A stretch of 64,000 bases of DNA, taken from the NCBI RefSeq assembly GCF_014205275.1, contig NZ_JACHND010000001.1, positions 5,394,001 to 5,458,000 on the forward strand. Reading direction: 5' to 3'. Within the stretch, counting starts at the first letter, position 1. Each line of letters opens with the position of its first letter. Shown one piece after another: positions 1-64,000 of the stretch. This DNA comes from Sphaerisporangium siamense (GTDB taxonomy: Bacteria > Actinomycetota > Actinomycetes > Streptosporangiales > Streptosporangiaceae). The notes under the pieces are model-generated. The model worked only from the letters and a program-made list of their open reading frames with translations. It was not told the origin of the DNA and did no database searches. The position numbers and the translations under genes were made by a program.

Positions 1-138
1 GATCGGGATGATCAGCGTGAGCAGGAGCTGCTCGCCGTTGCGCAGCACCGCGCGCACCTCGGCGCCGGCCTGGGCGAGCACCATGCGCCGCAGCGGGGCC
101 GCGCCCGGGCGGGGGGTGAAGTCGAGGGCGGCGCTCAC
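1..138 (-). CDS. ABC-2 type transporter permease, N-terminal fragment (cut by window start)
   Basis: Only the first 46 codons lie in the window; the gene continues past position 1. The GTG start (136-138) overlaps the stop of the upstream ATPase gene by four bases (GTGA), so the two are one translationally coupled unit. The visible residues are a basic cytosolic N-terminus followed by the start of a hydrophobic helix (QLLLTLIIPI). This is the usual beginning of ABC-2/DrrB-type exporter membrane subunits. With its ATPase partner it should form an exporter of a drug or lipid. The substrate cannot be read from the sequence. Confidence 0.7.
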   Translation of the reverse strand, partial: MSAALDFTPRPGAAPLRRMVLAQAGAEVRAVLRNGEQLLLTLIIPI

Positions 139-1049
139 CGCAGCTCCCTTCCCGTCAGTTCGAGGAAGACGTCCTCCAGCGTGCGGCGTTCGACGCTGAG
201 GTCGTCGGCGGTGACGCCCTCGGCGGCGCACCAGGCGGTGACCGTGCCGAGCAGCTCGGGCCCGACGTGCCCCTCGATGACGTAGTGGCCGCTCGGCGAC
301 TCCTTGGCCGTGCTGCCCGCCGGCAGGGCCTTGAGCAGCTCGTCCAGGTCGAGCCCCGGCCGGGCGCGGAAGCGGAGCTGCCGCTCGGCGCCGGTGAGCG
401 CGCGCGGGCTGCCCTCGGCCACCACCGTGCCCCGGTCGATGATGACGACCTTGTCGGCGAGCCGCTCGGCCTCGTCCATGTGGTGGGTGGTCAGCACCGT
501 GGAGACCCCGCGGGCGCGCAGCTCGCCCACCACGTCCCAGCAGGCGTGCCTGGCCTGCGGGTCCAGCCCCGCGGTCGGCTCGTCCAGGAAGACCAGCTCG
601 GGACGGCCGATGACGGCCGCGGCGAGCGAGAGGCGCTGCTGCTGGCCGCCCGACAGGCGGCGGTAGGGGGTGCGGGCGTGCTCGGCCAGCCCCAGGCGCT
701 CCAGCAGCGCGCCGGGGTCGAGCGGGTGGGCGTGGAAGCGGGCGACCAGCCGCAGCCACTCCCCGGCGCGCACGGCCGGGGGCACGCCGCCGGACTGCAG
801 CATGACGCCGACGCGGGGCTTGAGCGCGGCGGCGTCCCGTGCGGGGTCGAGCCCGAGCACGCGCACGGTGCCGCCGTCGGCCTTGCGGAACCCCTCGCAG
901 ATCTCGACCGTGGAGGTCTTGCCGGCGCCGTTCGGGCCGAGGATCGCGGTCACCGCGCCCCGCTCGGCGCTCAGCGTCAGGCCGTCGACGGCCACGGTAC
1001 GGCCGTACCGCTTGACCAGGCCGGTGAGCGCGACGGCTGGGGAGTCCAT
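135..1049 (-). CDS. ABC transporter ATP-binding protein (DrrA/CcmA family)
   Basis: A 304-residue ATPase of an ABC-2 type exporter. Walker A is GPNGAGKTS, the signature is LSGGQQQRLSLA and Walker B is LVFLDEPTAGLD, followed by the H-loop LTTHHMDEAERLA. The ATG at 1049 begins MDSPAVALTGLVKRYG, a typical DrrA-like start; the open frame extends further upstream but that stretch is Arg/Ala-rich and unlike the family. The roughly 70-residue C-terminal extension after the nucleotide-binding domain is usual for DrrA-like proteins. It overlaps the permease gene by four bases. The function as an exporter motor is secure; the substrate is unknown. Confidence 0.93.
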   Translation of the reverse strand: MDSPAVALTGLVKRYGRTVAVDGLTLSAERGAVTAILGPNGAGKTSTVEICEGFRKADGGTVRVLGLDPARDAAALKPRVGVMLQSGGVPPAVRAGEWLRLVARFHAHPLDPGALLERLGLAEHARTPYRRLSGGQQQRLSLAAAVIGRPELVFLDEPTAGLDPQARHACWDVVGELRARGVSTVLTTHHMDEAERLADKVVIIDRGTVVAEGSPRALTGAERQLRFRARPGLDLDELLKALPAGSTAKESPSGHYVIEGHVGPELLGTVTAWCAAEGVTADDLSVERRTLEDVFLELTGRELR

Positions 1050-1252
1050 GGTGACGAGTCTAGGGACCGGGGCGGGCGCTCCCTTCGCCGGACCGCGCCG
1101 TGCGTGCCCGCTCGCGGTAAAGGTTGCGGGCGCCTCCCGCCAAGACGGGCCCGCCGCCCGGCCCGCGGGGCCGGCCGCCGTGTGAGGCTGTCCCTGTCCT
1201 CCCGCCCTGCGCCGGAAGGACCGGGCGCGCAGCGTACGCAAGGAGGTCGCGG

Positions 1253-2032
1253 ATGCCGGCCCGTAGCGGTTACAAGCCCGGCGTGCCCTGCTGGGTGGAT
1301 CTCTCCTGTCCCGACACCCGCGCCGCCGCGGCGTTCTACGCCGAGCTGTTCGGCTGGCGCGCCGAGTTCGACCCCGACCCCGAGGCCGGCGGCTACGGCC
1401 GCTTCCTGCGCGACGGCAAACCGGTCGCGGGGGTGGGCGCGACCTTCGCCGCGGACCTCCCCGCGGTCTGGAACACCTACGTCGCCACCGACGACGCCCA
1501 GTCGGTCGCCGACCGGGTCAAGGAGGCCGGGGGACAGGTGTGCACGGGCCCGGTGCAGGTGTTCGACGAGGGCGCCATGGCGGTCTTCCGCGACCCGGCG
1601 GGCGCGTCGTTCATGGTCTGGCAGCCCGGGCGGCACTACGGGGCCGGGCTGGTCGGCGAGCCGGGCTCGCCGTGCTGGTACGAGCTGGACTCCTGCGACC
1701 CCGAGGGCGCGAAGGCGTTCTACCCGGAGGTCTTCGGCTGGGAGCGGCGCGGCTCGGCCGACCCGGCGGGCGGGGAGTACACCGAGTGGCTGCAGGACGG
1801 CAGGCCGGTCGCGGGCATGCCCCCGGCCGGCGACAAGCTGCCTCCGGACGTGCCGTCCCGCTGGCTGGTCTTCTTCGCGGTCGCCGACTGCGACGCCGCC
1901 GTGGCCGCGACGACCGGCCTCGGGGGCGCGCTGATCCGCCCGGCCCGCGACCTTCCGCTCGGCCGCTGCGCCGTCCTCGCCGATCCCCAGGGCGCGGTCT
2001 TCGCCGCGCTCGCCCTCAGGGCCCCGGCGTAG
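1253..2032 (+). CDS. VOC (glyoxalase/bleomycin-resistance fold) family protein, two domains
   Basis: A 259-residue protein with two repeated vicinal-oxygen-chelate domains, about residues 8-125 and 135-258. Each opens with the same pattern (CWVDLSCPD then AAAAFYAELFGW; CWYELDSCD then AKAFYPEVFGW). The ATG at 1253 follows a strong AAGGAGG ribosome site at 1240-1246. Such double-VOC proteins are common in actinobacteria and are usually labelled hydroxylase or glyoxalase without a proven substrate. It is divergent from the ABC exporter pair and stands alone. A catalytic role is not established here; ligand binding or resistance are alternatives. Confidence 0.85.
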   Translation: MPARSGYKPGVPCWVDLSCPDTRAAAAFYAELFGWRAEFDPDPEAGGYGRFLRDGKPVAGVGATFAADLPAVWNTYVATDDAQSVADRVKEAGGQVCTGPVQVFDEGAMAVFRDPAGASFMVWQPGRHYGAGLVGEPGSPCWYELDSCDPEGAKAFYPEVFGWERRGSADPAGGEYTEWLQDGRPVAGMPPAGDKLPPDVPSRWLVFFAVADCDAAVAATTGLGGALIRPARDLPLGRCAVLADPQGAVFAALALRAPA

Positions 2033-2082
2033 GCCGCCGGAGGCCGTCCCCGCCGGGCGCTCATGTGCCCTCTGAGCTGGGG

Positions 2083-2101
2083 TTAGGTAAGCCTAACCTG
2101 C
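2083..2101. promoter_or_regulatory. IdeR/DmdR-type iron box upstream of sufR
   Basis: The stretch TTAGGTAAGCCTAACCTGC matches the 19-base DtxR/IdeR/DmdR1 consensus (TTAGGTTAGSCTAACCTAA) at 16 positions. It lies about 70-90 bases before sufR, where iron-loaded IdeR could control the Suf operon. The match was read by eye. It implies that iron status is sensed in addition to Fe-S status through SufR. Confidence 0.7.
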
Positions 2102-2161
2102 GTGACGGACTGCATTCCGGAGGCGTGCCTCCCAAGTTGTGCGGCGGGAAGGAATTACGGC

Positions 2162-2176
2162 ACACTGATGTTGTGA
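2162..2176. promoter_or_regulatory. SufR-type operator ACACT-N5-TGTGA
   Basis: ACACT-GATGT-TGTGA is an exact match to the ACACT-N5-TGTGA element that, as I recall, is the binding site of mycobacterial SufR upstream of its own suf operon. It overlaps the possible GTG start of sufR at 2173. This suggests autorepression at or just downstream of the transcription start. Confidence 0.72.
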
Positions 2177-2937
2177 AAAACATGGCCGGGATGACGAACG
2201 CCGAGAAGGGCGCCGAGCGTGGTACACGCGCGCGCGTCGCTCGGCTCATCCTGGAACACGGCCCGGTCGACGCCGCCGCCCTGGGCGAGCGGCTCGGGCT
2301 CACGCCCGCGGCGGTCCGCCGTCATCTGGACGCGCTGGTCGCCGAGGGAATGATAGAGCCACGCACGGCGCGCCCACGCGGGCAGCGCGGGCGCGGCAGG
2401 CCGGCGAAGCTGTTCATCATCACCGACGCCGGCCGCAGCGCCTTCGAGCACGCCTACGACGGCCTGGCGGGCAGCGCCCTGCGCTTCCTCGCCGAGCACA
2501 TGGGCGAGGACGCCGTGGCGAGGTTCGCCAGGTCGCAGGTCAGCGGCCTGGTCCGGCGTCTTGAGCCCCAGATGCGCGAGGTGCCCGCCGAGCAGCGGGT
2601 GCGCGTGCTCGCCGAGGCCCTGACCGCCGACGGCTACGCCGCCTCGGCCAGCACGGCCAAGTCCGGCGGGGAGCAGCTGTGCCAGCACCACTGCCCCGTC
2701 GCGCACGTGGCGGCGGAGTTCCCGCAGCTCTGCGAGGCCGAGACCGAGGCCTTCGGGCAGCTGCTCGGCACGCCGGTGCAACGCCTGGCGACGATCGCCC
2801 ACGGCGACGGGGTGTGCACGACCCACGTGAGCCCGAGGGTCCTGGCGGCGCAGCGCCCGCCGCGGCACGGCGACGCCGACCCTGACGACGGCAACTCGCG
2901 CAACGCGATCGAGAAGAACAAGGAGACCGGAAGGTGA
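2173..2937 (+). CDS. sufR: Fe-S cluster-sensing transcriptional regulator SufR
   Basis: A 254-residue regulator. It has a winged helix-turn-helix at about residues 20-75 ([20 protein letters not shown]), a dimerisation region, and a C-terminal cluster-binding segment with C170-x3-C174-x12-C187 and a further C215. Those cysteines are the expected [4Fe-4S] ligands of actinobacterial SufR. It is the first gene of the suf operon and its stop overlaps the sufB GTG by four bases. Expected role: holo-SufR represses the operon and cluster loss relieves it. The start is uncertain: GTG 2173 (used), ATG 2182 or ATG 2191, since the operator overlaps the first of these and no good ribosome site decides. 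Confidence 0.92.
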
Positions 2938-4346
2938 CTGTCACCGACCGCCCGGAGCTCGAGGGCCTCGGGAACTATAAGTTCGGCTGGGCCGATCCCG
3001 ACGTGGCCGGCGCGACCGCGCGCCGGGGTCTGTCCGAGGAGGTCGTGCGGAACATCTCCGCGCTCAAGGGCGAGCCGGAGTGGATGCTCGACCTGCGCCT
3101 GAAGGGCCTCCGCCTGTTCGGCAAGAAGCCCCTGCCCACCTGGGGCTCCGACCTCACGGGCATCGACTTCGACAACATCAAGTACTTCGTCCGCTCCACC
3201 GAGAAGCAGGCCGCCTCCTGGGAGGACCTGCCCGCGGACATCAAGAACACCTACGACAAGCTCGGCATCCCCGAGGCGGAGAAGCAGCGCCTGATCGCCG
3301 GCGTCGCCGCCCAGTACGAGTCCGAGGTCGTCTACCACAAGATCCGCGAGGACCTTGAGGAGAAGGGCGTCATCTTCCTCGACACCGACACCGGCCTCAA
3401 GGAGCACCCCGAGCTCTTCAAGGAGTACTTCGGGTCGGTCATCCCCGTGGGCGACAACAAGTTCGCCTCGCTGAACACGGCGGTGTGGTCGGGCGGCTCG
3501 TTCATCTACGTGCCGCCGAACGTCAACGTCGAGATCCCGCTCCAGGCCTACTTCCGGATCAACACCGAGAACATGGGCCAGTTCGAGCGCACGCTGATCA
3601 TCGTCGACGAGGGCTCCTACGTCCACTACGTCGAGGGCTGCACCGCGCCGATCTACTCCTCCGACTCGCTGCACAGCGCGGTCGTCGAGATCATCGTGAA
3701 GAAGAACGCCCGCTGCCGGTACACGACCATCCAGAACTGGTCGAACAACGTCTACAACCTGGTCACCAAGCGCGCCGTCGCCTACGAGGGCGCCACCATG
3801 GAGTGGATCGACGGCAACATCGGCTCCAAGGTCACGATGAAGTACCCGGCGGTCTACCTCATGGGCGAGCACGCCAAGGGCGAGACCCTGAGCGTCGCGT
3901 TCGCCGGCGAGGGCCAGCACCAGGACGCGGGCGCCAAGATGGTGCACCTCGCGCCGAAGACCTCCTCCACGATCATCTCCAAGTCGGTCGCGCGGGGCGG
4001 CGGGCGCACGTCCTACCGCGGCCTGGTCCAGATCGAGGAGGGCGCCGCCGGGTCGGCCTCGACCGTCAAGTGCGACGCGCTGCTCATCGACCAGATCAGC
4101 CGCTCGGACACCTACCCCTACGTCGACGTCCGCGAGGACGACGTCTCCATGGGGCACGAGGCCACGGTCTCCAAGGTCTCCGACGACCAGCTCTTCTACC
4201 TCATGAGCCGCGGCCTGACCGAGGACGAGGCCATGGCGATGATCGTCCGCGGCTTCGTCGAGCCGATCGCGCGCGAGCTGCCGATGGAGTACGCCCTGGA
4301 GCTCAACCGCCTGATCGAGCTGCAGATGGAAGGGGCGGTGGGCTGA
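2934..4346 (+). CDS. sufB: Fe-S cluster assembly scaffold SufB
   Basis: A 470-residue SufB, full length for the family, beginning at a GTG that overlaps the sufR stop. It contains the characteristic beta-helix core ([20 protein letters not shown], the segment around [20 protein letters not shown]) and a C-terminal helical region ([20 protein letters not shown], then IVRGFVEP). With SufC and SufD it forms the cytosolic scaffold complex on which nascent clusters are built. No intein interrupts it, unlike SufB of several mycobacteria. The identification is firm. Confidence 0.97.
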
Positions 4347-4348
4347 CC

Positions 4349-5473
4349 ATGGGCCTGGACACCAAACCTCTCTCCAGCCTGCACGGGAAGTCCTCCTACG
4401 ACCTGGCGGACTTTCCCGTGCCGACCGGGCGTGAGGAGTCCTGGAGGTTCACCCCGCTCTCGCGCCTGCGCGGCCTGCACGACGGCACCGCCCCGGTCGC
4501 GGGCACCGTCGTGCTGGAGGTCCACCCCGCGCCGGAGGTCTCCGTCGAGACCGTCGGCCGCGACGACCCCCGCGTCGGCAAGGCGTACGTGCCCGCCGAC
4601 CGGGTGAGCGTCCAGGCGTACACCTCCTTCGAGAAGGCCACCGTCATCACGGTGCCCAAGGAGGTCGTGACCTCCGAGCCCATCGTGGTCGACGTGCGCG
4701 GCAACGGCGCGGCCGGCGCGACCTACGGCCACCTCGTGGTCCGGGTCGAGCCGCTGGCGCAGGCCGTCCTGGTCCTGGACCACCGGGGCAGCGCCGTGTA
4801 CGCCGACAACGTCGAGTTCGTCCTCGGCGAGGGCGCCTCGCTCAAGGTGGTCAGCCTCCAGGACTGGGACGCCGACGCCGTACACGTCTCTCACCACCAC
4901 GCGCAGCTCGGCAAGGACGCCACGTTCAAGAGCTTCGTGGTCACCCTCGGCGGCGACCTGGTGCGCCTGTCCCCGTCGGTGGCCTACGCCGGCCGCGGCG
5001 GCGAGGCCGACCTGAGCGGCCTGTACTTCGCCGACGCCGGCCAGCACCTGGAGCACCGCCTGCTGGTCGACCACAGCGTGCCGGACTGCCGCAGCAACGT
5101 CGACTACCGCGGCGCGCTGCAGGGCGACGACGCCCACGCGGTCTGGATCGGCGACGTGATCATCCGCGTCGAGGCGACCGGCACCGACACCTACGAGCTG
5201 AACCGCAACCTCATCCTCACCGACGGCGCCCGCGCCGATTCGGTGCCGAACCTGGAGATCCTCACCGGCGAGGTCGCCGGAGCCGGGCACGCCTCGGCCT
5301 CCGGCCGGCTGGACGACGAGCACATCTTCTACCTCCAGGCGCGGGGCATCCCGCACGAGGAGGCGCGCCGCCTGGTCGTGCGGGGCTACTTCGCCCAGCT
5401 CATCGAGAAGATCGAGGTCGAGGAGATCCGCGCCCGGGTGCTCGCCGCGGTGGAGGCGGAGCTCGCGCGATGA
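4349..5473 (+). CDS. sufD: Fe-S cluster assembly protein SufD
   Basis: A 374-residue SufD that starts two bases after the sufB stop. It shares the SufB-type beta-helix but diverges at the N-terminus (a FPVPTGREESWRFTPLSRL motif typical of SufD). It ends with a helical tail (HIFYLQARGIPHEEARRLVV). SufD pairs with SufB and SufC in the scaffold and is linked to iron acquisition. The ATGA overlap with the following Rieske gene shows tight coupling. Confidence 0.96.
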   Translation: MGLDTKPLSSLHGKSSYDLADFPVPTGREESWRFTPLSRLRGLHDGTAPVAGTVVLEVHPAPEVSVETVGRDDPRVGKAYVPADRVSVQAYTSFEKATVITVPKEVVTSEPIVVDVRGNGAAGATYGHLVVRVEPLAQAVLVLDHRGSAVYADNVEFVLGEGASLKVVSLQDWDADAVHVSHHHAQLGKDATFKSFVVTLGGDLVRLSPSVAYAGRGGEADLSGLYFADAGQHLEHRLLVDHSVPDCRSNVDYRGALQGDDAHAVWIGDVIIRVEATGTDTYELNRNLILTDGARADSVPNLEILTGEVAGAGHASASGRLDDEHIFYLQARGIPHEEARRLVVRGYFAQLIEKIEVEEIRARVLAAVEAELAR

Positions 5474-5805
5474 CGTTCCACAAGGTCTGCGTGCTGTCCG
5501 ACATCCCCGACGGCGGCGTCGCCGGGGTCGAGGTGGGCGGCACGCCCGTGGCGCTGGTCCGCAAGGACGGCGAGGTGTTCGCCCTGCACGACGTCTGCTC
5601 GCACGCCGAGGTCCGGCTGAGCGAGGGCGAGGTGTACGACGACACCCTGGAGTGCTGGCTGCACGGCTCGTGCTTCGACATCCGCTCCGGAAAACCGACC
5701 GGCCCGCCCGCCACCCGGCCCGTTCCCGTGTACCGCGTGAAGGTCGAGGGCGACGACGTCCTCGTCGCGCTCGGCGCAGACACCGCCCAAGATCAGGAGT
5801 CGTAA
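5470..5805 (+). CDS. Rieske-type [2Fe-2S] ferredoxin of the suf operon
   Basis: A 111-residue soluble Rieske protein of the dioxygenase-ferredoxin class. Cluster ligands are visible as C43-x-H45 and C62-x2-H65, 16 residues apart, in CSHAEV and CWLHGSCF. No signal peptide or transmembrane helix is seen. It lies between sufD and sufC in the order usual for actinobacterial Suf operons, where it may donate electrons for cluster assembly. That role is inferred from position, not proven. Confidence 0.92.
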   Translation: MTFHKVCVLSDIPDGGVAGVEVGGTPVALVRKDGEVFALHDVCSHAEVRLSEGEVYDDTLECWLHGSCFDIRSGKPTGPPATRPVPVYRVKVEGDDVLVALGADTAQDQES

Positions 5806-5806
5806 G

Positions 5807-6553
5807 TTGTCCACCCTGGAAATTCGTGACCTGCATGTCGCCGTGGAGGACAAGGAGATCCTGCGCGGCGTCGACCTGACCGTCCGCTCCGGCGAGACCC
5901 ACGCCCTGATGGGGCCGAACGGCTCGGGCAAGTCGACGCTCGCCTACGCGATCGCCGGTCACCCGAAGTACACCGTCACCTCCGGCACGGTCACCCTCGA
6001 CGGCGAGGACGTCCTGTCGCTCGGCGTCGACGAGCGCGCCCGCGCGGGCCTGTTCCTGGCCATGCAGTACCCGGTCGAGGTCCCCGGCGTCTCGGTGTCC
6101 AACTTCCTGCGCAGCGCCGTCACGGCCGTGCGCGGCGAGGCGCCGAAGCTGCGCCTGTTCACCAAGGAGCTCAAGGAGGGCATGGACGCCCTGTCCATCG
6201 ACGCCTCCTTCGCCCAGCGCAACCTCAACGAGGGCTTCTCCGGCGGCGAGAAGAAGCGCCACGAGATCCTCCAGCTCGAACTGCTCAAGCCGAAGATCGC
6301 CATCCTGGACGAGACCGACTCCGGCCTGGACGTCGACGCGCTGCGCGTCGTCTCCGAGGGCGTCAACCGGTTCCGCTCCTCCGGCGAGACCGGCGTGCTG
6401 CTGATCACGCACTACACCCGCATCCTGCGCTACGTGAAGCCCGACTTCGTCCACGTCTTCGCGGGCGGCAGGATCGTCGAGGAGGGCGGCCCCGAGCTGG
6501 CCGACAAGCTCGAGTCCGAGGGCTACGAGCGCTACACCAAGGCGAGTGCATGA
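5807..6553 (+). CDS. sufC: Fe-S cluster assembly ATPase SufC
   Basis: A 248-residue ABC-type ATPase that drives the SufBCD scaffold; it is cytosolic and not a transporter. It has Walker A GPNGSGKST, the SufC-specific signature FSGGEKKRHEILQ and Walker B AILDETDSGLDVDAL. Translation starts at TTG 5807, supported by the upstream CAGGAG and a sensible N-terminus (STLEIRDLHV); no ATG lies near. The stop overlaps sufS by four bases. Confidence 0.97.
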   Translation: MSTLEIRDLHVAVEDKEILRGVDLTVRSGETHALMGPNGSGKSTLAYAIAGHPKYTVTSGTVTLDGEDVLSLGVDERARAGLFLAMQYPVEVPGVSVSNFLRSAVTAVRGEAPKLRLFTKELKEGMDALSIDASFAQRNLNEGFSGGEKKRHEILQLELLKPKIAILDETDSGLDVDALRVVSEGVNRFRSSGETGVLLITHYTRILRYVKPDFVHVFAGGRIVEEGGPELADKLESEGYERYTKASA

Positions 6554-7812
6554 CCGACAGCACGTTCGAGGTGGAGAGGATCCGGAAGGACTTCCCGATC
6601 CTCTCCCGCGAGCTGCCCGGGGGCCGGCCCCTGATCTACCTGGACTCCGGCAACTCCTCGCAGAAGCCCGCGCACGTGATCAACACCATGCGCGACCATC
6701 TGGAGCAGCACTACAGCAACGTCGGCCGGGCGCTGCACGTGCTCGGCAGCGAGTCGACCGAGGCGTACGAGGGCGCCCGCGACGCGGTGGCCGCCTTCGT
6801 CGGCGCCCCGAGCCGCGACGAGATCGTCTTCACGAAGAACGCCTCCGAGGCGCTGAACCTCGTGGCGTACGCCTTCGGCAACCCGGCGGGCGAGGACGAG
6901 CGCTTCCGGCTCGGCCCGGGCGACGAGATCGTGATCTCCGAGATGGAGCACCACTCCAACATCGTGCCCTGGCAGCTCCTCGTCCAGCGCACGGGCGCCA
7001 CCCTGCGGTGGTTCCCCGTCACCGACGAGGGCCGGCTCGACCTGTCCGGCCTGGACGAGGTGGTGAACGAGCGCACCAAGATCGTGTCGATCGTCCACCA
7101 GTCCAACGTCCTCGGCACGGTCAACCCGGTCGCGCGCGTTCTGGCGCGGGCCCGGGAGGTCGGCGCGCTGATGATGCTCGACGCCTCCCAGTCCGTGCCC
7201 CACCGCCCGGTGGACGTGGCCGCGCTCGGCGTCGACTTCGTCGCCTTCACCGGCCACAAGATGGTCGGCCCCTCCGGCATCGGCGTGCTGTGGGGCAGGA
7301 GCGAGCTGCTGGAGGCGATGCCCCCGTTCCTGGGCGGCGGCGAGATGATCGAGGCCGTCTGGATGGACCACTCGACGTTCGCGCCGGTGCCGCACAAGTT
7401 CGAGGCGGGCACCCCGCCGATCGTCGAGGCCGTCGGGCTCGGCGCCGCGGTCGAGTACCTCACCGGCGTCGGCATGGAGGAGATCCAGCGGCACGAGCAC
7501 GAGCTCACCGAGTACGCGCTCGGCGCGCTCGCGGAGGTCCCGGGGCTGCGCGTCATCGGCCCCGCCACGGCGGAGGACCGCGGGGGCACGCTGTCGTTCA
7601 CGATCCCTGACATCCACCCCCACGACGTGGGGCAGATCCTCGACGACCGCTTCGGCATCGCCGTGCGGGTCGGGCACCACTGCGCCCGCCCGCTGCACCT
7701 GCGCTTCGGAATACCGGCGACCACACGGGCGTCGTTCTACCTGTACAACACCACGGACGAGGTCGACGCGCTGGTCCGAGGGCTCCACCACGTCCAGAAG
7801 GTGTTCGGATAA
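6550..7812 (+). CDS. sufS: Cysteine desulfurase SufS (type II)
   Basis: A 420-residue PLP enzyme that removes sulfur from L-cysteine to give a persulfide for cluster assembly. K237 in FTGHKMVGPSG is the PLP Schiff-base lysine and C378 in RVGHHCARP is the persulfide cysteine, in the short loop typical of group II desulfurases. These usually need a partner such as SufU, which is encoded next. Position and length are canonical. Confidence 0.97.
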   Translation: MTDSTFEVERIRKDFPILSRELPGGRPLIYLDSGNSSQKPAHVINTMRDHLEQHYSNVGRALHVLGSESTEAYEGARDAVAAFVGAPSRDEIVFTKNASEALNLVAYAFGNPAGEDERFRLGPGDEIVISEMEHHSNIVPWQLLVQRTGATLRWFPVTDEGRLDLSGLDEVVNERTKIVSIVHQSNVLGTVNPVARVLARAREVGALMMLDASQSVPHRPVDVAALGVDFVAFTGHKMVGPSGIGVLWGRSELLEAMPPFLGGGEMIEAVWMDHSTFAPVPHKFEAGTPPIVEAVGLGAAVEYLTGVGMEEIQRHEHELTEYALGALAEVPGLRVIGPATAEDRGGTLSFTIPDIHPHDVGQILDDRFGIAVRVGHHCARPLHLRFGIPATTRASFYLYNTTDEVDALVRGLHHVQKVFG

Positions 7813-7815
7813 GAG

Positions 7816-8253
7816 ATGATCGCCGAGTCGCTGTACCAGGAGCTGATCCTGGAGCATTACAAGCACCCGCAGGGCCGGGGCCTGCGCGAGCCGTACGACG
7901 CCGAGGTACACCACGTGAACCCGACCTGCGGCGACGAGGTCACCATGCGGGTGAAGCTCGGCGACGGCGGCAAGGTCGAGGACGTCTCCTACGACGGGCA
8001 GGGCTGCTCGATCAGCCAGGCCGCGGCGTCGGTGCTGCACGAGCTGGCCACCGGCTCGACCGTCGAGAGCACCCTCGCGGTCGTGGACGAGTTCACCCGG
8101 CTGATGCAGGGCCGGGGTCAGATCGAGCCCGACGAGGACGTCCTCGGGGACGCGGTGGCGTTCGCCGGGGTCGCCAAGTACCCGGCGCGGGTCAAGTGCG
8201 CCCTGCTGGCCTGGATGGCCTACAAGGACGCCGTGGTGAGGAGCTCGGCGTGA
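7816..8253 (+). CDS. sufU: Sulfur-transfer protein SufU (NifU-like)
   Basis: A 145-residue IscU/SufU-fold protein. Zinc ligands expected for SufU are present: C38 and D40 (NPTCGDE), C64 (GQGCSISQAAAS) and C128 (ARVKCALLAW). A spacer separates C64 and C128, as in Gram-positive SufU rather than IscU. It accepts persulfide sulfur from SufS. Its stop is joined by GTGA to a 22-codon ORF that bridges to the next gene. Confidence 0.95.
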   Translation: MIAESLYQELILEHYKHPQGRGLREPYDAEVHHVNPTCGDEVTMRVKLGDGGKVEDVSYDGQGCSISQAAASVLHELATGSTVESTLAVVDEFTRLMQGRGQIEPDEDVLGDAVAFAGVAKYPARVKCALLAWMAYKDAVVRSSA

Positions 8254-8318
8254 CCGGCGTGCGAGCCCTGGAAGACTACCGCCGCGCGTGGGCGCGGCGA
8301 GGCGAGGAGGCGGCGTGA
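8250..8318 (+). CDS. Possible 22-residue mini ORF bridging sufU and sufT
   Basis: A GTG at 8250 overlaps the sufU stop (GTGA), and this ORF's own TGA at 8316-8318 overlaps the GTG of the next gene (again GTGA). The peptide starts VTGVRALEDY and ends RRGEEAA, an amphipathic basic/acidic mix without known motif. The double overlap makes it either a translated coupling peptide or a coincidence in high-GC sequence. I know no family for it. Confidence 0.3.
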   Translation: MTGVRALEDYRRAWARRGEEAA

Positions 8319-8689
8319 GCAAGCCCGTGGAGACCCCGACCGGGGCAGAGTCCGGCTACGACGGCGAGACGACGCTCGAAGAGGTCTTCGAGGCGCTCAA
8401 GGACGTCGTGGACCCCGAGCTCGGCGTCAACGTCGTCGACCTCGGCCTGGTGTACGGGGTCAACCTCGACCCGGGGGCGCCCGGCGCCGCGCCCGTGGCC
8501 ACGCTGGACATGACGCTGACCAGCGCCGCGTGCCCGCTCACCGACGTCATCGAGGAGCAGGCCCACTCCGCCCTGGACGGCATGGTCTCCGACGTGAAGA
8601 TCAACTGGGTCTGGCTTCCCCCGTGGGGCCCCGACAAGATCACCGACGACGGGCGCGAACAGCTCCGCATGCTCGGCTTCAACGTCTGA
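8315..8689 (+). CDS. sufT: DUF59/MIP18-family Fe-S assembly protein (SufT-like)
   Basis: A 124-residue DUF59 protein ending the suf operon. The family core is present: EEVFEALKDVVDPELGVNVV (residues 22-41), VDLGLVYGV and the conserved cysteine C73 in LTSAACPLTD, with WLPPWGPDKIT near the end. SufT/DUF59 proteins act in maturation of Fe-S proteins, probably at the delivery step. GTG 8315 is chosen because GAGGAGG at 8304-8310 precedes it; the open frame begins earlier but lacks a site. Confidence 0.9.
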   Translation: MSKPVETPTGAESGYDGETTLEEVFEALKDVVDPELGVNVVDLGLVYGVNLDPGAPGAAPVATLDMTLTSAACPLTDVIEEQAHSALDGMVSDVKINWVWLPPWGPDKITDDGREQLRMLGFNV

Positions 8690-8710
8690 ACCCGCGATCC
8701 GAGCCGGCCG

Positions 8711-8728
8711 CCCGGGCCACTGCCCGGG
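8711..8728 (+). terminator. Hairpin after suf operon (candidate terminator 1)
   Basis: A perfect 7-bp stem (CCCGGGC / GCCCGGG) with a 4-base loop, 22 bases after the sufT stop. There is no U-tract, as is common in high-GC actinobacteria, so termination is plausible but unproven. Confidence 0.45.
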
Positions 8729-8772
8729 TCACCATCGATCCCGGCCAGGGCGACCGCCCGGCCTCACGTCCA

Positions 8773-8799
8773 CGCCGTCCCGGGGGTGCCGGGACGGTG
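8773..8799 (+). terminator. Hairpin after suf operon (candidate terminator 2)
   Basis: A perfect 9-bp stem (CCGTCCCGG / CCGGGACGG) with a 5-base loop, extendable by two more pairs. It is the stronger of the two hairpins after the suf operon. No U-tract follows. Confidence 0.5.
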
Positions 8800-9030
8800 C
8801 CGCGGCTCCGCCGTGCGCGCGTCCCGGCCGGCGTCCGTACATCCGCGCCGGTGAGGTGGACCACATCGGCGCGTCGCCACGCCGGATGGCGTCCGCCGCC
8901 GGTTCTTCCCGGCGCCCACGCGTGTTTCCCGCAGGCCGGCGTCCGTGCCCTACCGTGCCGTCACGGCCGGTGGCGGGCCCGCGGGGCGCCCGTGATCGCC
9001 CGCGTTGATCGCGACCCCGCCCGGGTCGGG

Positions 9031-9036
9031 TAGACT
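9031..9036 (+). promoter_or_regulatory. -10 element TAGACT for the helicase transcript
   Basis: TAGACT fits the actinobacterial TAnnnT -10 pattern; a TTGATC lies 20 bases upstream at 9005-9010, a rather long spacer. It predicts a transcript start near 9043 and so a leader of about 155 bases before the helicase start at 9200. Confidence 0.45.
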
Positions 9037-9052
9037 GACCGTACACCCCTTC

Positions 9053-9163
9053 ATGAGCGGCGCTCCCGTTCGTCGCGAGGCGCCTTCCGGCGTCCCCTCG
9101 GGCGCCCTCATGTTCCACTACGGCGCACGCCGTAGGTCCCGGCTCGTCCTTTCGCAGAAGTGA
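9053..9163 (+). CDS. Leader ORF (36 codons) upstream of the DEAD-box helicase
   Basis: An ATG about ten bases after the predicted transcript start opens a 36-codon frame. The peptide begins MSGAPVRREAPSG and ends with the basic run YGARRRSRLVLSQK. Its TGA (9161-9163) sits inside the 5' arm of the hairpin that covers the helicase ribosome site. The ORF is in the same frame as the helicase (147 bases start to start), with this TGA as the only stop between them. It could be a regulatory leader peptide, or rarely a readthrough extension. I do not recognise it as an annotated family. Confidence 0.45.
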   Translation: MSGAPVRREAPSGVPSGALMFHYGARRRSRLVLSQK

Positions 9164-9198
9164 CGTGCCATCTCTCGTCGATCGAAAGGCACGTCACT
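9159..9198 (+). promoter_or_regulatory. Hairpin sequestering the helicase ribosome-binding site
   Basis: AGTGACGTGCC (9159-9169) is perfectly complementary to GGCACGTCACT (9188-9198), giving an 11-bp stem with an 18-base loop. The 3' arm covers the end of the AAAGG ribosome site (9185-9189) and stops one base before the GTG start at 9200. The structure should limit helicase translation unless melted by cold-responsive change, a protein, or a ribosome on the leader ORF. Confidence 0.65.
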
Positions 9199-9199
9199 C

Positions 9200-10705
9200 G
9201 TGACCATCAGCAACGCCGCCATGCCCGCGCACGCCCAGGCGGAGCCGCAGGACGCGCCGCCGGCGCGTCAGGGCCGGGCGGCGGCGGAGCCCCCCGTGTC
9301 GGAGTTCGCCCTCCTCGGCCTGCCGAGGCCCCTGGTGAGCGCGCTCGCCCGCCAGGGCATCACCAGCCCGTTCCCCATCCAGCGGGCCACCATCCCGGAC
9401 ATCCTCGCCGGCCGCGACGTGCTCGGCCGGGGCCAGACCGGCTCGGGCAAGACCCTGGCCTTCGGCCTCCCCGCCCTGACGCGCGTCGCCGGCACCCGGG
9501 CCGCCGCGGGCCGTCCCCTCGCCGTCGTCCTCGTGCCGACCCGCGAGCTCGCCATGCAGGTCACCGACGCGCTGGAGCCGCTCGGCCGCGGCCTGTCCCT
9601 GCGCATGAAGACCGTCGTAGGCGGCATGTCCATGGGCAGGCAGATCGACGCGCTGCGGCGCGGCGTCGAGATCGTCGTCGCCACTCCCGGTCGCCTCACC
9701 GACCTGGTCCAGCAGGGCGAGTGCTCGCTGGCCGACGTCAGGGTCACCGTGATCGACGAGGCCGACCACATGTGCGACCTCGGCTTCTTCCCCGTGGTCA
9801 GCGCGCTGCTCGCCCAGACCCCCGCCGACAGCCAGCGCCTGCTGTTCTCCGCCACCCTGGACGGCGACGTCGACAAGCTCGTCCGCCGCTTCCTGGACGA
9901 CCCGGTGACGCACTCCCTGGCCCCGGCCACCTCGCCCGTGGACACCATGGAGCACCACATGGTCCAGGTCGCCCGGGACGACAAGTTCGCGGTCACCGCC
10001 GAGATCGCCGGTCGTGAGGGCCGCACCATCATGTTCGTGCGCACCCAGCACGGCGTCGACCGTCTCGTGAAGCAGCTCGCCCGGGTCGGCGTCCGCGCGG
10101 GCGGCCTGCACGGCGGCAAGCGCCAGAACCAGCGCACCCGCATCCTGTCGGAGTTCCGCGACGGCGCGGTCGGCGTCCTGGTGTGCACCGACGTGGCCGC
10201 CCGCGGCATCCACGTCGACGACGTGAGCCTCGTCCTGCACGTGGACCCGCCCATGGACCACAAGAGCTACCTGCACCGCGGCGGCCGTACGGCGCGGGCC
10301 GGCGAGCGCGGCACGGTGATGACCCTGGTGCTGCCCGGCGAGCGCCGTTCCGCGGAGTCGATGACCCGCCGCGCCGGGGTCCGGCCGCACCGCCTGAAGG
10401 CCGTGCCGGGAGACCCGCAGCTCGCCGAGCTGGCGGGCGCGCGGACGCCGAGCGGTGTCGCCGTCCCGGTCTGGGAGCCGCCGGCCCCGGTCGCCGAGCG
10501 GCGCCCGCGCCGCGAGGGGGGCCAGGGCGGCGACCGCCGTCCGCGCCGCTACCACGACCGCTCCCGCGAGGAGGGCGAGCGCCGCGACGGCGACCAGCGG
10601 CCGGGCGAGCGCCGTGAGCGCAGGTTCGACGGCGAGCGGCGTCCGGAGGGCCGCTCCGGCTCCCGCGGCGCGGGCCCGCGCGCGCGGCGAGCCACCCAGG
10701 GGTGA
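9200..10705 (+). CDS. DEAD-box ATP-dependent RNA helicase
   Basis: A 501-residue superfamily 2 RNA helicase with all core motifs: Q motif near residues 56-61, Walker A GQTGSGKT (78-85), PTREL (113-117), TPGR (162-165), DEAD (187-190), SAT (217-219), ARGIHVDD (334-341) and [10 protein letters not shown] (359-368). Residues from about 430 form a disordered Arg/Gly/Glu-rich tail likely to bind RNA. It unwinds RNA in ribosome assembly or mRNA turnover, often under cold stress. The GTG start at 9200 has AAAGG ten bases upstream, buried in a hairpin, which suggests translational control. It appears monocistronic. Confidence 0.93.
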
Positions 10706-10823
10706 TCTAGGCGGCCCGCGGGGCCGGGCGGCGGCGCGTGATCTCGCCAGGTGGGCGCCTCACGCGTCGCACGCTCCCGGCCGACTACTCTTGACGGGCA
10801 GGCACACCCACGTGAGAGAGATC

Positions 10824-11087
10824 ATGAAGACCTTCGAAGAGCTGTTCGCCGAGCTGTCGGACAAGGCGCGCACCCGTCCCGCCGGGTCGGGCACCGTCGC
10901 GGCGCTGGACGCCGGTGTCCATGCCATCGGCAAGAAGGTCGTGGAGGAGGCGGCCGAGAGCTGGATGGCCGCCGAGCACGAGTCGGCCGACCGCGCCGCG
11001 GAAGAGATCTCCCAGCTCCTCTATCACGTGCAGGTCCTGATGATCGCCCGGGGCATCGGGCTCGACGAGGTCTACAAGCATCTCTAG
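10824..11087 (+). CDS. hisE: Phosphoribosyl-ATP pyrophosphatase HisE
   Basis: An 87-residue MazG-fold enzyme for the second step of histidine synthesis (PR-ATP to PR-AMP). The family features are clear: [14 protein letters not shown] at the start, then [17 protein letters not shown] and [16 protein letters not shown] with the acidic metal-binding residues. ATG 10824 is preceded by GAGAG; a GTG at 10812 would add four residues. It sits 60 bases before hisG, the enzyme for the preceding step. Confidence 0.95.
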
Positions 11088-11147
11088 GCCGGCTTCGACC
11101 GGCCTTCGCCGACCGGCCTCGTCCTCTCCGATCCGAAGGAACCATCC

Positions 11148-11999
11148 GTGACCATGCTGCGCCTGGCCGTGCCCAACAAGGGCGTCCTCACCGAGGCCGC
11201 CCAGACCATCCTGAAAGAGGCGGGCTACCGCGCCCGCAAGGACTCCAAAGAGCTCGTCGTCGTCGACCCCGACAACGCCTGCGAGCTGTTCTTCCTGCGC
11301 CCCCGCGACATCGCCGTCTACGTCGGCGAGGGCACGCTCGACGCCGGCATCACCGGCCTCGACATGCTGTTCGACTCCGGAGCCCCGGCCGAGGAGGTCA
11401 TGCCGCTGGGCTTCGGCGTGTCCACCTTCCGCTTCGCCGCCAAGGCCGGGGTGTTCTCCTCGGTCAGGGACCTCGACGGCATGCGCGTGGCCACCTCCTA
11501 CGCCGGCCTGCTCGGCAAGCACCTCGCCGAGGTCGGCGTCGAGGCCCGGGTGATCAAGCTGGACGGCGCGGTCGAGACCGCGATCCGCCTCGGGGTGGCC
11601 GACGCCGTCGCCGACGTCGTCGAGACCGGCACCACGCTGCGCAACGTCGGCCTGGAGGTCTTCGGCGACCCCATCGCCCACTCCCAGGCCGTGCTGATCA
11701 AGCGGGCCGGGTCGGAGGAGACCTCGGGCCTGCGCCAGCTCGTCCGCCGCCTGCAGGGCGTCATCGTCGCCCGCGACTACGTGATGATCGACTACGACAT
11801 CCGGGCCGAGCGCATCGACGAGGCCATCGCGCTCACCCCCGGCATGGAGGGGCCGACGGTGTCCCCGCTGCACCGCGAAGGCTGGGTCGCGGTCCGCGCG
11901 ATGGTGCCCCGCAAGGGCCACCAGCAGGTGATGGACCAGCTCGGGGAGATCGGCGCCAAGGCCGTCCTCGCCACCGCCATCTTCGCCTGCCGCCTGTAG
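11148..11999 (+). CDS. hisG: ATP phosphoribosyltransferase HisG (long form)
   Basis: A 283-residue HisG catalysing the first step of histidine synthesis from ATP and PRPP. The catalytic domain starts LRLAVPNKGVLTEAAQTILK and holds the PRPP-binding stretch ADVVETGTTLRNVGLEV. The C-terminal ~75 residues (TVSPLHREGWVAVRAMVP) are the ACT-like histidine-feedback domain of the long HisG form, so no HisZ is needed. GTG 11148 has GAAGGA seven bases upstream; ATG 11154 is an alternative. A clear intrinsic terminator follows. Confidence 0.95.
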   Translation: MTMLRLAVPNKGVLTEAAQTILKEAGYRARKDSKELVVVDPDNACELFFLRPRDIAVYVGEGTLDAGITGLDMLFDSGAPAEEVMPLGFGVSTFRFAAKAGVFSSVRDLDGMRVATSYAGLLGKHLAEVGVEARVIKLDGAVETAIRLGVADAVADVVETGTTLRNVGLEVFGDPIAHSQAVLIKRAGSEETSGLRQLVRRLQGVIVARDYVMIDYDIRAERIDEAIALTPGMEGPTVSPLHREGWVAVRAMVPRKGHQQVMDQLGEIGAKAVLATAIFACRL

Positions 12000-12064
12000 C
12001 GGCCTTCCCGGTCGCGCCGCCTCCGCCCGGCGCGGCCCTCTGATCCTTTCGCGCGGAGTGCACC

Positions 12065-12104
12065 GGCCGGGACGCGGCGAGATCCGCGTGCCCGGCCCTT
12101 TTTT
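12065..12104 (+). terminator. Intrinsic terminator after hisG
   Basis: GGCCGGG and CGCGG pair with CCGCG and CCCGGCC (small internal mismatch), followed by CTTTTTT. It is a complete stem plus six-T tract, unusual and convincing at this G+C content. It separates the histidine genes from the catabolic island. Confidence 0.9.
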
Positions 12105-12132
12105 GCGCCTCGCCCTCGGACGAAAATTACTC

Positions 12133-12141
12133 AACACCTCA
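12133..12141. promoter_or_regulatory. Island motif site 1 (AACACCTCA) upstream of the P450 promoter
   Basis: AACACCTCA ends three bases before the -35 of the P450 promoter. Close copies of ACACCTCA occur in six other promoter regions of the island. Its place upstream of -35 would suit an activator, or one half of a larger operator. Confidence 0.45.
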
Positions 12142-12144
12142 CCG

Positions 12145-12173
12145 TTGACGCGTGAAACCTATTGCGCTTAACT
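12145..12173 (+). promoter_or_regulatory. Promoter of the P450 operon (TTGACG-N17-TTAACT)
   Basis: TTGACG (12145-12150) and TTAACT (12168-12173) are separated by 17 bases, a near-ideal sigma-70-type promoter. Two palindromes lie directly downstream, where a bound repressor would block initiation. Confidence 0.65.
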
Positions 12174-12204
12174 AGCCACATGGCTAACACTAGCCATCTG
12201 GCTA
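12173..12204. promoter_or_regulatory. Tandem palindromic operator (two TAGCCA-NN-TGGCTA)
   Basis: TAGCCA-CA-TGGCTA (12173-12186) and TAGCCA-TC-TGGCTA (12191-12204) are two perfect palindromes spaced 18 bases centre to centre. They begin at the -10 element of the P450 promoter. The arrangement fits cooperative binding of two dimers of a repressor such as the TetR protein at 15278. Confidence 0.75.
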
Positions 12205-12237
12205 ACCCGGTGGAACGCTACCGATTCCGAGGCTGAG

Positions 12238-13476
12238 ATGACCATCAGCGAAGACCGAGCCACCCGGCTCGCGATCGACGAGATCAACCTGGCAGACCCC
12301 GACTTCTGGCTGCGCGACGACTACCACGACGCGTTGACGGTGCTGCGCGAAGAGCGGCCGATCTCCTGGCACGAGCATCCCGAGAGCGGCGCAGGCTTCT
12401 GGGCGTTCGTCGACCACGCCGACATCGCCGCCGTCACCCAGGACTGGAAGAACTACTCGAGCAAGTACGGGATGCGGGTGCACCACGACTGGGGCACCGG
12501 CCAGCTGCGTCCCGGCACCGGCGTCTTCATCGAGATGGACCCCCCGGAGCACACCGCCAACAGGAAGAACGTGAGCGTCGGGTTCACCCCGCGCCAGATC
12601 CGGCGGATGGACGAGTACATCCGCGCCCAGGCCCGCAGGATCGTCTCCCGCTACAGCTCCGGCGACGAGATCGACTTCGTGGCCGAGATCTCCGCGGACC
12701 TGCCGATCCAGATCGTCTGCGACCTGATGGGCGTCCCCGACGCGGACCGCCCGTACATGCTGGAGCTGTCCAACAAGACGGTCGGCGACCAGGACCCCGA
12801 GTACGGCGTCTCCACCGACGAGGGGGCCCACGCCACGCGCGCCCTGCGCGAGTACGGCGTGGCGCTCGCGGCCGAACGGCGCGACAACCCCGAGGAGGAC
12901 CTGATCTCCTCGATCGCGCGGTTCGAGGTCGGCGGCGAGCTCTGCCCGCCGGAGATGATCGGCGGCTACTTCGCCCTGCTCGTCGCCGCGGGCAACGAGA
13001 CGACCCGCACCGCGATCTCCCACGGGATGCACGCCTTCACGCTGTTCCCCGAGGAGCGCCGCCGCTTCCTAGCCGACCCGGTCGGCCTGCAGGCCACGGC
13101 CGCGGAGGAGATCGTCCGGTGGGCCACGCCCGTGCGGCACATGGGCCGGGTGCTCGAACACGACTACGAGTTCAAGGGCTTCCAGATGCGTAAGTGGCAG
13201 AAGGCCGCCGTCTGGTACGCCGCCTCCAACCGCGACCCCGCGATCTTCGAGAACCCCTTCCGGTTCGACATCGGCCGCGACCCGAACCCGCACCAGAGCT
13301 TCGGCGCCGGCGGCCCGCACTTCTGCATGGGCGCGAACCTGGCACGGCGCGAGATCTGGATGCTCTTCCAGGAGCTGTTCGCCCGCTTCCCCGAGTCCGA
13401 GGTCGTCGGGGACCCCGTCAAGCTGCGCTCGATCCACGTCAACGGGATCAAGTCGATGAAGGTCGTGCTGCGATGA
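12238..13476 (+). CDS. Cytochrome P450 monooxygenase
   Basis: A 412-residue soluble bacterial P450. The oxygen-binding I-helix is AGNETT (251-256), the ExxR motif is EIVR (291-294) and the haem loop is FGAGGPHFCMG with C363 as axial ligand. Overall it most resembles CYP125/CYP142-like actinobacterial P450s, but that is an eye judgement. ATG 12238 has GAGG nine bases upstream. The next three genes supply two ferredoxins and a reductase, making a self-contained class I electron-transfer system. The substrate is presumably the aromatic compound handled by the island or a related hydrophobic one. Confidence 0.95.
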   Translation: MTISEDRATRLAIDEINLADPDFWLRDDYHDALTVLREERPISWHEHPESGAGFWAFVDHADIAAVTQDWKNYSSKYGMRVHHDWGTGQLRPGTGVFIEMDPPEHTANRKNVSVGFTPRQIRRMDEYIRAQARRIVSRYSSGDEIDFVAEISADLPIQIVCDLMGVPDADRPYMLELSNKTVGDQDPEYGVSTDEGAHATRALREYGVALAAERRDNPEEDLISSIARFEVGGELCPPEMIGGYFALLVAAGNETTRTAISHGMHAFTLFPEERRRFLADPVGLQATAAEEIVRWATPVRHMGRVLEHDYEFKGFQMRKWQKAAVWYAASNRDPAIFENPFRFDIGRDPNPHQSFGAGGPHFCMGANLARREIWMLFQELFARFPESEVVGDPVKLRSIHVNGIKSMKVVLR

Positions 13477-13697
13477 CCGGCGCGGTACGGACCACCCGGC
13501 GGCTGTCGGTCGAGACCGACGTGTGCGAGGGCAACGCGGTCTGCGCGCGCATGGCGCCGGACCTGTTCGTGCTCCCCGACGACGTCGAGGTGGTCACCGT
13601 CGTCAGGCAGCCGGACACCGCCGAGCTCGTCAGGCGCGCGGAGATGGCCGTCCGCCGGTGCCCCAAACGCGCCCTGCGCTACGACGAGGTGCTCTGA
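13473..13697 (+). CDS. [3Fe-4S]-type ferredoxin
   Basis: A 74-residue ferredoxin overlapping the P450 gene by four bases (ATGA). Cysteines at C18-x5-C24 and C63 followed by proline (RRCPKRAL) are the three-ligand pattern of actinobacterial [3Fe-4S] P450 ferredoxins. It is the natural electron donor for the P450. Having a second, [2Fe-2S] ferredoxin immediately after is less common. Confidence 0.93.
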   Translation: MTGAVRTTRRLSVETDVCEGNAVCARMAPDLFVLPDDVEVVTVVRQPDTAELVRRAEMAVRRCPKRALRYDEVL

Positions 13698-13699
13698 CC

Positions 13700-14023
13700 A
13701 TGGCGGAGGTGACCCTCATCAACCACTCCGGCACGCAGACCACGCTCGACGTGCCGCCGGGCACCAGCATCATGCGCGCGGCCATCGCCAACGGCGTCCG
13801 CGGCATCTACGCCGAATGCGGCGGCGACACCATGTGCGCCACCTGCCACGTCTACGTCGAGCCCGAGTTCTCCGAGCTGTTCCCGCCCGTCAACGAGGAC
13901 GAGGACGAGATGCTGGAGGCCACCGCCTGCGACCGGCTGCCGACCAGCCGCCTGAGCTGCCGCCTCACCATCCCCGAAGGGTGCGGCGCGGTCGTCGTCC
14001 GGCTCCCCGAGTCGCAGCGATGA
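13700..14023 (+). CDS. [2Fe-2S] ferredoxin (putidaredoxin/adrenodoxin type)
   Basis: A 107-residue [2Fe-2S] ferredoxin with ligands C40-x5-C46-x2-C49-x37-C87 (AECGGDTMCATCHVY, then RLSCRLT) and the acidic partner-docking region VNEDEDEMLEA. It starts two bases after the preceding ferredoxin stop and overlaps the reductase by ATGA. It may serve the P450, or another oxygenase, through the shared reductase. Confidence 0.95.
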   Translation: MAEVTLINHSGTQTTLDVPPGTSIMRAAIANGVRGIYAECGGDTMCATCHVYVEPEFSELFPPVNEDEDEMLEATACDRLPTSRLSCRLTIPEGCGAVVVRLPESQR

Positions 14024-15246
14024 GCGCGCGCGTCGTCATCGTCGGGGCCGGCCACGCCGGGATCTCCACGGCCCTCGAACTGCGCGAGGCCGGGTTCACC
14101 GGCCCGGTGGTCGTGCTCGACCAGGCCGGGCACGACCCCTACGAGCGCCCGCCCCTGTCGAAGGCGTGGCTGGCCGGCGCCGTCTCCACCGGCGAACTGG
14201 CCTTCCGCGCCCGCGAGGTGTACGCGCGGCGGCGGATCGAGCTGCGCACCGGCGTGCGGGTGGACGCGATCGACCGCGGGTCCCGCGAGGTGGTCACCGC
14301 GGACGGCACGCGCCTGCCCTACGACCACCTGGTGCTGGCCACCGGCGCCCGCCCCCGCGCGCTGCCGGTCCCCGGCGCCGGCCTCGCCGGCGTGCACCGC
14401 CTGCACACCCTGACCGACGCGCTGGCGCTGCGCGCCGCCCTGGACACGGCACGCGCCCTGGCCATCGTCGGCGGCGGGTTCATCGGGCTGGAGGTCGCCG
14501 CCGCGGCGCGCAAGCGCGGGGTCCCCACGACGGTCGTCGAGGCGGCGCCGCGGTTGATGCGGCGCGTCGTGAGCGAGCCGGTCTCCGCCTTCTACCACCG
14601 GCTGCACGAGGACGCGGGCTGCGTGGTCCGCACCGAGGCGGTGGTCGCCGAGCTGACCGGCGAGGACGGGCACGTGACCGGGGTGCGGCTCGCCGGCGGC
14701 GCCACGGTGCCGGCCGACATGGTGGTGGCCGGGATCGGCGTGACGCCCGAGACCGGGCTGGCCGGCGCGGCCGGGCTGGCGACCGGTGACGGGGTGCTGG
14801 TCGACGAGGCGCTGCGGACCTCGGACCCGGCGGTCTTCGCCGTCGGCGACTGCGCCCGCTTCCCGCTCGGCGACGCGATGGAGCGCCTGGAGTCGGTCCA
14901 GAACGCGGCCGACCAGGGACGCGCGGTCGCCGCCGCCGTCACCGGCGACGCCCGGCCCTACCGGGACGTCCCGTGGTTCTGGACCGACCAGCACGGATGC
15001 AAGCTGCAGATCGCCGGGATCGCCACCGGCGCCGACGAGTGGGCCGTCGTCGGCAGCGTCCAAGAGCGGCGCTTCACGGTGCTGTGCTGGCGCCGCGGCG
15101 CCCTGGTGGCGGGCGAGTCGGTCAACAGGCCGGCCGACCACCTCGCGCTGCGCCGGCTGATCGCCGCCAAGGCGTCGATCTCGCCCGCGGCGGCGCGGGC
15201 CGACGGCTTCACGCTCAAGGACCACGCCCGCGCGCTGGCCGGATGA
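14020..15246 (+). CDS. FAD-dependent ferredoxin reductase (putidaredoxin reductase type)
   Basis: A 408-residue NAD(P)H:ferredoxin oxidoreductase. The FAD Rossmann motif is GAGHAG (9-14), the NAD motif is VGGGFIGLEVAAAARKRG, and the second FAD motif is FAVGDCARFP. The C-terminal domain contains the RDVPWFWTDQHGCKLQIAG pattern of the putidaredoxin/rubredoxin reductase class. It completes the chain NAD(P)H - reductase - ferredoxin - P450. Confidence 0.95.
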   Translation: MSARVVIVGAGHAGISTALELREAGFTGPVVVLDQAGHDPYERPPLSKAWLAGAVSTGELAFRAREVYARRRIELRTGVRVDAIDRGSREVVTADGTRLPYDHLVLATGARPRALPVPGAGLAGVHRLHTLTDALALRAALDTARALAIVGGGFIGLEVAAAARKRGVPTTVVEAAPRLMRRVVSEPVSAFYHRLHEDAGCVVRTEAVVAELTGEDGHVTGVRLAGGATVPADMVVAGIGVTPETGLAGAAGLATGDGVLVDEALRTSDPAVFAVGDCARFPLGDAMERLESVQNAADQGRAVAAAVTGDARPYRDVPWFWTDQHGCKLQIAGIATGADEWAVVGSVQERRFTVLCWRRGALVAGESVNRPADHLALRRLIAAKASISPAAARADGFTLKDHARALAG

Positions 15247-15277
15247 GGCCGCGGCGCCCGCCGAGAAGGGACCACCC

Positions 15278-15835
15278 ATGAAGCCCGATCCCGAGAACGT
15301 CCCGGCTCCCGAACGCATCAAGGACGCCGCGATCCGGCTGATGCGCGTCAAGGCGCCGAGCCGGATCACCGGCCGGGAGCTGGCGGCCGAGGCCCAGGTC
15401 AACTACGGCCTCGTCCACCACTACTTCGGCGGCAAGAACCAGGCGCTGCGCGAGGCGTTCCGCGAGCTCGCCCGGCAGTACGTCGACGCCGTCAAGACCA
15501 TGCCCGACCACGAGCGGATCCTGCCCAACGCCGGGCCCGAGCTGAGCGACGTGTGGTTCGTGCTGGCGAACCTGGCGATGGACCCCGACTCCCTGGCCAT
15601 CGTCGACTGGGACTACCCCCTGCTACGTAACCGGCTCGCCGCCCGCCTGGACGCGGAAGGCGAGAGCGCGGGCGCGGCCCGGGAGCACATCAGGCAGGAC
15701 ATCGCCGTCGCCTTCGCGCTCGCGCTGGGCTGGACGGTCTTCCAGCCCTTCATCTGCGACGCGCTGGAGCTCGACGAGGAGGCCCGCAAGGCCGTCGACC
15801 GCGCGACCGCCGACATGGTCGCCGAGCGCTGGTGA
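15278..15835 (+). CDS. TetR-family transcriptional regulator
   Basis: A 185-residue regulator with an N-terminal TetR helix-turn-helix (GRELAAEAQVNYGLVHHYFG, about residues 35-54) and a helical ligand-binding C-terminal domain without further identity. It follows the reductase by 31 bases on the same strand, with a GAGAAGGGA ribosome site. It is the best local candidate to bind the tandem TAGCCA palindromes at the head of this operon. The effector would be a P450 substrate or product, by inference. Confidence 0.88.
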   Translation: MKPDPENVPAPERIKDAAIRLMRVKAPSRITGRELAAEAQVNYGLVHHYFGGKNQALREAFRELARQYVDAVKTMPDHERILPNAGPELSDVWFVLANLAMDPDSLAIVDWDYPLLRNRLAARLDAEGESAGAAREHIRQDIAVAFALALGWTVFQPFICDALELDEEARKAVDRATADMVAERW

Positions 15836-15943
15836 GACGGCGATGCCCGCCCCGCACGACGACGGCCACCCCATCTGCGGCGCGCACGCGCGCCGGTCAC
15901 AACGAGGCGACGGGAAGCGGCGCCGGATATCGGAGGTACACCT

Positions 15944-17212
15944 GTGAGCGGTCGAGCACGCGACATCGCGATCGTAGGAGCGGGACAGCTCGGGCTCCAC
16001 CTGGGGATCGGCCTGCTGCGCCAAGGACACCGCGTCCGGCTGATCACCAATCGCACCGGCGAGCAGATCCGCGAGGGCGGAGTGCTCTCCAGCCAGGCGA
16101 TGCTGGCCCCGAGCCTCGATCTCGAACGGCGCCTGGGCCTGGAGCTCTGGGAGGGCGCCTGCCCGCCCATCCAGGGCGTCCACCTGACCTGGGTGGACCG
16201 GTCCGGCGCGGAGGTGACCCGCTTCTCCGCCCCCCGGGCGCGCCCGGCCCTGTCGATCGACCAGCGGGTGAAGATGCCCGCGTGGATGGACAGGTTCACC
16301 GCCGCCGGCGGCGACCTGGCCATCGAGGACGTCGACGCCGGCGGGCTGAGCGCCCTGGCCGGCGAGCACGACCTGGTCGTGGTGGCCGCGGGGAAGGGCG
16401 ACATCTCCGGGCTGTTCCCCCGCGACACCGACGCGACCGAGTTCGACACGCCGCAGCGCCACCTCGCGCTCGCCTACGTCCGCGGCGTGCGCCCGCACGA
16501 GGTGTTCGAGGGCAACGACTTCGGCAAGGCCGACGGTGTCGGGGAGATGTTCATGTTCCCCGCGCTCACCGTGTCGGGACCGTGCCACATCATCACCGTC
16601 GAGGCCGAGCCGGGCGGCCCCCTGGACGTGTTCGCGCCGCGGACCGCGCCCGAGCGGGTGCTGGACCAGATCAAGGACGCCGCCGCGGCCCACTTCCCGT
16701 GGCTGGCGAAGCGGATCGCCGGCGCCGTGGTCACCGACGCGGGCGCCACGCTGGTCGGGCGCTTCGCCCCCACCCGGCGCAGGCCCGTCGCGCACACCGC
16801 CTCCGGCCGGGCGATCCTCGGCGGCGGCGACGTGCTGGTGCTCAACGACCCGGTCACCGGGCAGGGCGCGAACAACGCGGCCAAGTGCGCGCAGCTCTAC
16901 CTGGACGAGATCGCCGGCCACGGCGACGCGCCGTTCGACGAGGCGTGGATGACGCGGACGTTCGAGCGCTTCGAGAGCCTGGTGTCGGCCTCCACGCGCT
17001 GGACCAACCAGGTGCTGCGGCCCTGGCCGCCGCACGTGCGCGACCTGCTCGCGGGCGCCCGGGACCGCGGCGACCTCGCGCAGGCGTTCGCGGAGGGCTT
17101 CGGGGACCCGGCCTCGATCCTGTCCTGGTGGGAGAGCCCGCGCGAGGCCGCGCGGCTCCTCGGCCGCGAGGGCGACACCGCCGGGCACGCGGTGACGGGC
17201 GGCCCGCGATGA
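15944..17212 (+). CDS. FAD-dependent monooxygenase of the StyA/indole monooxygenase group
   Basis: A 422-residue single-component-FAD oxygenase with GxGxxG at 12-17 (VGAGQLGLHLGIGLL) and a StyA-like layout, including DLVVVAAGKGDIS and LVLNDPVTGQGANNAAKCAQ for FAD. These enzymes take reduced FAD from a separate reductase and epoxidise styrene or indole. Here the reductase is the next gene (ATGA overlap) and an SDR follows. StyA-like oxygenase, reductase and SDR together also characterise the iif/ind indole oxidation operons. GTG 15944 has GGAGG eight bases upstream. Indole as substrate is inferred from this gene set. Confidence 0.85.
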   Translation: MSGRARDIAIVGAGQLGLHLGIGLLRQGHRVRLITNRTGEQIREGGVLSSQAMLAPSLDLERRLGLELWEGACPPIQGVHLTWVDRSGAEVTRFSAPRARPALSIDQRVKMPAWMDRFTAAGGDLAIEDVDAGGLSALAGEHDLVVVAAGKGDISGLFPRDTDATEFDTPQRHLALAYVRGVRPHEVFEGNDFGKADGVGEMFMFPALTVSGPCHIITVEAEPGGPLDVFAPRTAPERVLDQIKDAAAAHFPWLAKRIAGAVVTDAGATLVGRFAPTRRRPVAHTASGRAILGGGDVLVLNDPVTGQGANNAAKCAQLYLDEIAGHGDAPFDEAWMTRTFERFESLVSASTRWTNQVLRPWPPHVRDLLAGARDRGDLAQAFAEGFGDPASILSWWESPREAARLLGREGDTAGHAVTGGPR

Positions 17213-18348
17213 CGGCCGCGGTCGAGCTGTCCGGCGCCGAGTACCGGGACGTGATCGGGCGCTTCGCCTCCGGGGTGACGATCATCACGACCCGCCACGA
17301 CGGCGTCGACTACGGGATGACGGCGAGCGCGGTCTGCTCGCTGTCGCTCGACCCGCCCATGGTCGTCGTCTGCGTGAAGCGCGACGCGACGACCGGCGTG
17401 GCCATCGCGGCCGGCGGCACCTTCGCCGTGAACGTGATGTCCTCCGAGCAGGGCTGGCTGGCCCACCGGTTCGCCACCCCGCTGCCCGACCGGTTCGCCG
17501 GGGTCGGCGTGCGCCGCGAGGCCCCGGAGGGGGACCCGCTGTTCGAGGACTGCCTCGCCTACCTGGAGTGCGAGGTCGAGGAGGAGGTGGCGGGCGGCAC
17601 CCACCGGGTGTTCCTCGGCCGGGTGCGGCGCGCCGCCGCCGCCGACCTGGAACCGCTGACCTACTTCCGCGGGAAGTTCGGGCGCTTCGAGCTGGAACAG
17701 CACGCGCAGGCGTACCGCGACCTGTACCGGATGGTGGTGGAGCGCGCGCTGCCGCTGCACGAGCCGCTGGCGCCGGCCGCGCTCGCCGAGCGGCTCGGCA
17801 TCCCCGTCTCGGCCGCGTTCCACGCGCTGGTCCGGCTCACCGCCGACGGGCTCGTCCACCGCGACCCCGAGCGCGGGTTCCTGCAGGTGGTGTTCAAGGC
17901 CGAGCAGGCGATCGAGAGCTACGAGGTCAAGCGGATCCTGGACATGGCCGTGGTGGAGCTGACGGTCGGCGCGGTGCCCGAGGAGGGGTTGCGCCGGCTG
18001 GAGGAGCTCTGCGACCGGGCCAACGAGCTGGTCGACGACGAGCACGGCGTGCTGGACGTCGCCGCCTACCGCGAGCGCGCGCTCAGGTTCCAGGAGGCGA
18101 TGATCGGGCTGACCGGCAACGCGACCCTGGTCGCGACCTTCCGCACCCTGCGGATCCCCGAGCTGATCTCCCTGCCGCACCAGATCGGCCCCGCCACCGC
18201 GCCCAGCATCGCGGCCAACCGCCGCCGCATCGTGGACGGCTACCTGGCCGGCGACCCGGCGCTGGTACGCGCGGCGCTGCTCGACCAGTACGAGCTGTGC
18301 AAGAGCCTCACCGTCGCCTACATCGGCCGGTCGGGCGGTGAACTGTGA
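17209..18348 (+). CDS. Flavin reductase fused to a GntR/FCD-type regulatory domain
   Basis: A 379-residue fusion. Residues 1-165 are a StyB/HpaC-type flavin reductase domain (FASGVTIITTRHDG, MTASAVCSLSLDPPMV, TYFRGKFGRF). Residues ~170-235 look like a winged helix (PAALAERLGIPVSAAFHALV, LTADGLVHRDPERGFLQV). Residues ~240-365 look like an FCD ligand-binding helix bundle of FadR-type GntR regulators. The reductase should feed FADH2 to the preceding oxygenase. The C-terminal part may sense the aromatic substrate and regulate either the reductase or transcription. Acinetobacter HPA hydroxylase reductase has a comparable C-terminal MarR-like domain that gates activity. The frame is continuous, with no sign of a sequencing fusion. 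Confidence 0.85.
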   Translation: MTAAVELSGAEYRDVIGRFASGVTIITTRHDGVDYGMTASAVCSLSLDPPMVVVCVKRDATTGVAIAAGGTFAVNVMSSEQGWLAHRFATPLPDRFAGVGVRREAPEGDPLFEDCLAYLECEVEEEVAGGTHRVFLGRVRRAAAADLEPLTYFRGKFGRFELEQHAQAYRDLYRMVVERALPLHEPLAPAALAERLGIPVSAAFHALVRLTADGLVHRDPERGFLQVVFKAEQAIESYEVKRILDMAVVELTVGAVPEEGLRRLEELCDRANELVDDEHGVLDVAAYRERALRFQEAMIGLTGNATLVATFRTLRIPELISLPHQIGPATAPSIAANRRRIVDGYLAGDPALVRAALLDQYELCKSLTVAYIGRSGGEL

Positions 18349-19148
18349 CGGGCGGGGACCGGGTCGCCCTGGTCGCCGGAGGCGCGACCGTGCTCGGCGA
18401 GGCCGTGGTGCGCGGGCTGGCCGAGGACGGCTTCACGGTGGTCGTGGCGGACATCGACGCCGAGGCGGGCGAGCGGCTGCGCGAGGCCGTCGGCGGGACC
18501 TGCGTGTTCCTGCCCATGGACATCACCGACGAGGACTCCGTCCGCGCGGTGGTGGCCGAGGCCGCGCGGCGGGGGCGGCTGGACGTGGTCGTGACCATGG
18601 TCGCCTCCTACGCCGACCCCGGCCTGGCGGCGGACGCGGACGCCTGGGTGCGGAGCCTGCGCGTGAACGTCGTCGGCCCCGCGCTGGTGATCCGCGAGGC
18701 GGCGCCGCACCTGGCCGCGTCGGGCCGGGGCGCCGTCGTCAACGTCGCGAGCGTCAGCGCGGACCGCGCGCAGGCGAACAAGCTGCTCTACCCCGCGGGC
18801 AAGGCGGCGCTCGGCCAGCTCACCCGCAACCTCGCGCTCACGCTGGCGCCGTCGGGCATCCGGGTGAACAGCGTGTCGCCGAGCTGGGTGTGGTCGGCCC
18901 CGATGGCACGGCGTTCGGGAGGCGACCGTGCCCTGGCCGACGAGGTGGCGGCCGGTTTCCACATGATCCCGCGGATGGCCGACGCCCACGAGGTGGCCGA
19001 CGCGATCCGCTTCCTGTGCTCGGCGTCGGCGTCGTTCGTCACCGGTGAGGACCTGCACGTCGACGGCGGCTACTCGGCGCTCAGCCCGGAGGGGAAGGTC
19101 AACCCCTGGGAGCGGCACGCACAGGCCGCGGCCGGGCGCGCAGAATAG
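18345..19148 (+). CDS. Short-chain dehydrogenase/reductase (SDR)
   Basis: A 267-residue classical SDR. Catalytic residues S136, Y149 and K153 are in place (VNVASVSAD, LLYPAGKAAL) and the C-terminus has VTGEDLHVDGGY. The cofactor loop is atypical: VAGGATVLGEA has E where the last glycine of TGxxxGxG is expected. It overlaps the flavin reductase by GTGA. By analogy with IifC-type SDRs it could oxidise the dihydrodiol or hydroxy product of the StyA-like oxygenase; that is inference from order. Confidence 0.88.
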   Translation: MTGGDRVALVAGGATVLGEAVVRGLAEDGFTVVVADIDAEAGERLREAVGGTCVFLPMDITDEDSVRAVVAEAARRGRLDVVVTMVASYADPGLAADADAWVRSLRVNVVGPALVIREAAPHLAASGRGAVVNVASVSADRAQANKLLYPAGKAALGQLTRNLALTLAPSGIRVNSVSPSWVWSAPMARRSGGDRALADEVAAGFHMIPRMADAHEVADAIRFLCSASASFVTGEDLHVDGGYSALSPEGKVNPWERHAQAAAGRAE

Positions 19149-19169
19149 TAGACACCTCATAATTCTACT
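19147..19169. promoter_or_regulatory. Island motif site 2 with inverted repeat AGTAGA-N11-TCTACT
   Basis: ACACCTCA occupies 19152-19159 inside the inverted repeat AGTAGA (19147-19152) / TCTACT (19164-19169), 46-68 bases before the arylsulfotransferase-like gene. The local sequence is AT-rich compared with the island average. The extended AGTAGACACCT also occurs, on the other strand, at site 3. Confidence 0.5.
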
Positions 19170-19214
19170 GTGTAATCTATAGATATCAGCGTATTTCCCC
19201 GAGAGGCGGGACCC

Positions 19215-20411
19215 ATGAAAATCCAGCGGCAAAAGCTGTTGTCCACGATCACCTATATTCCGGAAAAGGCGTTCGACGGATACACGATCTTCACGCCGCT
19301 CGCCGAGACGCCCGGCACCACCTGGCTGGTCGACATGCAGGGACGCATCATCCACCGCTGGGACCTGCCGGGCCAGGTGCGCCTGCAGTCGCACCTGCTG
19401 GACAACGGCAACATCCTCACCGGCCTCGCCCACAAATCGAATTACTCGTTCCTGCCGTTCTCCGGCGGCGAGATCGCCGAGATCGACTGGAATGGCGAAA
19501 CGGTCTGGAGTTACGAGGACAAGGACCTCGACCTGCACGACTGGGTGCTGCGCGAGAACGGCAACCTCATCGTCCTCAAGTACACCGACGTGCCCGACGA
19601 GATCGCGCGCCGCGTGCAGGGCGGGCGCAGCGGCGGTCTCGCCGCCGAGATCGACGGGAAGATGACCTCCTACGTGATCCAGGAGATCACGCGCGAGGGC
19701 GACGTCGTCTGGGAGTGGACCGCCTACGAGCACATGGACCCCGAGCTCGACGCCGTCGACCCCACCGGCACCCGCTCGATCTGGCCCGGCTGGAACGCGA
19801 TCGAGGAACTGCCCAACGGCGACCTGATGATGAGCTCGTACAACACGAGCACCGTCGTCATCGTGAACCGCGAGAGCGGCGAGGTGACCTGGCGCTGGGG
19901 CAAGGGCGACATCGCCTTCCAGCACAACCCGACGTGGCTGGAGAACGGCCACATCCTGCTGCTGGACAACCAGCGCGTCAGCACCAAGTGGATGCCGCCG
20001 GACTCCAGCCGCGTGATCGAGGTCGACCCGGAGACCAAGAAGGTGGTCTGGGAGTACCGCACCGAGAACCCCGTCGACTTCCACAACACCTACATGGGCG
20101 GCGCGGAGCGCCTGCCCAACGGCAACACCCTGGTCTGCGACGCGGCGCACGGCCGGATCTTCGAGGTGACGCTCGACGGCGACCTGGCGTGGGAGTACGT
20201 CGTCCCGTTCTTCGGGCGCAACGACTCCTACGGCCTGAGCAACGCGATCTTCCGGGCGCACCGGTACGCGCCGGACCACCCCGGGCTTCGCGGACGCGAC
20301 CTCAGCGGGTCCGCCCATGAGCACCTCAACGCCGAGTTCGGCCCGGGCGCGAAGTTCAGCGAGAAGAAGGCCGTGCCCACCCGCGCGCCACGGTCGGCGA
20401 ACGGCGCATGA
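19215..20411 (+). CDS. Arylsulfotransferase (ASST)-like beta-propeller protein
   Basis: A 398-residue protein of the Arylsulfotran superfamily: repeated blades with LENGHILLLDNQ, LPNGNTLVCDAAHGRIFEV and GEVTWRWGKGDIAF patterns. Secreted ASSTs transfer sulfate between phenols. Here there is no signal peptide, so the protein is probably cytosolic and may be a fold relative rather than a true sulfotransferase. ATG 19215 heads a new transcript after a 66-base gap and overlaps a binding-protein gene at its end. The first 90 bases are less GC-rich than their neighbours. Confidence 0.75.
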   Translation: MKIQRQKLLSTITYIPEKAFDGYTIFTPLAETPGTTWLVDMQGRIIHRWDLPGQVRLQSHLLDNGNILTGLAHKSNYSFLPFSGGEIAEIDWNGETVWSYEDKDLDLHDWVLRENGNLIVLKYTDVPDEIARRVQGGRSGGLAAEIDGKMTSYVIQEITREGDVVWEWTAYEHMDPELDAVDPTGTRSIWPGWNAIEELPNGDLMMSSYNTSTVVIVNRESGEVTWRWGKGDIAFQHNPTWLENGHILLLDNQRVSTKWMPPDSSRVIEVDPETKKVVWEYRTENPVDFHNTYMGGAERLPNGNTLVCDAAHGRIFEVTLDGDLAWEYVVPFFGRNDSYGLSNAIFRAHRYAPDHPGLRGRDLSGSAHEHLNAEFGPGAKFSEKKAVPTRAPRSANGA

Positions 20412-21388
20412 GGCGCGTGCGCGGGGCGGCCGTGGCGGCCGCCGTCATCGCGCTGGCCGGCCTCACCGCGTGCGGATCGGACTCCGGCGGGTCCGGCGGC
20501 GCGGACGGCAAGGGCGCGACCCTCACGGTGTCGGTCGTGCCCTCGGCCGAGGCCGCGATGCTCTACGTGGCCCGTGACCAGGGCTTCTTCAAGGCCGAGG
20601 GCCTGACGGTCCAGCCGACGCTGTCCGCCAACGGCCCGGCGAACGTGGCGTCGGTCGTCAGCAACAGCTCGCAGTTCGGCCACGGCGCCGACACCGTGGT
20701 GCTGCTCGGCCGCGCCAAGAGCCTGCCGCTGGTCGCGGTGGCCGCGGCCGCGGGCACCACGGCGGATCCGAAGCTGAACAACAGCCAGACCCTCGTGATG
20801 CCCAAGAGCGGGATCACCCGGTTCCGCGACCTCACCGGCAAGTCCGTGGGCGTCGTCGCGGTCAAGAACCAGCTTGAGCTGTTCATCCGGCAGCTCGTCG
20901 ACCAGGACGGCGGCGACTCCGGCAAGGTCCGGTTCCTGCAACTGCCCTTCGCCGACATGCCGGACGCGCTCACCAGCGGCCGGGTCGACGCGGTGACCGA
21001 GCTGGAGCCGTTCGTGACCGAGCTGGAGTCCAAGGGCGCGGTGAGCATCGGCTCCTACTACGGGATGGTCCTCGGCGACCAGATGCCGTACAACTACTGG
21101 TTCACCAACGAGAACTACGCCAAGCAGAACCCCGCGGTCGTCGCCAAGTTCACGCGGGCGCTGGAGAAGGCGGGCCGGTACTCGGTGGACCATCCCGAGG
21201 CGGTGCGCAAGGCGCTCACCGAGTACACCGGGCTCCCGGCGGACCGGGTGGAGAAGGTCAGGCTGCCGGACTACAACGTCAAGCTCGACGCCGGCGTGCT
21301 GGAGAAGGTCGCGGGCATGCTGGACAAGTACCGGTTCGGCGCCGGCAAGGACAGCGTGAAGGGGGCCGTCTTCACCCCCGCCCAATGA
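20408..21388 (+). CDS. ABC transporter substrate-binding lipoprotein (SsuA/NMT1-like), copy 1
   Basis: A 326-residue lipoprotein: n-region MRRVRG, hydrophobic stretch and lipobox LTAC with C22 as the lipidated cysteine, then a Gly/Ser linker. The mature part has the NMT1/SsuA features (LYVARDQGFFKAEGL, LGRAKSLPLVAVAA, GKSVGVVAVKNQLELFI). It overlaps the ASST-like gene (ATGA) but no permease is adjacent. The likely partner is the permease pair and ATPase at 32506-35040. Ligands of this family include sulfonates, nitrate, pyrimidines and aromatic acids. Confidence 0.88.
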   Translation: MRRVRGAAVAAAVIALAGLTACGSDSGGSGGADGKGATLTVSVVPSAEAAMLYVARDQGFFKAEGLTVQPTLSANGPANVASVVSNSSQFGHGADTVVLLGRAKSLPLVAVAAAAGTTADPKLNNSQTLVMPKSGITRFRDLTGKSVGVVAVKNQLELFIRQLVDQDGGDSGKVRFLQLPFADMPDALTSGRVDAVTELEPFVTELESKGAVSIGSYYGMVLGDQMPYNYWFTNENYAKQNPAVVAKFTRALEKAGRYSVDHPEAVRKALTEYTGLPADRVEKVRLPDYNVKLDAGVLEKVAGMLDKYRFGAGKDSVKGAVFTPAQ

Positions 21389-21402
21389 CCCCGGCGAAGA
21401 CC

Positions 21403-21441
21403 GACGCCCCCGGAAGCCTCACAAGGGCTTCCGGGGGCGTC
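21403..21441. terminator. Bidirectional hairpin terminator
   Basis: A perfect 16-bp stem (21403-21418 with 21426-21441) and 7-base loop between two convergent genes. No U-tract on the plus side, but the stem is very strong and serves both strands. Confidence 0.8.
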
Positions 21442-21458
21442 GTCGTCCGCGCGCCGGG

Positions 21459-22265
21459 TCAGTCGCGGCGCGGCCCGCCGGCGGCGCGGGGGACCAGCGC
21501 CATCACGCGGGCGGGGCTGCCCGTGCCGCCGACCAGGCGCAGCGGCGCCACGATCACCACGGCGCCGCGCGGCGGCAGCCTGTCGAGGTTCGTCAGCGAG
21601 GTGACGCCGTACTTGCCCGCCCCGAGCATGTAGTAGTGCACCGGGGTCGGCGGGTCGAAGGTGGGCGAGGCGCCCGCGTCGGTGCCGACCGTCTCGACGC
21701 CGACGCCGACGATCCCGGTCTCCTGGGCCAGCCACCGGGCGCACTCCGGGGCGATGCCGGGGGTGCGGGGGCGCCCGGAGGCGTTGTTGAGGAACAGCGC
21801 GACGTCGTGGGCGCGGGCGTCCCATCCGGTCCGGTAGAGCAGCCAGCCGCCGTCGGGCAGCGGCCCGTGCTCGCGCGCGAAGTCCTGCAGCTCCTCCTTG
21901 GTGAGCAGGTAGTCGGGGTCGGCCGCCGCCTCCGCGGACTTGTCGATGACGACGGCCGGGCCGACCAGGCGCCGCAGCGGCACGCCGGCGACGTCCTCCC
22001 CGCCCTGCCCGCTGACCCAGTGGATCGGGGCGTCCAGGTGCGTGCCCACGTGCTCGCCGAGCTCCAGGTCGTGCCAGCGCCAGCGCGGGCCGCGCTCGTC
22101 GTAGTGGGAGATCTCCCGCATGCGCAGGCCGCGGGTGTTGACGAAGGGCTCGGGCACGCGCATGACGGGCGTGCCCTCCGACAGCGGCTGGGTGAGGTCG
22201 ACCAGGTCGACCTCACCGTCGGACAGCGCGGCGAGCAGGGAGCCGAGCGGCGTGGTGGCGGTCAC
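21459..22265 (-). CDS. Cyclase-family metal-dependent hydrolase (isatin hydrolase/kynurenine formamidase-like)
   Basis: A 268-residue protein of the cyclase/KynB fold. The metal motif H72-x3-H76-x-D78-x3-H82 (EHVGTHLDAPIHW) is intact, binding Mn or Zn in the family. Members hydrolyse cyclic amides or formamides, such as isatin to isatinate and formylkynurenine to kynurenine. GTG 22265 lies two bases after the MBL stop, and the MBL tail GGAG acts as ribosome site. In an island with an indole-oxygenase-like operon and a 2-aminobenzoate-CoA ligase-like gene, isatin hydrolase is the best guess; other amides are possible. Confidence 0.85.
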   Translation of the reverse strand: MTATTPLGSLLAALSDGEVDLVDLTQPLSEGTPVMRVPEPFVNTRGLRMREISHYDERGPRWRWHDLELGEHVGTHLDAPIHWVSGQGGEDVAGVPLRRLVGPAVVIDKSAEAAADPDYLLTKEELQDFAREHGPLPDGGWLLYRTGWDARAHDVALFLNNASGRPRTPGIAPECARWLAQETGIVGVGVETVGTDAGASPTFDPPTPVHYYMLGAGKYGVTSLTNLDRLPPRGAVVIVAPLRLVGGTGSPARVMALVPRAAGGPRRD

Positions 22266-22267
22266 TT

Positions 22268-23161
22268 TCAGATCTCCAGAAGGTCGGTGCCGAGCAGGAT
22301 CTCGCCGTCGAACGTCTTCGCCACGAGGCGCACCCACTCGTCGTCGCCGACGAGGTCGTTGTCGGGCAGGATGTGGTTGAGCACGACGGTCCGCACGCCC
22401 GCCTCGGTCGCGATGCGCCCCACGTCCTCCGGAGAGGTGTGGTCCTCGCGGTAGTGGCGCAGCACGGCCTCGGGCGCGGCCGGGAAGGTCTGTAGCATGG
22501 CCTCGTAGTGCAGGACCTCGTGGACGAGGACGTCGGCGCCTCGGGAGAAGCCGGCGATGTCGTCCTGTCCGCCGCGGTCGCCGCTGAAGACGATGTCGCG
22601 GTCGGGCGTGCGGAAGCGGTAGGCCACCGACGGGACGAGCCCGTGGTTGACCCGGATGGCGCTGACGCTGACGCGCTCGTCGCTCATCACCACGACGGGC
22701 TCCCGCTCGATGGGCCCGCTCATCTCGAACTCGTGCGGGCGGGGGATGGGGTCGAAGGGAGGCCGGCCGGTCTCCTGTTCCCGCAGCCGGAAGTCGAATT
22801 CGTTCAGGCGCGCGTAGTCGGCCAGCAGGCCCACCAGGCGGGGCGGCCCCCAGACGTCGACGGGCGCGCGGCGGCCGGCGAACCACGTGTAGGCGAGGAA
22901 GTTCCCCAGCTCGCTGTTGTGGTCGAAGTGCTGGTGGGTGACGAAGACGTTGTCCACCTCGGTGAAGGACAGCCCCGCCCGGACGAACTGGTGCGGCGCC
23001 CCCTCGCCGCAGTCCACGAGGTAGGGCACGCCGTCGACGACCACGACGTTGGCCGGGCCGTGCCTGCTCTCGTTCTTGTGGATGGTCGGGCCGCCGCCGC
23101 TGCCGAGGAGGATCAGCCTGCTGCGGGCGGGCGCCTGCGGGCCCCCGGGGTCGGTTGACAT
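22268..23161 (-). CDS. Metallo-beta-lactamase-fold hydrolase (RNase Z/arylsulfatase-like group)
   Basis: A 297-residue MBL-fold enzyme with the metal motif H76-x-H78-x-D80-H81 (VTHQHFDHNSELG), a downstream D in FSGDRGG and H in LNHILP. The general pattern resembles the RNase Z-like/arylsulfatase branch, whose members hydrolyse esters, lactones or phosphodiesters. ATG 23161 has AAGGAGC upstream. It is co-transcribed with the cyclase-family hydrolase, so the two may act in succession on a ring-opened intermediate. The substrate is unknown. Confidence 0.85.
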   Translation of the reverse strand: MSTDPGGPQAPARSRLILLGSGGGPTIHKNESRHGPANVVVVDGVPYLVDCGEGAPHQFVRAGLSFTEVDNVFVTHQHFDHNSELGNFLAYTWFAGRRAPVDVWGPPRLVGLLADYARLNEFDFRLREQETGRPPFDPIPRPHEFEMSGPIEREPVVVMSDERVSVSAIRVNHGLVPSVAYRFRTPDRDIVFSGDRGGQDDIAGFSRGADVLVHEVLHYEAMLQTFPAAPEAVLRHYREDHTSPEDVGRIATEAGVRTVVLNHILPDNDLVGDDEWVRLVAKTFDGEILLGTDLLEI

Positions 23162-23198
23162 GTGAGCGCTCCTTCAAAGCTTCGTACAGAAACATTCA

Positions 23199-23220
23199 AC
23201 ACCTAACTCCGGAAAGGTGT
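23199..23220. promoter_or_regulatory. Island motif site 3, palindromic ACACCT-N10-AGGTGT
   Basis: ACACCT (23199-23204) and AGGTGT (23215-23220) form an inverted pair 38-60 bases upstream of the MBL/cyclase operon. On the minus strand the second arm reads AGTAGACACCT, the same 11 bases as at site 2. This is the most symmetric copy and suggests that the protein binds as a dimer. Confidence 0.55.
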
Positions 23221-23308
23221 CTACTTAGGTCCCGTCCCGCCGTGGAGGAGCGCCCTTCTGGCCTTCGCCGAGGCGGGGAGTCCGGCGGCCCGGACCGCGC
23301 GCCTGCCG

Positions 23309-24916
23309 CTACGCGCGGGCGCGCAGGGCCGTGCGGAGCCGCTGGGGGCCGCCGAGGAGGTCGGCGGCGGCGGCGTACCCGCTGGCGCCGGCCAGGCCGG
23401 GGCCCGGGTGGGTGCTGGCGCCGATGTGCCACAGGCCCTTGACCGGGGTGCGGTGCGACCGGGTCGAGCCGAGGGGCCGCCACACGAGGTTCTGGTCGAG
23501 GTCGGTGGCGCCGCCGTACGGGTCCCCGTCCACCAGGTTGACGTCGCGGCGTTCCAGTTCGGCGGGCGGGAGGACGGCCATGGCCGCGATCCGCGCGCGC
23601 AGGCCGGGCGCGTGCGCCTCGATCCGGTCGAGCACGCGGCCGGTGTACCGCTCGACCAGCTCGGGGGTCCAGCCGTCCAGCGTCTCCGTACGGTCGGCCG
23701 CGTCGCCGGTCGGATGGCGGGGCACCTCCTGGAGCTGGATCCAGAGCGCCGCGCCGCCGGGCGGCACCCGGCTCGGGTCCAGGACGTACTGCTGCCCGAC
23801 CACGATGGTCGGGTGCGCGGGAAGCAGCCCCGCCTCCGCCTCGGCGCAGGCCAGCGCCACCCCCGCCCCGCCGTCGCACAGGTGGACGAGGGGGACGGCG
23901 CCCAGCTCGGCCCGCCGCCAGGCGAGCGGCTCGGTCAGGGCGAGATGGATCTGCATGGCGGCCCGCCCGTGCCGGAACCGGGACGCCTCGGCACGCACCC
24001 GGGCCGGCACGGCGCCGGCGTCGGCGAGCAGGCCGCCGTAGAGGGCCCGCGGCGTCACCGACGCCAGGACCTGCCCGGCCGCGAAGAACCGGCCCGCCGC
24101 GACCACGCCGCCGACCCGCCTGCCCTTGGTCTTCACGCGGGTGACCTCCGCGCCCACCCGCACCTCGCCGCCGTGGTCCTCGATGACGCCGCGCAGCGCC
24201 TCGGCCAGGCGGCCGGCGCCGCCCTCCAGCACGGGAAGCCCGGCCCGGTGCAGGCCCGACAGCATGAGCATGCCGGCCACGCCGCCGGTCGCCCCGCCGG
24301 GGGCGAGCCCCGCGTGCAGCAGCCAGGGGGCGAGCAGCGCCTCCACGTCCCCGCCCGCGAAGCGCCGGGACGCGAACCCGTGGCCGCTGGAGAGCGCGTC
24401 TCGGACGAACTCCTTCATGCCGAACAGGCCCACGGTGCGGGCGACGCCGAGCAGCCCCCGCATGGCGGCCGGCGAGCGCGGGTCGTGGTTGAGGATCCCG
24501 CCGAGGTGGGGGGCGAGCGCCCGGATGCGGGCCAGCTCGGCCAGGTACGCCCGCCCGTCGCCGGACGGCAGGCCGGCCGCGGTGCGCTCGGGGTCGCGGT
24601 GCAGGAGCACGACGTCGCCGTCGCGGCGGACCGTGGCGGTGACGACGTCCTCGGCCGCGCGCCAGCGCAGCCCCCGCCCGCGCAGCTCGGCCGCCAGCAG
24701 CGGCCAGGCGGGGCCGCCGAGGAAGGTGCCGTGCCAGGAGCTGAAGGTGTCGTGGAGGTAGCCGGGGAGCGTCAGCGGTTCGGTGGCCACGAGCCCGCCC
24801 GGCCGCGCCTCACGCTCGAAGACGACGACCCTGCGGCCCGCCTTGGCCAGCAGCGCCCCGGCGACGAGCCCGTTGATCCCGCTGCCGATGATCGCGATGG
24901 GGCCGCCGGACGTCAT
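23309..24916 (-). CDS. FAD-dependent oxidoreductase (phytoene desaturase/CrtI-like)
   Basis: A 535-residue NAD(P)/FAD oxidoreductase of the amine-oxidase/CrtI superfamily. It opens with the dinucleotide motif IIGSGINGLVAGALLAKAG (GxGxxG 11-16), then EREARPGGLVATEP. It closes with LWHIGASTHPGPGLAGASGY, the FAD-binding C-terminus typical of CrtI-like enzymes. No carotenoid genes are near, so the substrate is more likely an island intermediate. ATG 24916 has no direct ribosome site; a nine-codon leader ORF with AAGGAGG ends in an ATGA overlap with it. Confidence 0.85.
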   Translation of the reverse strand: MTSGGPIAIIGSGINGLVAGALLAKAGRRVVVFEREARPGGLVATEPLTLPGYLHDTFSSWHGTFLGGPAWPLLAAELRGRGLRWRAAEDVVTATVRRDGDVVLLHRDPERTAAGLPSGDGRAYLAELARIRALAPHLGGILNHDPRSPAAMRGLLGVARTVGLFGMKEFVRDALSSGHGFASRRFAGGDVEALLAPWLLHAGLAPGGATGGVAGMLMLSGLHRAGLPVLEGGAGRLAEALRGVIEDHGGEVRVGAEVTRVKTKGRRVGGVVAAGRFFAAGQVLASVTPRALYGGLLADAGAVPARVRAEASRFRHGRAAMQIHLALTEPLAWRRAELGAVPLVHLCDGGAGVALACAEAEAGLLPAHPTIVVGQQYVLDPSRVPPGGAALWIQLQEVPRHPTGDAADRTETLDGWTPELVERYTGRVLDRIEAHAPGLRARIAAMAVLPPAELERRDVNLVDGDPYGGATDLDQNLVWRPLGSTRSHRTPVKGLWHIGASTHPGPGLAGASGYAAAADLLGGPQRLRTALRARA

Positions 24917-24942
24917 CGGGCGGCCTCGCTGCGGGTCCCCAT
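24913..24942 (-). CDS. Possible nine-residue leader ORF before the CrtI-like gene
   Basis: ATG 24942 follows an AAGGAGG ribosome site (about 24947-24953) at good spacing and encodes MGTRSEAAR before TGA. The TGA overlaps the ATG of the oxidoreductase (ATGA), so ribosomes that load here could re-initiate there. The only good ribosome site serves this mini ORF and not the large gene, which supports coupling. It is too short to judge by coding bias. Confidence 0.35.
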   Translation of the reverse strand: MGTRSEAAR

Positions 24943-24973
24943 CCGTCCTCCTTCGATAGACATAGCAGAGGGT

Positions 24974-24981
24974 TGAGATGT
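24974..24981. promoter_or_regulatory. Island motif site 4 (TGAGATGT, variant of TGAGGTGT)
   Basis: TGAGATGT differs from the motif by one base. It lies between two divergent genes, 58 bases from the CrtI-like start and 45 from the TIM-barrel gene start, and could act on both. Confidence 0.35.
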
Positions 24982-25025
24982 TACCCTTTTGGCCGGCGCC
25001 TTCAAGCGGGCGGAGAGGGGATTCG

Positions 25026-25739
25026 ATGAGTTCGATGAGCACGGGACGCGCGCCCCGGATCCACCCGGTGATCCACGTGGCCGGCGTCGCGCAGATGCTC
25101 GCCGAGATCGGCAAGGCCGTCGCGCACGACGTGGACGGCGTGTTCCTGATCGACCACGACGCCGACGACGCCCGCCTCTTCCGGTGCGTGGCCGCGGCGC
25201 GCGAGCGCCACCCCGGCCTGTTCCTGGGGGCCAACGTCATCAAGCGCGGCCCGCACGCCTCGCTGGCCCTCCTGCACGAGGCCTTCCCCGGCGGCGTGCC
25301 GCTCGACGCGCTCTGGACGGACCGGGCCGCGGTCGGCCTCGGCGGGCCGGAGCCGGAGTTCGAGCGGTTCGCCGCCCTGCGCGCGGGCATCGGCTGGCAC
25401 GGCCTGCAGTTCGGCGGCGTGGCCTTCAAGTACCAGGACCCGGTGCCCGACGCCGTGCTGCCCGACCTCGCGCGCGCCGTCCGCGACCACGTGGACGTGC
25501 CGACGACGTCCGGCCCCGGCACCGGCCAGGCCGCCGGCCGCGCCAAACTGGAGGCGCTGAGGTCGGGGCTGGGGGACCGTCCGCTCGCGCTCGCCAGCGG
25601 TGTCACCCCGGACAACGTGCGGGTCTTCGCCGACCTGGTGGACCACATCCTCGTCTCGACCGGCGTCAACGCCCCCTCCGGGGGCATCGACGAGCGGTTG
25701 CTCGCCGCCCTCCTGCGCGCGGTGCGTGAGGAGCGCTGA
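25026..25739 (+). CDS. Putative TIM-barrel protein, BtpA-like or phosphoribosyltransferase-like
   Basis: A 237-residue soluble protein whose ordered motifs (HPVIHVAGVAQM, DGVFLIDHDAD, FLGANVIKRGP, LALASGVTPDNV, VDHILVSTGVN) suggest a beta/alpha barrel similar to BtpA/SgcQ proteins. I am not sure of the family and assign no reaction. ATG 25026 is preceded by GAGAGGGG at 25013-25020. It is divergent from the CrtI-like gene and ends convergently with a binding-protein gene. Island membership rests on position and the motif site upstream. Confidence 0.6.
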   Translation: MSSMSTGRAPRIHPVIHVAGVAQMLAEIGKAVAHDVDGVFLIDHDADDARLFRCVAAARERHPGLFLGANVIKRGPHASLALLHEAFPGGVPLDALWTDRAAVGLGGPEPEFERFAALRAGIGWHGLQFGGVAFKYQDPVPDAVLPDLARAVRDHVDVPTTSGPGTGQAAGRAKLEALRSGLGDRPLALASGVTPDNVRVFADLVDHILVSTGVNAPSGGIDERLLAALLRAVREER

Positions 25740-25757
25740 GAACGGGCCCGAGAACGG

Positions 25758-25789
25758 GTACGGAGGCCGCCACAGGACGGCCTCCGTAC
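25758..25789. terminator. Bidirectional hairpin terminator
   Basis: A perfect 12-bp stem (GTACGGAGGCCG / CGGCCTCCGTAC) with an 8-base loop between the convergent TIM-barrel and binding-protein genes. Confidence 0.8.
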
Positions 25790-25808
25790 GACGTTCGGAC
25801 CCGGCGGG

Positions 25809-26765
25809 TCACGGCGTCCGGCGGATCAGGCTCTTGAGATCGGGAGCCTGCTTGATCCAGCCGTACTCCTTCATGAAGCCGCCGAGCACCTCGAAGGTCT
25901 TCTCGTCCACGTCGGTCCGGTAGTCGGCGATGGCCATCTTCGCCGCGACGTCCGGCTTGATCGCCGTGAAAGTAGGGATGATCTTCCGCACCTCGTCCGG
26001 GTGGGCCTGGGCGTACTCGTTGGCCTCCCTGAGCGCCGCGACGAAGTCGTCCACCGTCTTGGCGTGCTCCTGCACGTAGGACCTGGAGGAGAAGTACGTG
26101 GAGAAGGCCGTGCCCTTGCCGGCCAGATCGCCCTGCGGGTTGCGCAGGACCACCTCGTCGCCGGCCGCGCTCGCGCCGCTCAGGAACGGCTCGATGAGGA
26201 ACGCGGCGTCGACGCGCCCGCCCTCCAGGGCCGCCCGCATGTCGGGGTAGGGGAGGGCGAGGAACTTCAGCGAGCCGGGGTCGCCGCCGGCCTTCTCCAT
26301 GGCGGCGCGGAGCACCAGGTCGTTGACGCCCTGCAGCGCGTTGACCGCGACGGTCTTGCCCGCCAGGTCGCCGATCGCCTTGACGGGGCTGCCCTTCTTG
26401 ACCACGATCGCCTGGCTCAGCGGGTCGCCCTGGGCGATGGCCCCGGCGATCACCGTGATGGGCAGCCCCTTCGCCTGGGCCTGGATCTCGGGCACGGGCG
26501 CCGCGAAGCCGAACTGGTACTCGCCGCTCATCACCGCCGCCGTGGCGGCGGCCCCCGTCTGGACCTCCTTCAGCTCCAGGTTCAGCCCGTGCTTGGTGAA
26601 GAAGCCCTTCTGTTTCGCGAGGTAGAGAGGGGCGACGTCGATGGTCGGGATGATCCCGACCTTGACGGTGGTGGTTCCGCCCGCCCCGGGCGCCTCGTCG
26701 GCCGTGCCGCCGCAGGCCGCGGCCGCGACGCAGATGAGAAGAACCGCGCTGGCCAGCTTGCGCAT
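25809..26765 (-). CDS. ABC transporter substrate-binding lipoprotein (SsuA/NMT1-like), copy 2
   Basis: A 318-residue lipoprotein with signal MRKLASAVLLICVAAAAC; C18 is the lipidation site. The mature domain has VGIIPTIDVAPLYLAKQKGF, GLPITVIAGAIAQGDP and LAGKTVAVNALQGVND, an NMT1/SsuA-type periplasmic-binding fold. ATG 26765 has an AAGGAGT site. It resembles copy 1 in class but not closely in sequence, so the two may deliver different ligands to the single permease pair at 32506-34196. Confidence 0.88.
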   Translation of the reverse strand: MRKLASAVLLICVAAAACGGTADEAPGAGGTTTVKVGIIPTIDVAPLYLAKQKGFFTKHGLNLELKEVQTGAAATAAVMSGEYQFGFAAPVPEIQAQAKGLPITVIAGAIAQGDPLSQAIVVKKGSPVKAIGDLAGKTVAVNALQGVNDLVLRAAMEKAGGDPGSLKFLALPYPDMRAALEGGRVDAAFLIEPFLSGASAAGDEVVLRNPQGDLAGKGTAFSTYFSSRSYVQEHAKTVDDFVAALREANEYAQAHPDEVRKIIPTFTAIKPDVAAKMAIADYRTDVDEKTFEVLGGFMKEYGWIKQAPDLKSLIRRTP

Positions 26766-26852
26766 GGACCACTCCTTGCGGGTGGGAGTTCTGATGAGAA
26801 GTGCTCGGGGCGCCGGCCACCCGGAGTGGGGACAAGTTACGCACTACTTCGG

Positions 26853-26860
26853 CGAGGTGT
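26853..26860. promoter_or_regulatory. Island motif site 5 (CGAGGTGT)
   Basis: On the minus strand this reads ACACCTCG within GTTGACACCTCG, 88 bases upstream of the second binding-protein gene. It is also 94 bases before the divergent LLM gene. Confidence 0.4.
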
Positions 26861-26953
26861 CAACGATATGCCGCCGGTCTTGACGGTGGGCATCTCCGCC
26901 GATTCAATGGTCAACGCATCACCAGAGTGACGTGTTAATCGTTGGGAGCGCGT

Positions 26954-28048
26954 ATGACCCGGCCGTTGTTGCGGGATACCGGCATGAAACTCGGCATCTT
27001 CTCGGCGAACTGCAGTAGCGGGCTGGCCGTGACCAAGGTGCCGGAGCGCTGGTCGGGAAGCTGGGAGGACAACCTGGCCATGGCGCGGCTCGCCGACGCC
27101 GCCGGCATCGACTTCCTGCTCCCCATCGCCCGCTGGATCGGCTACGGCGGCGACACGAACTTCCACGAAGGCGTCCTGGAGCCCATCGCCTGGGCCGCGG
27201 GGCTGCTGGCCAAGACCGAACGCATCACCGTCTTCTCGACGATCCACACCGCCTTCAACCACCCGCTCGTCACCGCCAAGCAGATGGCGACGCTCGACCA
27301 CATCGGCCAGGGACGTGCCGGGCTGAACATCGTGGCCGGGTGGAACAAGCCCGAGTACGACGCCTTCGGCGTGGAACTGCCCGAGGGGCACGACGCGCGA
27401 TACGCGCTCGGACAGGAGTGGTTCGACCTCGTCCGGCGGTTGTGGACCGAACCCGGATCCTGGGATCACCAGGGGACGTACTTCACCCTCAAGGGGGCGG
27501 CGAGCGACCCCAAGCCGTTCGCCGGGCCGCTGCCGATCTTCAACGCCGGCGCGTCCCCGCAGGGCAGGGAGTTCGCGGCGCGCAACGCCGACTTCATCTT
27601 CACGCCCTTCATCGACCTCGCCATGGCCGCGCAGGTGCGGGCCCGGGTCACCGAGGCCGCGGCGGCGCACGGCAGGACGGTCGGCATGCTCACCTCCAGC
27701 CACGTCGTCTGCCGGCCGACCCGCGAGGAGGCCAGGGAGTTCTACCGCTGGTACTCCGAGGAGAACGCCGACTGGGACGCGGTCGACAACCTGATGGCGC
27801 TGCAGAACACCCACGCGCAGTCGTTCTCCAAGGAGATGCTCGCCGGCTACCGCTGGCGCTTCGCCGCGGGGCACGGCAGCTATCCGCTGGTCGGCACCCC
27901 GGACGACGTCGCCGCCGAGCTGGAGGCGATGTACGGGGCGGGGGTCGGCGGCACGACGCTGGCCTTCTTCGACTACGTCAAGGAACTGCCGTACTTCGCC
28001 GACGAGGTCCTGCCGCGCCTGCGTAAGAAGGGCGTCCGCCTCGTGTAG
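26954..28048 (+). CDS. LLM-class flavin-dependent monooxygenase (RutA/SfnG-like)
   Basis: A 364-residue luciferase-like oxygenase using FMNH2. Family marks include GIDFLLPIARWIGYGG, ITVFSTIHTAFNHP, GRAGLNIVAGWN and PIFNAGASPQGREFAA. These place it near the group of pyrimidine oxygenase, dimethylsulfone monooxygenase and desulfonating enzymes. ATG 26954 is preceded by GGGAGCG; a TTG at 26942 would add four residues. In this island it could attack a ring nitrogen, sulfur or carbonyl position. The reductase domain encoded at 17209 could supply reduced flavin. Confidence 0.88.
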   Translation: MTRPLLRDTGMKLGIFSANCSSGLAVTKVPERWSGSWEDNLAMARLADAAGIDFLLPIARWIGYGGDTNFHEGVLEPIAWAAGLLAKTERITVFSTIHTAFNHPLVTAKQMATLDHIGQGRAGLNIVAGWNKPEYDAFGVELPEGHDARYALGQEWFDLVRRLWTEPGSWDHQGTYFTLKGAASDPKPFAGPLPIFNAGASPQGREFAARNADFIFTPFIDLAMAAQVRARVTEAAAAHGRTVGMLTSSHVVCRPTREEAREFYRWYSEENADWDAVDNLMALQNTHAQSFSKEMLAGYRWRFAAGHGSYPLVGTPDDVAAELEAMYGAGVGGTTLAFFDYVKELPYFADEVLPRLRKKGVRLV

Positions 28049-28066
28049 GCGCGCGGCCGTCCCCAC

Positions 28067-28101
28067 AGGACCCCGCCGGACGCTCCGTCCGGCGGGGTCC
28101 T
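28067..28101. terminator. Bidirectional hairpin terminator
   Basis: A perfect 16-bp stem (28067-28082 with 28086-28101) and 3-base loop between the convergent LLM and aldehyde dehydrogenase genes. Confidence 0.85.
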
Positions 28102-28106
28102 CGCGT

Positions 28107-29603
28107 TCAGCGCACCGAGAACGGGTCCCGCGTGGCGCCGGTGAGCTCCACCCACACGGTCTTCAGCTCGGTGTAGTCGCGCATCGCCTCGAAGCCGTTC
28201 TCCCGGCCGATGCCGCTCAGCCCGTAGCCGCCGAACGGCGCGGCGGGGGAGTAGGCCCGGTAGGTGTTCACCCACACCGTCCCGGCCCTGAGCCGGTGCG
28301 CGACCCGGTGGGCGCGGTGCACGTCGCGGGTCCACACCCCCGCGGCCAGGCCGAAGCGGGTGCCGTTGGCCAGCTCGACCGCCTCGTCCTCGGTGGAGAA
28401 CCGCATCACGGTCACGACCGGGCCGAAGACCTCCTCCTGGACGATCTCCATGTCCGGCGTCACGTCCGTCAGCACGGTCGGCGCCACGAAGAGCCCCGGG
28501 AGGCCCTCGACCGCCTCGCCGCCGCACGCCACCGTCGCGCCCTCGGCGCGCGCCTGCGCGACGCGGGCCAGGACCTGCTCGTGCTGGGCGGCGTTGACGA
28601 GCGGCCCCATCTGGGTGTCCTCGTCGGTGGGCGACCCGAGCCGGATGGCCTGGGTGCGCTCGACCACCTGGCGCAGCACCTCCTCGTACAGGGAGTCGTG
28701 CACGAGGAGCCGCGAGCCGGCGATGCACGTCTGCCCCGAGCCGATGAAGACGGCGTTCATCGCCCCGTTGACCGCCGCCTCCACGTCGGCGTCGCCGAAC
28801 ACGACGTTGGCGGACTTGCCGCCGAGCTCCAGCGTCAGGCGGGTCATGTTGCCGAGCGCGGCCCGTCCCACGGCGATGCCGGTCGCCGTCGAGCCGGTGA
28901 AGGCGATCTTGTGCACGCCGGGGTGCGCGGTGAGGGCCTGCCCCACGGCGGGGCCGTACCCGGTGACGACGTTGTAGGCCCCGTCGGGCAGGCCCGCCTC
29001 GGCGAGCGTCCTGCCGAGTTCGACCGCGGTGACGGGGGTGTGGTCGGACGGCTTGACCACCACCGGGCATCCGGCGGCCAGCGCGGGGGCGAGCTTCCAG
29101 GCGAGCAGCAGCAGGGGGGCGTTCCACGGGATGATCGCCCCGACGACGCCGACGGGCTCGTGGCGGGTGTAGACGAACATGTCGGCGCGGTCGGTGGGGA
29201 TCGTCTCGCCCTGGAACTTGTCGGCCAGGCCGGCGAAGTAGTGGAACCACTCCGCGACGTAGCCCACCTGCGCGCGGGTGTCCTTGAGCAGGCGCCCGCT
29301 GTCCCGGGACTCCAGCACGGCCAGGTGCTCCAGGTCACGGGTGATCAGGTCACCGGCGCGGCGCAGCACGCGGGCCCGGTCGAAGCCGGTGAAGGCGCCC
29401 CAGGAGCCGTCGAGCGAGGCGGCGGCGGCGCGCACCGCGGCGTCGACGTCGGCCGCGTCGCCGTCCGCGACACGGGCCCAGACCCGGCCGCTCGCCGGGT
29501 CGACGCTGTCGAATGTGCGGCCGGAGAGCGCGGCGCGGCCCCGTCCGTTGACGAGCATCGGGAAGGTCTGCACATCGGCGGCAGGTCGGACGTCTGCGGT
29601 CAT
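28107..29603 (-). CDS. NAD(P)-dependent aldehyde dehydrogenase
   Basis: A 498-residue ALDH with all catalytic parts: the oxyanion asparagine N161 (IIPWNAPLLL), cofactor loop FTGSTATG, general base E259 (LTLELGGKS) and nucleophile C293 (GSGQTCIAGSRLLV). It resembles betaine/benzaldehyde-type dehydrogenases. In the model it would oxidise an aromatic aldehyde (for example 2-aminobenzaldehyde) produced by the ThDP decarboxylase to the acid used by the CoA ligase. It is divergent from that ligase, with a shared 162-base control region. Confidence 0.95.
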   Translation of the reverse strand: MTADVRPAADVQTFPMLVNGRGRAALSGRTFDSVDPASGRVWARVADGDAADVDAAVRAAAASLDGSWGAFTGFDRARVLRRAGDLITRDLEHLAVLESRDSGRLLKDTRAQVGYVAEWFHYFAGLADKFQGETIPTDRADMFVYTRHEPVGVVGAIIPWNAPLLLLAWKLAPALAAGCPVVVKPSDHTPVTAVELGRTLAEAGLPDGAYNVVTGYGPAVGQALTAHPGVHKIAFTGSTATGIAVGRAALGNMTRLTLELGGKSANVVFGDADVEAAVNGAMNAVFIGSGQTCIAGSRLLVHDSLYEEVLRQVVERTQAIRLGSPTDEDTQMGPLVNAAQHEQVLARVAQARAEGATVACGGEAVEGLPGLFVAPTVLTDVTPDMEIVQEEVFGPVVTVMRFSTEDEAVELANGTRFGLAAGVWTRDVHRAHRVAHRLRAGTVWVNTYRAYSPAAPFGGYGLSGIGRENGFEAMRDYTELKTVWVELTGATRDPFSVR

Positions 29604-29651
29604 CGATGCCTCTTTCGGTGGGGGACCCCTGCAGAATAGTTAACAGATCAC

Positions 29652-29659
29652 TGAGGTGA
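29652..29659. promoter_or_regulatory. Island motif site 6 (TGAGGTGA)
   Basis: In the ALDH/CoA-ligase divergent region. On the minus strand it reads TCACCTCAGTG, sharing the ten bases CACCTCAGTG with site 7. It lies 49 bases upstream of the ALDH start. Confidence 0.5.
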
Positions 29660-29765
29660 CAAGTTTAGCATTATGCCTCCCGTCCGGCACCGGCGATATG
29701 GGGGTGGCTATCATGACCCGTGGGCAAAACGTGCCATAGGGGTTGATATGGCAAAGGAGTGGTTG

Positions 29766-31451
29766 ATGTTCCAGGACAGTGCCCATGTGGACACCTTCGT
29801 CCTCGATCGTCTGCCGCCCCGATCCCAGTGGCCCGAGTTCGGCTACGAGCTGCCCGACCTGCGGCTCCCCGACCGGCTCAACTGCGCGCAGTGGCTGCTC
29901 GACGACCGGGTGGCCGGCGGCGCAGGGCCGCGTCCCTGCCTGATCGGTGAGGAGACGAGCTGGAGCTACGCCGAGCTCCAGGCCGCCGCGAACCGCGTGG
30001 CCGCCGTGCTGCGCGACGATCTCGGCGTGGTGCCGGGAAACCGGGTGCTGCTCCTCGGCCCCAACTCCCCGATGCTCGTGGCCTGCTGGTACGCCGTCAT
30101 GAAGGCCGGCGGCGTCGCCGTCACCCTCGTCCCGCACCTCAAGGCCCGGGAGCTCGCCGAAGTGGCCCGCCACGCGGCGATCGAGGTCGCGCTCTGCGAC
30201 CGGCGGTCGGCGGGGGAGCTGATCGCGGCGCGAGAGTGGTCGGAGCTGTCCCGGATCGCCGCGTGGGGCGGGACGGACGGCGACGCGGCGGACCCGGGCG
30301 CCGGCCCGCTGATCGACCTCGACGCGCTCATGGAGGACCGGCCGGACGACTTCGCGACGGTGCCGACCTTCGCCGACGACCCCTGCCTGATCGCCTTCAC
30401 CTCCGGCTCGACCGGCCGCCCCAAGGCCGCCGTGCACACCCACCGGGAGCTCGCCGCCATGTGCGCCTGCTTCCAGGGGGCCGCGCTCAACCCGGCGCCC
30501 GGCGACGTGTTCACCGGCAGCGCGCCCATCGCGTTCACGTTCGGACTGCTGGCGCTGGCCTGCTACCCGATCCACTGCGGCGGCTCGGTGGTCCTGCTGG
30601 AGAAGGGCGGCCCCGAGCCCCTGCTGCGGGCCGTGGAGGAGCACGCGGCCACCATCTGCTTCACGGTCCCGACCGTCTACCGCACCTGGCTGCGCGACCA
30701 CGAGCCGGACCTGGCCCGGCGGGTGGCCACGCTGCGGGTGGCGGTGTCGTCCGGGGAACTGCTGCCCGCCGCGACCTGGCTGGCCTTCCATGAGGCCACC
30801 GGCATCTCCCTGGTCAACGTCCTCGGGTCCACCGAGATGCTGCACGCCTTCATGAGCACCGGCGCCGACCCGCCGCGGCCGGGCTCGGTGGGCAAGCCGG
30901 TCCGCGGGTACCGGGCCACCATCCTCGGCGCCGACGGGACGGAGCTCAAGGACGGCAGGACCGGGCTGCTCGCCGTGAAGGGCCCCACGGGCTGCCGGTA
31001 CCTGGACGACGCCCGGCAGGCCGAACAGGTGCGAAACGGGTGGAACCTCACCGGGGACCTGGCCCGCCGGGACGCCGACGGGTACTACTGGCTCGAAGGG
31101 CGCTCCGACGACGTGATCGTCTCGGCCGGGTACAACATCTCCGCCATGCAGGTCGAGGAGACGCTGCTGGAGCACCCCCAGGTCAGGGAGTGCGCCGTCG
31201 TCCCGCGCCCGGACGGGCTGCGCGGGCACGTGGTCAAGGCCTACGTCGTGCCGGGGGAGGGCCTGCCGCCGGGGGAGGAGGGGGCCCGCGCGCTGCAGGT
31301 GTTCGTCACCGAGCGGATCGCGGGCTACAAATCGCCCCGCGTGATCGAGTTCCTGGACAGGCTGCCGCGCACGGCCAACGGCAAGATCGCCCGTCAGGCG
31401 TTGCGGCACCGGTCGGCCGGCAGCGGGCAGGTGCGGCTGTTCCCGGACTGA
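29766..31451 (+). CDS. Aryl-CoA ligase (2-aminobenzoate/benzoate-CoA ligase-like)
   Basis: A 561-residue AMP-forming acyl-CoA synthetase with P-loop FTSGSTGRPKAAVHTHRE, GSTEMLHAF, adenylate motif YWLEGRSDDVIVSAGYNIS and the C-terminal lysine in RTANGKIAR. The N-terminus HVDTFVLDRLPPRSQWPEF resembles anthranilate- and benzoate-CoA ligases. ATG 29766 has an ideal AAAGGAG six bases upstream; ATG 29748 would add six residues. It would activate an aromatic acid made by the ALDH. The neighbouring PaaX-type repressor usually senses such an aryl-CoA. Substrate choice is inferred. Confidence 0.9.
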   Translation: MFQDSAHVDTFVLDRLPPRSQWPEFGYELPDLRLPDRLNCAQWLLDDRVAGGAGPRPCLIGEETSWSYAELQAAANRVAAVLRDDLGVVPGNRVLLLGPNSPMLVACWYAVMKAGGVAVTLVPHLKARELAEVARHAAIEVALCDRRSAGELIAAREWSELSRIAAWGGTDGDAADPGAGPLIDLDALMEDRPDDFATVPTFADDPCLIAFTSGSTGRPKAAVHTHRELAAMCACFQGAALNPAPGDVFTGSAPIAFTFGLLALACYPIHCGGSVVLLEKGGPEPLLRAVEEHAATICFTVPTVYRTWLRDHEPDLARRVATLRVAVSSGELLPAATWLAFHEATGISLVNVLGSTEMLHAFMSTGADPPRPGSVGKPVRGYRATILGADGTELKDGRTGLLAVKGPTGCRYLDDARQAEQVRNGWNLTGDLARRDADGYYWLEGRSDDVIVSAGYNISAMQVEETLLEHPQVRECAVVPRPDGLRGHVVKAYVVPGEGLPPGEEGARALQVFVTERIAGYKSPRVIEFLDRLPRTANGKIARQALRHRSAGSGQVRLFPD

Positions 31452-31468
31452 GCCGTTCCCGGCGCGCC

Positions 31469-32356
31469 CTAGCGCACCCCTTCGTCCGGCGTGGCCAGCA
31501 GGTCGAAGTGCCGGTGCGCCTGCTCCTTGAGCGCCGGGTAGACCACGTGGAACAGCTCGACGGACTGTTCCCGCGCCGCGCCGCCGGACGGCAGCCCGGG
31601 GTCCAGGAAGGGGAACTGCCGGAAGTTGTGCACGAGCTTGGTGCGCACCCGGAACGCCTCGCCGTCCGTCAGCTCACGGCGCCCCCGCTCCGCGCCGTAG
31701 GGCGAGAACTCGGCGAGGAACGTCTCGTAGCGCGCGGTGAGGCCGGCGAGGTCCCAGGCGCGCTCGATCAACGGCCCGAGGCCGAAGCCCGGGGAGGGCT
31801 CGCCGGTCATCAGGCTGACGAACCGGTCGATGTCCAGGTCCTTGACGAGGTTGACGACCTCGGGCTCGCGGTCGCCGAGCGAGATCCAGGTCGCGTCCTG
31901 GACCGAGCCGAAGCCCAGGAACCGCAGCCGGCGGGCCAGGCGGGCGCGTTCGAGGCGGGAGTCCTCGGGGAGGGTGTGCCACAGGACCGTCATCCGCTGC
32001 GGCGAGAGCTCCTCGCGGCCCAGCCGGAAGATCCGGTCGTCGCCTTCGGCGATGACGCGCTCGGTGCGCTCGGTCAGGCGGTAGGCGACCAGGCGTCCGT
32101 TCTTCACGCGGGAGATCAGGTCGCGGCGGGCCAGCCGCGTCAGGGCCACACGGGAGGCGCCGACGGAGAAGCCGAACTCGCCGAGCAGCCGGACCAGGCC
32201 GCCCGACCACACGCTGTCGAGCCGGTGACGGACGTTGTCGGCGAGTAACGTCACGACGAGGTCCTGAGGCTGTGGCGGCTCCAGCCACCCCGCCATGGGC
32301 ACCCCGGATGCCTCGCCCGTCTCCGTGACCTTCGACGACTTGCTGTTCTTGGTCAT
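31469..32356 (-). CDS. PaaX-family transcriptional repressor
   Basis: A 295-residue PaaX-like regulator: N-terminal winged helix (VRLLGEFGFSVGASRVALTR), a middle domain (TVLWHTLPEDSRLERARLAR) and the PaaX C-terminal domain (RTKLVHNFRQFPFLDPGLP). PaaX proteins repress aromatic catabolism and release DNA on binding phenylacetyl-CoA-type ligands, fitting the CoA ligase gene next to it. Codon 37 is TTA (32246-32248 on the plus strand), a codon that in Streptomyces ties translation to the developmental bldA tRNA. It is divergent from the transporter operon and ends convergently with the ligase gene. Confidence 0.9.
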   Translation of the reverse strand: MTKNSKSSKVTETGEASGVPMAGWLEPPQPQDLVVTLLADNVRHRLDSVWSGGLVRLLGEFGFSVGASRVALTRLARRDLISRVKNGRLVAYRLTERTERVIAEGDDRIFRLGREELSPQRMTVLWHTLPEDSRLERARLARRLRFLGFGSVQDATWISLGDREPEVVNLVKDLDIDRFVSLMTGEPSPGFGLGPLIERAWDLAGLTARYETFLAEFSPYGAERGRRELTDGEAFRVRTKLVHNFRQFPFLDPGLPSGGAAREQSVELFHVVYPALKEQAHRHFDLLATPDEGVR

Positions 32357-32427
32357 CTGCGCCCTTTACCCCTTACCTGGCCCCGTGTCCTAGAAGGCTG
32401 TCAAGTGTCCGATTGGTGACCGGCCTC

Positions 32428-32469
32428 TTGACAGGCGCTCCCGCCTGGCTGAGTATACCTAACACCTCA
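32428..32469 (+). promoter_or_regulatory. Promoter of the transporter/lower-pathway operon with island motif site 7
   Basis: TTGACA at 32428-32433 is a consensus -35; a -10 candidate lies in GAGTATACC at 32451-32459. ACACCTCA at 32462-32469 falls at the expected transcription start, a repressor position. The divergent paaX-like gene starts 72 bases to the left. TAGGAGGA before 32506 is the ribosome site of the first operon gene. Confidence 0.55.
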
Positions 32470-32505
32470 GTGCGTTGAGCTGTTTACTGATTTAGGAGGA
32501 GCGCC

Positions 32506-33354
32506 ATGGCGTCTCCGCGTACTCATGCACCACCGGAGGTCACCGCCGTGCTCGCCCCTCCCTTGCGCGGTCGCGGCACGACCCGTCCGGCCCCTCCCTG
32601 GGTGCTGCCCACGGCGACGGTCGTCGGCGTGCTGGTGGCGGCCGAGCTCGTGATCCGCAGCGGCGTGGTGGGCACGCACTTCCCCACCATCACCGCGACG
32701 GGCCGGGCGCTCGGACGGGAGGTGACCCAGGCGGGCTTCTGGACGGCCATGGGCGAGACGACGTACGCCTGGCTCGCCGGATTCGGCCTCGCCACGCTGA
32801 TCGCCATCCCGCTCGGGCTCGGCATCGCCTCGTCCCGGTTCGCCTTCCGCAGCAGCCGGCTTCTCATCGACTTCCTGCGGCCGATCCCGCCCGTGGCGAT
32901 CCTGCCGCTCGCGGTGCTGGTGCTCGGCACCGGCACCCAGATGAAGATCTGGCTCGTGGTCTTCTCCGCGCTGTGGCCGGTGCTGTTCCAGACCATCTAC
33001 GGCGCCCAGGACGTCGACCCCGTGGCCCGCGACACCGCGCGCGCGTACGGGCTGAGCAGGCTGGAGCGGTACCGGTACGTCGTCGTCCCGAGCGCCGCCC
33101 CGTACATCGCCACCGGCCTGCGGCTGGCGGCGACGATCGCCCTGGTCGTCACCATCGCGACGGAGCTGATCGTCGGCTCCGCCGGGCTCGGGTACCGCAT
33201 CAACCAGGTCAGGTACGCCGACGACACCCCCGCGATGTACGCCCTCATCTTCGTCGCGGGCATCCTCGGCTGGCTCATCACCGTGTGCTTCCGATACCTG
33301 GAGAAACGCCTGCTGCACTGGCACCACTCCCAGCGCGTGGAGGCCGGCCGATGA
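32506..33354 (+). CDS. ABC transporter permease (SsuC/TauC family), subunit 1
   Basis: A 282-residue membrane protein with about six hydrophobic segments and the ATPase-docking EAA-like loop (ARAYGLSRLERYRYVVVPSA). A 25-residue cytosolic Pro/Arg-rich head precedes the first helix. It is the first gene of a run of eight genes to 40718 and overlaps the second permease by ATGA. Two different permeases suggest a heterodimeric channel, unlike the usual SsuC homodimer. Confidence 0.92.
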   Translation: MASPRTHAPPEVTAVLAPPLRGRGTTRPAPPWVLPTATVVGVLVAAELVIRSGVVGTHFPTITATGRALGREVTQAGFWTAMGETTYAWLAGFGLATLIAIPLGLGIASSRFAFRSSRLLIDFLRPIPPVAILPLAVLVLGTGTQMKIWLVVFSALWPVLFQTIYGAQDVDPVARDTARAYGLSRLERYRYVVVPSAAPYIATGLRLAATIALVVTIATELIVGSAGLGYRINQVRYADDTPAMYALIFVAGILGWLITVCFRYLEKRLLHWHHSQRVEAGR

Positions 33355-34196
33355 GGCGCCGCCTGCTCGGCCTCGCGGCCGAGGCCTGGCTGCCGGTGGC
33401 GATCCTGCTGGTCTGGTGGTTCGCCTCAGCATCGTCCACCTCGGCATACTTCCCGTCCCTGCGGACCATCGCGGTGTCCTTCTACGACACGTGGTTCTCC
33501 GACCGCATGATCACCGACGTGCTGCCGAGCCTCGGCCGGTTCCTCGCCGGCTTCTGCGTCGCGGCGGTCCTCGGCGTCGCCCTCGGCACGGTGCTGGGTA
33601 CCGCCCCGGCCCTGCGCCGGGCGGTGGACCCGATCTTAGACTTCTTCCGCTCCCTGCCCAAGCCGGCTCTGCTGCCCATCGCCATCGTGGTGTTCGGCGT
33701 CGGCGACGGGATGAAGGTGTTCATCATCGCCTTCAGCACCCTCTGGCCCATCCTGCTCAACACCATCGACGGCGTCCGCGGCGTGGACCCGCTGCTCCTG
33801 GACATGTCCCGGGTGTACGGCATCGGCCGCGCCCAGCGCATCGGGCGCGTGGTCCTGCCCGCGGCGAGCCCGCAGATCTTCGTCGGCGCGCGGGTGTCCC
33901 TCTCGATCGGCCTGATCCTCATGGTCGTGTCCGAGATGGTCGCCTCCACCAACGGCCTCGGGTACTTCGTGCTGTTGTCCCAGCAGACCTTCGCCATCCC
34001 CGAGATGTGGGCCGGCATCATCCTGCTCGGCGTCATCGGCTACCTGACCAACTTCCTCTTCGTCCTGGCCGAGCGCCGCCTCCTCGCCTGGCACAAGGGC
34101 TGGCGGGCCACCGCCCTCGGCGAGGCCGTCGCCGCCCCCACGCCCCGGCCGGCGGGGACGGCCGCCGGCACGACACCCCCGGTCGCGTCGAGCTGA
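33351..34196 (+). CDS. ABC transporter permease (SsuC/TauC family), subunit 2
   Basis: A 281-residue permease of the same family with the loop SRVYGIGRAQRIGRVVLPAA. Codon 96 is TTA (33636-33638), one of three TTA codons I found in the window. The C-terminal tail after the last helix is Pro/Ala/Thr-rich. It should pair with subunit 1 and take substrate from either of the two binding lipoproteins. Confidence 0.92.
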   Translation: MRRRLLGLAAEAWLPVAILLVWWFASASSTSAYFPSLRTIAVSFYDTWFSDRMITDVLPSLGRFLAGFCVAAVLGVALGTVLGTAPALRRAVDPILDFFRSLPKPALLPIAIVVFGVGDGMKVFIIAFSTLWPILLNTIDGVRGVDPLLLDMSRVYGIGRAQRIGRVVLPAASPQIFVGARVSLSIGLILMVVSEMVASTNGLGYFVLLSQQTFAIPEMWAGIILLGVIGYLTNFLFVLAERRLLAWHKGWRATALGEAVAAPTPRPAGTAAGTTPPVASS

Positions 34197-34227
34197 CCTT
34201 CCGCGACCAGCCGATCGGAGAAGACAC

Positions 34228-35040
34228 ATGCTCGAGGTCGCAGGACTGTCCAAGTCCTACGGTGAGGGCGACGGCGCCGTGCGCGCCATCGACGACCTCA
34301 CCTTCACGGTGAACCCTCACGAGTTCGTCTGCATCGTCGGGCCGTCAGGCTGCGGCAAGACGACGCTGCTGAAGTGCCTGTCCGGGCTCATGCCGCCCAC
34401 CGGCGGCAGGGCCGTGCTCGACGGGACGGTGATCGACGACCCGCCCGAGACGCTCGCCCTGGTCTTCCAGGAGTACACGCGATCCCTGCTGCCCTGGATG
34501 ACCGTCCTGGACAACGTCGTCCTCCCCCTGCGGGCCAAGGGGATGGGCAAGGCGGAACGGCGCCGGCTGGCGCTGGAGTCGCTGGAGGCCGTGGGCCTCG
34601 CCGAGTTCACCCACGTGTACCCGTGGCAGCTCTCCGGCGGCATGCAGCAGCGCGTCGCCATCGCCCGCGCGCTGGCCTACCGGCCCAAGGTCCTGCTGAT
34701 GGACGAGCCGTTCGCCTCCGTCGACGCCCAGACGCGCGCCGAGCTGGAGGACCTCATGCTGCAGGTGCGCGACACCTTCGACGTCACCGTGGTCCTGGTC
34801 ACCCACGACATCGACGAGGCGGTGTACCTCGCCGACCGCGTGGTCGTGCTGTCCAAGCGCCCGACGCGGGTCCGCGAGATCGTCGAGGTCGGCCTTCCCC
34901 GTGCCCGCGACCAGGTCACCACCAAGGAGGACCCCCGGTTCGCCCGGCTGCGCGGGCACGTCGCGCGCCTGATCGTCGGCGCCCCCGGCGACGCGGCCGC
35001 CGCCGGGGACCTCACGTCCGCGCCCGCCGAGGTGGCCTGA
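34228..35040 (+). CDS. ABC transporter ATP-binding protein (SsuB/TauB family)
   Basis: A 270-residue importer ATPase: Walker A GPSGCGKTT, Q-loop FQEYTRSLLPW, signature LSGGMQQRVAIARAL, Walker B VLLMDEPFASVDAQTR and H-loop VTHDIDEAVYLADR. The sequence is typical of sulfonate/taurine/nitrate-type importers. ATG 34228 follows GGAGAAG. Its stop overlaps the next start in TGATG, linking uptake with metabolism. Confidence 0.95.
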   Translation: MLEVAGLSKSYGEGDGAVRAIDDLTFTVNPHEFVCIVGPSGCGKTTLLKCLSGLMPPTGGRAVLDGTVIDDPPETLALVFQEYTRSLLPWMTVLDNVVLPLRAKGMGKAERRRLALESLEAVGLAEFTHVYPWQLSGGMQQRVAIARALAYRPKVLLMDEPFASVDAQTRAELEDLMLQVRDTFDVTVVLVTHDIDEAVYLADRVVVLSKRPTRVREIVEVGLPRARDQVTTKEDPRFARLRGHVARLIVGAPGDAAAAGDLTSAPAEVA

Positions 35041-36686
35041 TGCCCCTCGTCCTGGAGGCCATGGGCCAGGCCCTGCGCGACCTCGGCGTCCCGGTGATGT
35101 TCGGCCTGCCGGGCAGCGGCAACTACGAGCTGGTCCACGCCGCCCGCGCCGCCGGCGTCGCCTACTACGGCGCCAACCACGAGGCCGGCGCGGTCGGCAT
35201 GGCCGACGGCTGGGCGCGGGTGACCGGGGCGACCGGCCTCGCCATGCTCTCGCAGGGCCCCGGGCTCACCAACGGGCTGACCGCGCTCACCGAGGCGGTC
35301 AAGAGCAGGACCCCGCTGGTCGTCGTCGTCATCGACACCCCCAGGCTCTCCCTCCACGGCAACCTCAACATCGACCAGACCGCGGTGGTGACCGCGCTCG
35401 GCGCCGGCGCCACCACGGTCCGCTCGGCGGCGACCGCCGTGGACGACCTGCGGCGCTCCCTGCGCCGCGCCGCGGTCGAGCGCCGTCCCGTCGTGCTGAT
35501 GGTCCCGCTCGACCTGGTCCACGCCGAGGTGCCCGCGGGCGCCGCCGTCAGAGAGGGGATCGCCCCGCCCTCGGCGCCCTGGCCGGACCCCGAGGCCATC
35601 GCCGAGGCGGCGAAGCTCGTCAGGGCCGCCGCCCGGCCCGTCGTCCTCGGCGGACGCGGGGCCGTGCGGGCCGGCGCCCGTGAGGAGCTTCTCGCCCTCG
35701 CCGGCCGGATCGGCGCGCTGCTGACCGTGTCGGCGCCCGCCAAGGGCCTGTTCGCGGGCGCGGAGTTCGACCTCGGCGTCTCGGGCAGCTTCGCCTCGCC
35801 GCTGGCCGCGGGCCTGCTCGCCGAGGCGGACCTGGTGCTGGCGTTCGGCGCCGGGCTGAACGCCTGGACCACCGGCAACGACCGGATGCCGCCCCCCGGC
35901 GTGCCGGTCGTCCAGGTGGACGTCGACGCCCGCTCGATCGGCGCGCACCGTCCCGCCGCGGTGGCGATCCAGGCCGACGCCCGGGTCGCCGCCCGCGCCC
36001 TGTACGAGGAGCTCGGGCCCGGCGACCGGCCGGGCTTCAGGACCGCGGAGGTCGCCGCGCGGATCCGCGGGCACGACCCGGCGAAGGAGTTCACGCCCGC
36101 CGACGGCGGCCGGGGCCTGGACCCGCGCGTGTTCACCCTCGCCCTGGACCGGATCCTGCCCTCCGAGCGCACGGTCACCATCGACTCCGGGCACTTCATG
36201 GGCTGGCCGGCCAAGTACCTGTCGGCCCCCGACGCCGCCGGGTTCCTCTACCCGCAGGCCTTCCAGTGCGTGGGCCTCGGCCTCGGGAACGCCGTCGGCG
36301 CCGCCGTGGCCCGTCCCGACCGGATCAGCGTCCTCGCCGTCGGCGACGGCGGCATGATGCTGAGCCCGCAGGAGCTCGACACCGCCGTCCGCCACGGCCT
36401 GCCGCTGCTCGTCGTGGTGTACGACGACTCGGCCTACGGGGCCGAGGTGCACCGGTTCGAGCCGATCGGCCTGGCGGTCGACCTGGTCCGCTTCCCCGAC
36501 CGCGACTTCGCCGCGATGGCACGTTCCGCCGGCGCGCGCGGCGTCACCGTCCGCGCCGTCGAGGACCTGGAGGAGCTGCGCGACTGGCTCGGCGACCCCC
36601 GCGGCCCCATGGTGCTGGACGTCAAGATCGATCCGACCGTGCTCGGCGGCTGGGTCGCCGGCAACTCCAAGGCGGCACTGGCATGA
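35040..36686 (+). CDS. Thiamine diphosphate-dependent enzyme (benzoylformate decarboxylase-like)
   Basis: A 548-residue ThDP enzyme of the acetolactate synthase/benzoylformate decarboxylase superfamily. The cofactor-activating glutamate is in GANHEAGAVGMADGWAR. The ThDP/Mg motif begins GDGGMMLSPQELDTAV and ends at VVYDDSAYG, where DD replaces the more usual ND or NN pair. Regulatory subunits or FAD sites of true acetolactate synthase are not evident. Placed among aromatic genes, decarboxylation of an aryl-glyoxylate is likely. Isatinate (2-aminobenzoylformate), the product of isatin hydrolase, would be a fitting substrate (inference). Confidence 0.85.
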   Translation: MPLVLEAMGQALRDLGVPVMFGLPGSGNYELVHAARAAGVAYYGANHEAGAVGMADGWARVTGATGLAMLSQGPGLTNGLTALTEAVKSRTPLVVVVIDTPRLSLHGNLNIDQTAVVTALGAGATTVRSAATAVDDLRRSLRRAAVERRPVVLMVPLDLVHAEVPAGAAVREGIAPPSAPWPDPEAIAEAAKLVRAAARPVVLGGRGAVRAGAREELLALAGRIGALLTVSAPAKGLFAGAEFDLGVSGSFASPLAAGLLAEADLVLAFGAGLNAWTTGNDRMPPPGVPVVQVDVDARSIGAHRPAAVAIQADARVAARALYEELGPGDRPGFRTAEVAARIRGHDPAKEFTPADGGRGLDPRVFTLALDRILPSERTVTIDSGHFMGWPAKYLSAPDAAGFLYPQAFQCVGLGLGNAVGAAVARPDRISVLAVGDGGMMLSPQELDTAVRHGLPLLVVVYDDSAYGAEVHRFEPIGLAVDLVRFPDRDFAAMARSAGARGVTVRAVEDLEELRDWLGDPRGPMVLDVKIDPTVLGGWVAGNSKAALA

Positions 36687-37774
36687 CAGGACGGACAGAG
36701 GCGCCGGGCATCAAGAGCTACCCGCGGTTCGTCGCCGCCGCCGTGCAGGCCGCACCGGTCTTCCTCGACCCGGACGCGACCGTCGCCAAGGCGCGCTCGC
36801 TGATCGCCGAGGCGGCGCGCAACGGGGCCGAGCTGGTCGCCTTCCCCGAGGTGTTCGTCCCCGGCTACCCGTACTGGAACTGGACCATGACCCCGGTCCA
36901 GGGCGGCCCGTGGTTCGAGCGCCTGTACCGGGCCTCCGTGGACGTGCCGGGGCCGCACGTGGACGCGATCCGCGCCGCGGCCCGGGAGCACGGCTGCCAC
37001 GTCGTCATCGGCGTCAACGAACGCGCGCGCTACGGGGCGGGCACCCTCTACAACAGCGTGCTCGTGATCGACGACAGGGGCGAGCTGCTCGGCGTTCACC
37101 GCAAGCTCGTCCCGACCTGGGCCGAGAAGCTCACCTGGGCCAACGGTGACGGCAGCTCGCTGCGCGTCCACGACACCGAGGTCGGGCCGCTCGGGGTGCT
37201 CGCCTGCGGCGAGAACACCAACACGCTGGCCAGGTTCACCCTGCTGGCGCAGGGCGAGCTCGTCCACGTCGCCAACTACATCGCCCTGCCGGTCGCGCCC
37301 GAGGACTACGACATGGTCGAGGCGATCAAGGTCCGCGCCGCCGCGCACGCCTTCGAGGGCAAGGTCTTCAACATCGTGGCCTGCTCCACCGTGTCCGAGG
37401 AGATCATCGACACGGTCGCGGGCGGGGACGAGGAGGCGCGCAAGCTGCTGAGCCGGGAGCACAGCGCGTTCTCCGGCGTGTTCGGCCCGGACGGCCGGCT
37501 CATCACCGAGCCCCTCATCGACGAGGAGGGCATCGTCTACGCCGAGATCGACCTGTCCCGCTGCATCCAGCCCAAGCAGATGCACGACATCATCGGCCAC
37601 TACAACCGCTTCGACATCTTCGAGCTGCGCGTCGACACCCGGAGCCGGCGGCCGGTGGTGCTGCTGCGCGACGACCCTCCGCCCGCGAACACCGCGAGGC
37701 CGGGCGCCGAGACCACCCGGGCGCACGCCGACCAGCACCCCGTGCGCGCGCCGCGCGCCGGCGACGGCGACTGA
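36683..37774 (+). CDS. Nitrilase
   Basis: A 363-residue member of the true nitrilase branch of the C-N hydrolase superfamily. The triad is E56 (AFPEVFVPGYPYW), K141 (HRKLVPTWAEKL) and C175 (VLACGENTN), with E148 as the usual fourth residue. The CGENTN motif is that of nitrile-converting enzymes. It converts a nitrile to acid and ammonia in one step; arylacetonitriles or indole-3-acetonitrile are candidates. It overlaps the ThDP gene by ATGA. The C-terminal 40 residues are Pro/Arg/Ala-rich and probably disordered. Confidence 0.93.
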   Translation: MTGRTEAPGIKSYPRFVAAAVQAAPVFLDPDATVAKARSLIAEAARNGAELVAFPEVFVPGYPYWNWTMTPVQGGPWFERLYRASVDVPGPHVDAIRAAAREHGCHVVIGVNERARYGAGTLYNSVLVIDDRGELLGVHRKLVPTWAEKLTWANGDGSSLRVHDTEVGPLGVLACGENTNTLARFTLLAQGELVHVANYIALPVAPEDYDMVEAIKVRAAAHAFEGKVFNIVACSTVSEEIIDTVAGGDEEARKLLSREHSAFSGVFGPDGRLITEPLIDEEGIVYAEIDLSRCIQPKQMHDIIGHYNRFDIFELRVDTRSRRPVVLLRDDPPPANTARPGAETTRAHADQHPVRAPRAGDGD

Positions 37775-37848
37775 CGGCGACCGGCCCCACCTGACCCCAC
37801 CTGACCACGAGACGCACCCGTCGGATGCGCACGAATGAAAGGGAAGCC

Positions 37849-38949
37849 ATGAGAGAGGACGTCATCGGCCGTTCCCGCGTCCAGGACACCGAGGAACTCG
37901 AGCGGTACTACGCGGAACTCGGGAAGTTCGACGCCGGAGCCCTGTGGACCGTGGCGAACGAGATCGAGCCCTGGTACCCCCAGCCCCGCTCGGTCCCCAT
38001 GCACTGGCGCTACCAGGACCTGCGGCCCCTGGTCCTGAAGTCGGCCTCGCTGGTCAGCGGCGACGACGCGGGACGGCGGGTGGTCATGCTCGTCAACGAG
38101 GGCCGCAGGGAGCTCAGCGCCGCGGTCGGCCTCCTCTACACCGGGCTGCAGATCATGAACCCGGGGGAGGCCATGACGGCGCACCGTCACGCCGCCGCCG
38201 CGCTGCGCTTCGTCATCGAGGGCGAGGGCGCGTGGACCATCGTCGACGGGGACCGCCTCAAGGTCGGGCCGCGCGACTTCGCCATCACCCCCAAGGGCAC
38301 CTGGCACGAGCACGGCAACGACTCCGCGGAGAACCCGGTCATCTGGCAGGACGGCCTGGACATCCCCCTGATCAACGCTCTTGACGCCAACTTCTACGAG
38401 GTGCACCCGGAGCTGCACCAGGTGCCGGGCGCGGTCGTCAACACCTCGCTGCTGCGGCACGGCGCGGGCGTGCTCAAGCCGGACCGCAGGAGCTGGAGCA
38501 AGCGGTACTCCCCGCTGCTGGCCTACCCCTGGGACATGACCTACCAGGCGCTGCTCGACCAGGCCAAGGTCAGCGAGGGAACCCCCTACGACGGGGTGAT
38601 CATGGAGTACGTCAACCCGGTCACCGGCGGCTCGGTCATGCCGACCATGGGCGCCCACATGCAGTTGCTGCGGCCGGGCCAGGCCACCCAGGCGCACCGG
38701 CACACCGGCTCGGTCATCTACCACGTGGCCAAGGGCCGGGGCCACTCCATCGTCGCGGGCCGCCGGTTCGACTGGAAGGAGAACGACATCTTCGCCGTCC
38801 CCTCCTGGGCCTGGCACGAGCACGCCAACGACGACGACGCCGACGACGCCTGCCTGTTCTCCTTCAACGACTTCCCCATGATCCACTCGCTGGACCTGTG
38901 GGCCGAGGAGGCGTACTCCGCCGACGGCGGCCACCAGCCCGTCCTCTGA
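37849..38949 (+). CDS. Gentisate 1,2-dioxygenase-like bicupin
   Basis: A 366-residue bicupin dioxygenase. The N-terminal cupin has iron ligands H112 and H114 (AHRHAAAALRF) and H153 (TWHEHGND). The C-terminal cupin keeps an equivalent set (AHRHTGSVIYH, WAWHEHAND). The family cleaves gentisate or other substituted salicylates between C1 and C2. The next two genes suit its product, maleylpyruvate. ATG 37849 has an AAAGGGA site; ATG 37825 is less well placed. Gentisate is the default substrate; an amino- or hydroxy-salicylate is an alternative. Confidence 0.9.
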   Translation: MREDVIGRSRVQDTEELERYYAELGKFDAGALWTVANEIEPWYPQPRSVPMHWRYQDLRPLVLKSASLVSGDDAGRRVVMLVNEGRRELSAAVGLLYTGLQIMNPGEAMTAHRHAAAALRFVIEGEGAWTIVDGDRLKVGPRDFAITPKGTWHEHGNDSAENPVIWQDGLDIPLINALDANFYEVHPELHQVPGAVVNTSLLRHGAGVLKPDRRSWSKRYSPLLAYPWDMTYQALLDQAKVSEGTPYDGVIMEYVNPVTGGSVMPTMGAHMQLLRPGQATQAHRHTGSVIYHVAKGRGHSIVAGRRFDWKENDIFAVPSWAWHEHANDDDADDACLFSFNDFPMIHSLDLWAEEAYSADGGHQPVL

Positions 38950-39022
38950 CCGCCCCCGCGGTCCCCGTCCGCGGCGACGGCCGTCCTCGCCCGGCGTTCC
39001 ACCCCATCCCCAAGGAGTTCCA

Positions 39023-39925
39023 TTGCGACTGCTCACCTTCCAGACCGCCGGCCTGGAGCCGCGCGCCGGTGCGCTCGAAGGCGAGGACGTCATCGACCTC
39101 GCCGCCCTCGGTGAGGCCGCGGGCCGGCCGCTGCCGCGCACGACCGGCGGCTACGTCGCCGACGAGACCGCGCTCGCCACGGCACGCGACCTGCTCACCG
39201 CGCACCGCGGCGCCTGGCCCGCGGGCACGGCGCACCGGCTCGGCGACGTGACCCTGCGCGCCCCCCTGCGGCCCGGGAAGATCGTGGGGGTGGGGCTGAA
39301 CTACGTCGAGCACGTGGCGGAGTCGAGCCGCTCCCTGGACACCGCCAAGGAGCTCCCCACCCGGCCGGTGCTGTTCTCCAAGCCGGCGACCGCGGTCGTC
39401 GGGCCGGGCGAGCCGATCCTGCACAACGCCGCGCTCACCGAGCAGCTCGACTGGGAGTGCGAGCTGGCCGTCGTCATCGGGAGCACCGCGCGCGGCGTCA
39501 AGGCCGGGGACGCGCTCGCGCACGTGTTCGGCTACTCGATCACCAACGACATCAGCGCCCGCGACCAGCGGCGCTCGGGACAGTGGTTCTTCTCCAAGGG
39601 CCAGGATTCCTACGCGCCGCTCGGGCCGTGGATCGTGACGGCCGACGAGATCGGCGACCCGCAGGACCTCGACGTGTCCCTCCGCGTCAACGGCGAGGTG
39701 AAGCAGAAGTCCAACACCCGCCACATGCTCTTCTCCATCGCCGACCTCATCGCCGACATCACCTCCGGCATGACCCTGGAGCCGGGCGACGTCATCGCGA
39801 CCGGCTCGCCGTCGGGCGTCGGGGCCGCGCAGGTCCCGCCGCAGTTCCTGCGCCCGGGGGACGTCGTCGAGCTGGAGATCGAGAACATCGGCCGGCTCGT
39901 CAACCCCGTCGTCGCCCACCCCTGA
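39023..39925 (+). CDS. Fumarylacetoacetate hydrolase-family protein (probable maleylpyruvate/acylpyruvate hydrolase)
   Basis: A 300-residue FAH-fold enzyme. Residues from about 80 match the family (LRPGKIVGVGLNYVEHVAES, QLDWECELAVVIG, GYSITNDISARDQ, GDVIATGSPSGVG). The acidic metal ligands lie in the WECELAVVIG stretch and the downstream D. TTG 39023 is the start, with AAGGAGT upstream. Next to a gentisate dioxygenase it should split maleylpyruvate (or fumarylpyruvate) into pyruvate and maleate (or fumarate). A maleate isomerase gene follows and no maleylpyruvate isomerase is seen, so direct maleylpyruvate hydrolysis is favoured. Confidence 0.9.
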   Translation: MRLLTFQTAGLEPRAGALEGEDVIDLAALGEAAGRPLPRTTGGYVADETALATARDLLTAHRGAWPAGTAHRLGDVTLRAPLRPGKIVGVGLNYVEHVAESSRSLDTAKELPTRPVLFSKPATAVVGPGEPILHNAALTEQLDWECELAVVIGSTARGVKAGDALAHVFGYSITNDISARDQRRSGQWFFSKGQDSYAPLGPWIVTADEIGDPQDLDVSLRVNGEVKQKSNTRHMLFSIADLIADITSGMTLEPGDVIATGSPSGVGAAQVPPQFLRPGDVVELEIENIGRLVNPVVAHP

Positions 39926-39962
39926 GCCGCGGCGCCCCCGACACCACCACCGAAGGAGGACC

Positions 39963-40718
39963 GTGATCCCCCGCCGTATCAGGATCGGCCAGATCGTTCC
40001 CAGTTCCAACATCACCATGGAGACCGAGATCCCCGCCATGTTGCGGGCCAGGGAGCGGGTCGAGCCCGAGCGCTTCACCTTCCACTCCAGCCGCATGCGG
40101 ATGACGGAGGTGACCAAGGAGCAGCTGGAGGCGATGGACGACGACGCCGTGCGCTGCGCCGTCGAGCTGACCGACGCCCGCGTGGACGTCATGGGCTACG
40201 CCTGCCTCGTCGCGATCATGAGCCGTGGTCTCGGCTACCACCGCGACTCGCAGCGGCGGCTGCGGGAGAGCGCCGTCGGCGCCGGGGCCGACACACCGGT
40301 CGTCACCAGCGCGGGAGCCCTGATCGAGGGGCTGAACGCGCTCGGCGCGAAGAAGGTCGCGCTGATCGCGCCCTACATGCTCCCCCTGACCAAGGCGGTC
40401 GTGGAGTACATCGAGCACGAGGGCATCACGGTCACCGACTACATCGCGCTGGAGATCCCCGACAACCTGGAGGTCGGCGCGCGCGACCCGCGCGTCCTCA
40501 CCGACATCGTCCAGGATCTCGACCACCAGGACGCCGACGCCGTCGTGCTCTCCGCGTGCGTGCAGATGCCCTCCCTGGAGGCCGTCCAGGAGGTGGAGGA
40601 CGCCATCGGCAAGCCCGTCGTGTCGGCCGCGGTGTGCACCGTCTACCAGATGCTGAAGCAGCTCGGCCTCAAGACCTACGTGCCGGACGCCGGCGCGCTG
40701 CTGTCCGGACGGTACTGA
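39963..40718 (+). CDS. maiA: Maleate cis-trans isomerase (Asp/Glu racemase superfamily)
   Basis: A 251-residue enzyme with the two catalytic cysteines of maleate isomerase/arylmalonate decarboxylase relatives: C81 (MGYACLVAIMS) and C199 (LSACVQMPS). The N-terminal IVPSSNITMETEIPAM carries the carboxylate-binding Asn. It would isomerise maleate to fumarate for the TCA cycle, completing a gentisate route via maleate. The GTG start is only three bases from GGAGG, a tight spacing, but no other start is near. The symbol follows the Alcaligenes/Nocardia gene name; note that maiA is also used elsewhere for maleylacetoacetate isomerase. Confidence 0.88.
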   Translation: MIPRRIRIGQIVPSSNITMETEIPAMLRARERVEPERFTFHSSRMRMTEVTKEQLEAMDDDAVRCAVELTDARVDVMGYACLVAIMSRGLGYHRDSQRRLRESAVGAGADTPVVTSAGALIEGLNALGAKKVALIAPYMLPLTKAVVEYIEHEGITVTDYIALEIPDNLEVGARDPRVLTDIVQDLDHQDADAVVLSACVQMPSLEAVQEVEDAIGKPVVSAAVCTVYQMLKQLGLKTYVPDAGALLSGRY

Positions 40719-40776
40719 CCCCGTACCGGCACCGCGCTGGCCCCGCCGCGTGCGGGCGGCCGCGGCGTCCGCCCGG

Positions 40777-40792
40777 GATGACGAATGTCATC
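40777..40792. promoter_or_regulatory. Palindrome GATGAC-GAAT-GTCATC, probable response-regulator site
   Basis: A perfect 6+6 inverted repeat centred about 66 bases before the ABC operon start. The spacing suits activation by the NarL/DesR-type regulator encoded at the end of the same operon. Assignment to that regulator is inferred. Confidence 0.6.
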
Positions 40793-40837
40793 GCGAACGC
40801 CGGAGAAGGGGCACTGAGCACCGTCCCCGCCCCTGCC

Positions 40838-40843
40838 TAGGGT
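40838..40843 (+). promoter_or_regulatory. -10 element TAGGGT of a probable leaderless transcript
   Basis: TAGGGT ends seven bases before the ATG at 40851. Transcription would start at or within a base or two of the start codon, and no ribosome site is present, as in leaderless actinobacterial mRNAs. Confidence 0.5.
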
Positions 40844-40850
40844 CGACTTC

Positions 40851-41741
40851 ATGAACGCGATCACCTTCACGGACGTGAGCAAAACCTACGGCGAGGTGCC
40901 CGCCGTGGACGGGCTGAACCTCACCATGGAGGCCGGGCGCACGGTCGCCCTCCTGGGACCGAACGGCGCCGGCAAGTCCACGACGATCAACATGCTGCTG
41001 GGGCTCGTCCGCCCCGGCGCGGGCCGCGTCGAGATCTTCGGCCGCACCCCCGACGAGGCCGTCGCGGCCGGGATGGTCGGCGCCATGCTGCAGGACGGCG
41101 CCCTCATCCCCGAGCTGACCGTCCGCGAGACGGTCGACTTCGTCCGCCGCCTGTACCCGGCGCCGCTCCCGCTGACGGACGTCCTGGAGATGGCCGGGCT
41201 CACCGGCCTGGCCGGGCGGCGGGCGGGGGCGCTGTCGGGCGGGCAGGCGCAGCGCGTCCGGTTCGCCCTGGCCGTCGCGGGCGCCCCCGGCCTGCTGGTG
41301 CTGGACGAGCCCACCACGGCGATGGACGTCGAGTCCCGCCGGGCCTTCTGGGAGAGCATGCGCGCCTACGCGGACGAGGGCCGCACGGTGCTGTTCGCCA
41401 CCCACTACCTGGAGGAGGCCGACGCGGCCGCCGACCGCGTGATCGTCATGACCCGGGGCCGGGTGGCGGCCGACGGCACGCCCGCGCAGATCAGGGCGGG
41501 CGCGGGCGGCGGCTCGGTCTCCTTCGCGCTCGGCGGGCAGTCCTGCGCGGGCCTGGACGCGCTGCCGGGCGTGAGCTCCGTCGAGATCGACGCCGCCACC
41601 GTGCGGCTGCGCACCGTCGACGTCGACGCCACGGTGGACGCGCTCTACCGTGGGACCACGCTGCGGGTGCGCGACCTGCGCGTGCGGGACGCCGCCCTGG
41701 AGGACGCGTTCCTCGCCCTCACCCGGCACGCGGAGGACTGA
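40851..41741 (+). CDS. ABC transporter ATP-binding protein (ABC-2 exporter)
   Basis: A 296-residue ATPase with [10 protein letters not shown], the Q-loop [17 protein letters not shown], signature [14 protein letters not shown], Walker [13 protein letters not shown] and H-loop [15 protein letters not shown]. It is the first gene of a four-gene unit with a permease, histidine kinase and response regulator. That layout is typical of DesKR-like modules, where the transporter is regulated by and may signal to the kinase. The substrate is unknown (lipid, peptide or drug). Confidence 0.94.
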
Positions 41742-41743
41742 CC

Positions 41744-42547
41744 ATGCCGACCCCCATGCCGACCCCCATGCCGACTCCCACCCTCGTCACCGGGCGCGCC
41801 CCGAACCCGTTCCCGCGCTACGTCAGGCTCGAAGCGCTCCGCATGCTGCGCAACAAGCGCTACGCGATCTTCGTCGTGGCGTTCCCCGTCGGCCTCTACC
41901 TGCTCTACGCGAACCTGTGGGGCGGCGAGGTGGACGAGGCGTCAGGCGTGCGGGCGAGCGTCCAGCTCATGGTCTCGATGGCCGCCTACGGCGCCCTGGC
42001 CGCGTCGATCATGTCCACCGCCGTGCCGTGGTCGCAGGAACGGCAGGCCGGGTGGCTTCGCCGGCTCCAGGTCACCCCGCTGCGCGGCCGGACCGTCATC
42101 GCCACCAAGCTGGTCTCCTCGCTGCTGCTGGTGCTGCCCTCCCTGGTGCTCGTCTCGGCCGCCGCCGTGCTGACCCAGCACGTGACGCTGCCCGCCGGGC
42201 GATGGGCGGCGCTCATCGCGGTCATGTGGGCCGGGACGGTCCCGTTCGCCGCCCTCGGCCTGATCATCGGCTCGCTGGCCAGGCCGGACACCGCCCAGCC
42301 GCTGGCGATCGCGGGGATGTTCGGCCTCGCCCTGCTCGGCGGCCTGTGGTTCCCCGTCGACATGCTGCCGGACACCCTCGGCATGGTCGCCCGCGCGCTG
42401 CCGTCCTACGACTACGCCGACATCGGCCGGCGGATCGTCGCCGGCGCCGCCCCGCACGCCGGGGCCGTGGGCGGCATCCTGGTCTGGAGCTCGGCGCTCT
42501 GCGCCCTGGCGGTCCTGGCCTACCGCAGGGCGACGGCGCGGGGCTGA
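41744..42547 (+). CDS. ABC-2 type transporter permease
   Basis: A 267-residue membrane protein with about six helices; it starts two bases after the ATPase stop. The N-terminus begins [13 protein letters not shown], encoded by a short tandem DNA repeat (three copies of ATGCCGACCCCC or a near form). This offers several in-frame starts: ATG 41744, 41756 and 41768. The conserved part begins [20 protein letters not shown]. It is the membrane half of the exporter. Confidence 0.9.
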
Positions 42548-42552
42548 CCGTC

Positions 42553-43704
42553 ATGAGCCTCGGCGACCGCATCGGCGGGACGCTGAACTTCGGCGGGACC
42601 GAGCGGCCGTCCCGCTGGAGGCGTCTGCTCGGCACCTCGCTGGGCCTGGTCTACCTCTTCTACCCGATCACCGACGTCACCTCGGGCGAGATCACCGGGG
42701 CCAAGGCGGCGTGGGCGGTGGTCGCGCTGGCGGCCTTCACGGCGTCGTACGTGGCCACCGTGCTCAGCCCCGCCGACTACGGCGAGCCCGGCCGGTGGAC
42801 GCCCGGGTTGCTCGCGCTGACCGTGCTCATGGCGGTGACGCTGCCGCTGGTCTTCGGCGGCGGCTGGCTGGCGCTGCCGATCTACGTCACGGTCCTGCTC
42901 AGCATGGCGCTGCCGCTGCGGCGGGCCGTCGCGGGCGTCGCCGGCATGGCGGTGGTCGTGACGGCCGAGGGGCTGGTCAAAGGGGCGGACGCCGCCACGA
43001 TCGGGCTCCTGCTGCTGCAGATGACCACGCTGTCGGTGCTGTTCATGAGCGTGCGCAACACCCGGAGCCTGCTCGTCCAGCTGCACCGCGCCCAGGGCGA
43101 GGTCGCCCGGCTGGCGGCGGGGGAGGAGCGGCTGCGCATCGCCAGGGACCTGCACGACCTGCTCGGGCACACCCTGTCGCTGATCGTGCTGAAGAGCGAG
43201 CTGGCCGGGCGGCTGGCCGAGCAGGGCTCGCCGCGGACCGCGGCGGAGATCCGCGACATCGAGCAGGTGGCGCGCACGGCGCTGCGCGAGGCGCGCGAGG
43301 CGGTCACCGGCTACCGCCGGCGCGGCCTGGCCGAGGAGCTCGACGGCGCCCGCGCCGCGCTGGACGCCGCCGGGGTCGCGGTCACCGTCCGCACCGCGGG
43401 CACTCCCTTGCCCGACGAGCAGGACGGCCTGCTCGGCTGGGCCGTGCGGGAGGGCGTGACCAACGTCGTCCGGCACGCGCGGGCGCGCCGGTGCGAGATC
43501 TCCGTCGCCGTCCGGGACGGGGACGCCGTCCTGGAGGTCCGCGACGACGGCCGTCCGGGCGCGGCGTACACGCCCGGCAGCGGGCTCACCGGCCTGGCCG
43601 AGCGGGTCCGCGTCTCCGGCGGCTCGCTGGACGCCGGAGCGGCGCCGGGCGGAGGGTTCCGCCTGCGGGTCGTCGTCCCCGCGCCCGTAGACTCGCCCAC
43701 CTAG
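42553..43704 (+). CDS. Sensor histidine kinase (DesK-like, HisKA_3)
   Basis: A 383-residue kinase: a multi-helix membrane sensor (about residues 26-170), then the HisKA_3 phosphoacceptor H201 in [15 protein letters not shown], and a HATPase domain ([25 protein letters not shown]). The sensor has almost no external loop, suggesting it senses the membrane or the partner transporter. It phosphorylates the response regulator encoded next. Confidence 0.93.
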
Positions 43705-43758
43705 AATCCCCCGCCGGCTTCCCCTCCGCGCGTGGGGCCCTTCTCCGAGGAGACCGCG

Positions 43759-44364
43759 ATGATCAGGGTGATCCTCGCCGAGGACCAGGCCATGGTCCGG
43801 GGCGCGCTCGCGTCCCTGCTCGGGCTGGAGCCGGACATCGAGGTGGTGGGGGAGGCCGCCACCGGCGAGGAGGCCGTGGCCGTCGCCGTGGCGGCCCGCC
43901 CGGACATCGCGCTGCTCGACATCGAGATGCCCGTGCTGGACGGCATCGCGGCGGCGGGCCGGATACGCGCCGAGACGCCCGGCTGCCGCGTCATGATTTT
44001 GACGACGTTCGGCAGGCCGGGCTACCTGCGCAGGGCCATGGAGGCCGGCGCGTCGGCGTTCCTGGTCAAGGACAGCCCGGCCAAGGAGCTGGCCGCCGCG
44101 ATCCGCAGGGTGCTGCGCGGCGAGCGGGTTATCGACCCGGGGCTCGCCGCGGCGGCGCTCAGCGCCGGGCCCAACCCGCTGTCGGGACGGGAGCGCGACG
44201 TGCTCAGGGCCGCCTCCGACGGCTCCACGATCATGGACATCTCCCGGCGCCTGCACCTGTCGGAGGGCACGGTCCGCAACTACCTGTCGGCGGCGATCCA
44301 GAAGACGCACGCGCGCAACCGGATCGAGGCCGTGCAGCGCGCCGAGGCCCAGGGCTGGCTCTGA
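43759..44364 (+). CDS. NarL/DesR-family response regulator
   Basis: A 201-residue regulator. The receiver domain has D54 as phosphoacceptor (ALLDIEMPVLDG) and K104 (FLVKDSPAKEL); the LuxR-type helix-turn-helix is at about 145-195 (LSGRERDVLRAASDG, LHLSEGTVRNYLSAAI). ATG 43759 is used, with GAGGAGA upstream. It probably binds the palindrome before the ABC genes for autoregulation. Confidence 0.95.
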   Translation: MIRVILAEDQAMVRGALASLLGLEPDIEVVGEAATGEEAVAVAVAARPDIALLDIEMPVLDGIAAAGRIRAETPGCRVMILTTFGRPGYLRRAMEAGASAFLVKDSPAKELAAAIRRVLRGERVIDPGLAAAALSAGPNPLSGRERDVLRAASDGSTIMDISRRLHLSEGTVRNYLSAAIQKTHARNRIEAVQRAEAQGWL

Positions 44365-44408
44365 GCCCGCCCATGAGCGAATCTACGATGTAAAGGCGGC
44401 GGGTCCGG

Positions 44409-45221
44409 TCACGGCACGCGGGCCACGCCGCCGAGGATCGCGGGCCGCGTCAGGTCGTAGTCGGCCTCCCACTCCACCTGCGGCCGCCAGGCGGCCACCG
44501 GCACGAGCCCGGGCCGCAGCAGGTCCATGCCCGCGAAGTAGGCGGCGATGTCCGCGTGCGACCGCGGTTTGGCCCCGCCGCCGGCGGTTCTCGCGTAGAG
44601 CGCCCGCACCTCCTGGTCGGTCGGGCCGCCGATGTCACCGCTGTAGCCGTGCGACAGGACCAGGTAGCTCCCGCGCGCCATCTCCGCGCGGAACCGCGTG
44701 ACGATCGCGCCCGCCCGGTCGTCGTCCGGCACGAAATGCAGGACCGACGCCATCAGCACCGCGACCGGCCGTGACAGGTCAAGGTGCTCGCGGACGGCCG
44801 GGTCGCCGAGGATCCCCTGCGGCTCGGTCAGGTCGCCGGGCACGACGATGGTGTCGGCGTTGTCGGCCAGGAGCGCCCGGGCGTGCGCGAGCACGATGGG
44901 ATCGTTGTCCACGTAGACGACGCGGGAGCCGGGCGCGGCGTCCCTGGCGACCTCATGCACGTTCTGCCGGGTGGGAAGGCCGGTGCCGATGTCGAGGAAC
45001 TGCCTGATCCCGAGCTCCGCCAGCAGCCGCACGGCCCGGCCGAGGAAGGCGCGGTTGGCGCGGGCCATCTCGCGGATGCCCGGCACCAGCGAGATCACCT
45101 TCTCCGCCGCCGCGCGGTCGGACTCGAAGTTGTCCTTGCCGCCCAGGTAGTAGTCGTACATCCGGGCCACGCTCGGGACGGAGGGGTCGACACCCATGGG
45201 AACGTCGCCGCGTTCCGTCAT
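44409..45221 (-). CDS. SAM-dependent methyltransferase, DUF574 (PF04672) type
   Basis: A 270-residue protein of the actinobacterial family that begins with VARMYDYYLGGKDNFESDR. The SAM-binding motif is IRQFLDIGTGLPTRQNVHEV, followed by VVYVDNDPIVLAHARALL. The family is greatly expanded in Streptomyces and Streptosporangiales, but substrates are unknown. It is a single gene, convergent with the response regulator. Confidence 0.88.
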   Translation of the reverse strand: MTERGDVPMGVDPSVPSVARMYDYYLGGKDNFESDRAAAEKVISLVPGIREMARANRAFLGRAVRLLAELGIRQFLDIGTGLPTRQNVHEVARDAAPGSRVVYVDNDPIVLAHARALLADNADTIVVPGDLTEPQGILGDPAVREHLDLSRPVAVLMASVLHFVPDDDRAGAIVTRFRAEMARGSYLVLSHGYSGDIGGPTDQEVRALYARTAGGGAKPRSHADIAAYFAGMDLLRPGLVPVAAWRPQVEWEADYDLTRPAILGGVARVP

Positions 45222-45323
45222 GCACCTGTCTCCATAGCGCAGATCCTACGGTGGATCACCCGGATATGGATCATCCTGTCCCGCGGCACGCGCGGCCGCG
45301 GCCCGATTCTTCCGGGCGGTCCG

Positions 45324-46505
45324 CTACGGGGCGGCGGGGCGCAGGTCGGCGACGTGGCGGATGAGGTCGCCGACATGGACGATGCCCATGCAGCGGCCCA
45401 CCTCGTCCACCACCACGAGGTCGTCGTACACGCGGGCGGAGTCCTTGCCCGCGACCTGCATCGCCGCGATGGCGGGCGTGGTCTTGGGGACGATGCGCGG
45501 CGGGTCGGCCAGGCGGTGCGCGGGCTTCTTGGCGTGCAGCGCGTGCCCGTACGGGCCCGCGATCGACAGCAGGAAGCGGCCACGCTCCACGCTCGCCCGC
45601 GGCCGCTGGTACTCGTCGACCAGGATCACGCTGGTGATCGACGGCTCGGCGGCGAGCGCGTCGGCCACCTCCTCCGCCGTGGCCTGCGTGCCGAAGGTCA
45701 CCGCGGGCATGAGGAACTCCTGCACGCGCGGGCCGAGGTCGATCGCCGACGGCTCGGGCTCCGCGGGCACCGGCAGCGGGACGTGCACGCGGCCGTGCGA
45801 GGGACGCCAGTCGATCGGGGCCAGCAGCGGTCCCTGGGCCAGCCGGATGCCCCAGCGGCGCAGCATCGTGAGCTGGGCCTCCTCCCGCACCAGGGGCGCG
45901 AGCACGTGGATGCCCATGCCCTTGGCCATCTGGGCGACGGCGCGGGCGAGCGCGCCCCGCCGCGGGTCGCCGGGGATGCGGTCGACCAGCTCGGGGGACA
46001 GCACGGCCGCGTACGGCGAGGCGTCCGCGATCAGGTCCAGGGGCATGTGCGAGGCGCCGAGGCCGCCGACGGCCACCAGGTAGCCGATCGTGCGCAGGCC
46101 CTCCATGCCCACCAGCAGGCCGCGCCGGTGCTCGGGCGGGAAGTCGCCGGAGACCACGAGGACCACCTCGCGCGGGCGCCGCCGGGTGGCGCGCATCGCC
46201 TCGTGGAGAGGCGCGAGGGCGGCGGAGCCGTCGATCACCGCGCCGGAGGGGACGGTGAGCACGAGGGGCAGCCGCGCCTCCTCGCGGCCGGCGGCGTAGG
46301 CGGCGCTGACGGCGGGGGCGATGTCGCGCGAGTAGCCCGCGGGCGTGCCGCCCGCGGCGGCCTCGACGGCGATGACCCCGCCGGTGTCGAGGTCGACGAT
46401 CGGCCGGAACATCGGGAGACCGCCCGGAGCCGGGTGGGCGGAGCGGGTCTCGGAGGCGGCCGCCGGGAGTGAAGCGGCCGAGGAGGTCGGACTGTGGACC
46501 GTCAC
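45324..46505 (-). CDS. Degenerate EAL-domain protein with C-terminal CBS-like domain
   Basis: A 393-residue cytosolic protein. Residues ~32-240 align with an EAL-type barrel (FRPIVDLDTGGVIAVEAAAG, LVVSGDFPPEHRRGLLVGM), but the catalytic EAL is EAA and other metal ligands are not evident, so c-di-GMP cleavage is unlikely. Residues ~250-390 look CBS-like (DDLVVVDEVGRCMGIVHVGD). It is probably a nucleotide-binding sensor or effector. GTG 46505 is the assigned start; M32 is possible. Confidence 0.8.
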   Translation of the reverse strand: MTVHSPTSSAASLPAAASETRSAHPAPGGLPMFRPIVDLDTGGVIAVEAAAGGTPAGYSRDIAPAVSAAYAAGREEARLPLVLTVPSGAVIDGSAALAPLHEAMRATRRRPREVVLVVSGDFPPEHRRGLLVGMEGLRTIGYLVAVGGLGASHMPLDLIADASPYAAVLSPELVDRIPGDPRRGALARAVAQMAKGMGIHVLAPLVREEAQLTMLRRWGIRLAQGPLLAPIDWRPSHGRVHVPLPVPAEPEPSAIDLGPRVQEFLMPAVTFGTQATAEEVADALAAEPSITSVILVDEYQRPRASVERGRFLLSIAGPYGHALHAKKPAHRLADPPRIVPKTTPAIAAMQVAGKDSARVYDDLVVVDEVGRCMGIVHVGDLIRHVADLRPAAP

Positions 46506-46738
46506 ATCGCGATTGTCCTGCGCTTTCAGCGGGATCTACCAGCCACAAGGGCAAATTCACCCATTTTTCGTTGTGCGTTGGAAGGAAAGTACTTCTTTAC
46601 CGGAAGTCCGGAAACGGGTAACGGCGCGTGATCGTGTGCCGCCGCCGCCCTCGCCGCCGCGGGCCCGGGCCCGCCGCCCCGCGATAAGGTGTGCCGTCGG
46701 CGCGGCGCGGCGCGCGCCCGGAGCCGGAAGGGGGCATC

Positions 46739-47431
46739 GTGGCGTCACGTCCCGCGGCCGGCGGCGGGCGCTGGGTTTCGGTCGCCCCGGAGCGCATGGC
46801 CGGCTGGGCGCGCGGGTTCGCCGACCGGCACGGGCCCACCGAAGCCGTCGTGGAGCGCGCGGAGGGCGTGGAGAGCGTGGAGAGCACGGTCGTCGTGCTG
46901 CGCGCCGCGGACGGCGCGGTGGCCGAGTGCCACGTCCCCTTCCCACCGCTCACCCTTCCCCGGGGGCAGGCCCCGCTGGAGGCCCTGGTGGCGCACGCGA
47001 TCCGGCCGCGGCGCGTCGGAGTCCTGCTGGTGCGCCTGGGCGGGCACGCGGCCGGCGTCTTCGAGGGCGAGCGCCTGGTGGACTCCAAGGTGGGCTCCCG
47101 GCAGGTCCACGGGCGCAGCGCGGCCGGGGGATGGTCCCAGCAGCGGTTCGCCCGGCGCAGGGAGAAGCAGGCCGGCGAGGCCGCGCGGGCGGCGGCCGAG
47201 GTCGCGCTGCGGGTGCTCGGCCCCCAGGTGCCCCGCCTGGAGGCGGTCGTGCTCGGCGGGGACCGGCGCGCGGTGGAGGCCGTGCGCGAGGACACGAGGC
47301 TCGCCGGGGTGTTCGCGCTGGCGGGCGGCCCGTTCCTCGACGTCCCCGACCCCCGCCTGGCGGTGCTGCGCGCGGCTCCGGGGCTGTTCCGCGCGGTGCG
47401 CGTCCGCGTCCTCGACCCGGGCGAGGGCTGA
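46739..47431 (+). CDS. acVLRF1-type peptidyl-tRNA hydrolase (Vms1-like release factor)
   Basis: A 230-residue protein with the GGWSQQRFARRREKQ motif at residues 130-144; the conserved Gln after GGxS is the proposed catalytic residue of VLRF1/eRF1-like domains. Family knowledge suggests it frees nascent chains from stalled large ribosomal subunits. GTG 46739 follows GGAAGGGGG; the frame is open a further 16 codons upstream. It is divergent from the EAL-CBS gene across 233 bases that contain an AT-rich block (46560-46620) with ACTTC-N7-GAAGT. Confidence 0.82.
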   Translation: MASRPAAGGGRWVSVAPERMAGWARGFADRHGPTEAVVERAEGVESVESTVVVLRAADGAVAECHVPFPPLTLPRGQAPLEALVAHAIRPRRVGVLLVRLGGHAAGVFEGERLVDSKVGSRQVHGRSAAGGWSQQRFARRREKQAGEAARAAAEVALRVLGPQVPRLEAVVLGGDRRAVEAVREDTRLAGVFALAGGPFLDVPDPRLAVLRAAPGLFRAVRVRVLDPGEG

Positions 47432-47434
47432 GCG

Positions 47435-48394
47435 TCAGCGCACCAGCGGGATCGTGAACACGAAGCACGCCCCGCCGCTCGGGGAGTCCTCCACGTGGAC
47501 GCCGCCCTCGTGCGCCCGGGCGATCTCGTCGACGATCGCCAGGCCGAGCCCGCTGCCCGCGCCGTCGCGCTCGGGGTAGGCCCCGAGCCGGGTGAAGCGC
47601 TCGAAGATCCGCTGCCGGTCGGGCTCGGGGACGCCGACGCCGTCGTCGGACACCGCGAGCGTCGCGACGGCGCCGCGCCGCCCGACCTCCACGCCCACGT
47701 TCTCCCTGGCGTAGCGCTGGGCGTTGTCGAGCAGGTTGGTGAGCACGCGGGAGATCTCGGCGGGCACGGCCTCCACGGTCACGTGCGAGGTGATGGCCAG
47801 GGACACCTGGCGGTGGTCGGCCCGGTCCTTCACCTCCCGGTGGACGCGCTCGCCGAGGTCGAACCGCTCGCGGTGCCCGGCGCGCCGCACCCGCGTGCGG
47901 GCCAGCACCAGCAGGTCGGCCACCATGGCCTCCAGGCGGTCGGCGCACGGCAGCAGGCGGGCCGCGAGCGCGGTCACGTCGGTCTCGTCCGGGTGGGTGA
48001 TCGCGTCCTCCAGCTCCGTGCGCAGCGCCGTGATGGGGCGGCGCAGCTCGTGGGCGACGTCGCCGGCGAAGCCGCGCTCGCGGCCGAGATGGTCCAGCGT
48101 GACGCCGAGCGCCTCCAGGAGGCCGGCGATCTCGGCGGGGTCGTTCCCGGCCGGTGCCAGGCGGCGGGCGTGCCCCTCGTTGATCTCGGTCAGGGTGGCG
48201 GCGACGGCGGCGACCCGCCGCAGCGGCCGCCGGCCGGCCGCCCGGCCCGCCAGCGCGGCCACCACGGCGAGGGCGGCCGCCGGTCCGGCGCGGCGGGCGA
48301 GGTTCCGCGGGATCACGCCGCCCCGGCCGTCCGCGCCCGGCCCGGGACGTCTGCCGGCGTCGCGCGACGGCGAGCGTGCGTGCCCGATGCCCAC
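47435..48394 (-). CDS. Orphan sensor histidine kinase lacking a sensor domain
   Basis: A 319-residue kinase with a HAMP-like segment (RRPLRRVAAVAATLTEINEG), phosphoacceptor H115 (FAGDVAHELRRPI), N box (ISRVLTNLLDNAQRYA) and G boxes (DGVGVPEPDRQRIFERF, GSGLGLAIVDEIARAHEGG). Only one short hydrophobic stretch (residues ~36-50) precedes them, so the paired helices and external sensor of OmpR-type kinases are missing. No response-regulator gene adjoins it. It may be a remnant of a two-gene system or depend on a distant partner. GTG 48394 is the listed start; GTG at V27 (48316) is an alternative. It ends convergently with acVLRF1, three bases apart. Confidence 0.85.
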   Translation of the reverse strand: MGIGHARSPSRDAGRRPGPGADGRGGVIPRNLARRAGPAAALAVVAALAGRAAGRRPLRRVAAVAATLTEINEGHARRLAPAGNDPAEIAGLLEALGVTLDHLGRERGFAGDVAHELRRPITALRTELEDAITHPDETDVTALAARLLPCADRLEAMVADLLVLARTRVRRAGHRERFDLGERVHREVKDRADHRQVSLAITSHVTVEAVPAEISRVLTNLLDNAQRYARENVGVEVGRRGAVATLAVSDDGVGVPEPDRQRIFERFTRLGAYPERDGAGSGLGLAIVDEIARAHEGGVHVEDSPSGGACFVFTIPLVR

Positions 48395-48770
48395 GAGTGC
48401 CTCCCGTGCGGACGCCCCCGGCGCCCATGTGCCCGGCCGGGCCCGCGGAAGCGACCTGCGGCCCGGCGTCGGCGGGGTCGGCGCGGGCGGTGCGCCCGCC
48501 GCGCGCCGCGGCGCCGCGAACCCCTTGGCGCCTCACAGACAACTGTACGTCGCGACGGGTCTGACCTGCGAGGACGCCCGTACGGACGTCGCCGGTCCCC
48601 GCCGCGCCCGCCGTCCGCGGCGGGGAGGGGATGGCGGGGAACCCACGCCGCTCGCGGCGGGTTTCTCCCCTCGTGGGGGGGGGGGCGGGGTGGCGGGGCG
48701 CCCGCGGCGTCCGCGGCGGGGTTCTCCCTCGTGGCGGGGCCGGTACGGGCTCTCGCGGGGACGCTGGCCG
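48395..48770. repeat. Non-coding G-rich region with imperfect direct repeats and a G11 run
   Basis: No gene is supported here. Near-repeats of CGCGGCGGG-TTCTCCC-TCGTGG occur at about 48653-48676 and 48712-48735, with a partial copy near 48615. Between them is a run of eleven G (48675-48685) followed by GGGG, GG and GGGG blocks, a strong G-quadruplex candidate on the plus strand. Confidence 0.6.
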
Positions 48771-48776
48771 TACACT
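48771..48776 (+). promoter_or_regulatory. -10 element TACACT for the ABC-F transcript
   Basis: TACACT fits the TAnnnT pattern. The predicted start falls at about 48783, leaving a leader of about 130 bases before the ABC-F start. No clear -35 is visible. Confidence 0.4.
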
Positions 48777-48782
48777 AGGCGT

Positions 48783-48800
48783 ATGCGCACTCCCGATTGA
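48783..48800 (+). CDS. Possible leaderless five-codon upstream ORF (MRTPD)
   Basis: ATG 48783 lies six bases after the TACACT -10 element, exactly where transcription should begin, so it would be a leaderless start. It encodes MRTPD then TGA. Short upstream ORFs often control ABC-F antibiotic-protection genes by ribosome stalling; this one is very short, and chance is not excluded. Confidence 0.25.
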   Translation: MRTPD

Positions 48801-48913
48801 TCGGCGCACTCACGGAGGCGGGCCGAGCCGCGCGGCCGTCCCGCGCCCCCCGTCACCTTCCGACAGCACGTTCCCCGCCCGACGTTTCCCCGTTCTGGGA
48901 GTGTTCCCTCATC

Positions 48914-50512
48914 ATGATCATCGCCTCCGACATCGAACTGCGCGCCGGTTCCCGCCTGCTCATCGAAGGGGCGTCCTTCCGCGTCAACCCGGGCGACCGC
49001 ATCGGCCTGGTGGGCCGCAACGGCGCGGGCAAGACCACGCTGTGCAAGGTGCTCGCCGGGGAGGGCCTCCCCGCCGCGGGCACGGTGACCACCAGCGGGA
49101 GCGTCGGCTACCTTCCCCAGGACCCGCGCACCGGCGACCTGCACGTGCTCGCCTCCGACCGCATCCTGTCGGCCCGCGGCCTGGACGAGGTGCTGCGCGA
49201 GCTGCGCGAGGCCGAGGGCGGCATGGCCTCGGCCGACGATCGCGTCCGCGACCGCGCGGTGCGCGCGTACGGCCGCCTGGAGGACCGGCTGCACGTGCTC
49301 GGCGGGTACGCCGCCGAGGCCGAGGCCGCCTCGATCGCCTCCAGCCTGGGTCTGCCCGACCGCGTGCTCAAGCAGCCCCTGGAGACGCTGTCCGGCGGCC
49401 AGCGCCGGCGGGTCGAACTGGCCCGAATTCTGTTCAGCGGAGCGGAGACTCTCCTGCTTGACGAGCCGACAAACCACCTCGATGCAGACTCAATCGGGTG
49501 GCTTCGTGATTTTTTACGATCGCACCAGGGCGGCTTGATCATTATTAGCCACGACGTCGGGCTCCTTGAAGCGACGGTCAACCGCGTCCTGCACCTCGAC
49601 GCCAACCGCTGCGTCGTCGACACCTACAACGTCGGCTGGACCGCCTATCTCGCCCAGCGCGAGACCGACGAGCGCCGCAGGAAGCGCGAGCGCGCCAACG
49701 CCGAGCGCCAGGCCTCGCAGCTCCTCGCGCAGGCCGACCGCATGCGCGCCAAGGCCACCAAGGCCAAGGCCGCGCAGGACATGGAGCGGCGGGCCCGGCG
49801 CCTGCTCGCGGGCGTCGAGGAGGAGCGCCGCAGCGACAAGGTGGCCAAGCTGCGCTTCCCCGACCCCGCCCCCTGCGGGCGCACCCCGCTGACGGCCACG
49901 GGTCTGTCGAAGTCCTACGGCTCGCTGGAGGTCTTCACCGACGTGGACGCCGCCGTCGACCGGGGCACCAGGGTCGTGGTGCTCGGCCTCAACGGCGCGG
50001 GCAAGACCACGCTGCTGCGCATGCTCGGCGGCCTGGAGAAGCCCGACAGCGGCGAGATCCGCCCTGGTCACGGCCTCAAGCTGGGCTACTACGCCCAGGA
50101 GCACGAGACCCTGGACAGCGGGCGCAGCGTGCTGGAGAACATGCGCTCGGCGGGCCCGGACGTGCCGGACGTCACACTGCGCAAGGTGCTCGGCTCGTTT
50201 CTGTTCAGCGGCGAGGACGCCGACAAGCCCGCCTCCGTGCTGTCGGGAGGGGAGAAGACCCGCCTGGCCCTGGCCACGCTCGTGCTGTCCAGCGCCAACG
50301 TCCTGCTGCTGGACGAACCCACGAACAACCTGGATCCGGTCAGCCGCGACCAAGTACTTTCAGCGTTGAGGTCCTATTCTGGGGCAATTGTCCTCGTTAC
50401 GCATGATGAGGGCGCCGTGGAGGCCCTGCAACCAGATAGGGTGATCTTGCTACCGGACGGAGTGGAAGACGCGTGGAGCGATGAATTTTCCGATCTTGTG
50501 GCACTTGCCTGA
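48914..50512 (+). CDS. ABC-F family ATP-binding protein
   Basis: A 532-residue soluble protein with two ABC domains and no membrane part. Domain 1: GRNGAGKTT (34-42), LSGGQRRRVELARIL, LLLDEPTNHLD. Domain 2: GLNGAGKTT, LSGGEKTRLALATLV, LLLDEPTNNLD. A charged coiled-coil linker lies at about residues 255-310 (ERRRKRERANAERQ). ABC-F proteins act on the ribosome, for translation control or antibiotic protection. Two patches of AT-rich, rare codons (about 49420-49560 and 50340-50512) follow each Walker B motif; the first contains a TTA codon at 49514 (L201). The rest of the gene has normal high-GC codons. Confidence 0.93.
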   Translation: MIIASDIELRAGSRLLIEGASFRVNPGDRIGLVGRNGAGKTTLCKVLAGEGLPAAGTVTTSGSVGYLPQDPRTGDLHVLASDRILSARGLDEVLRELREAEGGMASADDRVRDRAVRAYGRLEDRLHVLGGYAAEAEAASIASSLGLPDRVLKQPLETLSGGQRRRVELARILFSGAETLLLDEPTNHLDADSIGWLRDFLRSHQGGLIIISHDVGLLEATVNRVLHLDANRCVVDTYNVGWTAYLAQRETDERRRKRERANAERQASQLLAQADRMRAKATKAKAAQDMERRARRLLAGVEEERRSDKVAKLRFPDPAPCGRTPLTATGLSKSYGSLEVFTDVDAAVDRGTRVVVLGLNGAGKTTLLRMLGGLEKPDSGEIRPGHGLKLGYYAQEHETLDSGRSVLENMRSAGPDVPDVTLRKVLGSFLFSGEDADKPASVLSGGEKTRLALATLVLSSANVLLLDEPTNNLDPVSRDQVLSALRSYSGAIVLVTHDEGAVEALQPDRVILLPDGVEDAWSDEFSDLVALA

Positions 50513-50626
50513 TCTTAATTTGAGCGGGTACGGATCTTTTCCCGTGGAGTAGGTAGCCGATCCGGCAGAAATGACTGATCATGGCGTGAGTAACGCTGCG
50601 GAAGTCTGGCACTACAGGAGGTACTC

Positions 50627-50842
50627 GTGGCCGAGACTCTGAAGAAGGGCACCCGGGTGACCGGAGCCGACCGTGAAAAACTGGCCGCCGATCTCAAGAA
50701 GCGCTACGCCGCGGGTGAGAGCATCCGCGCGCTGGCCGCTTCCACCGGCAGGTCGTACGGGTTCATCCACCGCATCCTCAGCGAGTCGGGCGTGACTCTG
50801 CGCGGGCGCGGCGGGGCCACCCGGGGTAAGTCGAAGCGCTAG
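50627..50842 (+). CDS. Small helix-turn-helix DNA-binding protein
   Basis: A 71-residue basic protein with a central helix-turn-helix (RALAASTGRSYGFIHRILSE, residues 34-53) and a Lys/Arg/Gly tail. Small proteins of this shape are widespread in actinobacteria and thought to be DNA-binding; no target is known to me. GTG 50627 has AGGAGG six to eleven bases upstream. The 114 bases before it are comparatively AT-rich and hold its promoter. Confidence 0.85.
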   Translation: MAETLKKGTRVTGADREKLAADLKKRYAAGESIRALAASTGRSYGFIHRILSESGVTLRGRGGATRGKSKR

Positions 50843-50911
50843 ACGCGGCCGCCTCGAACGCGCGACCGCACCGCTCGCAGGTTCGGCCCGCGGCCGTCCC
50901 CGACACGCCGA

Positions 50912-50925
50912 TAGAATCTCATTCT
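50912..50925 (+). promoter_or_regulatory. -10 element TAGAAT within palindrome AGAAT-CTC-ATTCT
   Basis: TAGAAT (50912-50917) is a good -10 for the enoyl-CoA hydratase gene, and the overlapping AGAAT-CTC-ATTCT inverted repeat (50913-50925) could be an operator. No convincing -35 is present. Confidence 0.45.
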
Positions 50926-51122
50926 GGAGACTCGGGCGTGGCGGGACCGCGACTGCAGGAACGGAGCGAGCGATGCCGGAAGCGACGGTTGGGGGGAGTG
51001 CGGCGAAGATCTCGGCGGGCGAGGGCGCCGGACCGGGCACGAGAGGAACGCGGACGCGTTCCGCGGGGGTGCGCGGCGAGGCTGACAGGGCCCTCGGCAG
51101 CGAGGAGCTCGCGGAGATCGGC

Positions 51123-51968
51123 ATGCGCTTCGAGGTGGACGGCGAGATCGCGACGATCACGCTGGACCGGCCGGACAAGCGGAACGCACAGACGTTCGCG
51201 ACCTGGTCGGCCCTGGCCCGGATCGGCAACACGTTGCCCGGGCAGGTGCGCGTCGTCGTGGTCAGAGGCGAGGGGCCGTCCTTCTCAGCGGGCATAGACC
51301 TGCGAATGTTCACTCCGGAGGGCGTACCGGGGCAGGGCTCGTTCGCGTCCGTGGCCGCGCTCGACGCCGATGTGTCCGGCGAGCGGATCAGGCAGGCCCA
51401 GCAGGGGTTCCTGTGGCTGAGACGTCCGGACATCGTGTCGATCGCGGTGGTTCAGGGACACGCGATCGGGGCCGGATTCCAACTGGCCCTGTCCTGCGAC
51501 CTGCGGATTCTCGGCGAAGACGCCAAATTCTGTATGAAGGAGCCCGCTCTCGGGCTCGTCCCCGACCTGACCGGGACCAAGCCGCTGGTCGAGCTCGTCG
51601 GCGTGTCCAGGGCCCTGGAGATCTGCCTGACGGCCCGCGTGGTGGAGGCCGCGGAGGCGCTGAGGATCGGGCTCGCCGAACAGGTGGTGCCCGTGGGCGA
51701 GCTGGAGGCGGCCACCGCGAGGCTCGCGTCCGCCCTCCTGACGACCGACAGGGCGGCCGCGGCGGCGACCAAGCGCCTGCTGCGGGGCGCGCAGGGCCGC
51801 TCGCTGGAGGAGCAGAGCGCGGCCGAGCGCGCGGAGCAGGTGATGCGCATCCAGACCATGTTCGGCGGCCACGGCGGCCCGGGCAACGACGAGCGCACGA
51901 AGAACGCGCGAACCGTGCGGGACCAGCCGGAGAACGGCCCCGGCGGCCGGGCGCCGTCCGCGGGGTGA
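51123..51968 (+). CDS. Enoyl-CoA hydratase/isomerase (crotonase) family protein
   Basis: A 281-residue crotonase-fold protein: FEVDGEIATITLDRPDKRNA at the start, the oxyanion-hole segments GPSFSAGIDLRMF and QGHAIGAGFQLALSCDLRIL. At the catalytic positions EPALGLVPDLTGT keeps an acidic residue region, though the usual second Glu is not certain. It acts on acyl-CoA thioesters. ATG 51123 places the conserved fold at the N-terminus; ATG 50973 would add 50 low-complexity Gly/Ala/Arg residues and has an equally good ribosome site. The tail after residue 240 is disordered. Confidence 0.88.
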   Translation: MRFEVDGEIATITLDRPDKRNAQTFATWSALARIGNTLPGQVRVVVVRGEGPSFSAGIDLRMFTPEGVPGQGSFASVAALDADVSGERIRQAQQGFLWLRRPDIVSIAVVQGHAIGAGFQLALSCDLRILGEDAKFCMKEPALGLVPDLTGTKPLVELVGVSRALEICLTARVVEAAEALRIGLAEQVVPVGELEAATARLASALLTTDRAAAAATKRLLRGAQGRSLEEQSAAERAEQVMRIQTMFGGHGGPGNDERTKNARTVRDQPENGPGGRAPSAG

Positions 51969-52084
51969 TCGTTCGCCGAGAGCTGATCGGGGAATGCCGC
52001 GACCGGCCGGCGCGCTGCGCCCGAAGAAGATGACGGGCATCCCGGGCTTATAAGACACGGGGAGAAGATCGGCGAAGGGCGACG

Positions 52085-53971
52085 ATGTCGATGCTGGGCG
52101 GGGGAATGGGCGGCGGATACGGCCCCCAGGTGATGCGGTCCCTGCGGCGGGACAGCTCCGTGACCAAGGAGCGGCTGACACCGGGCACCGTCCCGCGCAT
52201 CGCCCGCTACGCCAGGCCCTACCGATGGCACATCGCCGCGTTCCTCGCGCTCGTCGTCCTGGACGCGGCCATCGTGATCGCCAACCCCCTGCTGCTGAAG
52301 GCGATCATCGACCACGGCATCATCCCGCGCCGCACCGACATCGTGATCAACATCTCCCTCGTGATCGCGGGCCTGGCCGTGCTGGACGCCGGGCTCGGGC
52401 TCGTGCAGCGCTGGTACTCCTCGCGCATCGGCGAGGGCCTGATCTACGACCTGCGCACCGAGGTCTTCGACCACGTGCAGCGCATGCCGGTCGCCTTCTT
52501 CATGCGCGCCCAGACCGGCGCGCTGGTCTCCCGGCTGAACAGCGACGTCATCGGCGCCCAGCGCGCGCTGACCAGCACCCTGTCGGCCGTGGTGTCCAAC
52601 GTCGTGAGCCTGATCATGGTGCTCGGCGCGATGCTGCTGCTGTCCTGGCAGGTGACGCTGGTCGCGCTGGTGCTGCTGCCCGTCTTCGTCCTGCCCGCCC
52701 GCTGGGTCGGCCGGCGCATGTCCGGCCTCACACGCGAGCAGATGCAGCTCGACGCCGAGATGAGCTCGATGATGACCGAGCGCTTCAACGTGGCCGGCGC
52801 CATGGTCGCCAAGCTCTACGGCCGCCCCGAGGACGAGGCGCTCCAGTTCGGCCGGCGCGCCGGGCGGGTACGCGACGTCGGCATCACCGTCGGCATGTAC
52901 GCCACGGTCTTCCGCGTCGCGCTCGGCCTGGTCGCCGCGCTGGCCACCGCCCTGGTGTACGGCGTGGGCGGCGTGCTGGTCGTCGACGGCGCCTTCGCCA
53001 TCGGCACGCTGGTCGCGCTCGCCGCCATGCTCATGCGCCTGTACGGGCCGCTGACCAGCCTGTCCAACGTGCACGTGGACGTGATGACCGCGCTGGTCAG
53101 CTTCGACCGGGTCTTCGAGGTGCTGGACCTGAAGCCCATGGTGGCCGAACGCCCGGACGCCAGGCCCCTGCCGAGCGGGCCGGTCACCATCGAGTTCGAC
53201 GACGTGAGCTTCCAGTACCCCTCGGCCGAGGAGGTCTCCCTGGCCTCGCTGGAGTCGGTGGCCCGCCCTGACACCGGGCCCGGCCAGGAGGTCCTGAAGG
53301 GCGTCGACTTCACCGCCGATCCCGGGCGGCTGGTCGCGCTGGTCGGCCCGTCGGGCGCGGGCAAGACCACGATCACCTCGCTGGTCTCCCGGCTGTACGA
53401 CGTCACCGGCGGCACGGTGCGGATCAACGGCGTGGACGTGCGCGACGCGACGCTGGCCTCCCTGCGCGACACCATCGGCGTCGTGACCCAGGACGCCCAC
53501 CTGTTCCACGACACCATGGGCGCCAACCTGCGGTACGCGCGGCCGGAGGCGAGCGACGAGGAGATCTGGGACGCGCTGCGGGCCGCCCAGATCGCCGACC
53601 TGGTCGAGGCGCTGCCCGAGGGCCTGGAGACGGTCGTCGGCGACCGCGGCTACCGGCTGTCCGGCGGCGAGAAGCAGCGGGTGGCGCTGGCCCGGCTCCT
53701 GCTCAAGGCTCCGCGGGTGGTCGTGCTCGACGAGGCCACCGCGCACCTGGACTCGGAGTCGGAGGCGGCGGTGCAGCGGGCGCTGAAGACCGCGCTGGCC
53801 GGCAGGACGTCCCTGGTGATCGCGCACCGCCTGTCCACGATCCGCGAGGCCGACATGATCCTGGTCGTCCAGGACGGCCGGATCGCCGAGCGCGGCCGGC
53901 ACGACGACCTGCTCGCCCGGGGCGGCGCCTACGCCGAGCTGTACCGCACCCAGTTCGAGCACCAGCGGTGA
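52085..53971 (+). CDS. ABC exporter, fused membrane and ATPase domains (MsbA/LmrA type)
   Basis: A 628-residue half-transporter. Six transmembrane helices span about residues 48-340, and the ATPase domain has Walker A GPSGAGKTT near residue 421, signature LSGGEKQRVALARLL, Walker B VVVLDEATAHLD and H-loop IAHRLSTIREAD. The N-terminal 15 residues are Gly/Met-rich. It should work as a homodimer exporting lipids or drugs. An insertion of about 20 residues in the ATPase domain (VARPDTGPGQEV region) precedes Walker A. Confidence 0.93.
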   Translation: MSMLGGGMGGGYGPQVMRSLRRDSSVTKERLTPGTVPRIARYARPYRWHIAAFLALVVLDAAIVIANPLLLKAIIDHGIIPRRTDIVINISLVIAGLAVLDAGLGLVQRWYSSRIGEGLIYDLRTEVFDHVQRMPVAFFMRAQTGALVSRLNSDVIGAQRALTSTLSAVVSNVVSLIMVLGAMLLLSWQVTLVALVLLPVFVLPARWVGRRMSGLTREQMQLDAEMSSMMTERFNVAGAMVAKLYGRPEDEALQFGRRAGRVRDVGITVGMYATVFRVALGLVAALATALVYGVGGVLVVDGAFAIGTLVALAAMLMRLYGPLTSLSNVHVDVMTALVSFDRVFEVLDLKPMVAERPDARPLPSGPVTIEFDDVSFQYPSAEEVSLASLESVARPDTGPGQEVLKGVDFTADPGRLVALVGPSGAGKTTITSLVSRLYDVTGGTVRINGVDVRDATLASLRDTIGVVTQDAHLFHDTMGANLRYARPEASDEEIWDALRAAQIADLVEALPEGLETVVGDRGYRLSGGEKQRVALARLLLKAPRVVVLDEATAHLDSESEAAVQRALKTALAGRTSLVIAHRLSTIREADMILVVQDGRIAERGRHDDLLARGGAYAELYRTQFEHQR

Positions 53972-53993
53972 GCCACGCGGACCCCCGGCCGTC

Positions 53994-54947
53994 TCACAGG
54001 TAGCCGAGCCGCCCCAGCTCGTCCTTGGCGATCTTCTCCACCAGCGCGGCCTGCTCGGGGCGCAGCCCGGAGCGCCACACCCCGACCCGGGGGGCCGCCG
54101 CGCCGTACAGGCCGACCGTGGCGACCCGGGCCTCCAGGAAGGCCGAGACCGACGCGAGCGTCTCGGCCGGTGAGGCGGCCATGTCCTCGTAGCGGACGGT
54201 CAGGAGCTGCTCGCGCGGCATCTCCTGGCGCAGCGCGGCGCTCAGGCGCACGGCGCTGCGCCAGCGCAGGGCGCACTTGCCCGCCGGGTCCATGCGCGAC
54301 CACTTGTCGCGGTGCTCGCCCGCGTTGACCCCGAGGAACGGGTTGGGGAACTCGGTCTCGTCGCTGAGCAGGCCCGGCCTGGCCCAGGTCATGGCGGCCC
54401 GGTCGGCCAGCATGTCGGCGGCGACGTCCCTGCCGTCGCGGATGAACTGCACCAGCCGGGCGTCGGGGAACGCCTGCAGCAGGATCGGCGCGCTGTAGAG
54501 CAGGTCGGGGTTGGCGTCGCCGAACCGGACGACGGCGCCGGCGGACGCGCACGGGCCGCCGCCGCCGACCGCGCCGGCCTCCCGGCACACCGCCGGGCAG
54601 TCGGCGCAGGCCCCGGGGACGATCTGCCAGGCCTCGGCGAGCGCGTCGCGCAGCACCCGCACCGCGCCGCCGCCCTTCCTGCGCATGATCGACGGCCGCC
54701 GCGCGAAGGCGTACACCACGTGGGCGACCGCGGCGCGGCCGATGGTGACGTGGAAGCCCGGGGAGCGTTTCAGCGCACGGGCGAGGAGGTTCGCGCCGGA
54801 GTGCGGGGCGCCGAGCACGAACACCGGTCGACGGACCTTGATGCCGTTGACCACGAGAATGTGGGGCGGGGGTCGCATAAGTGAGGACAGTCTGACACCC
54901 TTTGCGAGGTGAACGAACCGGCTACGCCCCGCCTCTCGGTGGTGCAT
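53994..54947 (-). CDS. PAPS-dependent sulfotransferase family protein
   Basis: A 317-residue sulfotransferase-fold protein. The 5'-phosphosulfate loop is VFVLGAPHSGANLLARAL and the 3'-phosphate region is VQFIRDGRDVAADM. An unusual Cys-rich insertion, CADCPAVCREAGAVGGGGPC, sits at about residues 117-136 and could bind a metal. ATG 54947 has AGGTGA upstream; ATG 54878 (23 residues shorter) fits the conserved domain equally well. The acceptor is unknown. It is divergent from the carboxypeptidase gene. Confidence 0.82.
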   Translation of the reverse strand: MHHREAGRSRFVHLAKGVRLSSLMRPPPHILVVNGIKVRRPVFVLGAPHSGANLLARALKRSPGFHVTIGRAAVAHVVYAFARRPSIMRRKGGGAVRVLRDALAEAWQIVPGACADCPAVCREAGAVGGGGPCASAGAVVRFGDANPDLLYSAPILLQAFPDARLVQFIRDGRDVAADMLADRAAMTWARPGLLSDETEFPNPFLGVNAGEHRDKWSRMDPAGKCALRWRSAVRLSAALRQEMPREQLLTVRYEDMAASPAETLASVSAFLEARVATVGLYGAAAPRVGVWRSGLRPEQAALVEKIAKDELGRLGYL

Positions 54948-55099
54948 GGCGTCACCTGGGTAAGAGTACTCACCATGGCGGAAGTTTCACCCGATTCGCG
55001 GGGCATCGCCGCCATTGATGCCGCGGGCCTCGTCCCCGCGCCGTGCCCTGTCTCCGTGTCATCTGTCTCTTCTGTCCCATCGGTCCCGGGAGCGGTCCG

Positions 55100-56026
55100 G
55101 TGAGCGGCCGGCGCCTGTGGGTGCCCTCGCGCCTGCGGCCGGGCGACCGGGTGGCGATCGTCGCCCCCTCCGGCCCCGTCGACCCGGTCCGCCTCGCGCA
55201 CGGCCGCCAGGTGCTCACCGAGGCGGGCCTTGAGGTCGAGGTCATGCCGCGGGTCATGCACCGGCGCGGCTACCTGGCGGGATCGGACGCGGGCCGGGCG
55301 GCCGACCTGCAGGAGGCCTGGTGCGACCCCGCCTACCGCGCGGTGGTGTGCGCCCGCGGCGGGTACGGCGCCACCCGGCTGCTGGAGCTGTTCGACTGGC
55401 CCGCCATGGAGGCGGCCCGCCCCAAGATCCTGCTCGGGTCGAGCGACATCACCGCCCTGCACCAGGCGTTCGCCGCCCGTCTCGGCGTCGCGAGCTGCTT
55501 CGGGCCGATGCCGGCCTGCCGGACGCTGGGCGACCTTGAGGGGCCGGAGCCGGCCACCCTCGCCCACCTGCGCGCCTCGCTGTTCGAGACCGAGGCGCCC
55601 GGCCCGATCACCGGGGACCGCGTCATCGTGCCCGGCCGCGCCGAGGGCCCGCTGACCGGCGGCAACCTGGCGCTGCTCGCCGCCCTGTGCGGCACGCCGT
55701 ACGCCCTGCGCGGGCGCGGGCGCCTGGTCCTGCTGGAGGACGTCGGCGAGGAGCCCTACCGCGTCGACCGCATGCTCACCCAGCTCCTTCAGGCCGGATG
55801 CCTGGACGGGGTGGCGGGCATCGTGCTCGGCTCCTGGGTGGACTGCGGCGACCCGATGGCGGTGCTGATCGAGCGGCTGGCCCCGCTGGGCGTCCCCATG
55901 ATCGCGGGGCTGCCGGTCGGGCACGGCTCACCACAGTTCACCGCCTGGATGGGGGCGGACGCGGTTATTGATACGGAATCGTGCTCTTTGACTTGCCTGT
56001 TCCGCGACCCTGCGACGGCAATGTAG
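55100..56026 (+). CDS. LD-carboxypeptidase (S66 family)
   Basis: A 308-residue S66 peptidase: RPGDRVAIVAPSGPVDPVRL at the start, nucleophile S115 in LLGSSDITALH, glutamate in LVLLEDVGEEPYRVDRML and histidine in GLPVGHGSPQFT. LdcA removes terminal D-Ala from cell-wall tetrapeptides; MccF relatives detoxify peptide antibiotics. The GTG at 55100 is chosen because the fold begins about 12 residues later. An earlier start would add Cys-rich unrelated residues. Confidence 0.92.
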   Translation: MSGRRLWVPSRLRPGDRVAIVAPSGPVDPVRLAHGRQVLTEAGLEVEVMPRVMHRRGYLAGSDAGRAADLQEAWCDPAYRAVVCARGGYGATRLLELFDWPAMEAARPKILLGSSDITALHQAFAARLGVASCFGPMPACRTLGDLEGPEPATLAHLRASLFETEAPGPITGDRVIVPGRAEGPLTGGNLALLAALCGTPYALRGRGRLVLLEDVGEEPYRVDRMLTQLLQAGCLDGVAGIVLGSWVDCGDPMAVLIERLAPLGVPMIAGLPVGHGSPQFTAWMGADAVIDTESCSLTCLFRDPATAM

Positions 56027-56067
56027 GCGTCGGTCCGGGGGAAGACAGCGGTAGTTGGGAGCCTCGT

Positions 56068-56970
56068 GTGGGCTTGTTCAGGCGGCGCCGCGACCGGCGG
56101 GCCGGCGCGCGGCGCGCGATCGAGGACGTCGACCTCGACTCGCTGCTCGCGCTGGTCGCCGACGATCTGGGGTACTCGTGGGAGTTCACCCCCGACGGCG
56201 CCACGCTCGTGCTGTCCGGCCCCCGGCGGGTCGCCGTCGCGCTCACGGGCCTGCGCCGCGAGGTCGCGCGCCGTCCCCGCGAGGACTGGCCGACGCTGGC
56301 CGCCGGCCATCTGACCCGCGCGGTCGAACGGGGCGACCACCTGCCCGACGTGTGCGACCTGGCCCGCGTGCGTCCCCTCCTGCGCACCCGCCTCGTGCGC
56401 GCCGACGACCTGCGGGAGGACCCCTCCCGGCTGATCGGCCGCCACCTCGGCTCCGACCTGGTCGAGATCCTCACCGTCTACGGCAGGCCGGTGCGCCCGG
56501 AGGAGGCGTTCTGCTGGCCCGTCACCCCCGCCGAGGCCCTGGACCTGGCGGCGGCCAACGTGCTGGCCGACGAGCGGCTCACCTCCGAGCGCGCCGACCT
56601 GGACGGCACGCCCGTCTGGATCATGTCCGGCTCGGACTCCGGCGCCGCGGTGCACCTGCGCCGCATCGAGGACTACCTGCTGGTGTCGCCCGACGGCGTC
56701 ATGGTCGCGATGCCGCACCCCGGCGAGATGATCGTCCACCCGATCGGCGGGCTGTCGGTGATGCGCGCCATCGAGCGCCTGTGGCTGCACGCCCGCCGCG
56801 AGTACCGCGCCCGCGACGACGGCCTCAGCCCGCACGTCTACTGGTGGAAGGACGGCACGCTGACCAAGATCCAGGCCGACCTGGTGGTCCAGGACGGCCA
56901 GCGCCGCCTGGTCGTCGCCCCGCCACCCGAGTTCGCCCGCATGCTCGCCGACCTGGCCCGGGGCCGCTAG
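56068..56970 (+). CDS. Conserved hypothetical protein, possibly DUF1444-like
   Basis: A 300-residue soluble protein without signal peptide. I do not recognise it securely; the pattern FCWPVTPAEALDLAAANVL followed by a hydrophobic beta-rich stretch and MVAMPHPGEMIVHPI recalls DUF1444. The C-terminus has HVYWWKDGTLTKIQADL. GTG 56068 has GGGAGCC upstream. It shares a palindromic CTAG at its end with the convergent GH15 gene, so the two stop codons overlap by four bases. Confidence 0.75.
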   Translation: MGLFRRRRDRRAGARRAIEDVDLDSLLALVADDLGYSWEFTPDGATLVLSGPRRVAVALTGLRREVARRPREDWPTLAAGHLTRAVERGDHLPDVCDLARVRPLLRTRLVRADDLREDPSRLIGRHLGSDLVEILTVYGRPVRPEEAFCWPVTPAEALDLAAANVLADERLTSERADLDGTPVWIMSGSDSGAAVHLRRIEDYLLVSPDGVMVAMPHPGEMIVHPIGGLSVMRAIERLWLHARREYRARDDGLSPHVYWWKDGTLTKIQADLVVQDGQRRLVVAPPPEFARMLADLARGR

Positions 56971-58775
56971 CCCAGCAGGCCGGCGTGGCGGTGCGGGGCG
57001 CCCTCGGGCAGGGAGAGGGTGTGGGCGGCGTGGATCAGCGGGACGTGGCTGAACGCCTGCGGGAAGTTGCCGACCAGCCGGCCGTAGCGCGGGTCGTACT
57101 CTTCGGCCAGCAGCCCGACGTCGTTGCGCAGGGACAGCAGCTTCTCGAACAGCTCGACCGCCTCGTCCCGCCTGCCGATCATGGCCCGTGCCTCGGCCAG
57201 CCAGAAGCTGCACGCCAGGAACGCGCCCTCACCGCCGGAGATGCCGTCGACGGCGTTGCGCTGGGCGAGGGGGTAGCGCAGCACGAAGCCGTCCGACATC
57301 AGCTCGCGCTCGACGGCCTCGACGGTGCCGATCACGCGGGGGTCGTGGGGCGGCAGGAAGCCCGTCTGGGGGATCAGCAGCAGCGCCGCGTCCAGCTCCT
57401 CCGAGCCGTAGGACTGGGTGAAGGTGTTCCGCTCCGCGTCGAACCCCTTGGCCATGACCTCGGCGTGGATGCGCTCGCGCAGCGCGCGCCACCGGTCGGC
57501 GGGCCCGCTCTGGCCGAACCGCTCGACCTGCCGTATCGAGCGGTCGGCGGCCACCCACGCCATGACCTTGGAGTGGACGAAGTGGCGCCGCGGCCCGCGC
57601 ACCTCCCACAGGCCCTCGTCGGGCTCGTCCCAGTGCGACTCCAGAAAGTCCATCAGCGAGCGCTGGATCGCCCAGGTGCGCGACTGGGCGGGCAGCCCGG
57701 AGGCCCGTGAGACGTACAGGCAGTTGATCACCTCGCCGTAGACGTCGAGCTGGAGCTGGTCGACGGCGGCGTTGCCGATGCGCACGGGCCGGGAGTCCTC
57801 GTAGCCGTCCAGCCAGGACAGCTCCATCTCCGGCAGGCGCCGCTCGCCCGCGACGCCGTACATGATCTGCAGGTCCTGGGGGCGGCCGGCGATGGCGCGC
57901 AGCAGCCACTCGCGCCAGTCGCGGGCCTCCTCGACGTAGCCGGCGCCGATCAGCGCGTCGAGCGTCATGGTCGCGTCGCGCAGCCAGCAGTAGCGGTAGT
58001 CCCAGTTGCGCACGCCGCCGAGGTCCTCGGGCAGGGAGGTGGTGGGGGCGGCCACGATGCCGCCGGTCGGGGCGAAGGTGAGGGCCTTCAGGGTGATCAG
58101 CGAGCGGGACACCGCGTCGTGCCAGCGCGCCGCGCCGCGCGGCTCCCACTGGTCGGACCATTCGGTCCAGATGGCCTCGGTCTCGGCCAGCTCCGCGATC
58201 GGGTCGATGTCGTGCGGCTTGGGGGAGTGGGAGGGGTGCCAGGTGAACACGAACGGCAGCCGGTCGCCCGCACTCATGCGGAACGTGGCGCGGTGGGCGT
58301 AGTCGCCGCCCTGCAGCGGGACCGGCGAGTGCAGCCAGACCGAGTCGGGGCCGCCGATGGCCTGCAGGACGCCGTCGCTGCGGCGCACCCAGGGCACGAT
58401 GCGGCCGTAGTCGAAGCGGATGCGGATCTGCGTGGCCATCTCGACGGTGCCGGCCAGGCACTCGACGACCCGCACCAGGTCGGGGTTGGCCTGGCGGGGC
58501 GGCATGAAGTCGGTGACGCGGACGGTGCCCTCGGGGGTGTCCCACTCGGTTTCGAGGATCAGCGTGCCGGGGCGGTAGCGGCGGCGCGTGCTGAGGCGGC
58601 GGCCGGGGCCGGCCGGGCCGATCCACCAGCTTCCGTTGCGCTCGCCGCCGAGCAGGGACGCGAAGACGGCGGGGGAGTCGAACCGGGGCAGGCAGAGCCA
58701 GTCGATCGAGCCGTCCCGCCCGACGAGCGCGGCCGACTGCATGTCCCCGATGATGGCATAGTCCTCGATCCGCAT
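56967..58775 (-). CDS. Glycoside hydrolase family 15 (trehalase/glucoamylase)
   Basis: A 602-residue GH15 enzyme without signal peptide. It has the N-terminal beta-sandwich (IEDYAIIGDMQSAALVGRDG, SIDWLCLPRFDSPAVFASLL) and the (alpha/alpha)6 barrel (GVRNWDYRYCWLRDATMTL). The acid residues EGLWEVRG and LLAEEYDP match the general acid and base positions. Cytosolic actinobacterial members are often trehalases acting on trehalose; glucoamylase activity cannot be excluded. It is a single gene. Confidence 0.92.
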   Translation of the reverse strand: MRIEDYAIIGDMQSAALVGRDGSIDWLCLPRFDSPAVFASLLGGERNGSWWIGPAGPGRRLSTRRRYRPGTLILETEWDTPEGTVRVTDFMPPRQANPDLVRVVECLAGTVEMATQIRIRFDYGRIVPWVRRSDGVLQAIGGPDSVWLHSPVPLQGGDYAHRATFRMSAGDRLPFVFTWHPSHSPKPHDIDPIAELAETEAIWTEWSDQWEPRGAARWHDAVSRSLITLKALTFAPTGGIVAAPTTSLPEDLGGVRNWDYRYCWLRDATMTLDALIGAGYVEEARDWREWLLRAIAGRPQDLQIMYGVAGERRLPEMELSWLDGYEDSRPVRIGNAAVDQLQLDVYGEVINCLYVSRASGLPAQSRTWAIQRSLMDFLESHWDEPDEGLWEVRGPRRHFVHSKVMAWVAADRSIRQVERFGQSGPADRWRALRERIHAEVMAKGFDAERNTFTQSYGSEELDAALLLIPQTGFLPPHDPRVIGTVEAVERELMSDGFVLRYPLAQRNAVDGISGGEGAFLACSFWLAEARAMIGRRDEAVELFEKLLSLRNDVGLLAEEYDPRYGRLVGNFPQAFSHVPLIHAAHTLSLPEGAPHRHAGLLG

Positions 58776-58809
58776 GCCGTCACGCTAGTACCCCGTGGCG
58801 GGATGTGGG

Positions 58810-59451
58810 TCACGATCCCTGCGGCGGGACGTCCCCCGGCGCCGGTCGCGGGCGGGGGCGCATCCGGGGCATGAAGAACTGGGTCAGCGGGCCGATGGTC
58901 AGCGCGAAGACCACGGTGCCCACGCCGACCGTGCCGCCGAGCAGCCATCCGGCCGCGAGGACGGTGAGCTCCACGAGCGTGCGCGCGGCGCGGATGGACA
59001 GGCCGAGCCGGTGCAGGCCGGTCATCAGCCCGTCGCGGGGGCCGGGGCCGAGCCCGGCGCCGATGTAGAGGCCGGTGGCGGCGGCGACGAAGACCACGCC
59101 CGACAGCAGGTAGGCCCAGCGCAGTACGAGGTTCTCCGGGGTGGGGGCCAGCCAGAGGGTCAGGTCGGCGAACAGGCCGAGGAAGACGATGTTGCTGACC
59201 GTCCCGACGCCGGGCCGCTGCCGGAGCGGGATCCAGAAGACCATCACGACCAGCCCCACCAGGATGATCCATGTCCCGATGGACAGCCCGGTGCGGACCG
59301 ACAGGCCCTGGTGGAACACGTCCCAGGGGCCGTTGCCGAGGTGCGACTCGACCTGCAGCGCCGCGCCGGCGCCGTAGAGGGCGAGCCCGGTGTACAGGCG
59401 CAGGAGCCGCTGGGGGAGAGATCCCAGGTACGGGAGGGAGAGTTCGCTCAT
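58810..59451 (-). CDS. YczE/YitT-family integral membrane protein
   Basis: A 213-residue membrane protein with five to six hydrophobic helices and the repeated motif LGNGPWDVFHQGLS / LGPGPRDGLMTGLH typical of YczE-like proteins. It is divergent from a MocR-type regulator, an arrangement known for yczE/yczR pairs. The transported compound is unknown. Confidence 0.88.
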   Translation of the reverse strand: MSELSLPYLGSLPQRLLRLYTGLALYGAGAALQVESHLGNGPWDVFHQGLSVRTGLSIGTWIILVGLVVMVFWIPLRQRPGVGTVSNIVFLGLFADLTLWLAPTPENLVLRWAYLLSGVVFVAAATGLYIGAGLGPGPRDGLMTGLHRLGLSIRAARTLVELTVLAAGWLLGGTVGVGTVVFALTIGPLTQFFMPRMRPRPRPAPGDVPPQGS

Positions 59452-59473
59452 AATGCTGGTAATGGTGTGATCT

Positions 59474-59500
59474 GATTGGCTTGCCCATAAAGGGCCAATC
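59474..59500. promoter_or_regulatory. Inverted repeat GATTGGC-N13-GCCAATC in the yczE/mocR divergent region
   Basis: Perfect 7-base arms (59474-59480, 59494-59500) lie between the divergent genes, 23 bases from the yczE-like start and 15 from the regulator start. It is a likely operator for the MocR-type protein. Confidence 0.6.
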
Positions 59501-59515
59501 CTAGAAAGTGGCCTT

Positions 59516-60958
59516 ATGGAGCGCTATCTGAGCGGGCCGCAGCTCGCCAGGCTCGTCGAGATCCCCGCCGGCGCACGCCCCTACTACCGGGCCCTGGCCC
59601 GGTCGGTGCGCACGCTCGTGCTCGACGGCCGCCTGCCCACGCGGGTGCGCATGCCCGCCGAACGCCACCTGGCCGAGGCCCTCGGCGTCAGCCGCACCAC
59701 CGTCACCGCCGCCTACGACCGGCTGCGCGAGCAGGGCTACCTGGAGAGCCGCCAGGGCGCGGGAAGCTGGACGGCGCTGCCCGCGCCCGGCGCGCTCGGC
59801 ACCGAGAACCCCTGGACGTTCGCCGACGGCGACGACGGCCGGCTCCCGCTGCACTCCGCCGCGCCGCCCGCGACGGCGCTGCTCCCCGAGGCCCTGGCCG
59901 GTGCCGCCGAGGACTACCCCCGCTACGGGCTCGGCACCGGCTACGACCCGGTGGGCATCCGGCCGCTGCGAGAGGCCATCGCCGCCCGGTACGTCGCCAG
60001 GGGCCTGCCCACCCGGCCCGACCAGATCCTGGTCACGCTCGGCGCCCAGCACGGCACCCACCTGCTGATGTCCCTGCTCGCCGGGCCGGGCGACCCCGTG
60101 CTCGTCGAGTCGCCCACCTATCCGCACGCGCTGGACGCGGCGCGGGCCCGTGGCGCGCGGCTGGTGCCCGTCGGCGTGCAGGAGGACGGGCCGCCCATGG
60201 ACCTGGTGCGCTCCGCCCTGCGCCAGTCGGCCGCCCGGCTCGCCTACGTCATCCCCGACTTCCAGAACCCGACGGGGGTGCTGATGCCCGACGCCGTCCG
60301 CGCGGCCCTGACCGAGGCGGCGCGCCGGCACGACACGACGCTGATCGTGGACGAGAGCTGGGCCGAGATGGCGACCGACGAGGTGCCCCCGGTCTCCCCG
60401 CTCGCGGCCTTCGACACCGACGGCCGGGTGATCAGCGTCGGGTCGGCGTCCAAGCTGTGGTGGGGCGGCCTGCGCATCGGGTGGATCCGCGCCACGGCCG
60501 CGCTGGTGCGGCGCCTGGTCGCGGTGCGCGCCTCGGTCGACATCGCCGCGCCGCTGTTCGAGCAGCTCGTGGTGACCCGCCTGTTCGCGCGGGTCGAGGA
60601 GGTCAGGGCCGAGCGCCGCCGCACGATCACCGCCTCGCGGACGGCGCTGGTGGAGTCGCTGCGCGAGCGGATCCCCGAGTGGCGGTTCACCCTGCCCCGC
60701 GGCGGCGCCTCGCTGTGGGTGTGCCTGGACGCCCCGGTCGCCACGCCCCTGGCCGACGCGGCCGCCGCCTGCGGCGTGCGGCTGGCCCCGGGCCCGTGGT
60801 TCGGCGTGGACGGCACGCTGGAGCGGTACCTGCGCCTGCCCTACACGATGTCCCCGGTGGCGCTCACCGAGGCGGTCCGCCGCCTGGACGTGGCCCGCAC
60901 GCTCGGCCCCGGCGCCGTCCCCTGCCGTCCCGGCGCGCCGCTGACGCCCACGCTGTGA
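59516..60958 (+). CDS. MocR-type regulator (GntR helix-turn-helix fused to class I aminotransferase)
   Basis: A 480-residue fusion: GntR winged helix at about 15-85 (RHLAEALGVSRTTVTAAYDR), linker, then an aminotransferase fold with PLP lysine K313 (VGSASKLWWGGLRIGW) and the DFQNPTG cofactor motif. MocR proteins use PLP or a PLP adduct as effector. Divergence from a YczE-like gene marks it as YczR-like. It ends convergently, seven bases from the peptide transporter. Confidence 0.92.
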   Translation: MERYLSGPQLARLVEIPAGARPYYRALARSVRTLVLDGRLPTRVRMPAERHLAEALGVSRTTVTAAYDRLREQGYLESRQGAGSWTALPAPGALGTENPWTFADGDDGRLPLHSAAPPATALLPEALAGAAEDYPRYGLGTGYDPVGIRPLREAIAARYVARGLPTRPDQILVTLGAQHGTHLLMSLLAGPGDPVLVESPTYPHALDAARARGARLVPVGVQEDGPPMDLVRSALRQSAARLAYVIPDFQNPTGVLMPDAVRAALTEAARRHDTTLIVDESWAEMATDEVPPVSPLAAFDTDGRVISVGSASKLWWGGLRIGWIRATAALVRRLVAVRASVDIAAPLFEQLVVTRLFARVEEVRAERRRTITASRTALVESLRERIPEWRFTLPRGGASLWVCLDAPVATPLADAAAACGVRLAPGPWFGVDGTLERYLRLPYTMSPVALTEAVRRLDVARTLGPGAVPCRPGAPLTPTL

Positions 60959-60965
60959 GGCGGGC

Positions 60966-62450
60966 CTAGGCCGGCACCTCGCCCATCAGCACGCGCAGCC
61001 GCCGCGAGAAGCCCAGCAGCACCGCCGCGGCGGCCACGGCGATCACGGCCAGCGTGGCGAAGTAGGCGGGCTCGGACATGTGCCCGAGCAGCCGCGCGGT
61101 CTGGCCGCCGATCGCGTCGCCGACGGCGAACGACAGGAACCACACCCCGAGCATCTGGCTCCGGAACGCGCGCGGGGCCAGCTCGGTGGTCACCGACAGG
61201 CCCACCGGGCTGAGCGACAGCTCCCCGAACACCTGGATCAGGTACACCAGGAACAGCCACCACACCGAGATCCTGCCGGACTGGGCCAGGTGGGCCGCGT
61301 AGGCCATCACCAGGAAGCTCGCGCCGACCAGGAACAGCCCGGCGGAGAACTTCTGCGCGGCCCCCACCCGGGCGCCGAGCCGCACCCACAGGGCCGCGAA
61401 CACCGGCACGAAGATCAGGATCAGCAGCGGGTTGAACGACTGGGTGGTCGCGGCGGTGATGGAGTGCCCGAAGAGCCGCAGGTCGGTCTTCTCGGCCGCG
61501 AAGTCGTTGAGCACGGTGGGGGCCAGGTCGTAGATCATCCAGAACACGGCGGCGGCGGCGAACAGCCAGACGTACGCCTTCATCTTCGTCCGCTCGCCGG
61601 AGGTCAGGTTGTGGCTGCCGAGCAGGATGTAGGCGAAGTAGGCGATCGGCACCAGGATCGTGACCACGGTGAGCGCGACCGTGAACCTGTCGATGGTGAG
61701 CGTGCCCGACAGCGCCCACAGGCCGAGGGCGAGCGCCGTGGTCGCGAGCCCGGCGACCGCCATGCTGCCGAAGCGGCGGCCCTCCTCCGGCGTGAGGCGG
61801 TGGCCCGGCTCGTCGCCGGCCCCGCGCAGGTGCCGTCCGCCGAGGGCGTACTGGGTCAGGCCGATGGCCATGCCGACGGCGGCGGCGCCGAAGCCGAGGT
61901 GCCACCTGCCGTCCTTGGCCAGGTTGCTGACGACGTAGGGGGCGGCGAAGGCGCCGAGGTTGATGCCCAGGTAGAAGATGGAGAATCCGGCGTCGCGCCG
62001 CGCGTTGTCGCCCTCGGGGTACAACCGGCCGACCATGGTCGAGATGTTCGGCTTGAGCAGGCCGGTGCCGGCCACGATCAGCCCCAGGCCCAGCCACACC
62101 AGCGTGGCCCCCTCGATCGGGACGGCCATGCAGATGTGCCCGAGCATGATCACGCAGCCACCGGCGAGCACCGCCTTGCGCGCGCCGAGCACCCGGTCGG
62201 CCAGCCATCCGCCGGGCAGCGCCAGCAGGTAGACCAGCGCGCCGTAGACGCCGACGACCGCGGTCGCGGTGGTCTTGGGCAGGCCGAGCCCGCCGCCGGA
62301 CACCGTGGCGACCAGGAAGAAGAACAGGATGGCGCGCAGCCCGTAGAAGCTGAAGCGCTCCCACATCTCGGTCATGAAAAGCGTGACGATGCCGCGCGGA
62401 TGACCGAAGATCGTTCTCTCCCGCGCGCGCTGGCCGGCCTCTACGGACAT
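60966..62450 (-). CDS. POT/PTR2-family proton-dependent peptide transporter
   Basis: A 494-residue major-facilitator transporter with 12-14 helices. The POT signature is present: EMWERFSFYG (the ExxER proton site), GGWLADRVLGARKA, and FSIFYLGINLGAFAAPYV. It imports di- and tripeptides with protons. ATG 62450 is used. Confidence 0.93.
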   Translation of the reverse strand: MSVEAGQRARERTIFGHPRGIVTLFMTEMWERFSFYGLRAILFFFLVATVSGGGLGLPKTTATAVVGVYGALVYLLALPGGWLADRVLGARKAVLAGGCVIMLGHICMAVPIEGATLVWLGLGLIVAGTGLLKPNISTMVGRLYPEGDNARRDAGFSIFYLGINLGAFAAPYVVSNLAKDGRWHLGFGAAAVGMAIGLTQYALGGRHLRGAGDEPGHRLTPEEGRRFGSMAVAGLATTALALGLWALSGTLTIDRFTVALTVVTILVPIAYFAYILLGSHNLTSGERTKMKAYVWLFAAAAVFWMIYDLAPTVLNDFAAEKTDLRLFGHSITAATTQSFNPLLILIFVPVFAALWVRLGARVGAAQKFSAGLFLVGASFLVMAYAAHLAQSGRISVWWLFLVYLIQVFGELSLSPVGLSVTTELAPRAFRSQMLGVWFLSFAVGDAIGGQTARLLGHMSEPAYFATLAVIAVAAAAVLLGFSRRLRVLMGEVPA

Positions 62451-62756
62451 GCCGGTACGCCCCCGTTTCGCTCAGGTGCCGCGATCTCCCCCGAGACCGC
62501 GTGATCGCCTCCGGACGGGCGTCAGGCACGCTCCGACCAGATGGGCCGATTGTCCTGAATATCCGAAAAAGTGCTCACTGTACAAATATGGGCGCTCGCT
62601 GTCCGTCTACCTGATCACGCCGCGTGGCCGTCCGGACACCCCCCGGGGCCGCCGGGAGGAGGGGCGTCCCTTCTCACCCGCGAGGTCTTGTCTGCCATGA
62701 ACGCCTGTGGTGCGATGCATGCCACCTGTGCACGCGGGATCACCAGGAGGCGCGAC
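62451..62756. other. Intergenic region between divergent transporter and acyl-CoA synthetase genes
   Basis: No gene is supported. The part at 62548-62592 is relatively AT-rich and likely holds promoters (GTACAAATATGG near 62580). A GC-rich stretch at 62632-62672 could fold. CAGGAGG at 62744-62750 is the ribosome site of the downstream gene. Confidence 0.5.
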
Positions 62757-64000
62757 ATGGCCGACCCCCGGGTCATTGCGGAACGTTCCGAGATCGAGGC
62801 CGAGATCGCCGGCCGCACCATCTGCGATCAGCTCAAGCTCACGGCCGAGCGCTTCCCCGACGCCCCAGCCTACTCCGACCCCGCGCCCGAAGGCGGCTGG
62901 ACCACCCTGACCTACGCCGAGGCCCGCCGCCGCGTCCTCGCGATCGCCGCGGGCTTCGCCGCGCTCGGCCTCGGCCCCGGCGAGGCCGTCGCGCTCATGA
63001 TGGTGAACCGCAGCGAGCACGTCCTGGCCGACCTCGGCGCCGTCCACGCCGGCGGCGTGGCCTGCTCGATCTACTCGACCTTCGCCCCCGACCAGGTCGC
63101 CTTCGTCGCCGGGGACGTCGGCGCCCGCATCGCGGTGCTCGGCGGCCCCGACGACCTCGACCGCTGGCGGCAGGTCCTGGCGGGGCCCGGCGGCCCGCGC
63201 AAGGTCATCGTGCTGTCCGGCGCCCCCGAGGGCGAGCGGTTCATGAGCTGGGACGACTTCCTCGCGCTCGGCGAGCGCGAGCTGGCGCGCGACCCGGCGG
63301 CCGTGGAGGCCCGCGCCGCCGCCGTCACCGCGGGCGACGTGCTCAGCGTGCTGTACACCTCCGGCACCACCGGCGACCCCAAGGGCGTGCCGCTCACCCA
63401 CGCCGGCATCTTCTACGAGGTCGTGGGCACCGACCGCCTGACCCGGCTGCCCGAGCGCGGCCCGCAGATCTCCTACCTGACCTACGCCCACATCGCCGAG
63501 CGCGTGCTCAGCCTGTACCTGCCGCTGTTCAAGGTCTCCCACATCCACTTCTGCACCGACATGGCCCAGCTCGGCGCCGTCCTCGGCCAGGTCAAGCCCG
63601 TGCTCTTCTTCGGCGTGCCGCGCGTCTGGGAGAAGATGATGGCCCGCCTGCAGGCGCTGCTCAGCACCCAGCCGGAGGAACAGCAGGACCAGGTGCGCGC
63701 CGCCATGGCCGCCGGCCTCGCGTACGTGGAGGCGCTGCAGTACGGCCGCACGCCGTCCCCCGAGGTCACCGCGGCCTACGACCGCGCCGACGCGGCCCTG
63801 CTGGCGATCATCCGGTCCATGATCGGCTTCGAGAACGCCCGCTGGCTGGCCACGGCGGCGGCGCCCATGCCGCTGGAGGTGCAGCGCTTCTTCGCCGGCC
63901 TCGGCATGAAGGTCCTGGACGTGTACGGCATGACCGAGACCAGCGGGGCGTTCACCGCCAACAGCGACGGCGAGTTCAAGCTCGGCACGGTCGGGCGGCC
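62757..64000 (+). CDS. Long-chain acyl-CoA synthetase (AMP-forming), truncated by window end
   Basis: At least 414 codons, open at position 64000. The start ATG 62757 has CAGGAGG six bases upstream. Features: ICDQLKLTAERFPDAPAYSD at the N-terminus, P-loop LYTSGTTGDPKGVPLTHAG, then YLTYAHIAERVLSLYLPL (the FadD15-type signature), PVLFFGVPRVWEKM and VLDVYGMTETSGAF. This is the FadD15/ACSL branch that activates long-chain fatty acids. The C-terminal adenylation lid lies beyond the window. Confidence 0.92.
   Translation, partial: MADPRVIAERSEIEAEIAGRTICDQLKLTAERFPDAPAYSDPAPEGGWTTLTYAEARRRVLAIAAGFAALGLGPGEAVALMMVNRSEHVLADLGAVHAGGVACSIYSTFAPDQVAFVAGDVGARIAVLGGPDDLDRWRQVLAGPGGPRKVIVLSGAPEGERFMSWDDFLALGERELARDPAAVEARAAAVTAGDVLSVLYTSGTTGDPKGVPLTHAGIFYEVVGTDRLTRLPERGPQISYLTYAHIAERVLSLYLPLFKVSHIHFCTDMAQLGAVLGQVKPVLFFGVPRVWEKMMARLQALLSTQPEEQQDQVRAAMAAGLAYVEALQYGRTPSPEVTAAYDRADAALLAIIRSMIGFENARWLATAAAPMPLEVQRFFAGLGMKVLDVYGMTETSGAFTANSDGEFKLGTVGR

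Follow-up and report, generated by a model that had tools for sequence, protein, structure and literature searches.

Indole clusters of the iif/ind type are found in Acinetobacter and Cupriavidus. The maleamate pathway of nicotine and nicotinate degradation uses an amidase, from a superfamily different from that of nitrilases, and a maleate isomerase. Excerpts of a 2018 review (PMC6221969) describe the enzyme of the anthranilate "gentisate pathway" as unreported, and raise the questions of whether isatin is involved when indole is degraded and which genes act on anthranilate. We analyzed a stretch of 64,000 nucleotides from Sphaerisporangium siamense (hereafter the window), in which an island, together with gene modules that recur in other bacteria, provides candidate genes for these three questions. 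We give about even weight for and against the island serving to degrade indole, or a closely related indolic compound, via isatin, anthranilate or its CoA ester, and cleavage of 5-hydroxyanthranilate.

The island is a single inserted block

About 27 genes form one block (11996..40754) inserted in a soil-type actinomycete genome. In a sister genome of the same genus (G006), the end of hisG (11995) is followed by ~10 bp and then by position 40755, a nearly flush empty site. The block was not found beside hisG in any of the four flanks compared (G006, G001, G007, and G010), so the island is more than a chance association of genes. The genes from the P450 to the FAH-family hydrolase are also present in genome G004 at 90-98% protein identity, the isomerase end being beyond the G004 stretch compared. 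What we observed directly is which genes the island holds, that they were inserted as a single block, the families to which they belong, and their recurrent neighbours.

Family searches located every gene that a preliminary description had named between 12133 and 40718. Genes missing from that description encode a P450, two ferredoxins, and a ferredoxin reductase, as well as a luciferase-type monooxygenase, a CrtO-like FAD oxidoreductase, an MBL-fold protein, an ASST-like protein, PaaX, and an ABC importer. The cytochrome P450 (12238..13476, + strand; PF00067) is a candidate hydroxylase, presumably served by the single-cluster ferredoxin, 2Fe-2S-type ferredoxin, and ferredoxin reductase encoded after it (13473..15246, +; family matches), whose gene ends overlap or nearly touch. 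A TetR-type regulator follows (15278..15835, +; models below cut-off). Transport genes encode two NMT1/SsuA-like substrate-binding proteins (25809..26765, -, family matches; 20408-21388, +) and an SsuBC/NtrBCD-like ABC importer with two permeases and an ATPase (32506..35040, +; family matches). A tRNA-Arg call at 36408-36475 was discarded because it lies inside the ThDP gene, and positions 10000-43000 have no Rfam match.

Predicted indole oxidation and isatin hydrolysis

The StyA/IndA-like group E monooxygenase (15944..17212, +) resembles indole monooxygenases more closely than styrene monooxygenases, with 393 bits to its best solved match, 7z4x, versus 127 bits to StyA (3ihm). We take 7z4x to be the Variovorax indole monooxygenase VpIndA1, although this is absent from the record name. 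The fingerprint of group E indole monooxygenases is S46-Q48-M50-V/I73-I76-A96 (PMC13101512), and the window protein has S-Q-M-I-V-A, with five of six residues exact and I replaced by V at 76, at positions assigned by eye on the 7z4x alignment rather than by StyA numbering. The next genes encode a flavin reductase fused to an FCD/GntR-like C-terminal part (17209..18348, +; PF01613 and PF07729 above the gathering score, PF00392 slightly under it) and an SDR dehydrogenase (18345..19148, +; family match), which has counterparts next to IndA and flavin reductase genes elsewhere. We infer every reaction and substrate, and their order, from these placements and contexts. The oxygenase and flavin reductase would epoxidize indole, the SDR may convert the dihydrodiol to 3-hydroxyoxindole, and the CrtO-like FAD oxidoreductase (23309..24916, -; NF045689 156 bits, below cut-off) may convert this to isatin.

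The cyclase (21459..22265, -; PF04199; H-x3-H-x-D-x3-H) would then hydrolyze isatin to isatinate. Its four best solved matches are all isatin hydrolases, and it scores 245 bits against 5nna and 225 against 4j0n, versus 29 against KynB. The marks of isatin hydrolase given in excerpts of PMC6117287 are the Mn ligands H-x3-H-x-D, a catalytic His, and a GLQC/GLAS motif. The window protein keeps the Mn ligands and the catalytic His (EHVGTHLDAPIH) and has the WxW/FxW pocket of isatin hydrolase as WRW. It has GVTS in place of the GLQC/GLAS motif, and we therefore term it isatin-hydrolase-like and not a member of the isatin hydrolases. The stand-alone cyclase-ThDP pairs examined carry GLTQ, which is why we refrained from reading such pairs as isatin pathways. 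The possibility raised earlier that the oxygenase and cyclase cluster away from indole and isatin enzymes is thus not borne out by best solved match and motif, with the exact GLQC/GLAS missing from the cyclase.

The gene adjoining the cyclase encodes an MBL-fold hydrolase (22268..23161, -; PF12706), speculatively a thioesterase or lactamase, whose best solved match is weak (8gyg, 96 bits) and named an arylsulfatase. Relatives are too scarce for a judgement on this protein or the BtpA-like one. With G000 and G004 counted, 3 of 249 genomes have a match to the MBL-fold protein (E <= 1e-50) and 2 of 249 to the BtpA-like protein (E <= 1e-15); the MBL-fold protein also has two matches on Novosphingobium plasmids (one region read).

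SDR, IndA, flavin reductase, CrtO-like, and cyclase genes co-occur at 4 of 19 IndA loci (L008, L009, L010, and L015), on an Azospirillum plasmid (L189), and on an Alloyangia plasmid (tblastn and record annotation). At the first five of these, the CrtO-like gene lies between or beside the IndA and cyclase genes, and the Glutamicibacter loci (L009 and L010) add a ThDP enzyme to the set. Within flanks of up to 10 kb (some shorter), a clear cyclase accompanies 4 of the 19 IndA genes and a CrtO-like gene 7; isatin genes are missing from most of these loci.

Proposed route from isatinate to 5-hydroxyanthranilate

The ThDP enzyme (35037..36686, +), previously described as benzoylformate decarboxylase-like, belongs to the acetolactate-synthase superfamily; we rejected the former assignment at 145 bits versus a cut-off of 493 for the NCBIfam model. 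A phylogenetic tree in which five further ThDP enzymes from the same genome served as outgroups, and in which the window and outgroup branches are long, grouped it with 23 cyclase-linked ThDP enzymes (support 100/100). A cyclase adjoins the ThDP gene in 28/28 loci. We propose that the enzyme decarboxylates isatinate to 2-aminobenzaldehyde, which the aldehyde dehydrogenase (ALDH; 28107..29603, -; family match) may convert to anthranilate.

The benzoate/2-aminobenzoate-CoA-ligase-like protein (29673..31451, +) would form anthraniloyl-CoA. It is closest to a solved anthranilate-CoA ligase (4wv3), by the small margin of 221 bits versus 205 for benzoate-CoA ligase, and we call it anthranilate-CoA-ligase-like, with predicted activity on anthranilate. 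With G000 and G004 left out, 19 of the 28 loci with the closest ligase relatives have an anthraniloyl-CoA monooxygenase (ACMR) gene within 1.5 kb, and PaaX-like matches also occur near relatives of the ligase. The island has a PaaX-type regulator (31469..32356, -; TIGR02277 134 bits, below cut-off), and a full-length ACMR was not found anywhere in the genome. Sequence and context favour the earlier proposal that the ThDP enzyme, ALDH, and ligase take isatinate through anthranilate to its CoA ester. The predicted route from indole to anthranilate or anthraniloyl-CoA is therefore well supported by gene context.

A 5-hydroxylase and a thioesterase would next yield 5-hydroxyanthranilate. According to excerpts of PMC3534580, 5-hydroxyanthraniloyl-CoA is reported to be an ACMR product when NADH is limiting. 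Candidate 5-hydroxylases are the island P450, a salicylyl-CoA-5-hydroxylase-like protein that the genome encodes outside the island, and the luciferase-type (RutA/SfnG-like) flavin monooxygenase (26942..28048, +; PF00296; 135 bits to solved RutA). Relatives of the latter occur near cyclase-ThDP genes in L009, L143, and L145, in L145 also near a 3-hydroxyanthranilate dioxygenase gene; L009 is from a Glutamicibacter genome without a gentisate-dioxygenase-family (GDO) gene at E <= 1e-20.

Proposed ring cleavage with the nitrogen still attached

The last four genes encode a nitrilase-superfamily hydrolase (36683..37774, +), a GDO bicupin (37825..38949, +), an FAH-family acylpyruvate hydrolase (39023..39925, +; family and solved matches), and a maleate cis-trans isomerase (MI; 39963..40718, +). 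The nitrilase scores below the cut-off of the Nit6803-family model (TIGR04048 242 bits, cut-off 502.6). The nearest solved dioxygenase to the GDO is 3bu7 (511 bits), which is named a gentisate dioxygenase, and the GDO scores below the gentisate 1,2-dioxygenase model (TIGR02272 322.6 bits, cut-off 442.1). It belongs to a clade of 16 members (support 100/100) apart from the gtdA-type enzymes, and its proposed substrate is 5-hydroxyanthranilate or gentisate. The MI matches the solved maleate cis-trans isomerase 4fq7 (327 bits) across residues 5-251 of 251, which places it in that family.

We profiled the neighbours of window-type GDO genes. Of 15 plasmid loci that carry a window-type GDO, eight have the nitrilase-GDO-FAH-MI module, compared with none of five ordinary GDO loci. 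The sample is small and its loci are not independent (Fisher p 0.05 when an orthologous nitrilase or MI is counted, 0.014 when any nitrilase-family match is). The nitrilases of the eight module loci are orthologues (62-72% identity); an orthologous nitrilase and MI are missing from seven of the 15. Four of the eight have an indolepyruvate-oxidoreductase-like alpha subunit (IOR-alpha) and a cyclase with the isatin hydrolase signature within 12 kb. Across all 15, IOR-alpha is found within that distance in five, ACMR in five, and one or the other in nine. All seven cyclases, from six of the 15 loci, have GLQC. At one control locus (L237), ACMR-, ligase-, and ALDH-like matches (38, 31, and 37%) occur and the module is absent.

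These neighbours in other bacteria suggest that the ring is opened with the nitrogen still attached. We consider it somewhat short of an even bet that the GDO cleaves 5-hydroxyanthranilate directly, that the nitrogen is lost afterwards through a nitrilase-family maleamate amidase, and that nitrilase-GDO-FAH-MI is the signature of such a module across Actinomycetota and Pseudomonadota, to which 3bu7 probably also belongs. Cleavage would fall between C1 and C2 with the amino group kept, so that C2 leaves as an amide in maleamylpyruvate. The FAH would release pyruvate and maleamate, the nitrilase would remove NH3 to give maleate, and the MI would produce fumarate.

The preliminary description had proposed an indole/isatin island with a gentisate lower pathway, and its oxygenase, cyclase, and ThDP-ALDH-ligase reading is supported. 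We set aside its view of the nitrilase as the sign of an upstream nitrile, given the orthologues that adjoin GDO, FAH, and MI genes on plasmids. The gap it saw between anthranilate and gentisate is recast, since with 5-hydroxyanthranilate as the substrate of the dioxygenase there may be no such step.

Alternative readings

The same upper pathway could instead lead, by hydroxylation and deamination of anthranilate, to true gentisate before cleavage, with the FAH as maleylpyruvate hydrolase, the MI acting on maleate, and the nitrilase peripheral. Excerpts of PMC4539516 and PMC6221969, which describe 5-hydroxyanthranilate and then gentisate in Nocardia opaca and gentisate in Alcaligenes In3, agree with this, as does the 511-bit match to a protein named gentisate dioxygenase. 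We nevertheless regard it as unlikely: no arylamine deaminase was recognized in the island, and the orthologous nitrilase that travels with the dioxygenase at 8 of 15 loci is left unaccounted for.

It is less probable still that two unrelated modules were co-inserted, one for indole and isatin (12-25 kb) and one for nitrile/mandelonitrile or hydroxybenzoate (transporter, ThDP, nitrilase, and gentisate genes). The permease, ATPase, ThDP, and nitrilase genes overlap or nearly touch and are at a distance from the IndA operon. No IndA, CrtO-like, or ThDP match lies within 12 kb at any of the 15 window-type GDO loci, and a GDO is missing, at E <= 1e-20, from the two Glutamicibacter genomes that carry the upper operon, so the island is the only place where the upper part and the lower part occur together. 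The lower module also occurs without cyclase or IOR matches within 12 kb (L222, L224, and L232), and the closest GDO locus, Embleya L222, has no isatin or CoA-pathway gene in that range. The place of the ThDP enzyme in the cyclase-linked clade and the GLQC cyclases at 6 of the 15 loci speak against such a division.

The pathway might also start from a different indolic compound (indole-3-acetonitrile, indoxyl sulfate, skatole, or oxindole), in which case the upstream steps would fall to the nitrilase, or to the ASST-like and MBL-fold proteins. This would suit the nitrilase family membership, the arylsulfatase name of the best MBL match, the ASST-like protein, and the SsuA-like importer, but is very improbable given the weakness of that match (96 bits) and the link, seen in other taxa, between the nitrilase and the ring-cleavage module.

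If direct cleavage of 5-hydroxyanthranilate is correct, the anthranilate "gentisate pathway" gains genes, which could fill a step left blank in reviews, and some cupins called gentisate dioxygenases and some "nitrilases" may be misnamed. The lower-module enzymes resemble ordinary soluble proteins, which makes a test of this idea inexpensive.

Comparison with known systems

Like the iif/ind-type cluster described in excerpts on Providencia (PMC9871250), the island combines an indole monooxygenase, a flavin reductase, and an SDR; unlike such clusters, it adds a CrtO-like FAD protein, an isatin-hydrolase-like cyclase, a ThDP enzyme, an ALDH, a ligase, and ring-cleavage genes. The cyclase shares its family, Mn ligands, catalytic His, and WxW pocket with the isatin hydrolases of Labrenzia and Ralstonia but has GVTS where they carry the GLQC/GLAS signature. 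A related ligase and a PaaX-type regulator are common to the island and the 2-aminobenzoyl-CoA (ACMR) pathway, whereas the island lacks ACMR and has gentisate-family ring cleavage in its place. With the gtdA-type gentisate pathway it shares the dioxygenase family and FAH, but it has a nitrilase-family protein and a maleate isomerase, no MaiA, and a dioxygenase of a separate clade. In that way, the proposed module resembles the maleamate pathway of nicotine and nicotinate degradation, with the same logic of maleamate to maleate to fumarate.

The inserted block and its genes

The island is a single unit. In the same-genus genome G006, the end of hisG (window position 11,995) is followed about 10 bases on by the equivalent of position 40,755. 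The block is also missing beside hisG in G001, G007 and G010, making it absent in all four flanks fetched (G006 included). The related genome G004 carries it from the P450 gene to the FAH gene, the stretch compared ending before the maleate isomerase (MI) gene. No 11-base exact direct or inverted repeat was common to the end regions (11,951-12,250 and 40,651-40,870). Three of 11 genomes of the genus have the indole-monooxygenase-like oxygenase (IndA); in the third, G010 (47%), it occupies a different locus where, of the island genes, only IndA and flavin reductase were seen.

Open frames, GC by codon position and profile scans for families gave about 27 genes at 12,238-40,718, on contig C1 of the 8.5-Mb host genome. 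The first stretch encodes, in order, a P450, two ferredoxins, a reductase, TetR, the IndA-like oxygenase, a flavin reductase fused to an FCD/GntR-like part, an SDR, an arylsulfotransferase-like (ASST) protein and a substrate-binding protein. A CrtO-like FAD protein, an MBL-fold protein and the cyclase follow on the minus strand, then a BtpA-like protein (24978-25739; assigned by eye, without Pfam or NCBIfam match), a second substrate-binding protein (minus strand), a luciferase-type monooxygenase, an ALDH (minus), a CoA ligase and PaaX (minus). The last stretch holds ABC permeases and their ATPase, the ThDP enzyme, a nitrilase-family protein, a gentisate-dioxygenase-family protein (GDO), FAH and MI.

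The ASST-like gene (19215-20411) lies immediately 3' of the IndA, reductase and SDR genes. The reductase-FCD fusion occurs twice in the source genome, in the island (17209-18348) and in another aromatic cluster (L172:14941-15918). At E <= 1e-15, the BtpA-like protein was present only in the source genome and G004 among 249 genomes. Two exact copies of TAGCCANNTGGCTA at 12173-12204, 5' of the P450 gene, could serve as an operator; at least two matches with up to two mismatches also arose in 12 of 100 shuffles. A tRNA-Arg called by ARAGORN within the ThDP gene (36408-36475) has no Rfam match and is probably false.

A probable route from indole to anthranilate

The preliminary description proposed indole/isatin-type degradation feeding a gentisate lower pathway. 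We consider an indole/isatin catabolic role likely, and it is probable that the island covers the steps from indole to anthranilate. The oxygenase scored 393 bits against 7z4x vs 127 bits against StyA (3ihm), and, with positions placed by eye on its alignment to 7z4x, reads S-Q-M-I-V-A for the indole-monooxygenase fingerprint S46-Q48-M50-V/I73-I76-A96, as given in an excerpt of PMC13101512. The four top solved matches of the cyclase, at 225-245 bits, are isatin hydrolases; no kynurenine formamidase scored above 29 bits. Among the isatin hydrolase marks listed in part of PMC6117287, it keeps the Mn ligands and the WxW pocket, with GVTS in place of GLQC/GLAS. IndA-linked cyclases in Proteobacteria have GLQC (L008, L015, L189) or GLAS (Alloyangia), and the Glutamicibacter cyclase has GITS.

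Of 19 IndA loci (flanks up to 10 kb), 7 had a CrtO-like gene and 4 (L008, L009, L010, L015) a clear cyclase; L005 had a cyclase match of only 24%, and the Streptomyces loci had neither gene. The ThDP enzyme also occurs in L009 and L010, and the luciferase-type enzyme in L009.

In the host order, 216 of 345 genomes have the cyclase at E <= 1e-60, and a ThDP gene adjoins it in all 28 best loci (source genome and G004 left out). None of 19 larger cyclase loci (12.8-20 kb) had an IndA match. The stand-alone cyclases read have the motif GLTQ; the two-gene pair with GLTQ is common across the order (L031-L058, L059, L061-L078). In a tree, the window enzyme groups as sister to 23 cyclase-linked ones, apart from five further ThDP enzymes encoded in the source genome (100/100 support, long branches). 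Within that genome it is most similar to the cyclase-linked enzyme (46%), with at most 33% identity to the others.

The cyclase-ThDP pair is present in 2 of 8 larger luciferase-type loci. In these two clusters (L145:491-9475 and L143:8460-19522), RidA-like and amidohydrolase genes accompany a permease-like gene (by eye), luciferase-type monooxygenase, flavin reductase, ThDP and a cyclase that lacks the WxW pocket; L145 also has a 3-hydroxyanthranilate dioxygenase above cut-off. Elsewhere in the family, relatives of the luciferase-type enzyme (57-60%) adjoin an AraC-like gene, by eye (L146-L150).

The best solved match of the ligase is anthranilate-CoA ligase. Its relatives matched in 78 genomes, and 19 of the 28 closest loci (source genome and G004 left out) encode anthraniloyl-CoA monooxygenase (ACMR) no more than 1.5 kb away. 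Among 11 larger ligase loci, two have the cyclase-ThDP pair (L155, L160) and one has two IndA-like genes (L158). ACMR is absent from the window, and the source genome holds only homologues of its N-terminal domain. One of these (47%), salicylyl-CoA 5-hydroxylase-like with an unassigned C-terminal part, is encoded outside the island at L172:9411-10997 (C1, ~3.18 Mb; ~3.185 Mb), in the other aromatic cluster and two genes from an aryl-AMP-ligase-like gene. It is a candidate 5-hydroxylase.

A candidate lower route

Searching plasmids turned up a GDO of 55% identity or more in 17 records, of which 15 were examined; the next GDOs were at most 43% among the 60 of 176 records listed, spread over the set. 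A clade of 16 (100/100) unites the window-type GDOs and excludes nine further GDO-family proteins. FAH was present within 12 kb of the GDO in 15/15 loci, with an orthologous nitrilase (62-72%) in 8/15; those 8 also have MI (64-66%), and the other 7 lack both. In the same span, a nitrilase-family match of any kind was found in 13/15, IOR-alpha (indolepyruvate-oxidoreductase-like) in 5/15, ACMR in 5/15 and one or other in 9/15. IndA, CrtO-like and ThDP genes were found in 0/15 at this distance. The Embleya locus, with the closest GDO (72%), has the module; isatin or CoA-pathway genes were not seen there.

Five ordinary GDO loci had neither orthologous nitrilase (0/5) nor MI (0/5). Fisher p was 0.05 for each and 0.014 for any nitrilase-family match, with a small control and some test loci near-identical (L220/L223; L218/L229 are close). 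MaiA occurs in three ordinary loci, one being the source of the MaiA query; a single distant nitrilase-family match lies 4.8 kb away, and L237 has ACMR-, ligase- and ALDH-like matches at 31-38%. Six of the 15 test loci hold seven cyclases, all with GLQC. The cyclase gene is about 18 kb from the GDO in L220 and L223, and it lies among SDR or thiolase genes in Sagittula, in Sulfitobacter and in one of the Shinella copies, so it could belong to a different route.

We infer a ring-opening mechanism acting on 2-amino-5-hydroxybenzoate. C1-C2 cleavage would make C2 a carboxamide, FAH-type hydrolysis would then give pyruvate and maleamate, and an amidase (the putative role of the nitrilase-family protein) followed by maleate isomerase would complete the route. 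Such a route would employ all four module genes and make a deaminase before ring opening unnecessary. It is a specific, testable proposal that we advance tentatively. Counting against the overall reading are the lack of IndA, CrtO-like and ThDP genes in the 15 GDO loci, the 7 loci missing orthologous nitrilase and MI, the bare module in Embleya, the matches in L237 and the clear cyclase in just 4 of 19 IndA loci. The parts of the sources consulted offer precedents: 5-hydroxyanthranilate from anthranilate in Nocardia opaca (PMC4539516), and 5-hydroxyanthraniloyl-CoA from ACMR when NADH is limiting (PMC3534580). An excerpt of PMC10306065 describes 5-nitrosalicylate dioxygenase as inactive on 5-hydroxyanthranilate; therefore, family membership by itself proves nothing. 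For the gentisate route from anthranilate, the enzyme is said to be unreported in a passage of PMC6221969.

Comparison with known clusters

Judged by title and abstract start, the open-access matches listed (subscription papers mostly fall outside) held no description of the island's gene set or of isatinate decarboxylation by a ThDP enzyme. The full upper set (SDR, IndA, flavin reductase, CrtO-like, cyclase) is present in Azospirillum (L189). The Ruegeria pomeroyi locus combines the four-gene module with IOR and a thioesterase; its GDO is probably the solved 3bu7, given the species named in PMC13280823. A single stretch of a Caballeronia plasmid holds IOR alpha/beta, thioesterase, ACMR, GDO, FAH, a nitrilase-family gene, MI and cyclase. 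An Alloyangia plasmid encodes SDR, IndA, flavin reductase, ACMR (annotated as bifunctional salicylyl-CoA 5-hydroxylase/oxidoreductase and scoring above cut-off), cyclase, FAD oxidoreductase, IOR alpha/beta and an AMP-binding protein. Because IOR-type oxidoreductases can convert aryl-glyoxylates to aryl-CoA, the Alloyangia cluster would replace the ThDP enzyme, ALDH and ligase by one step.
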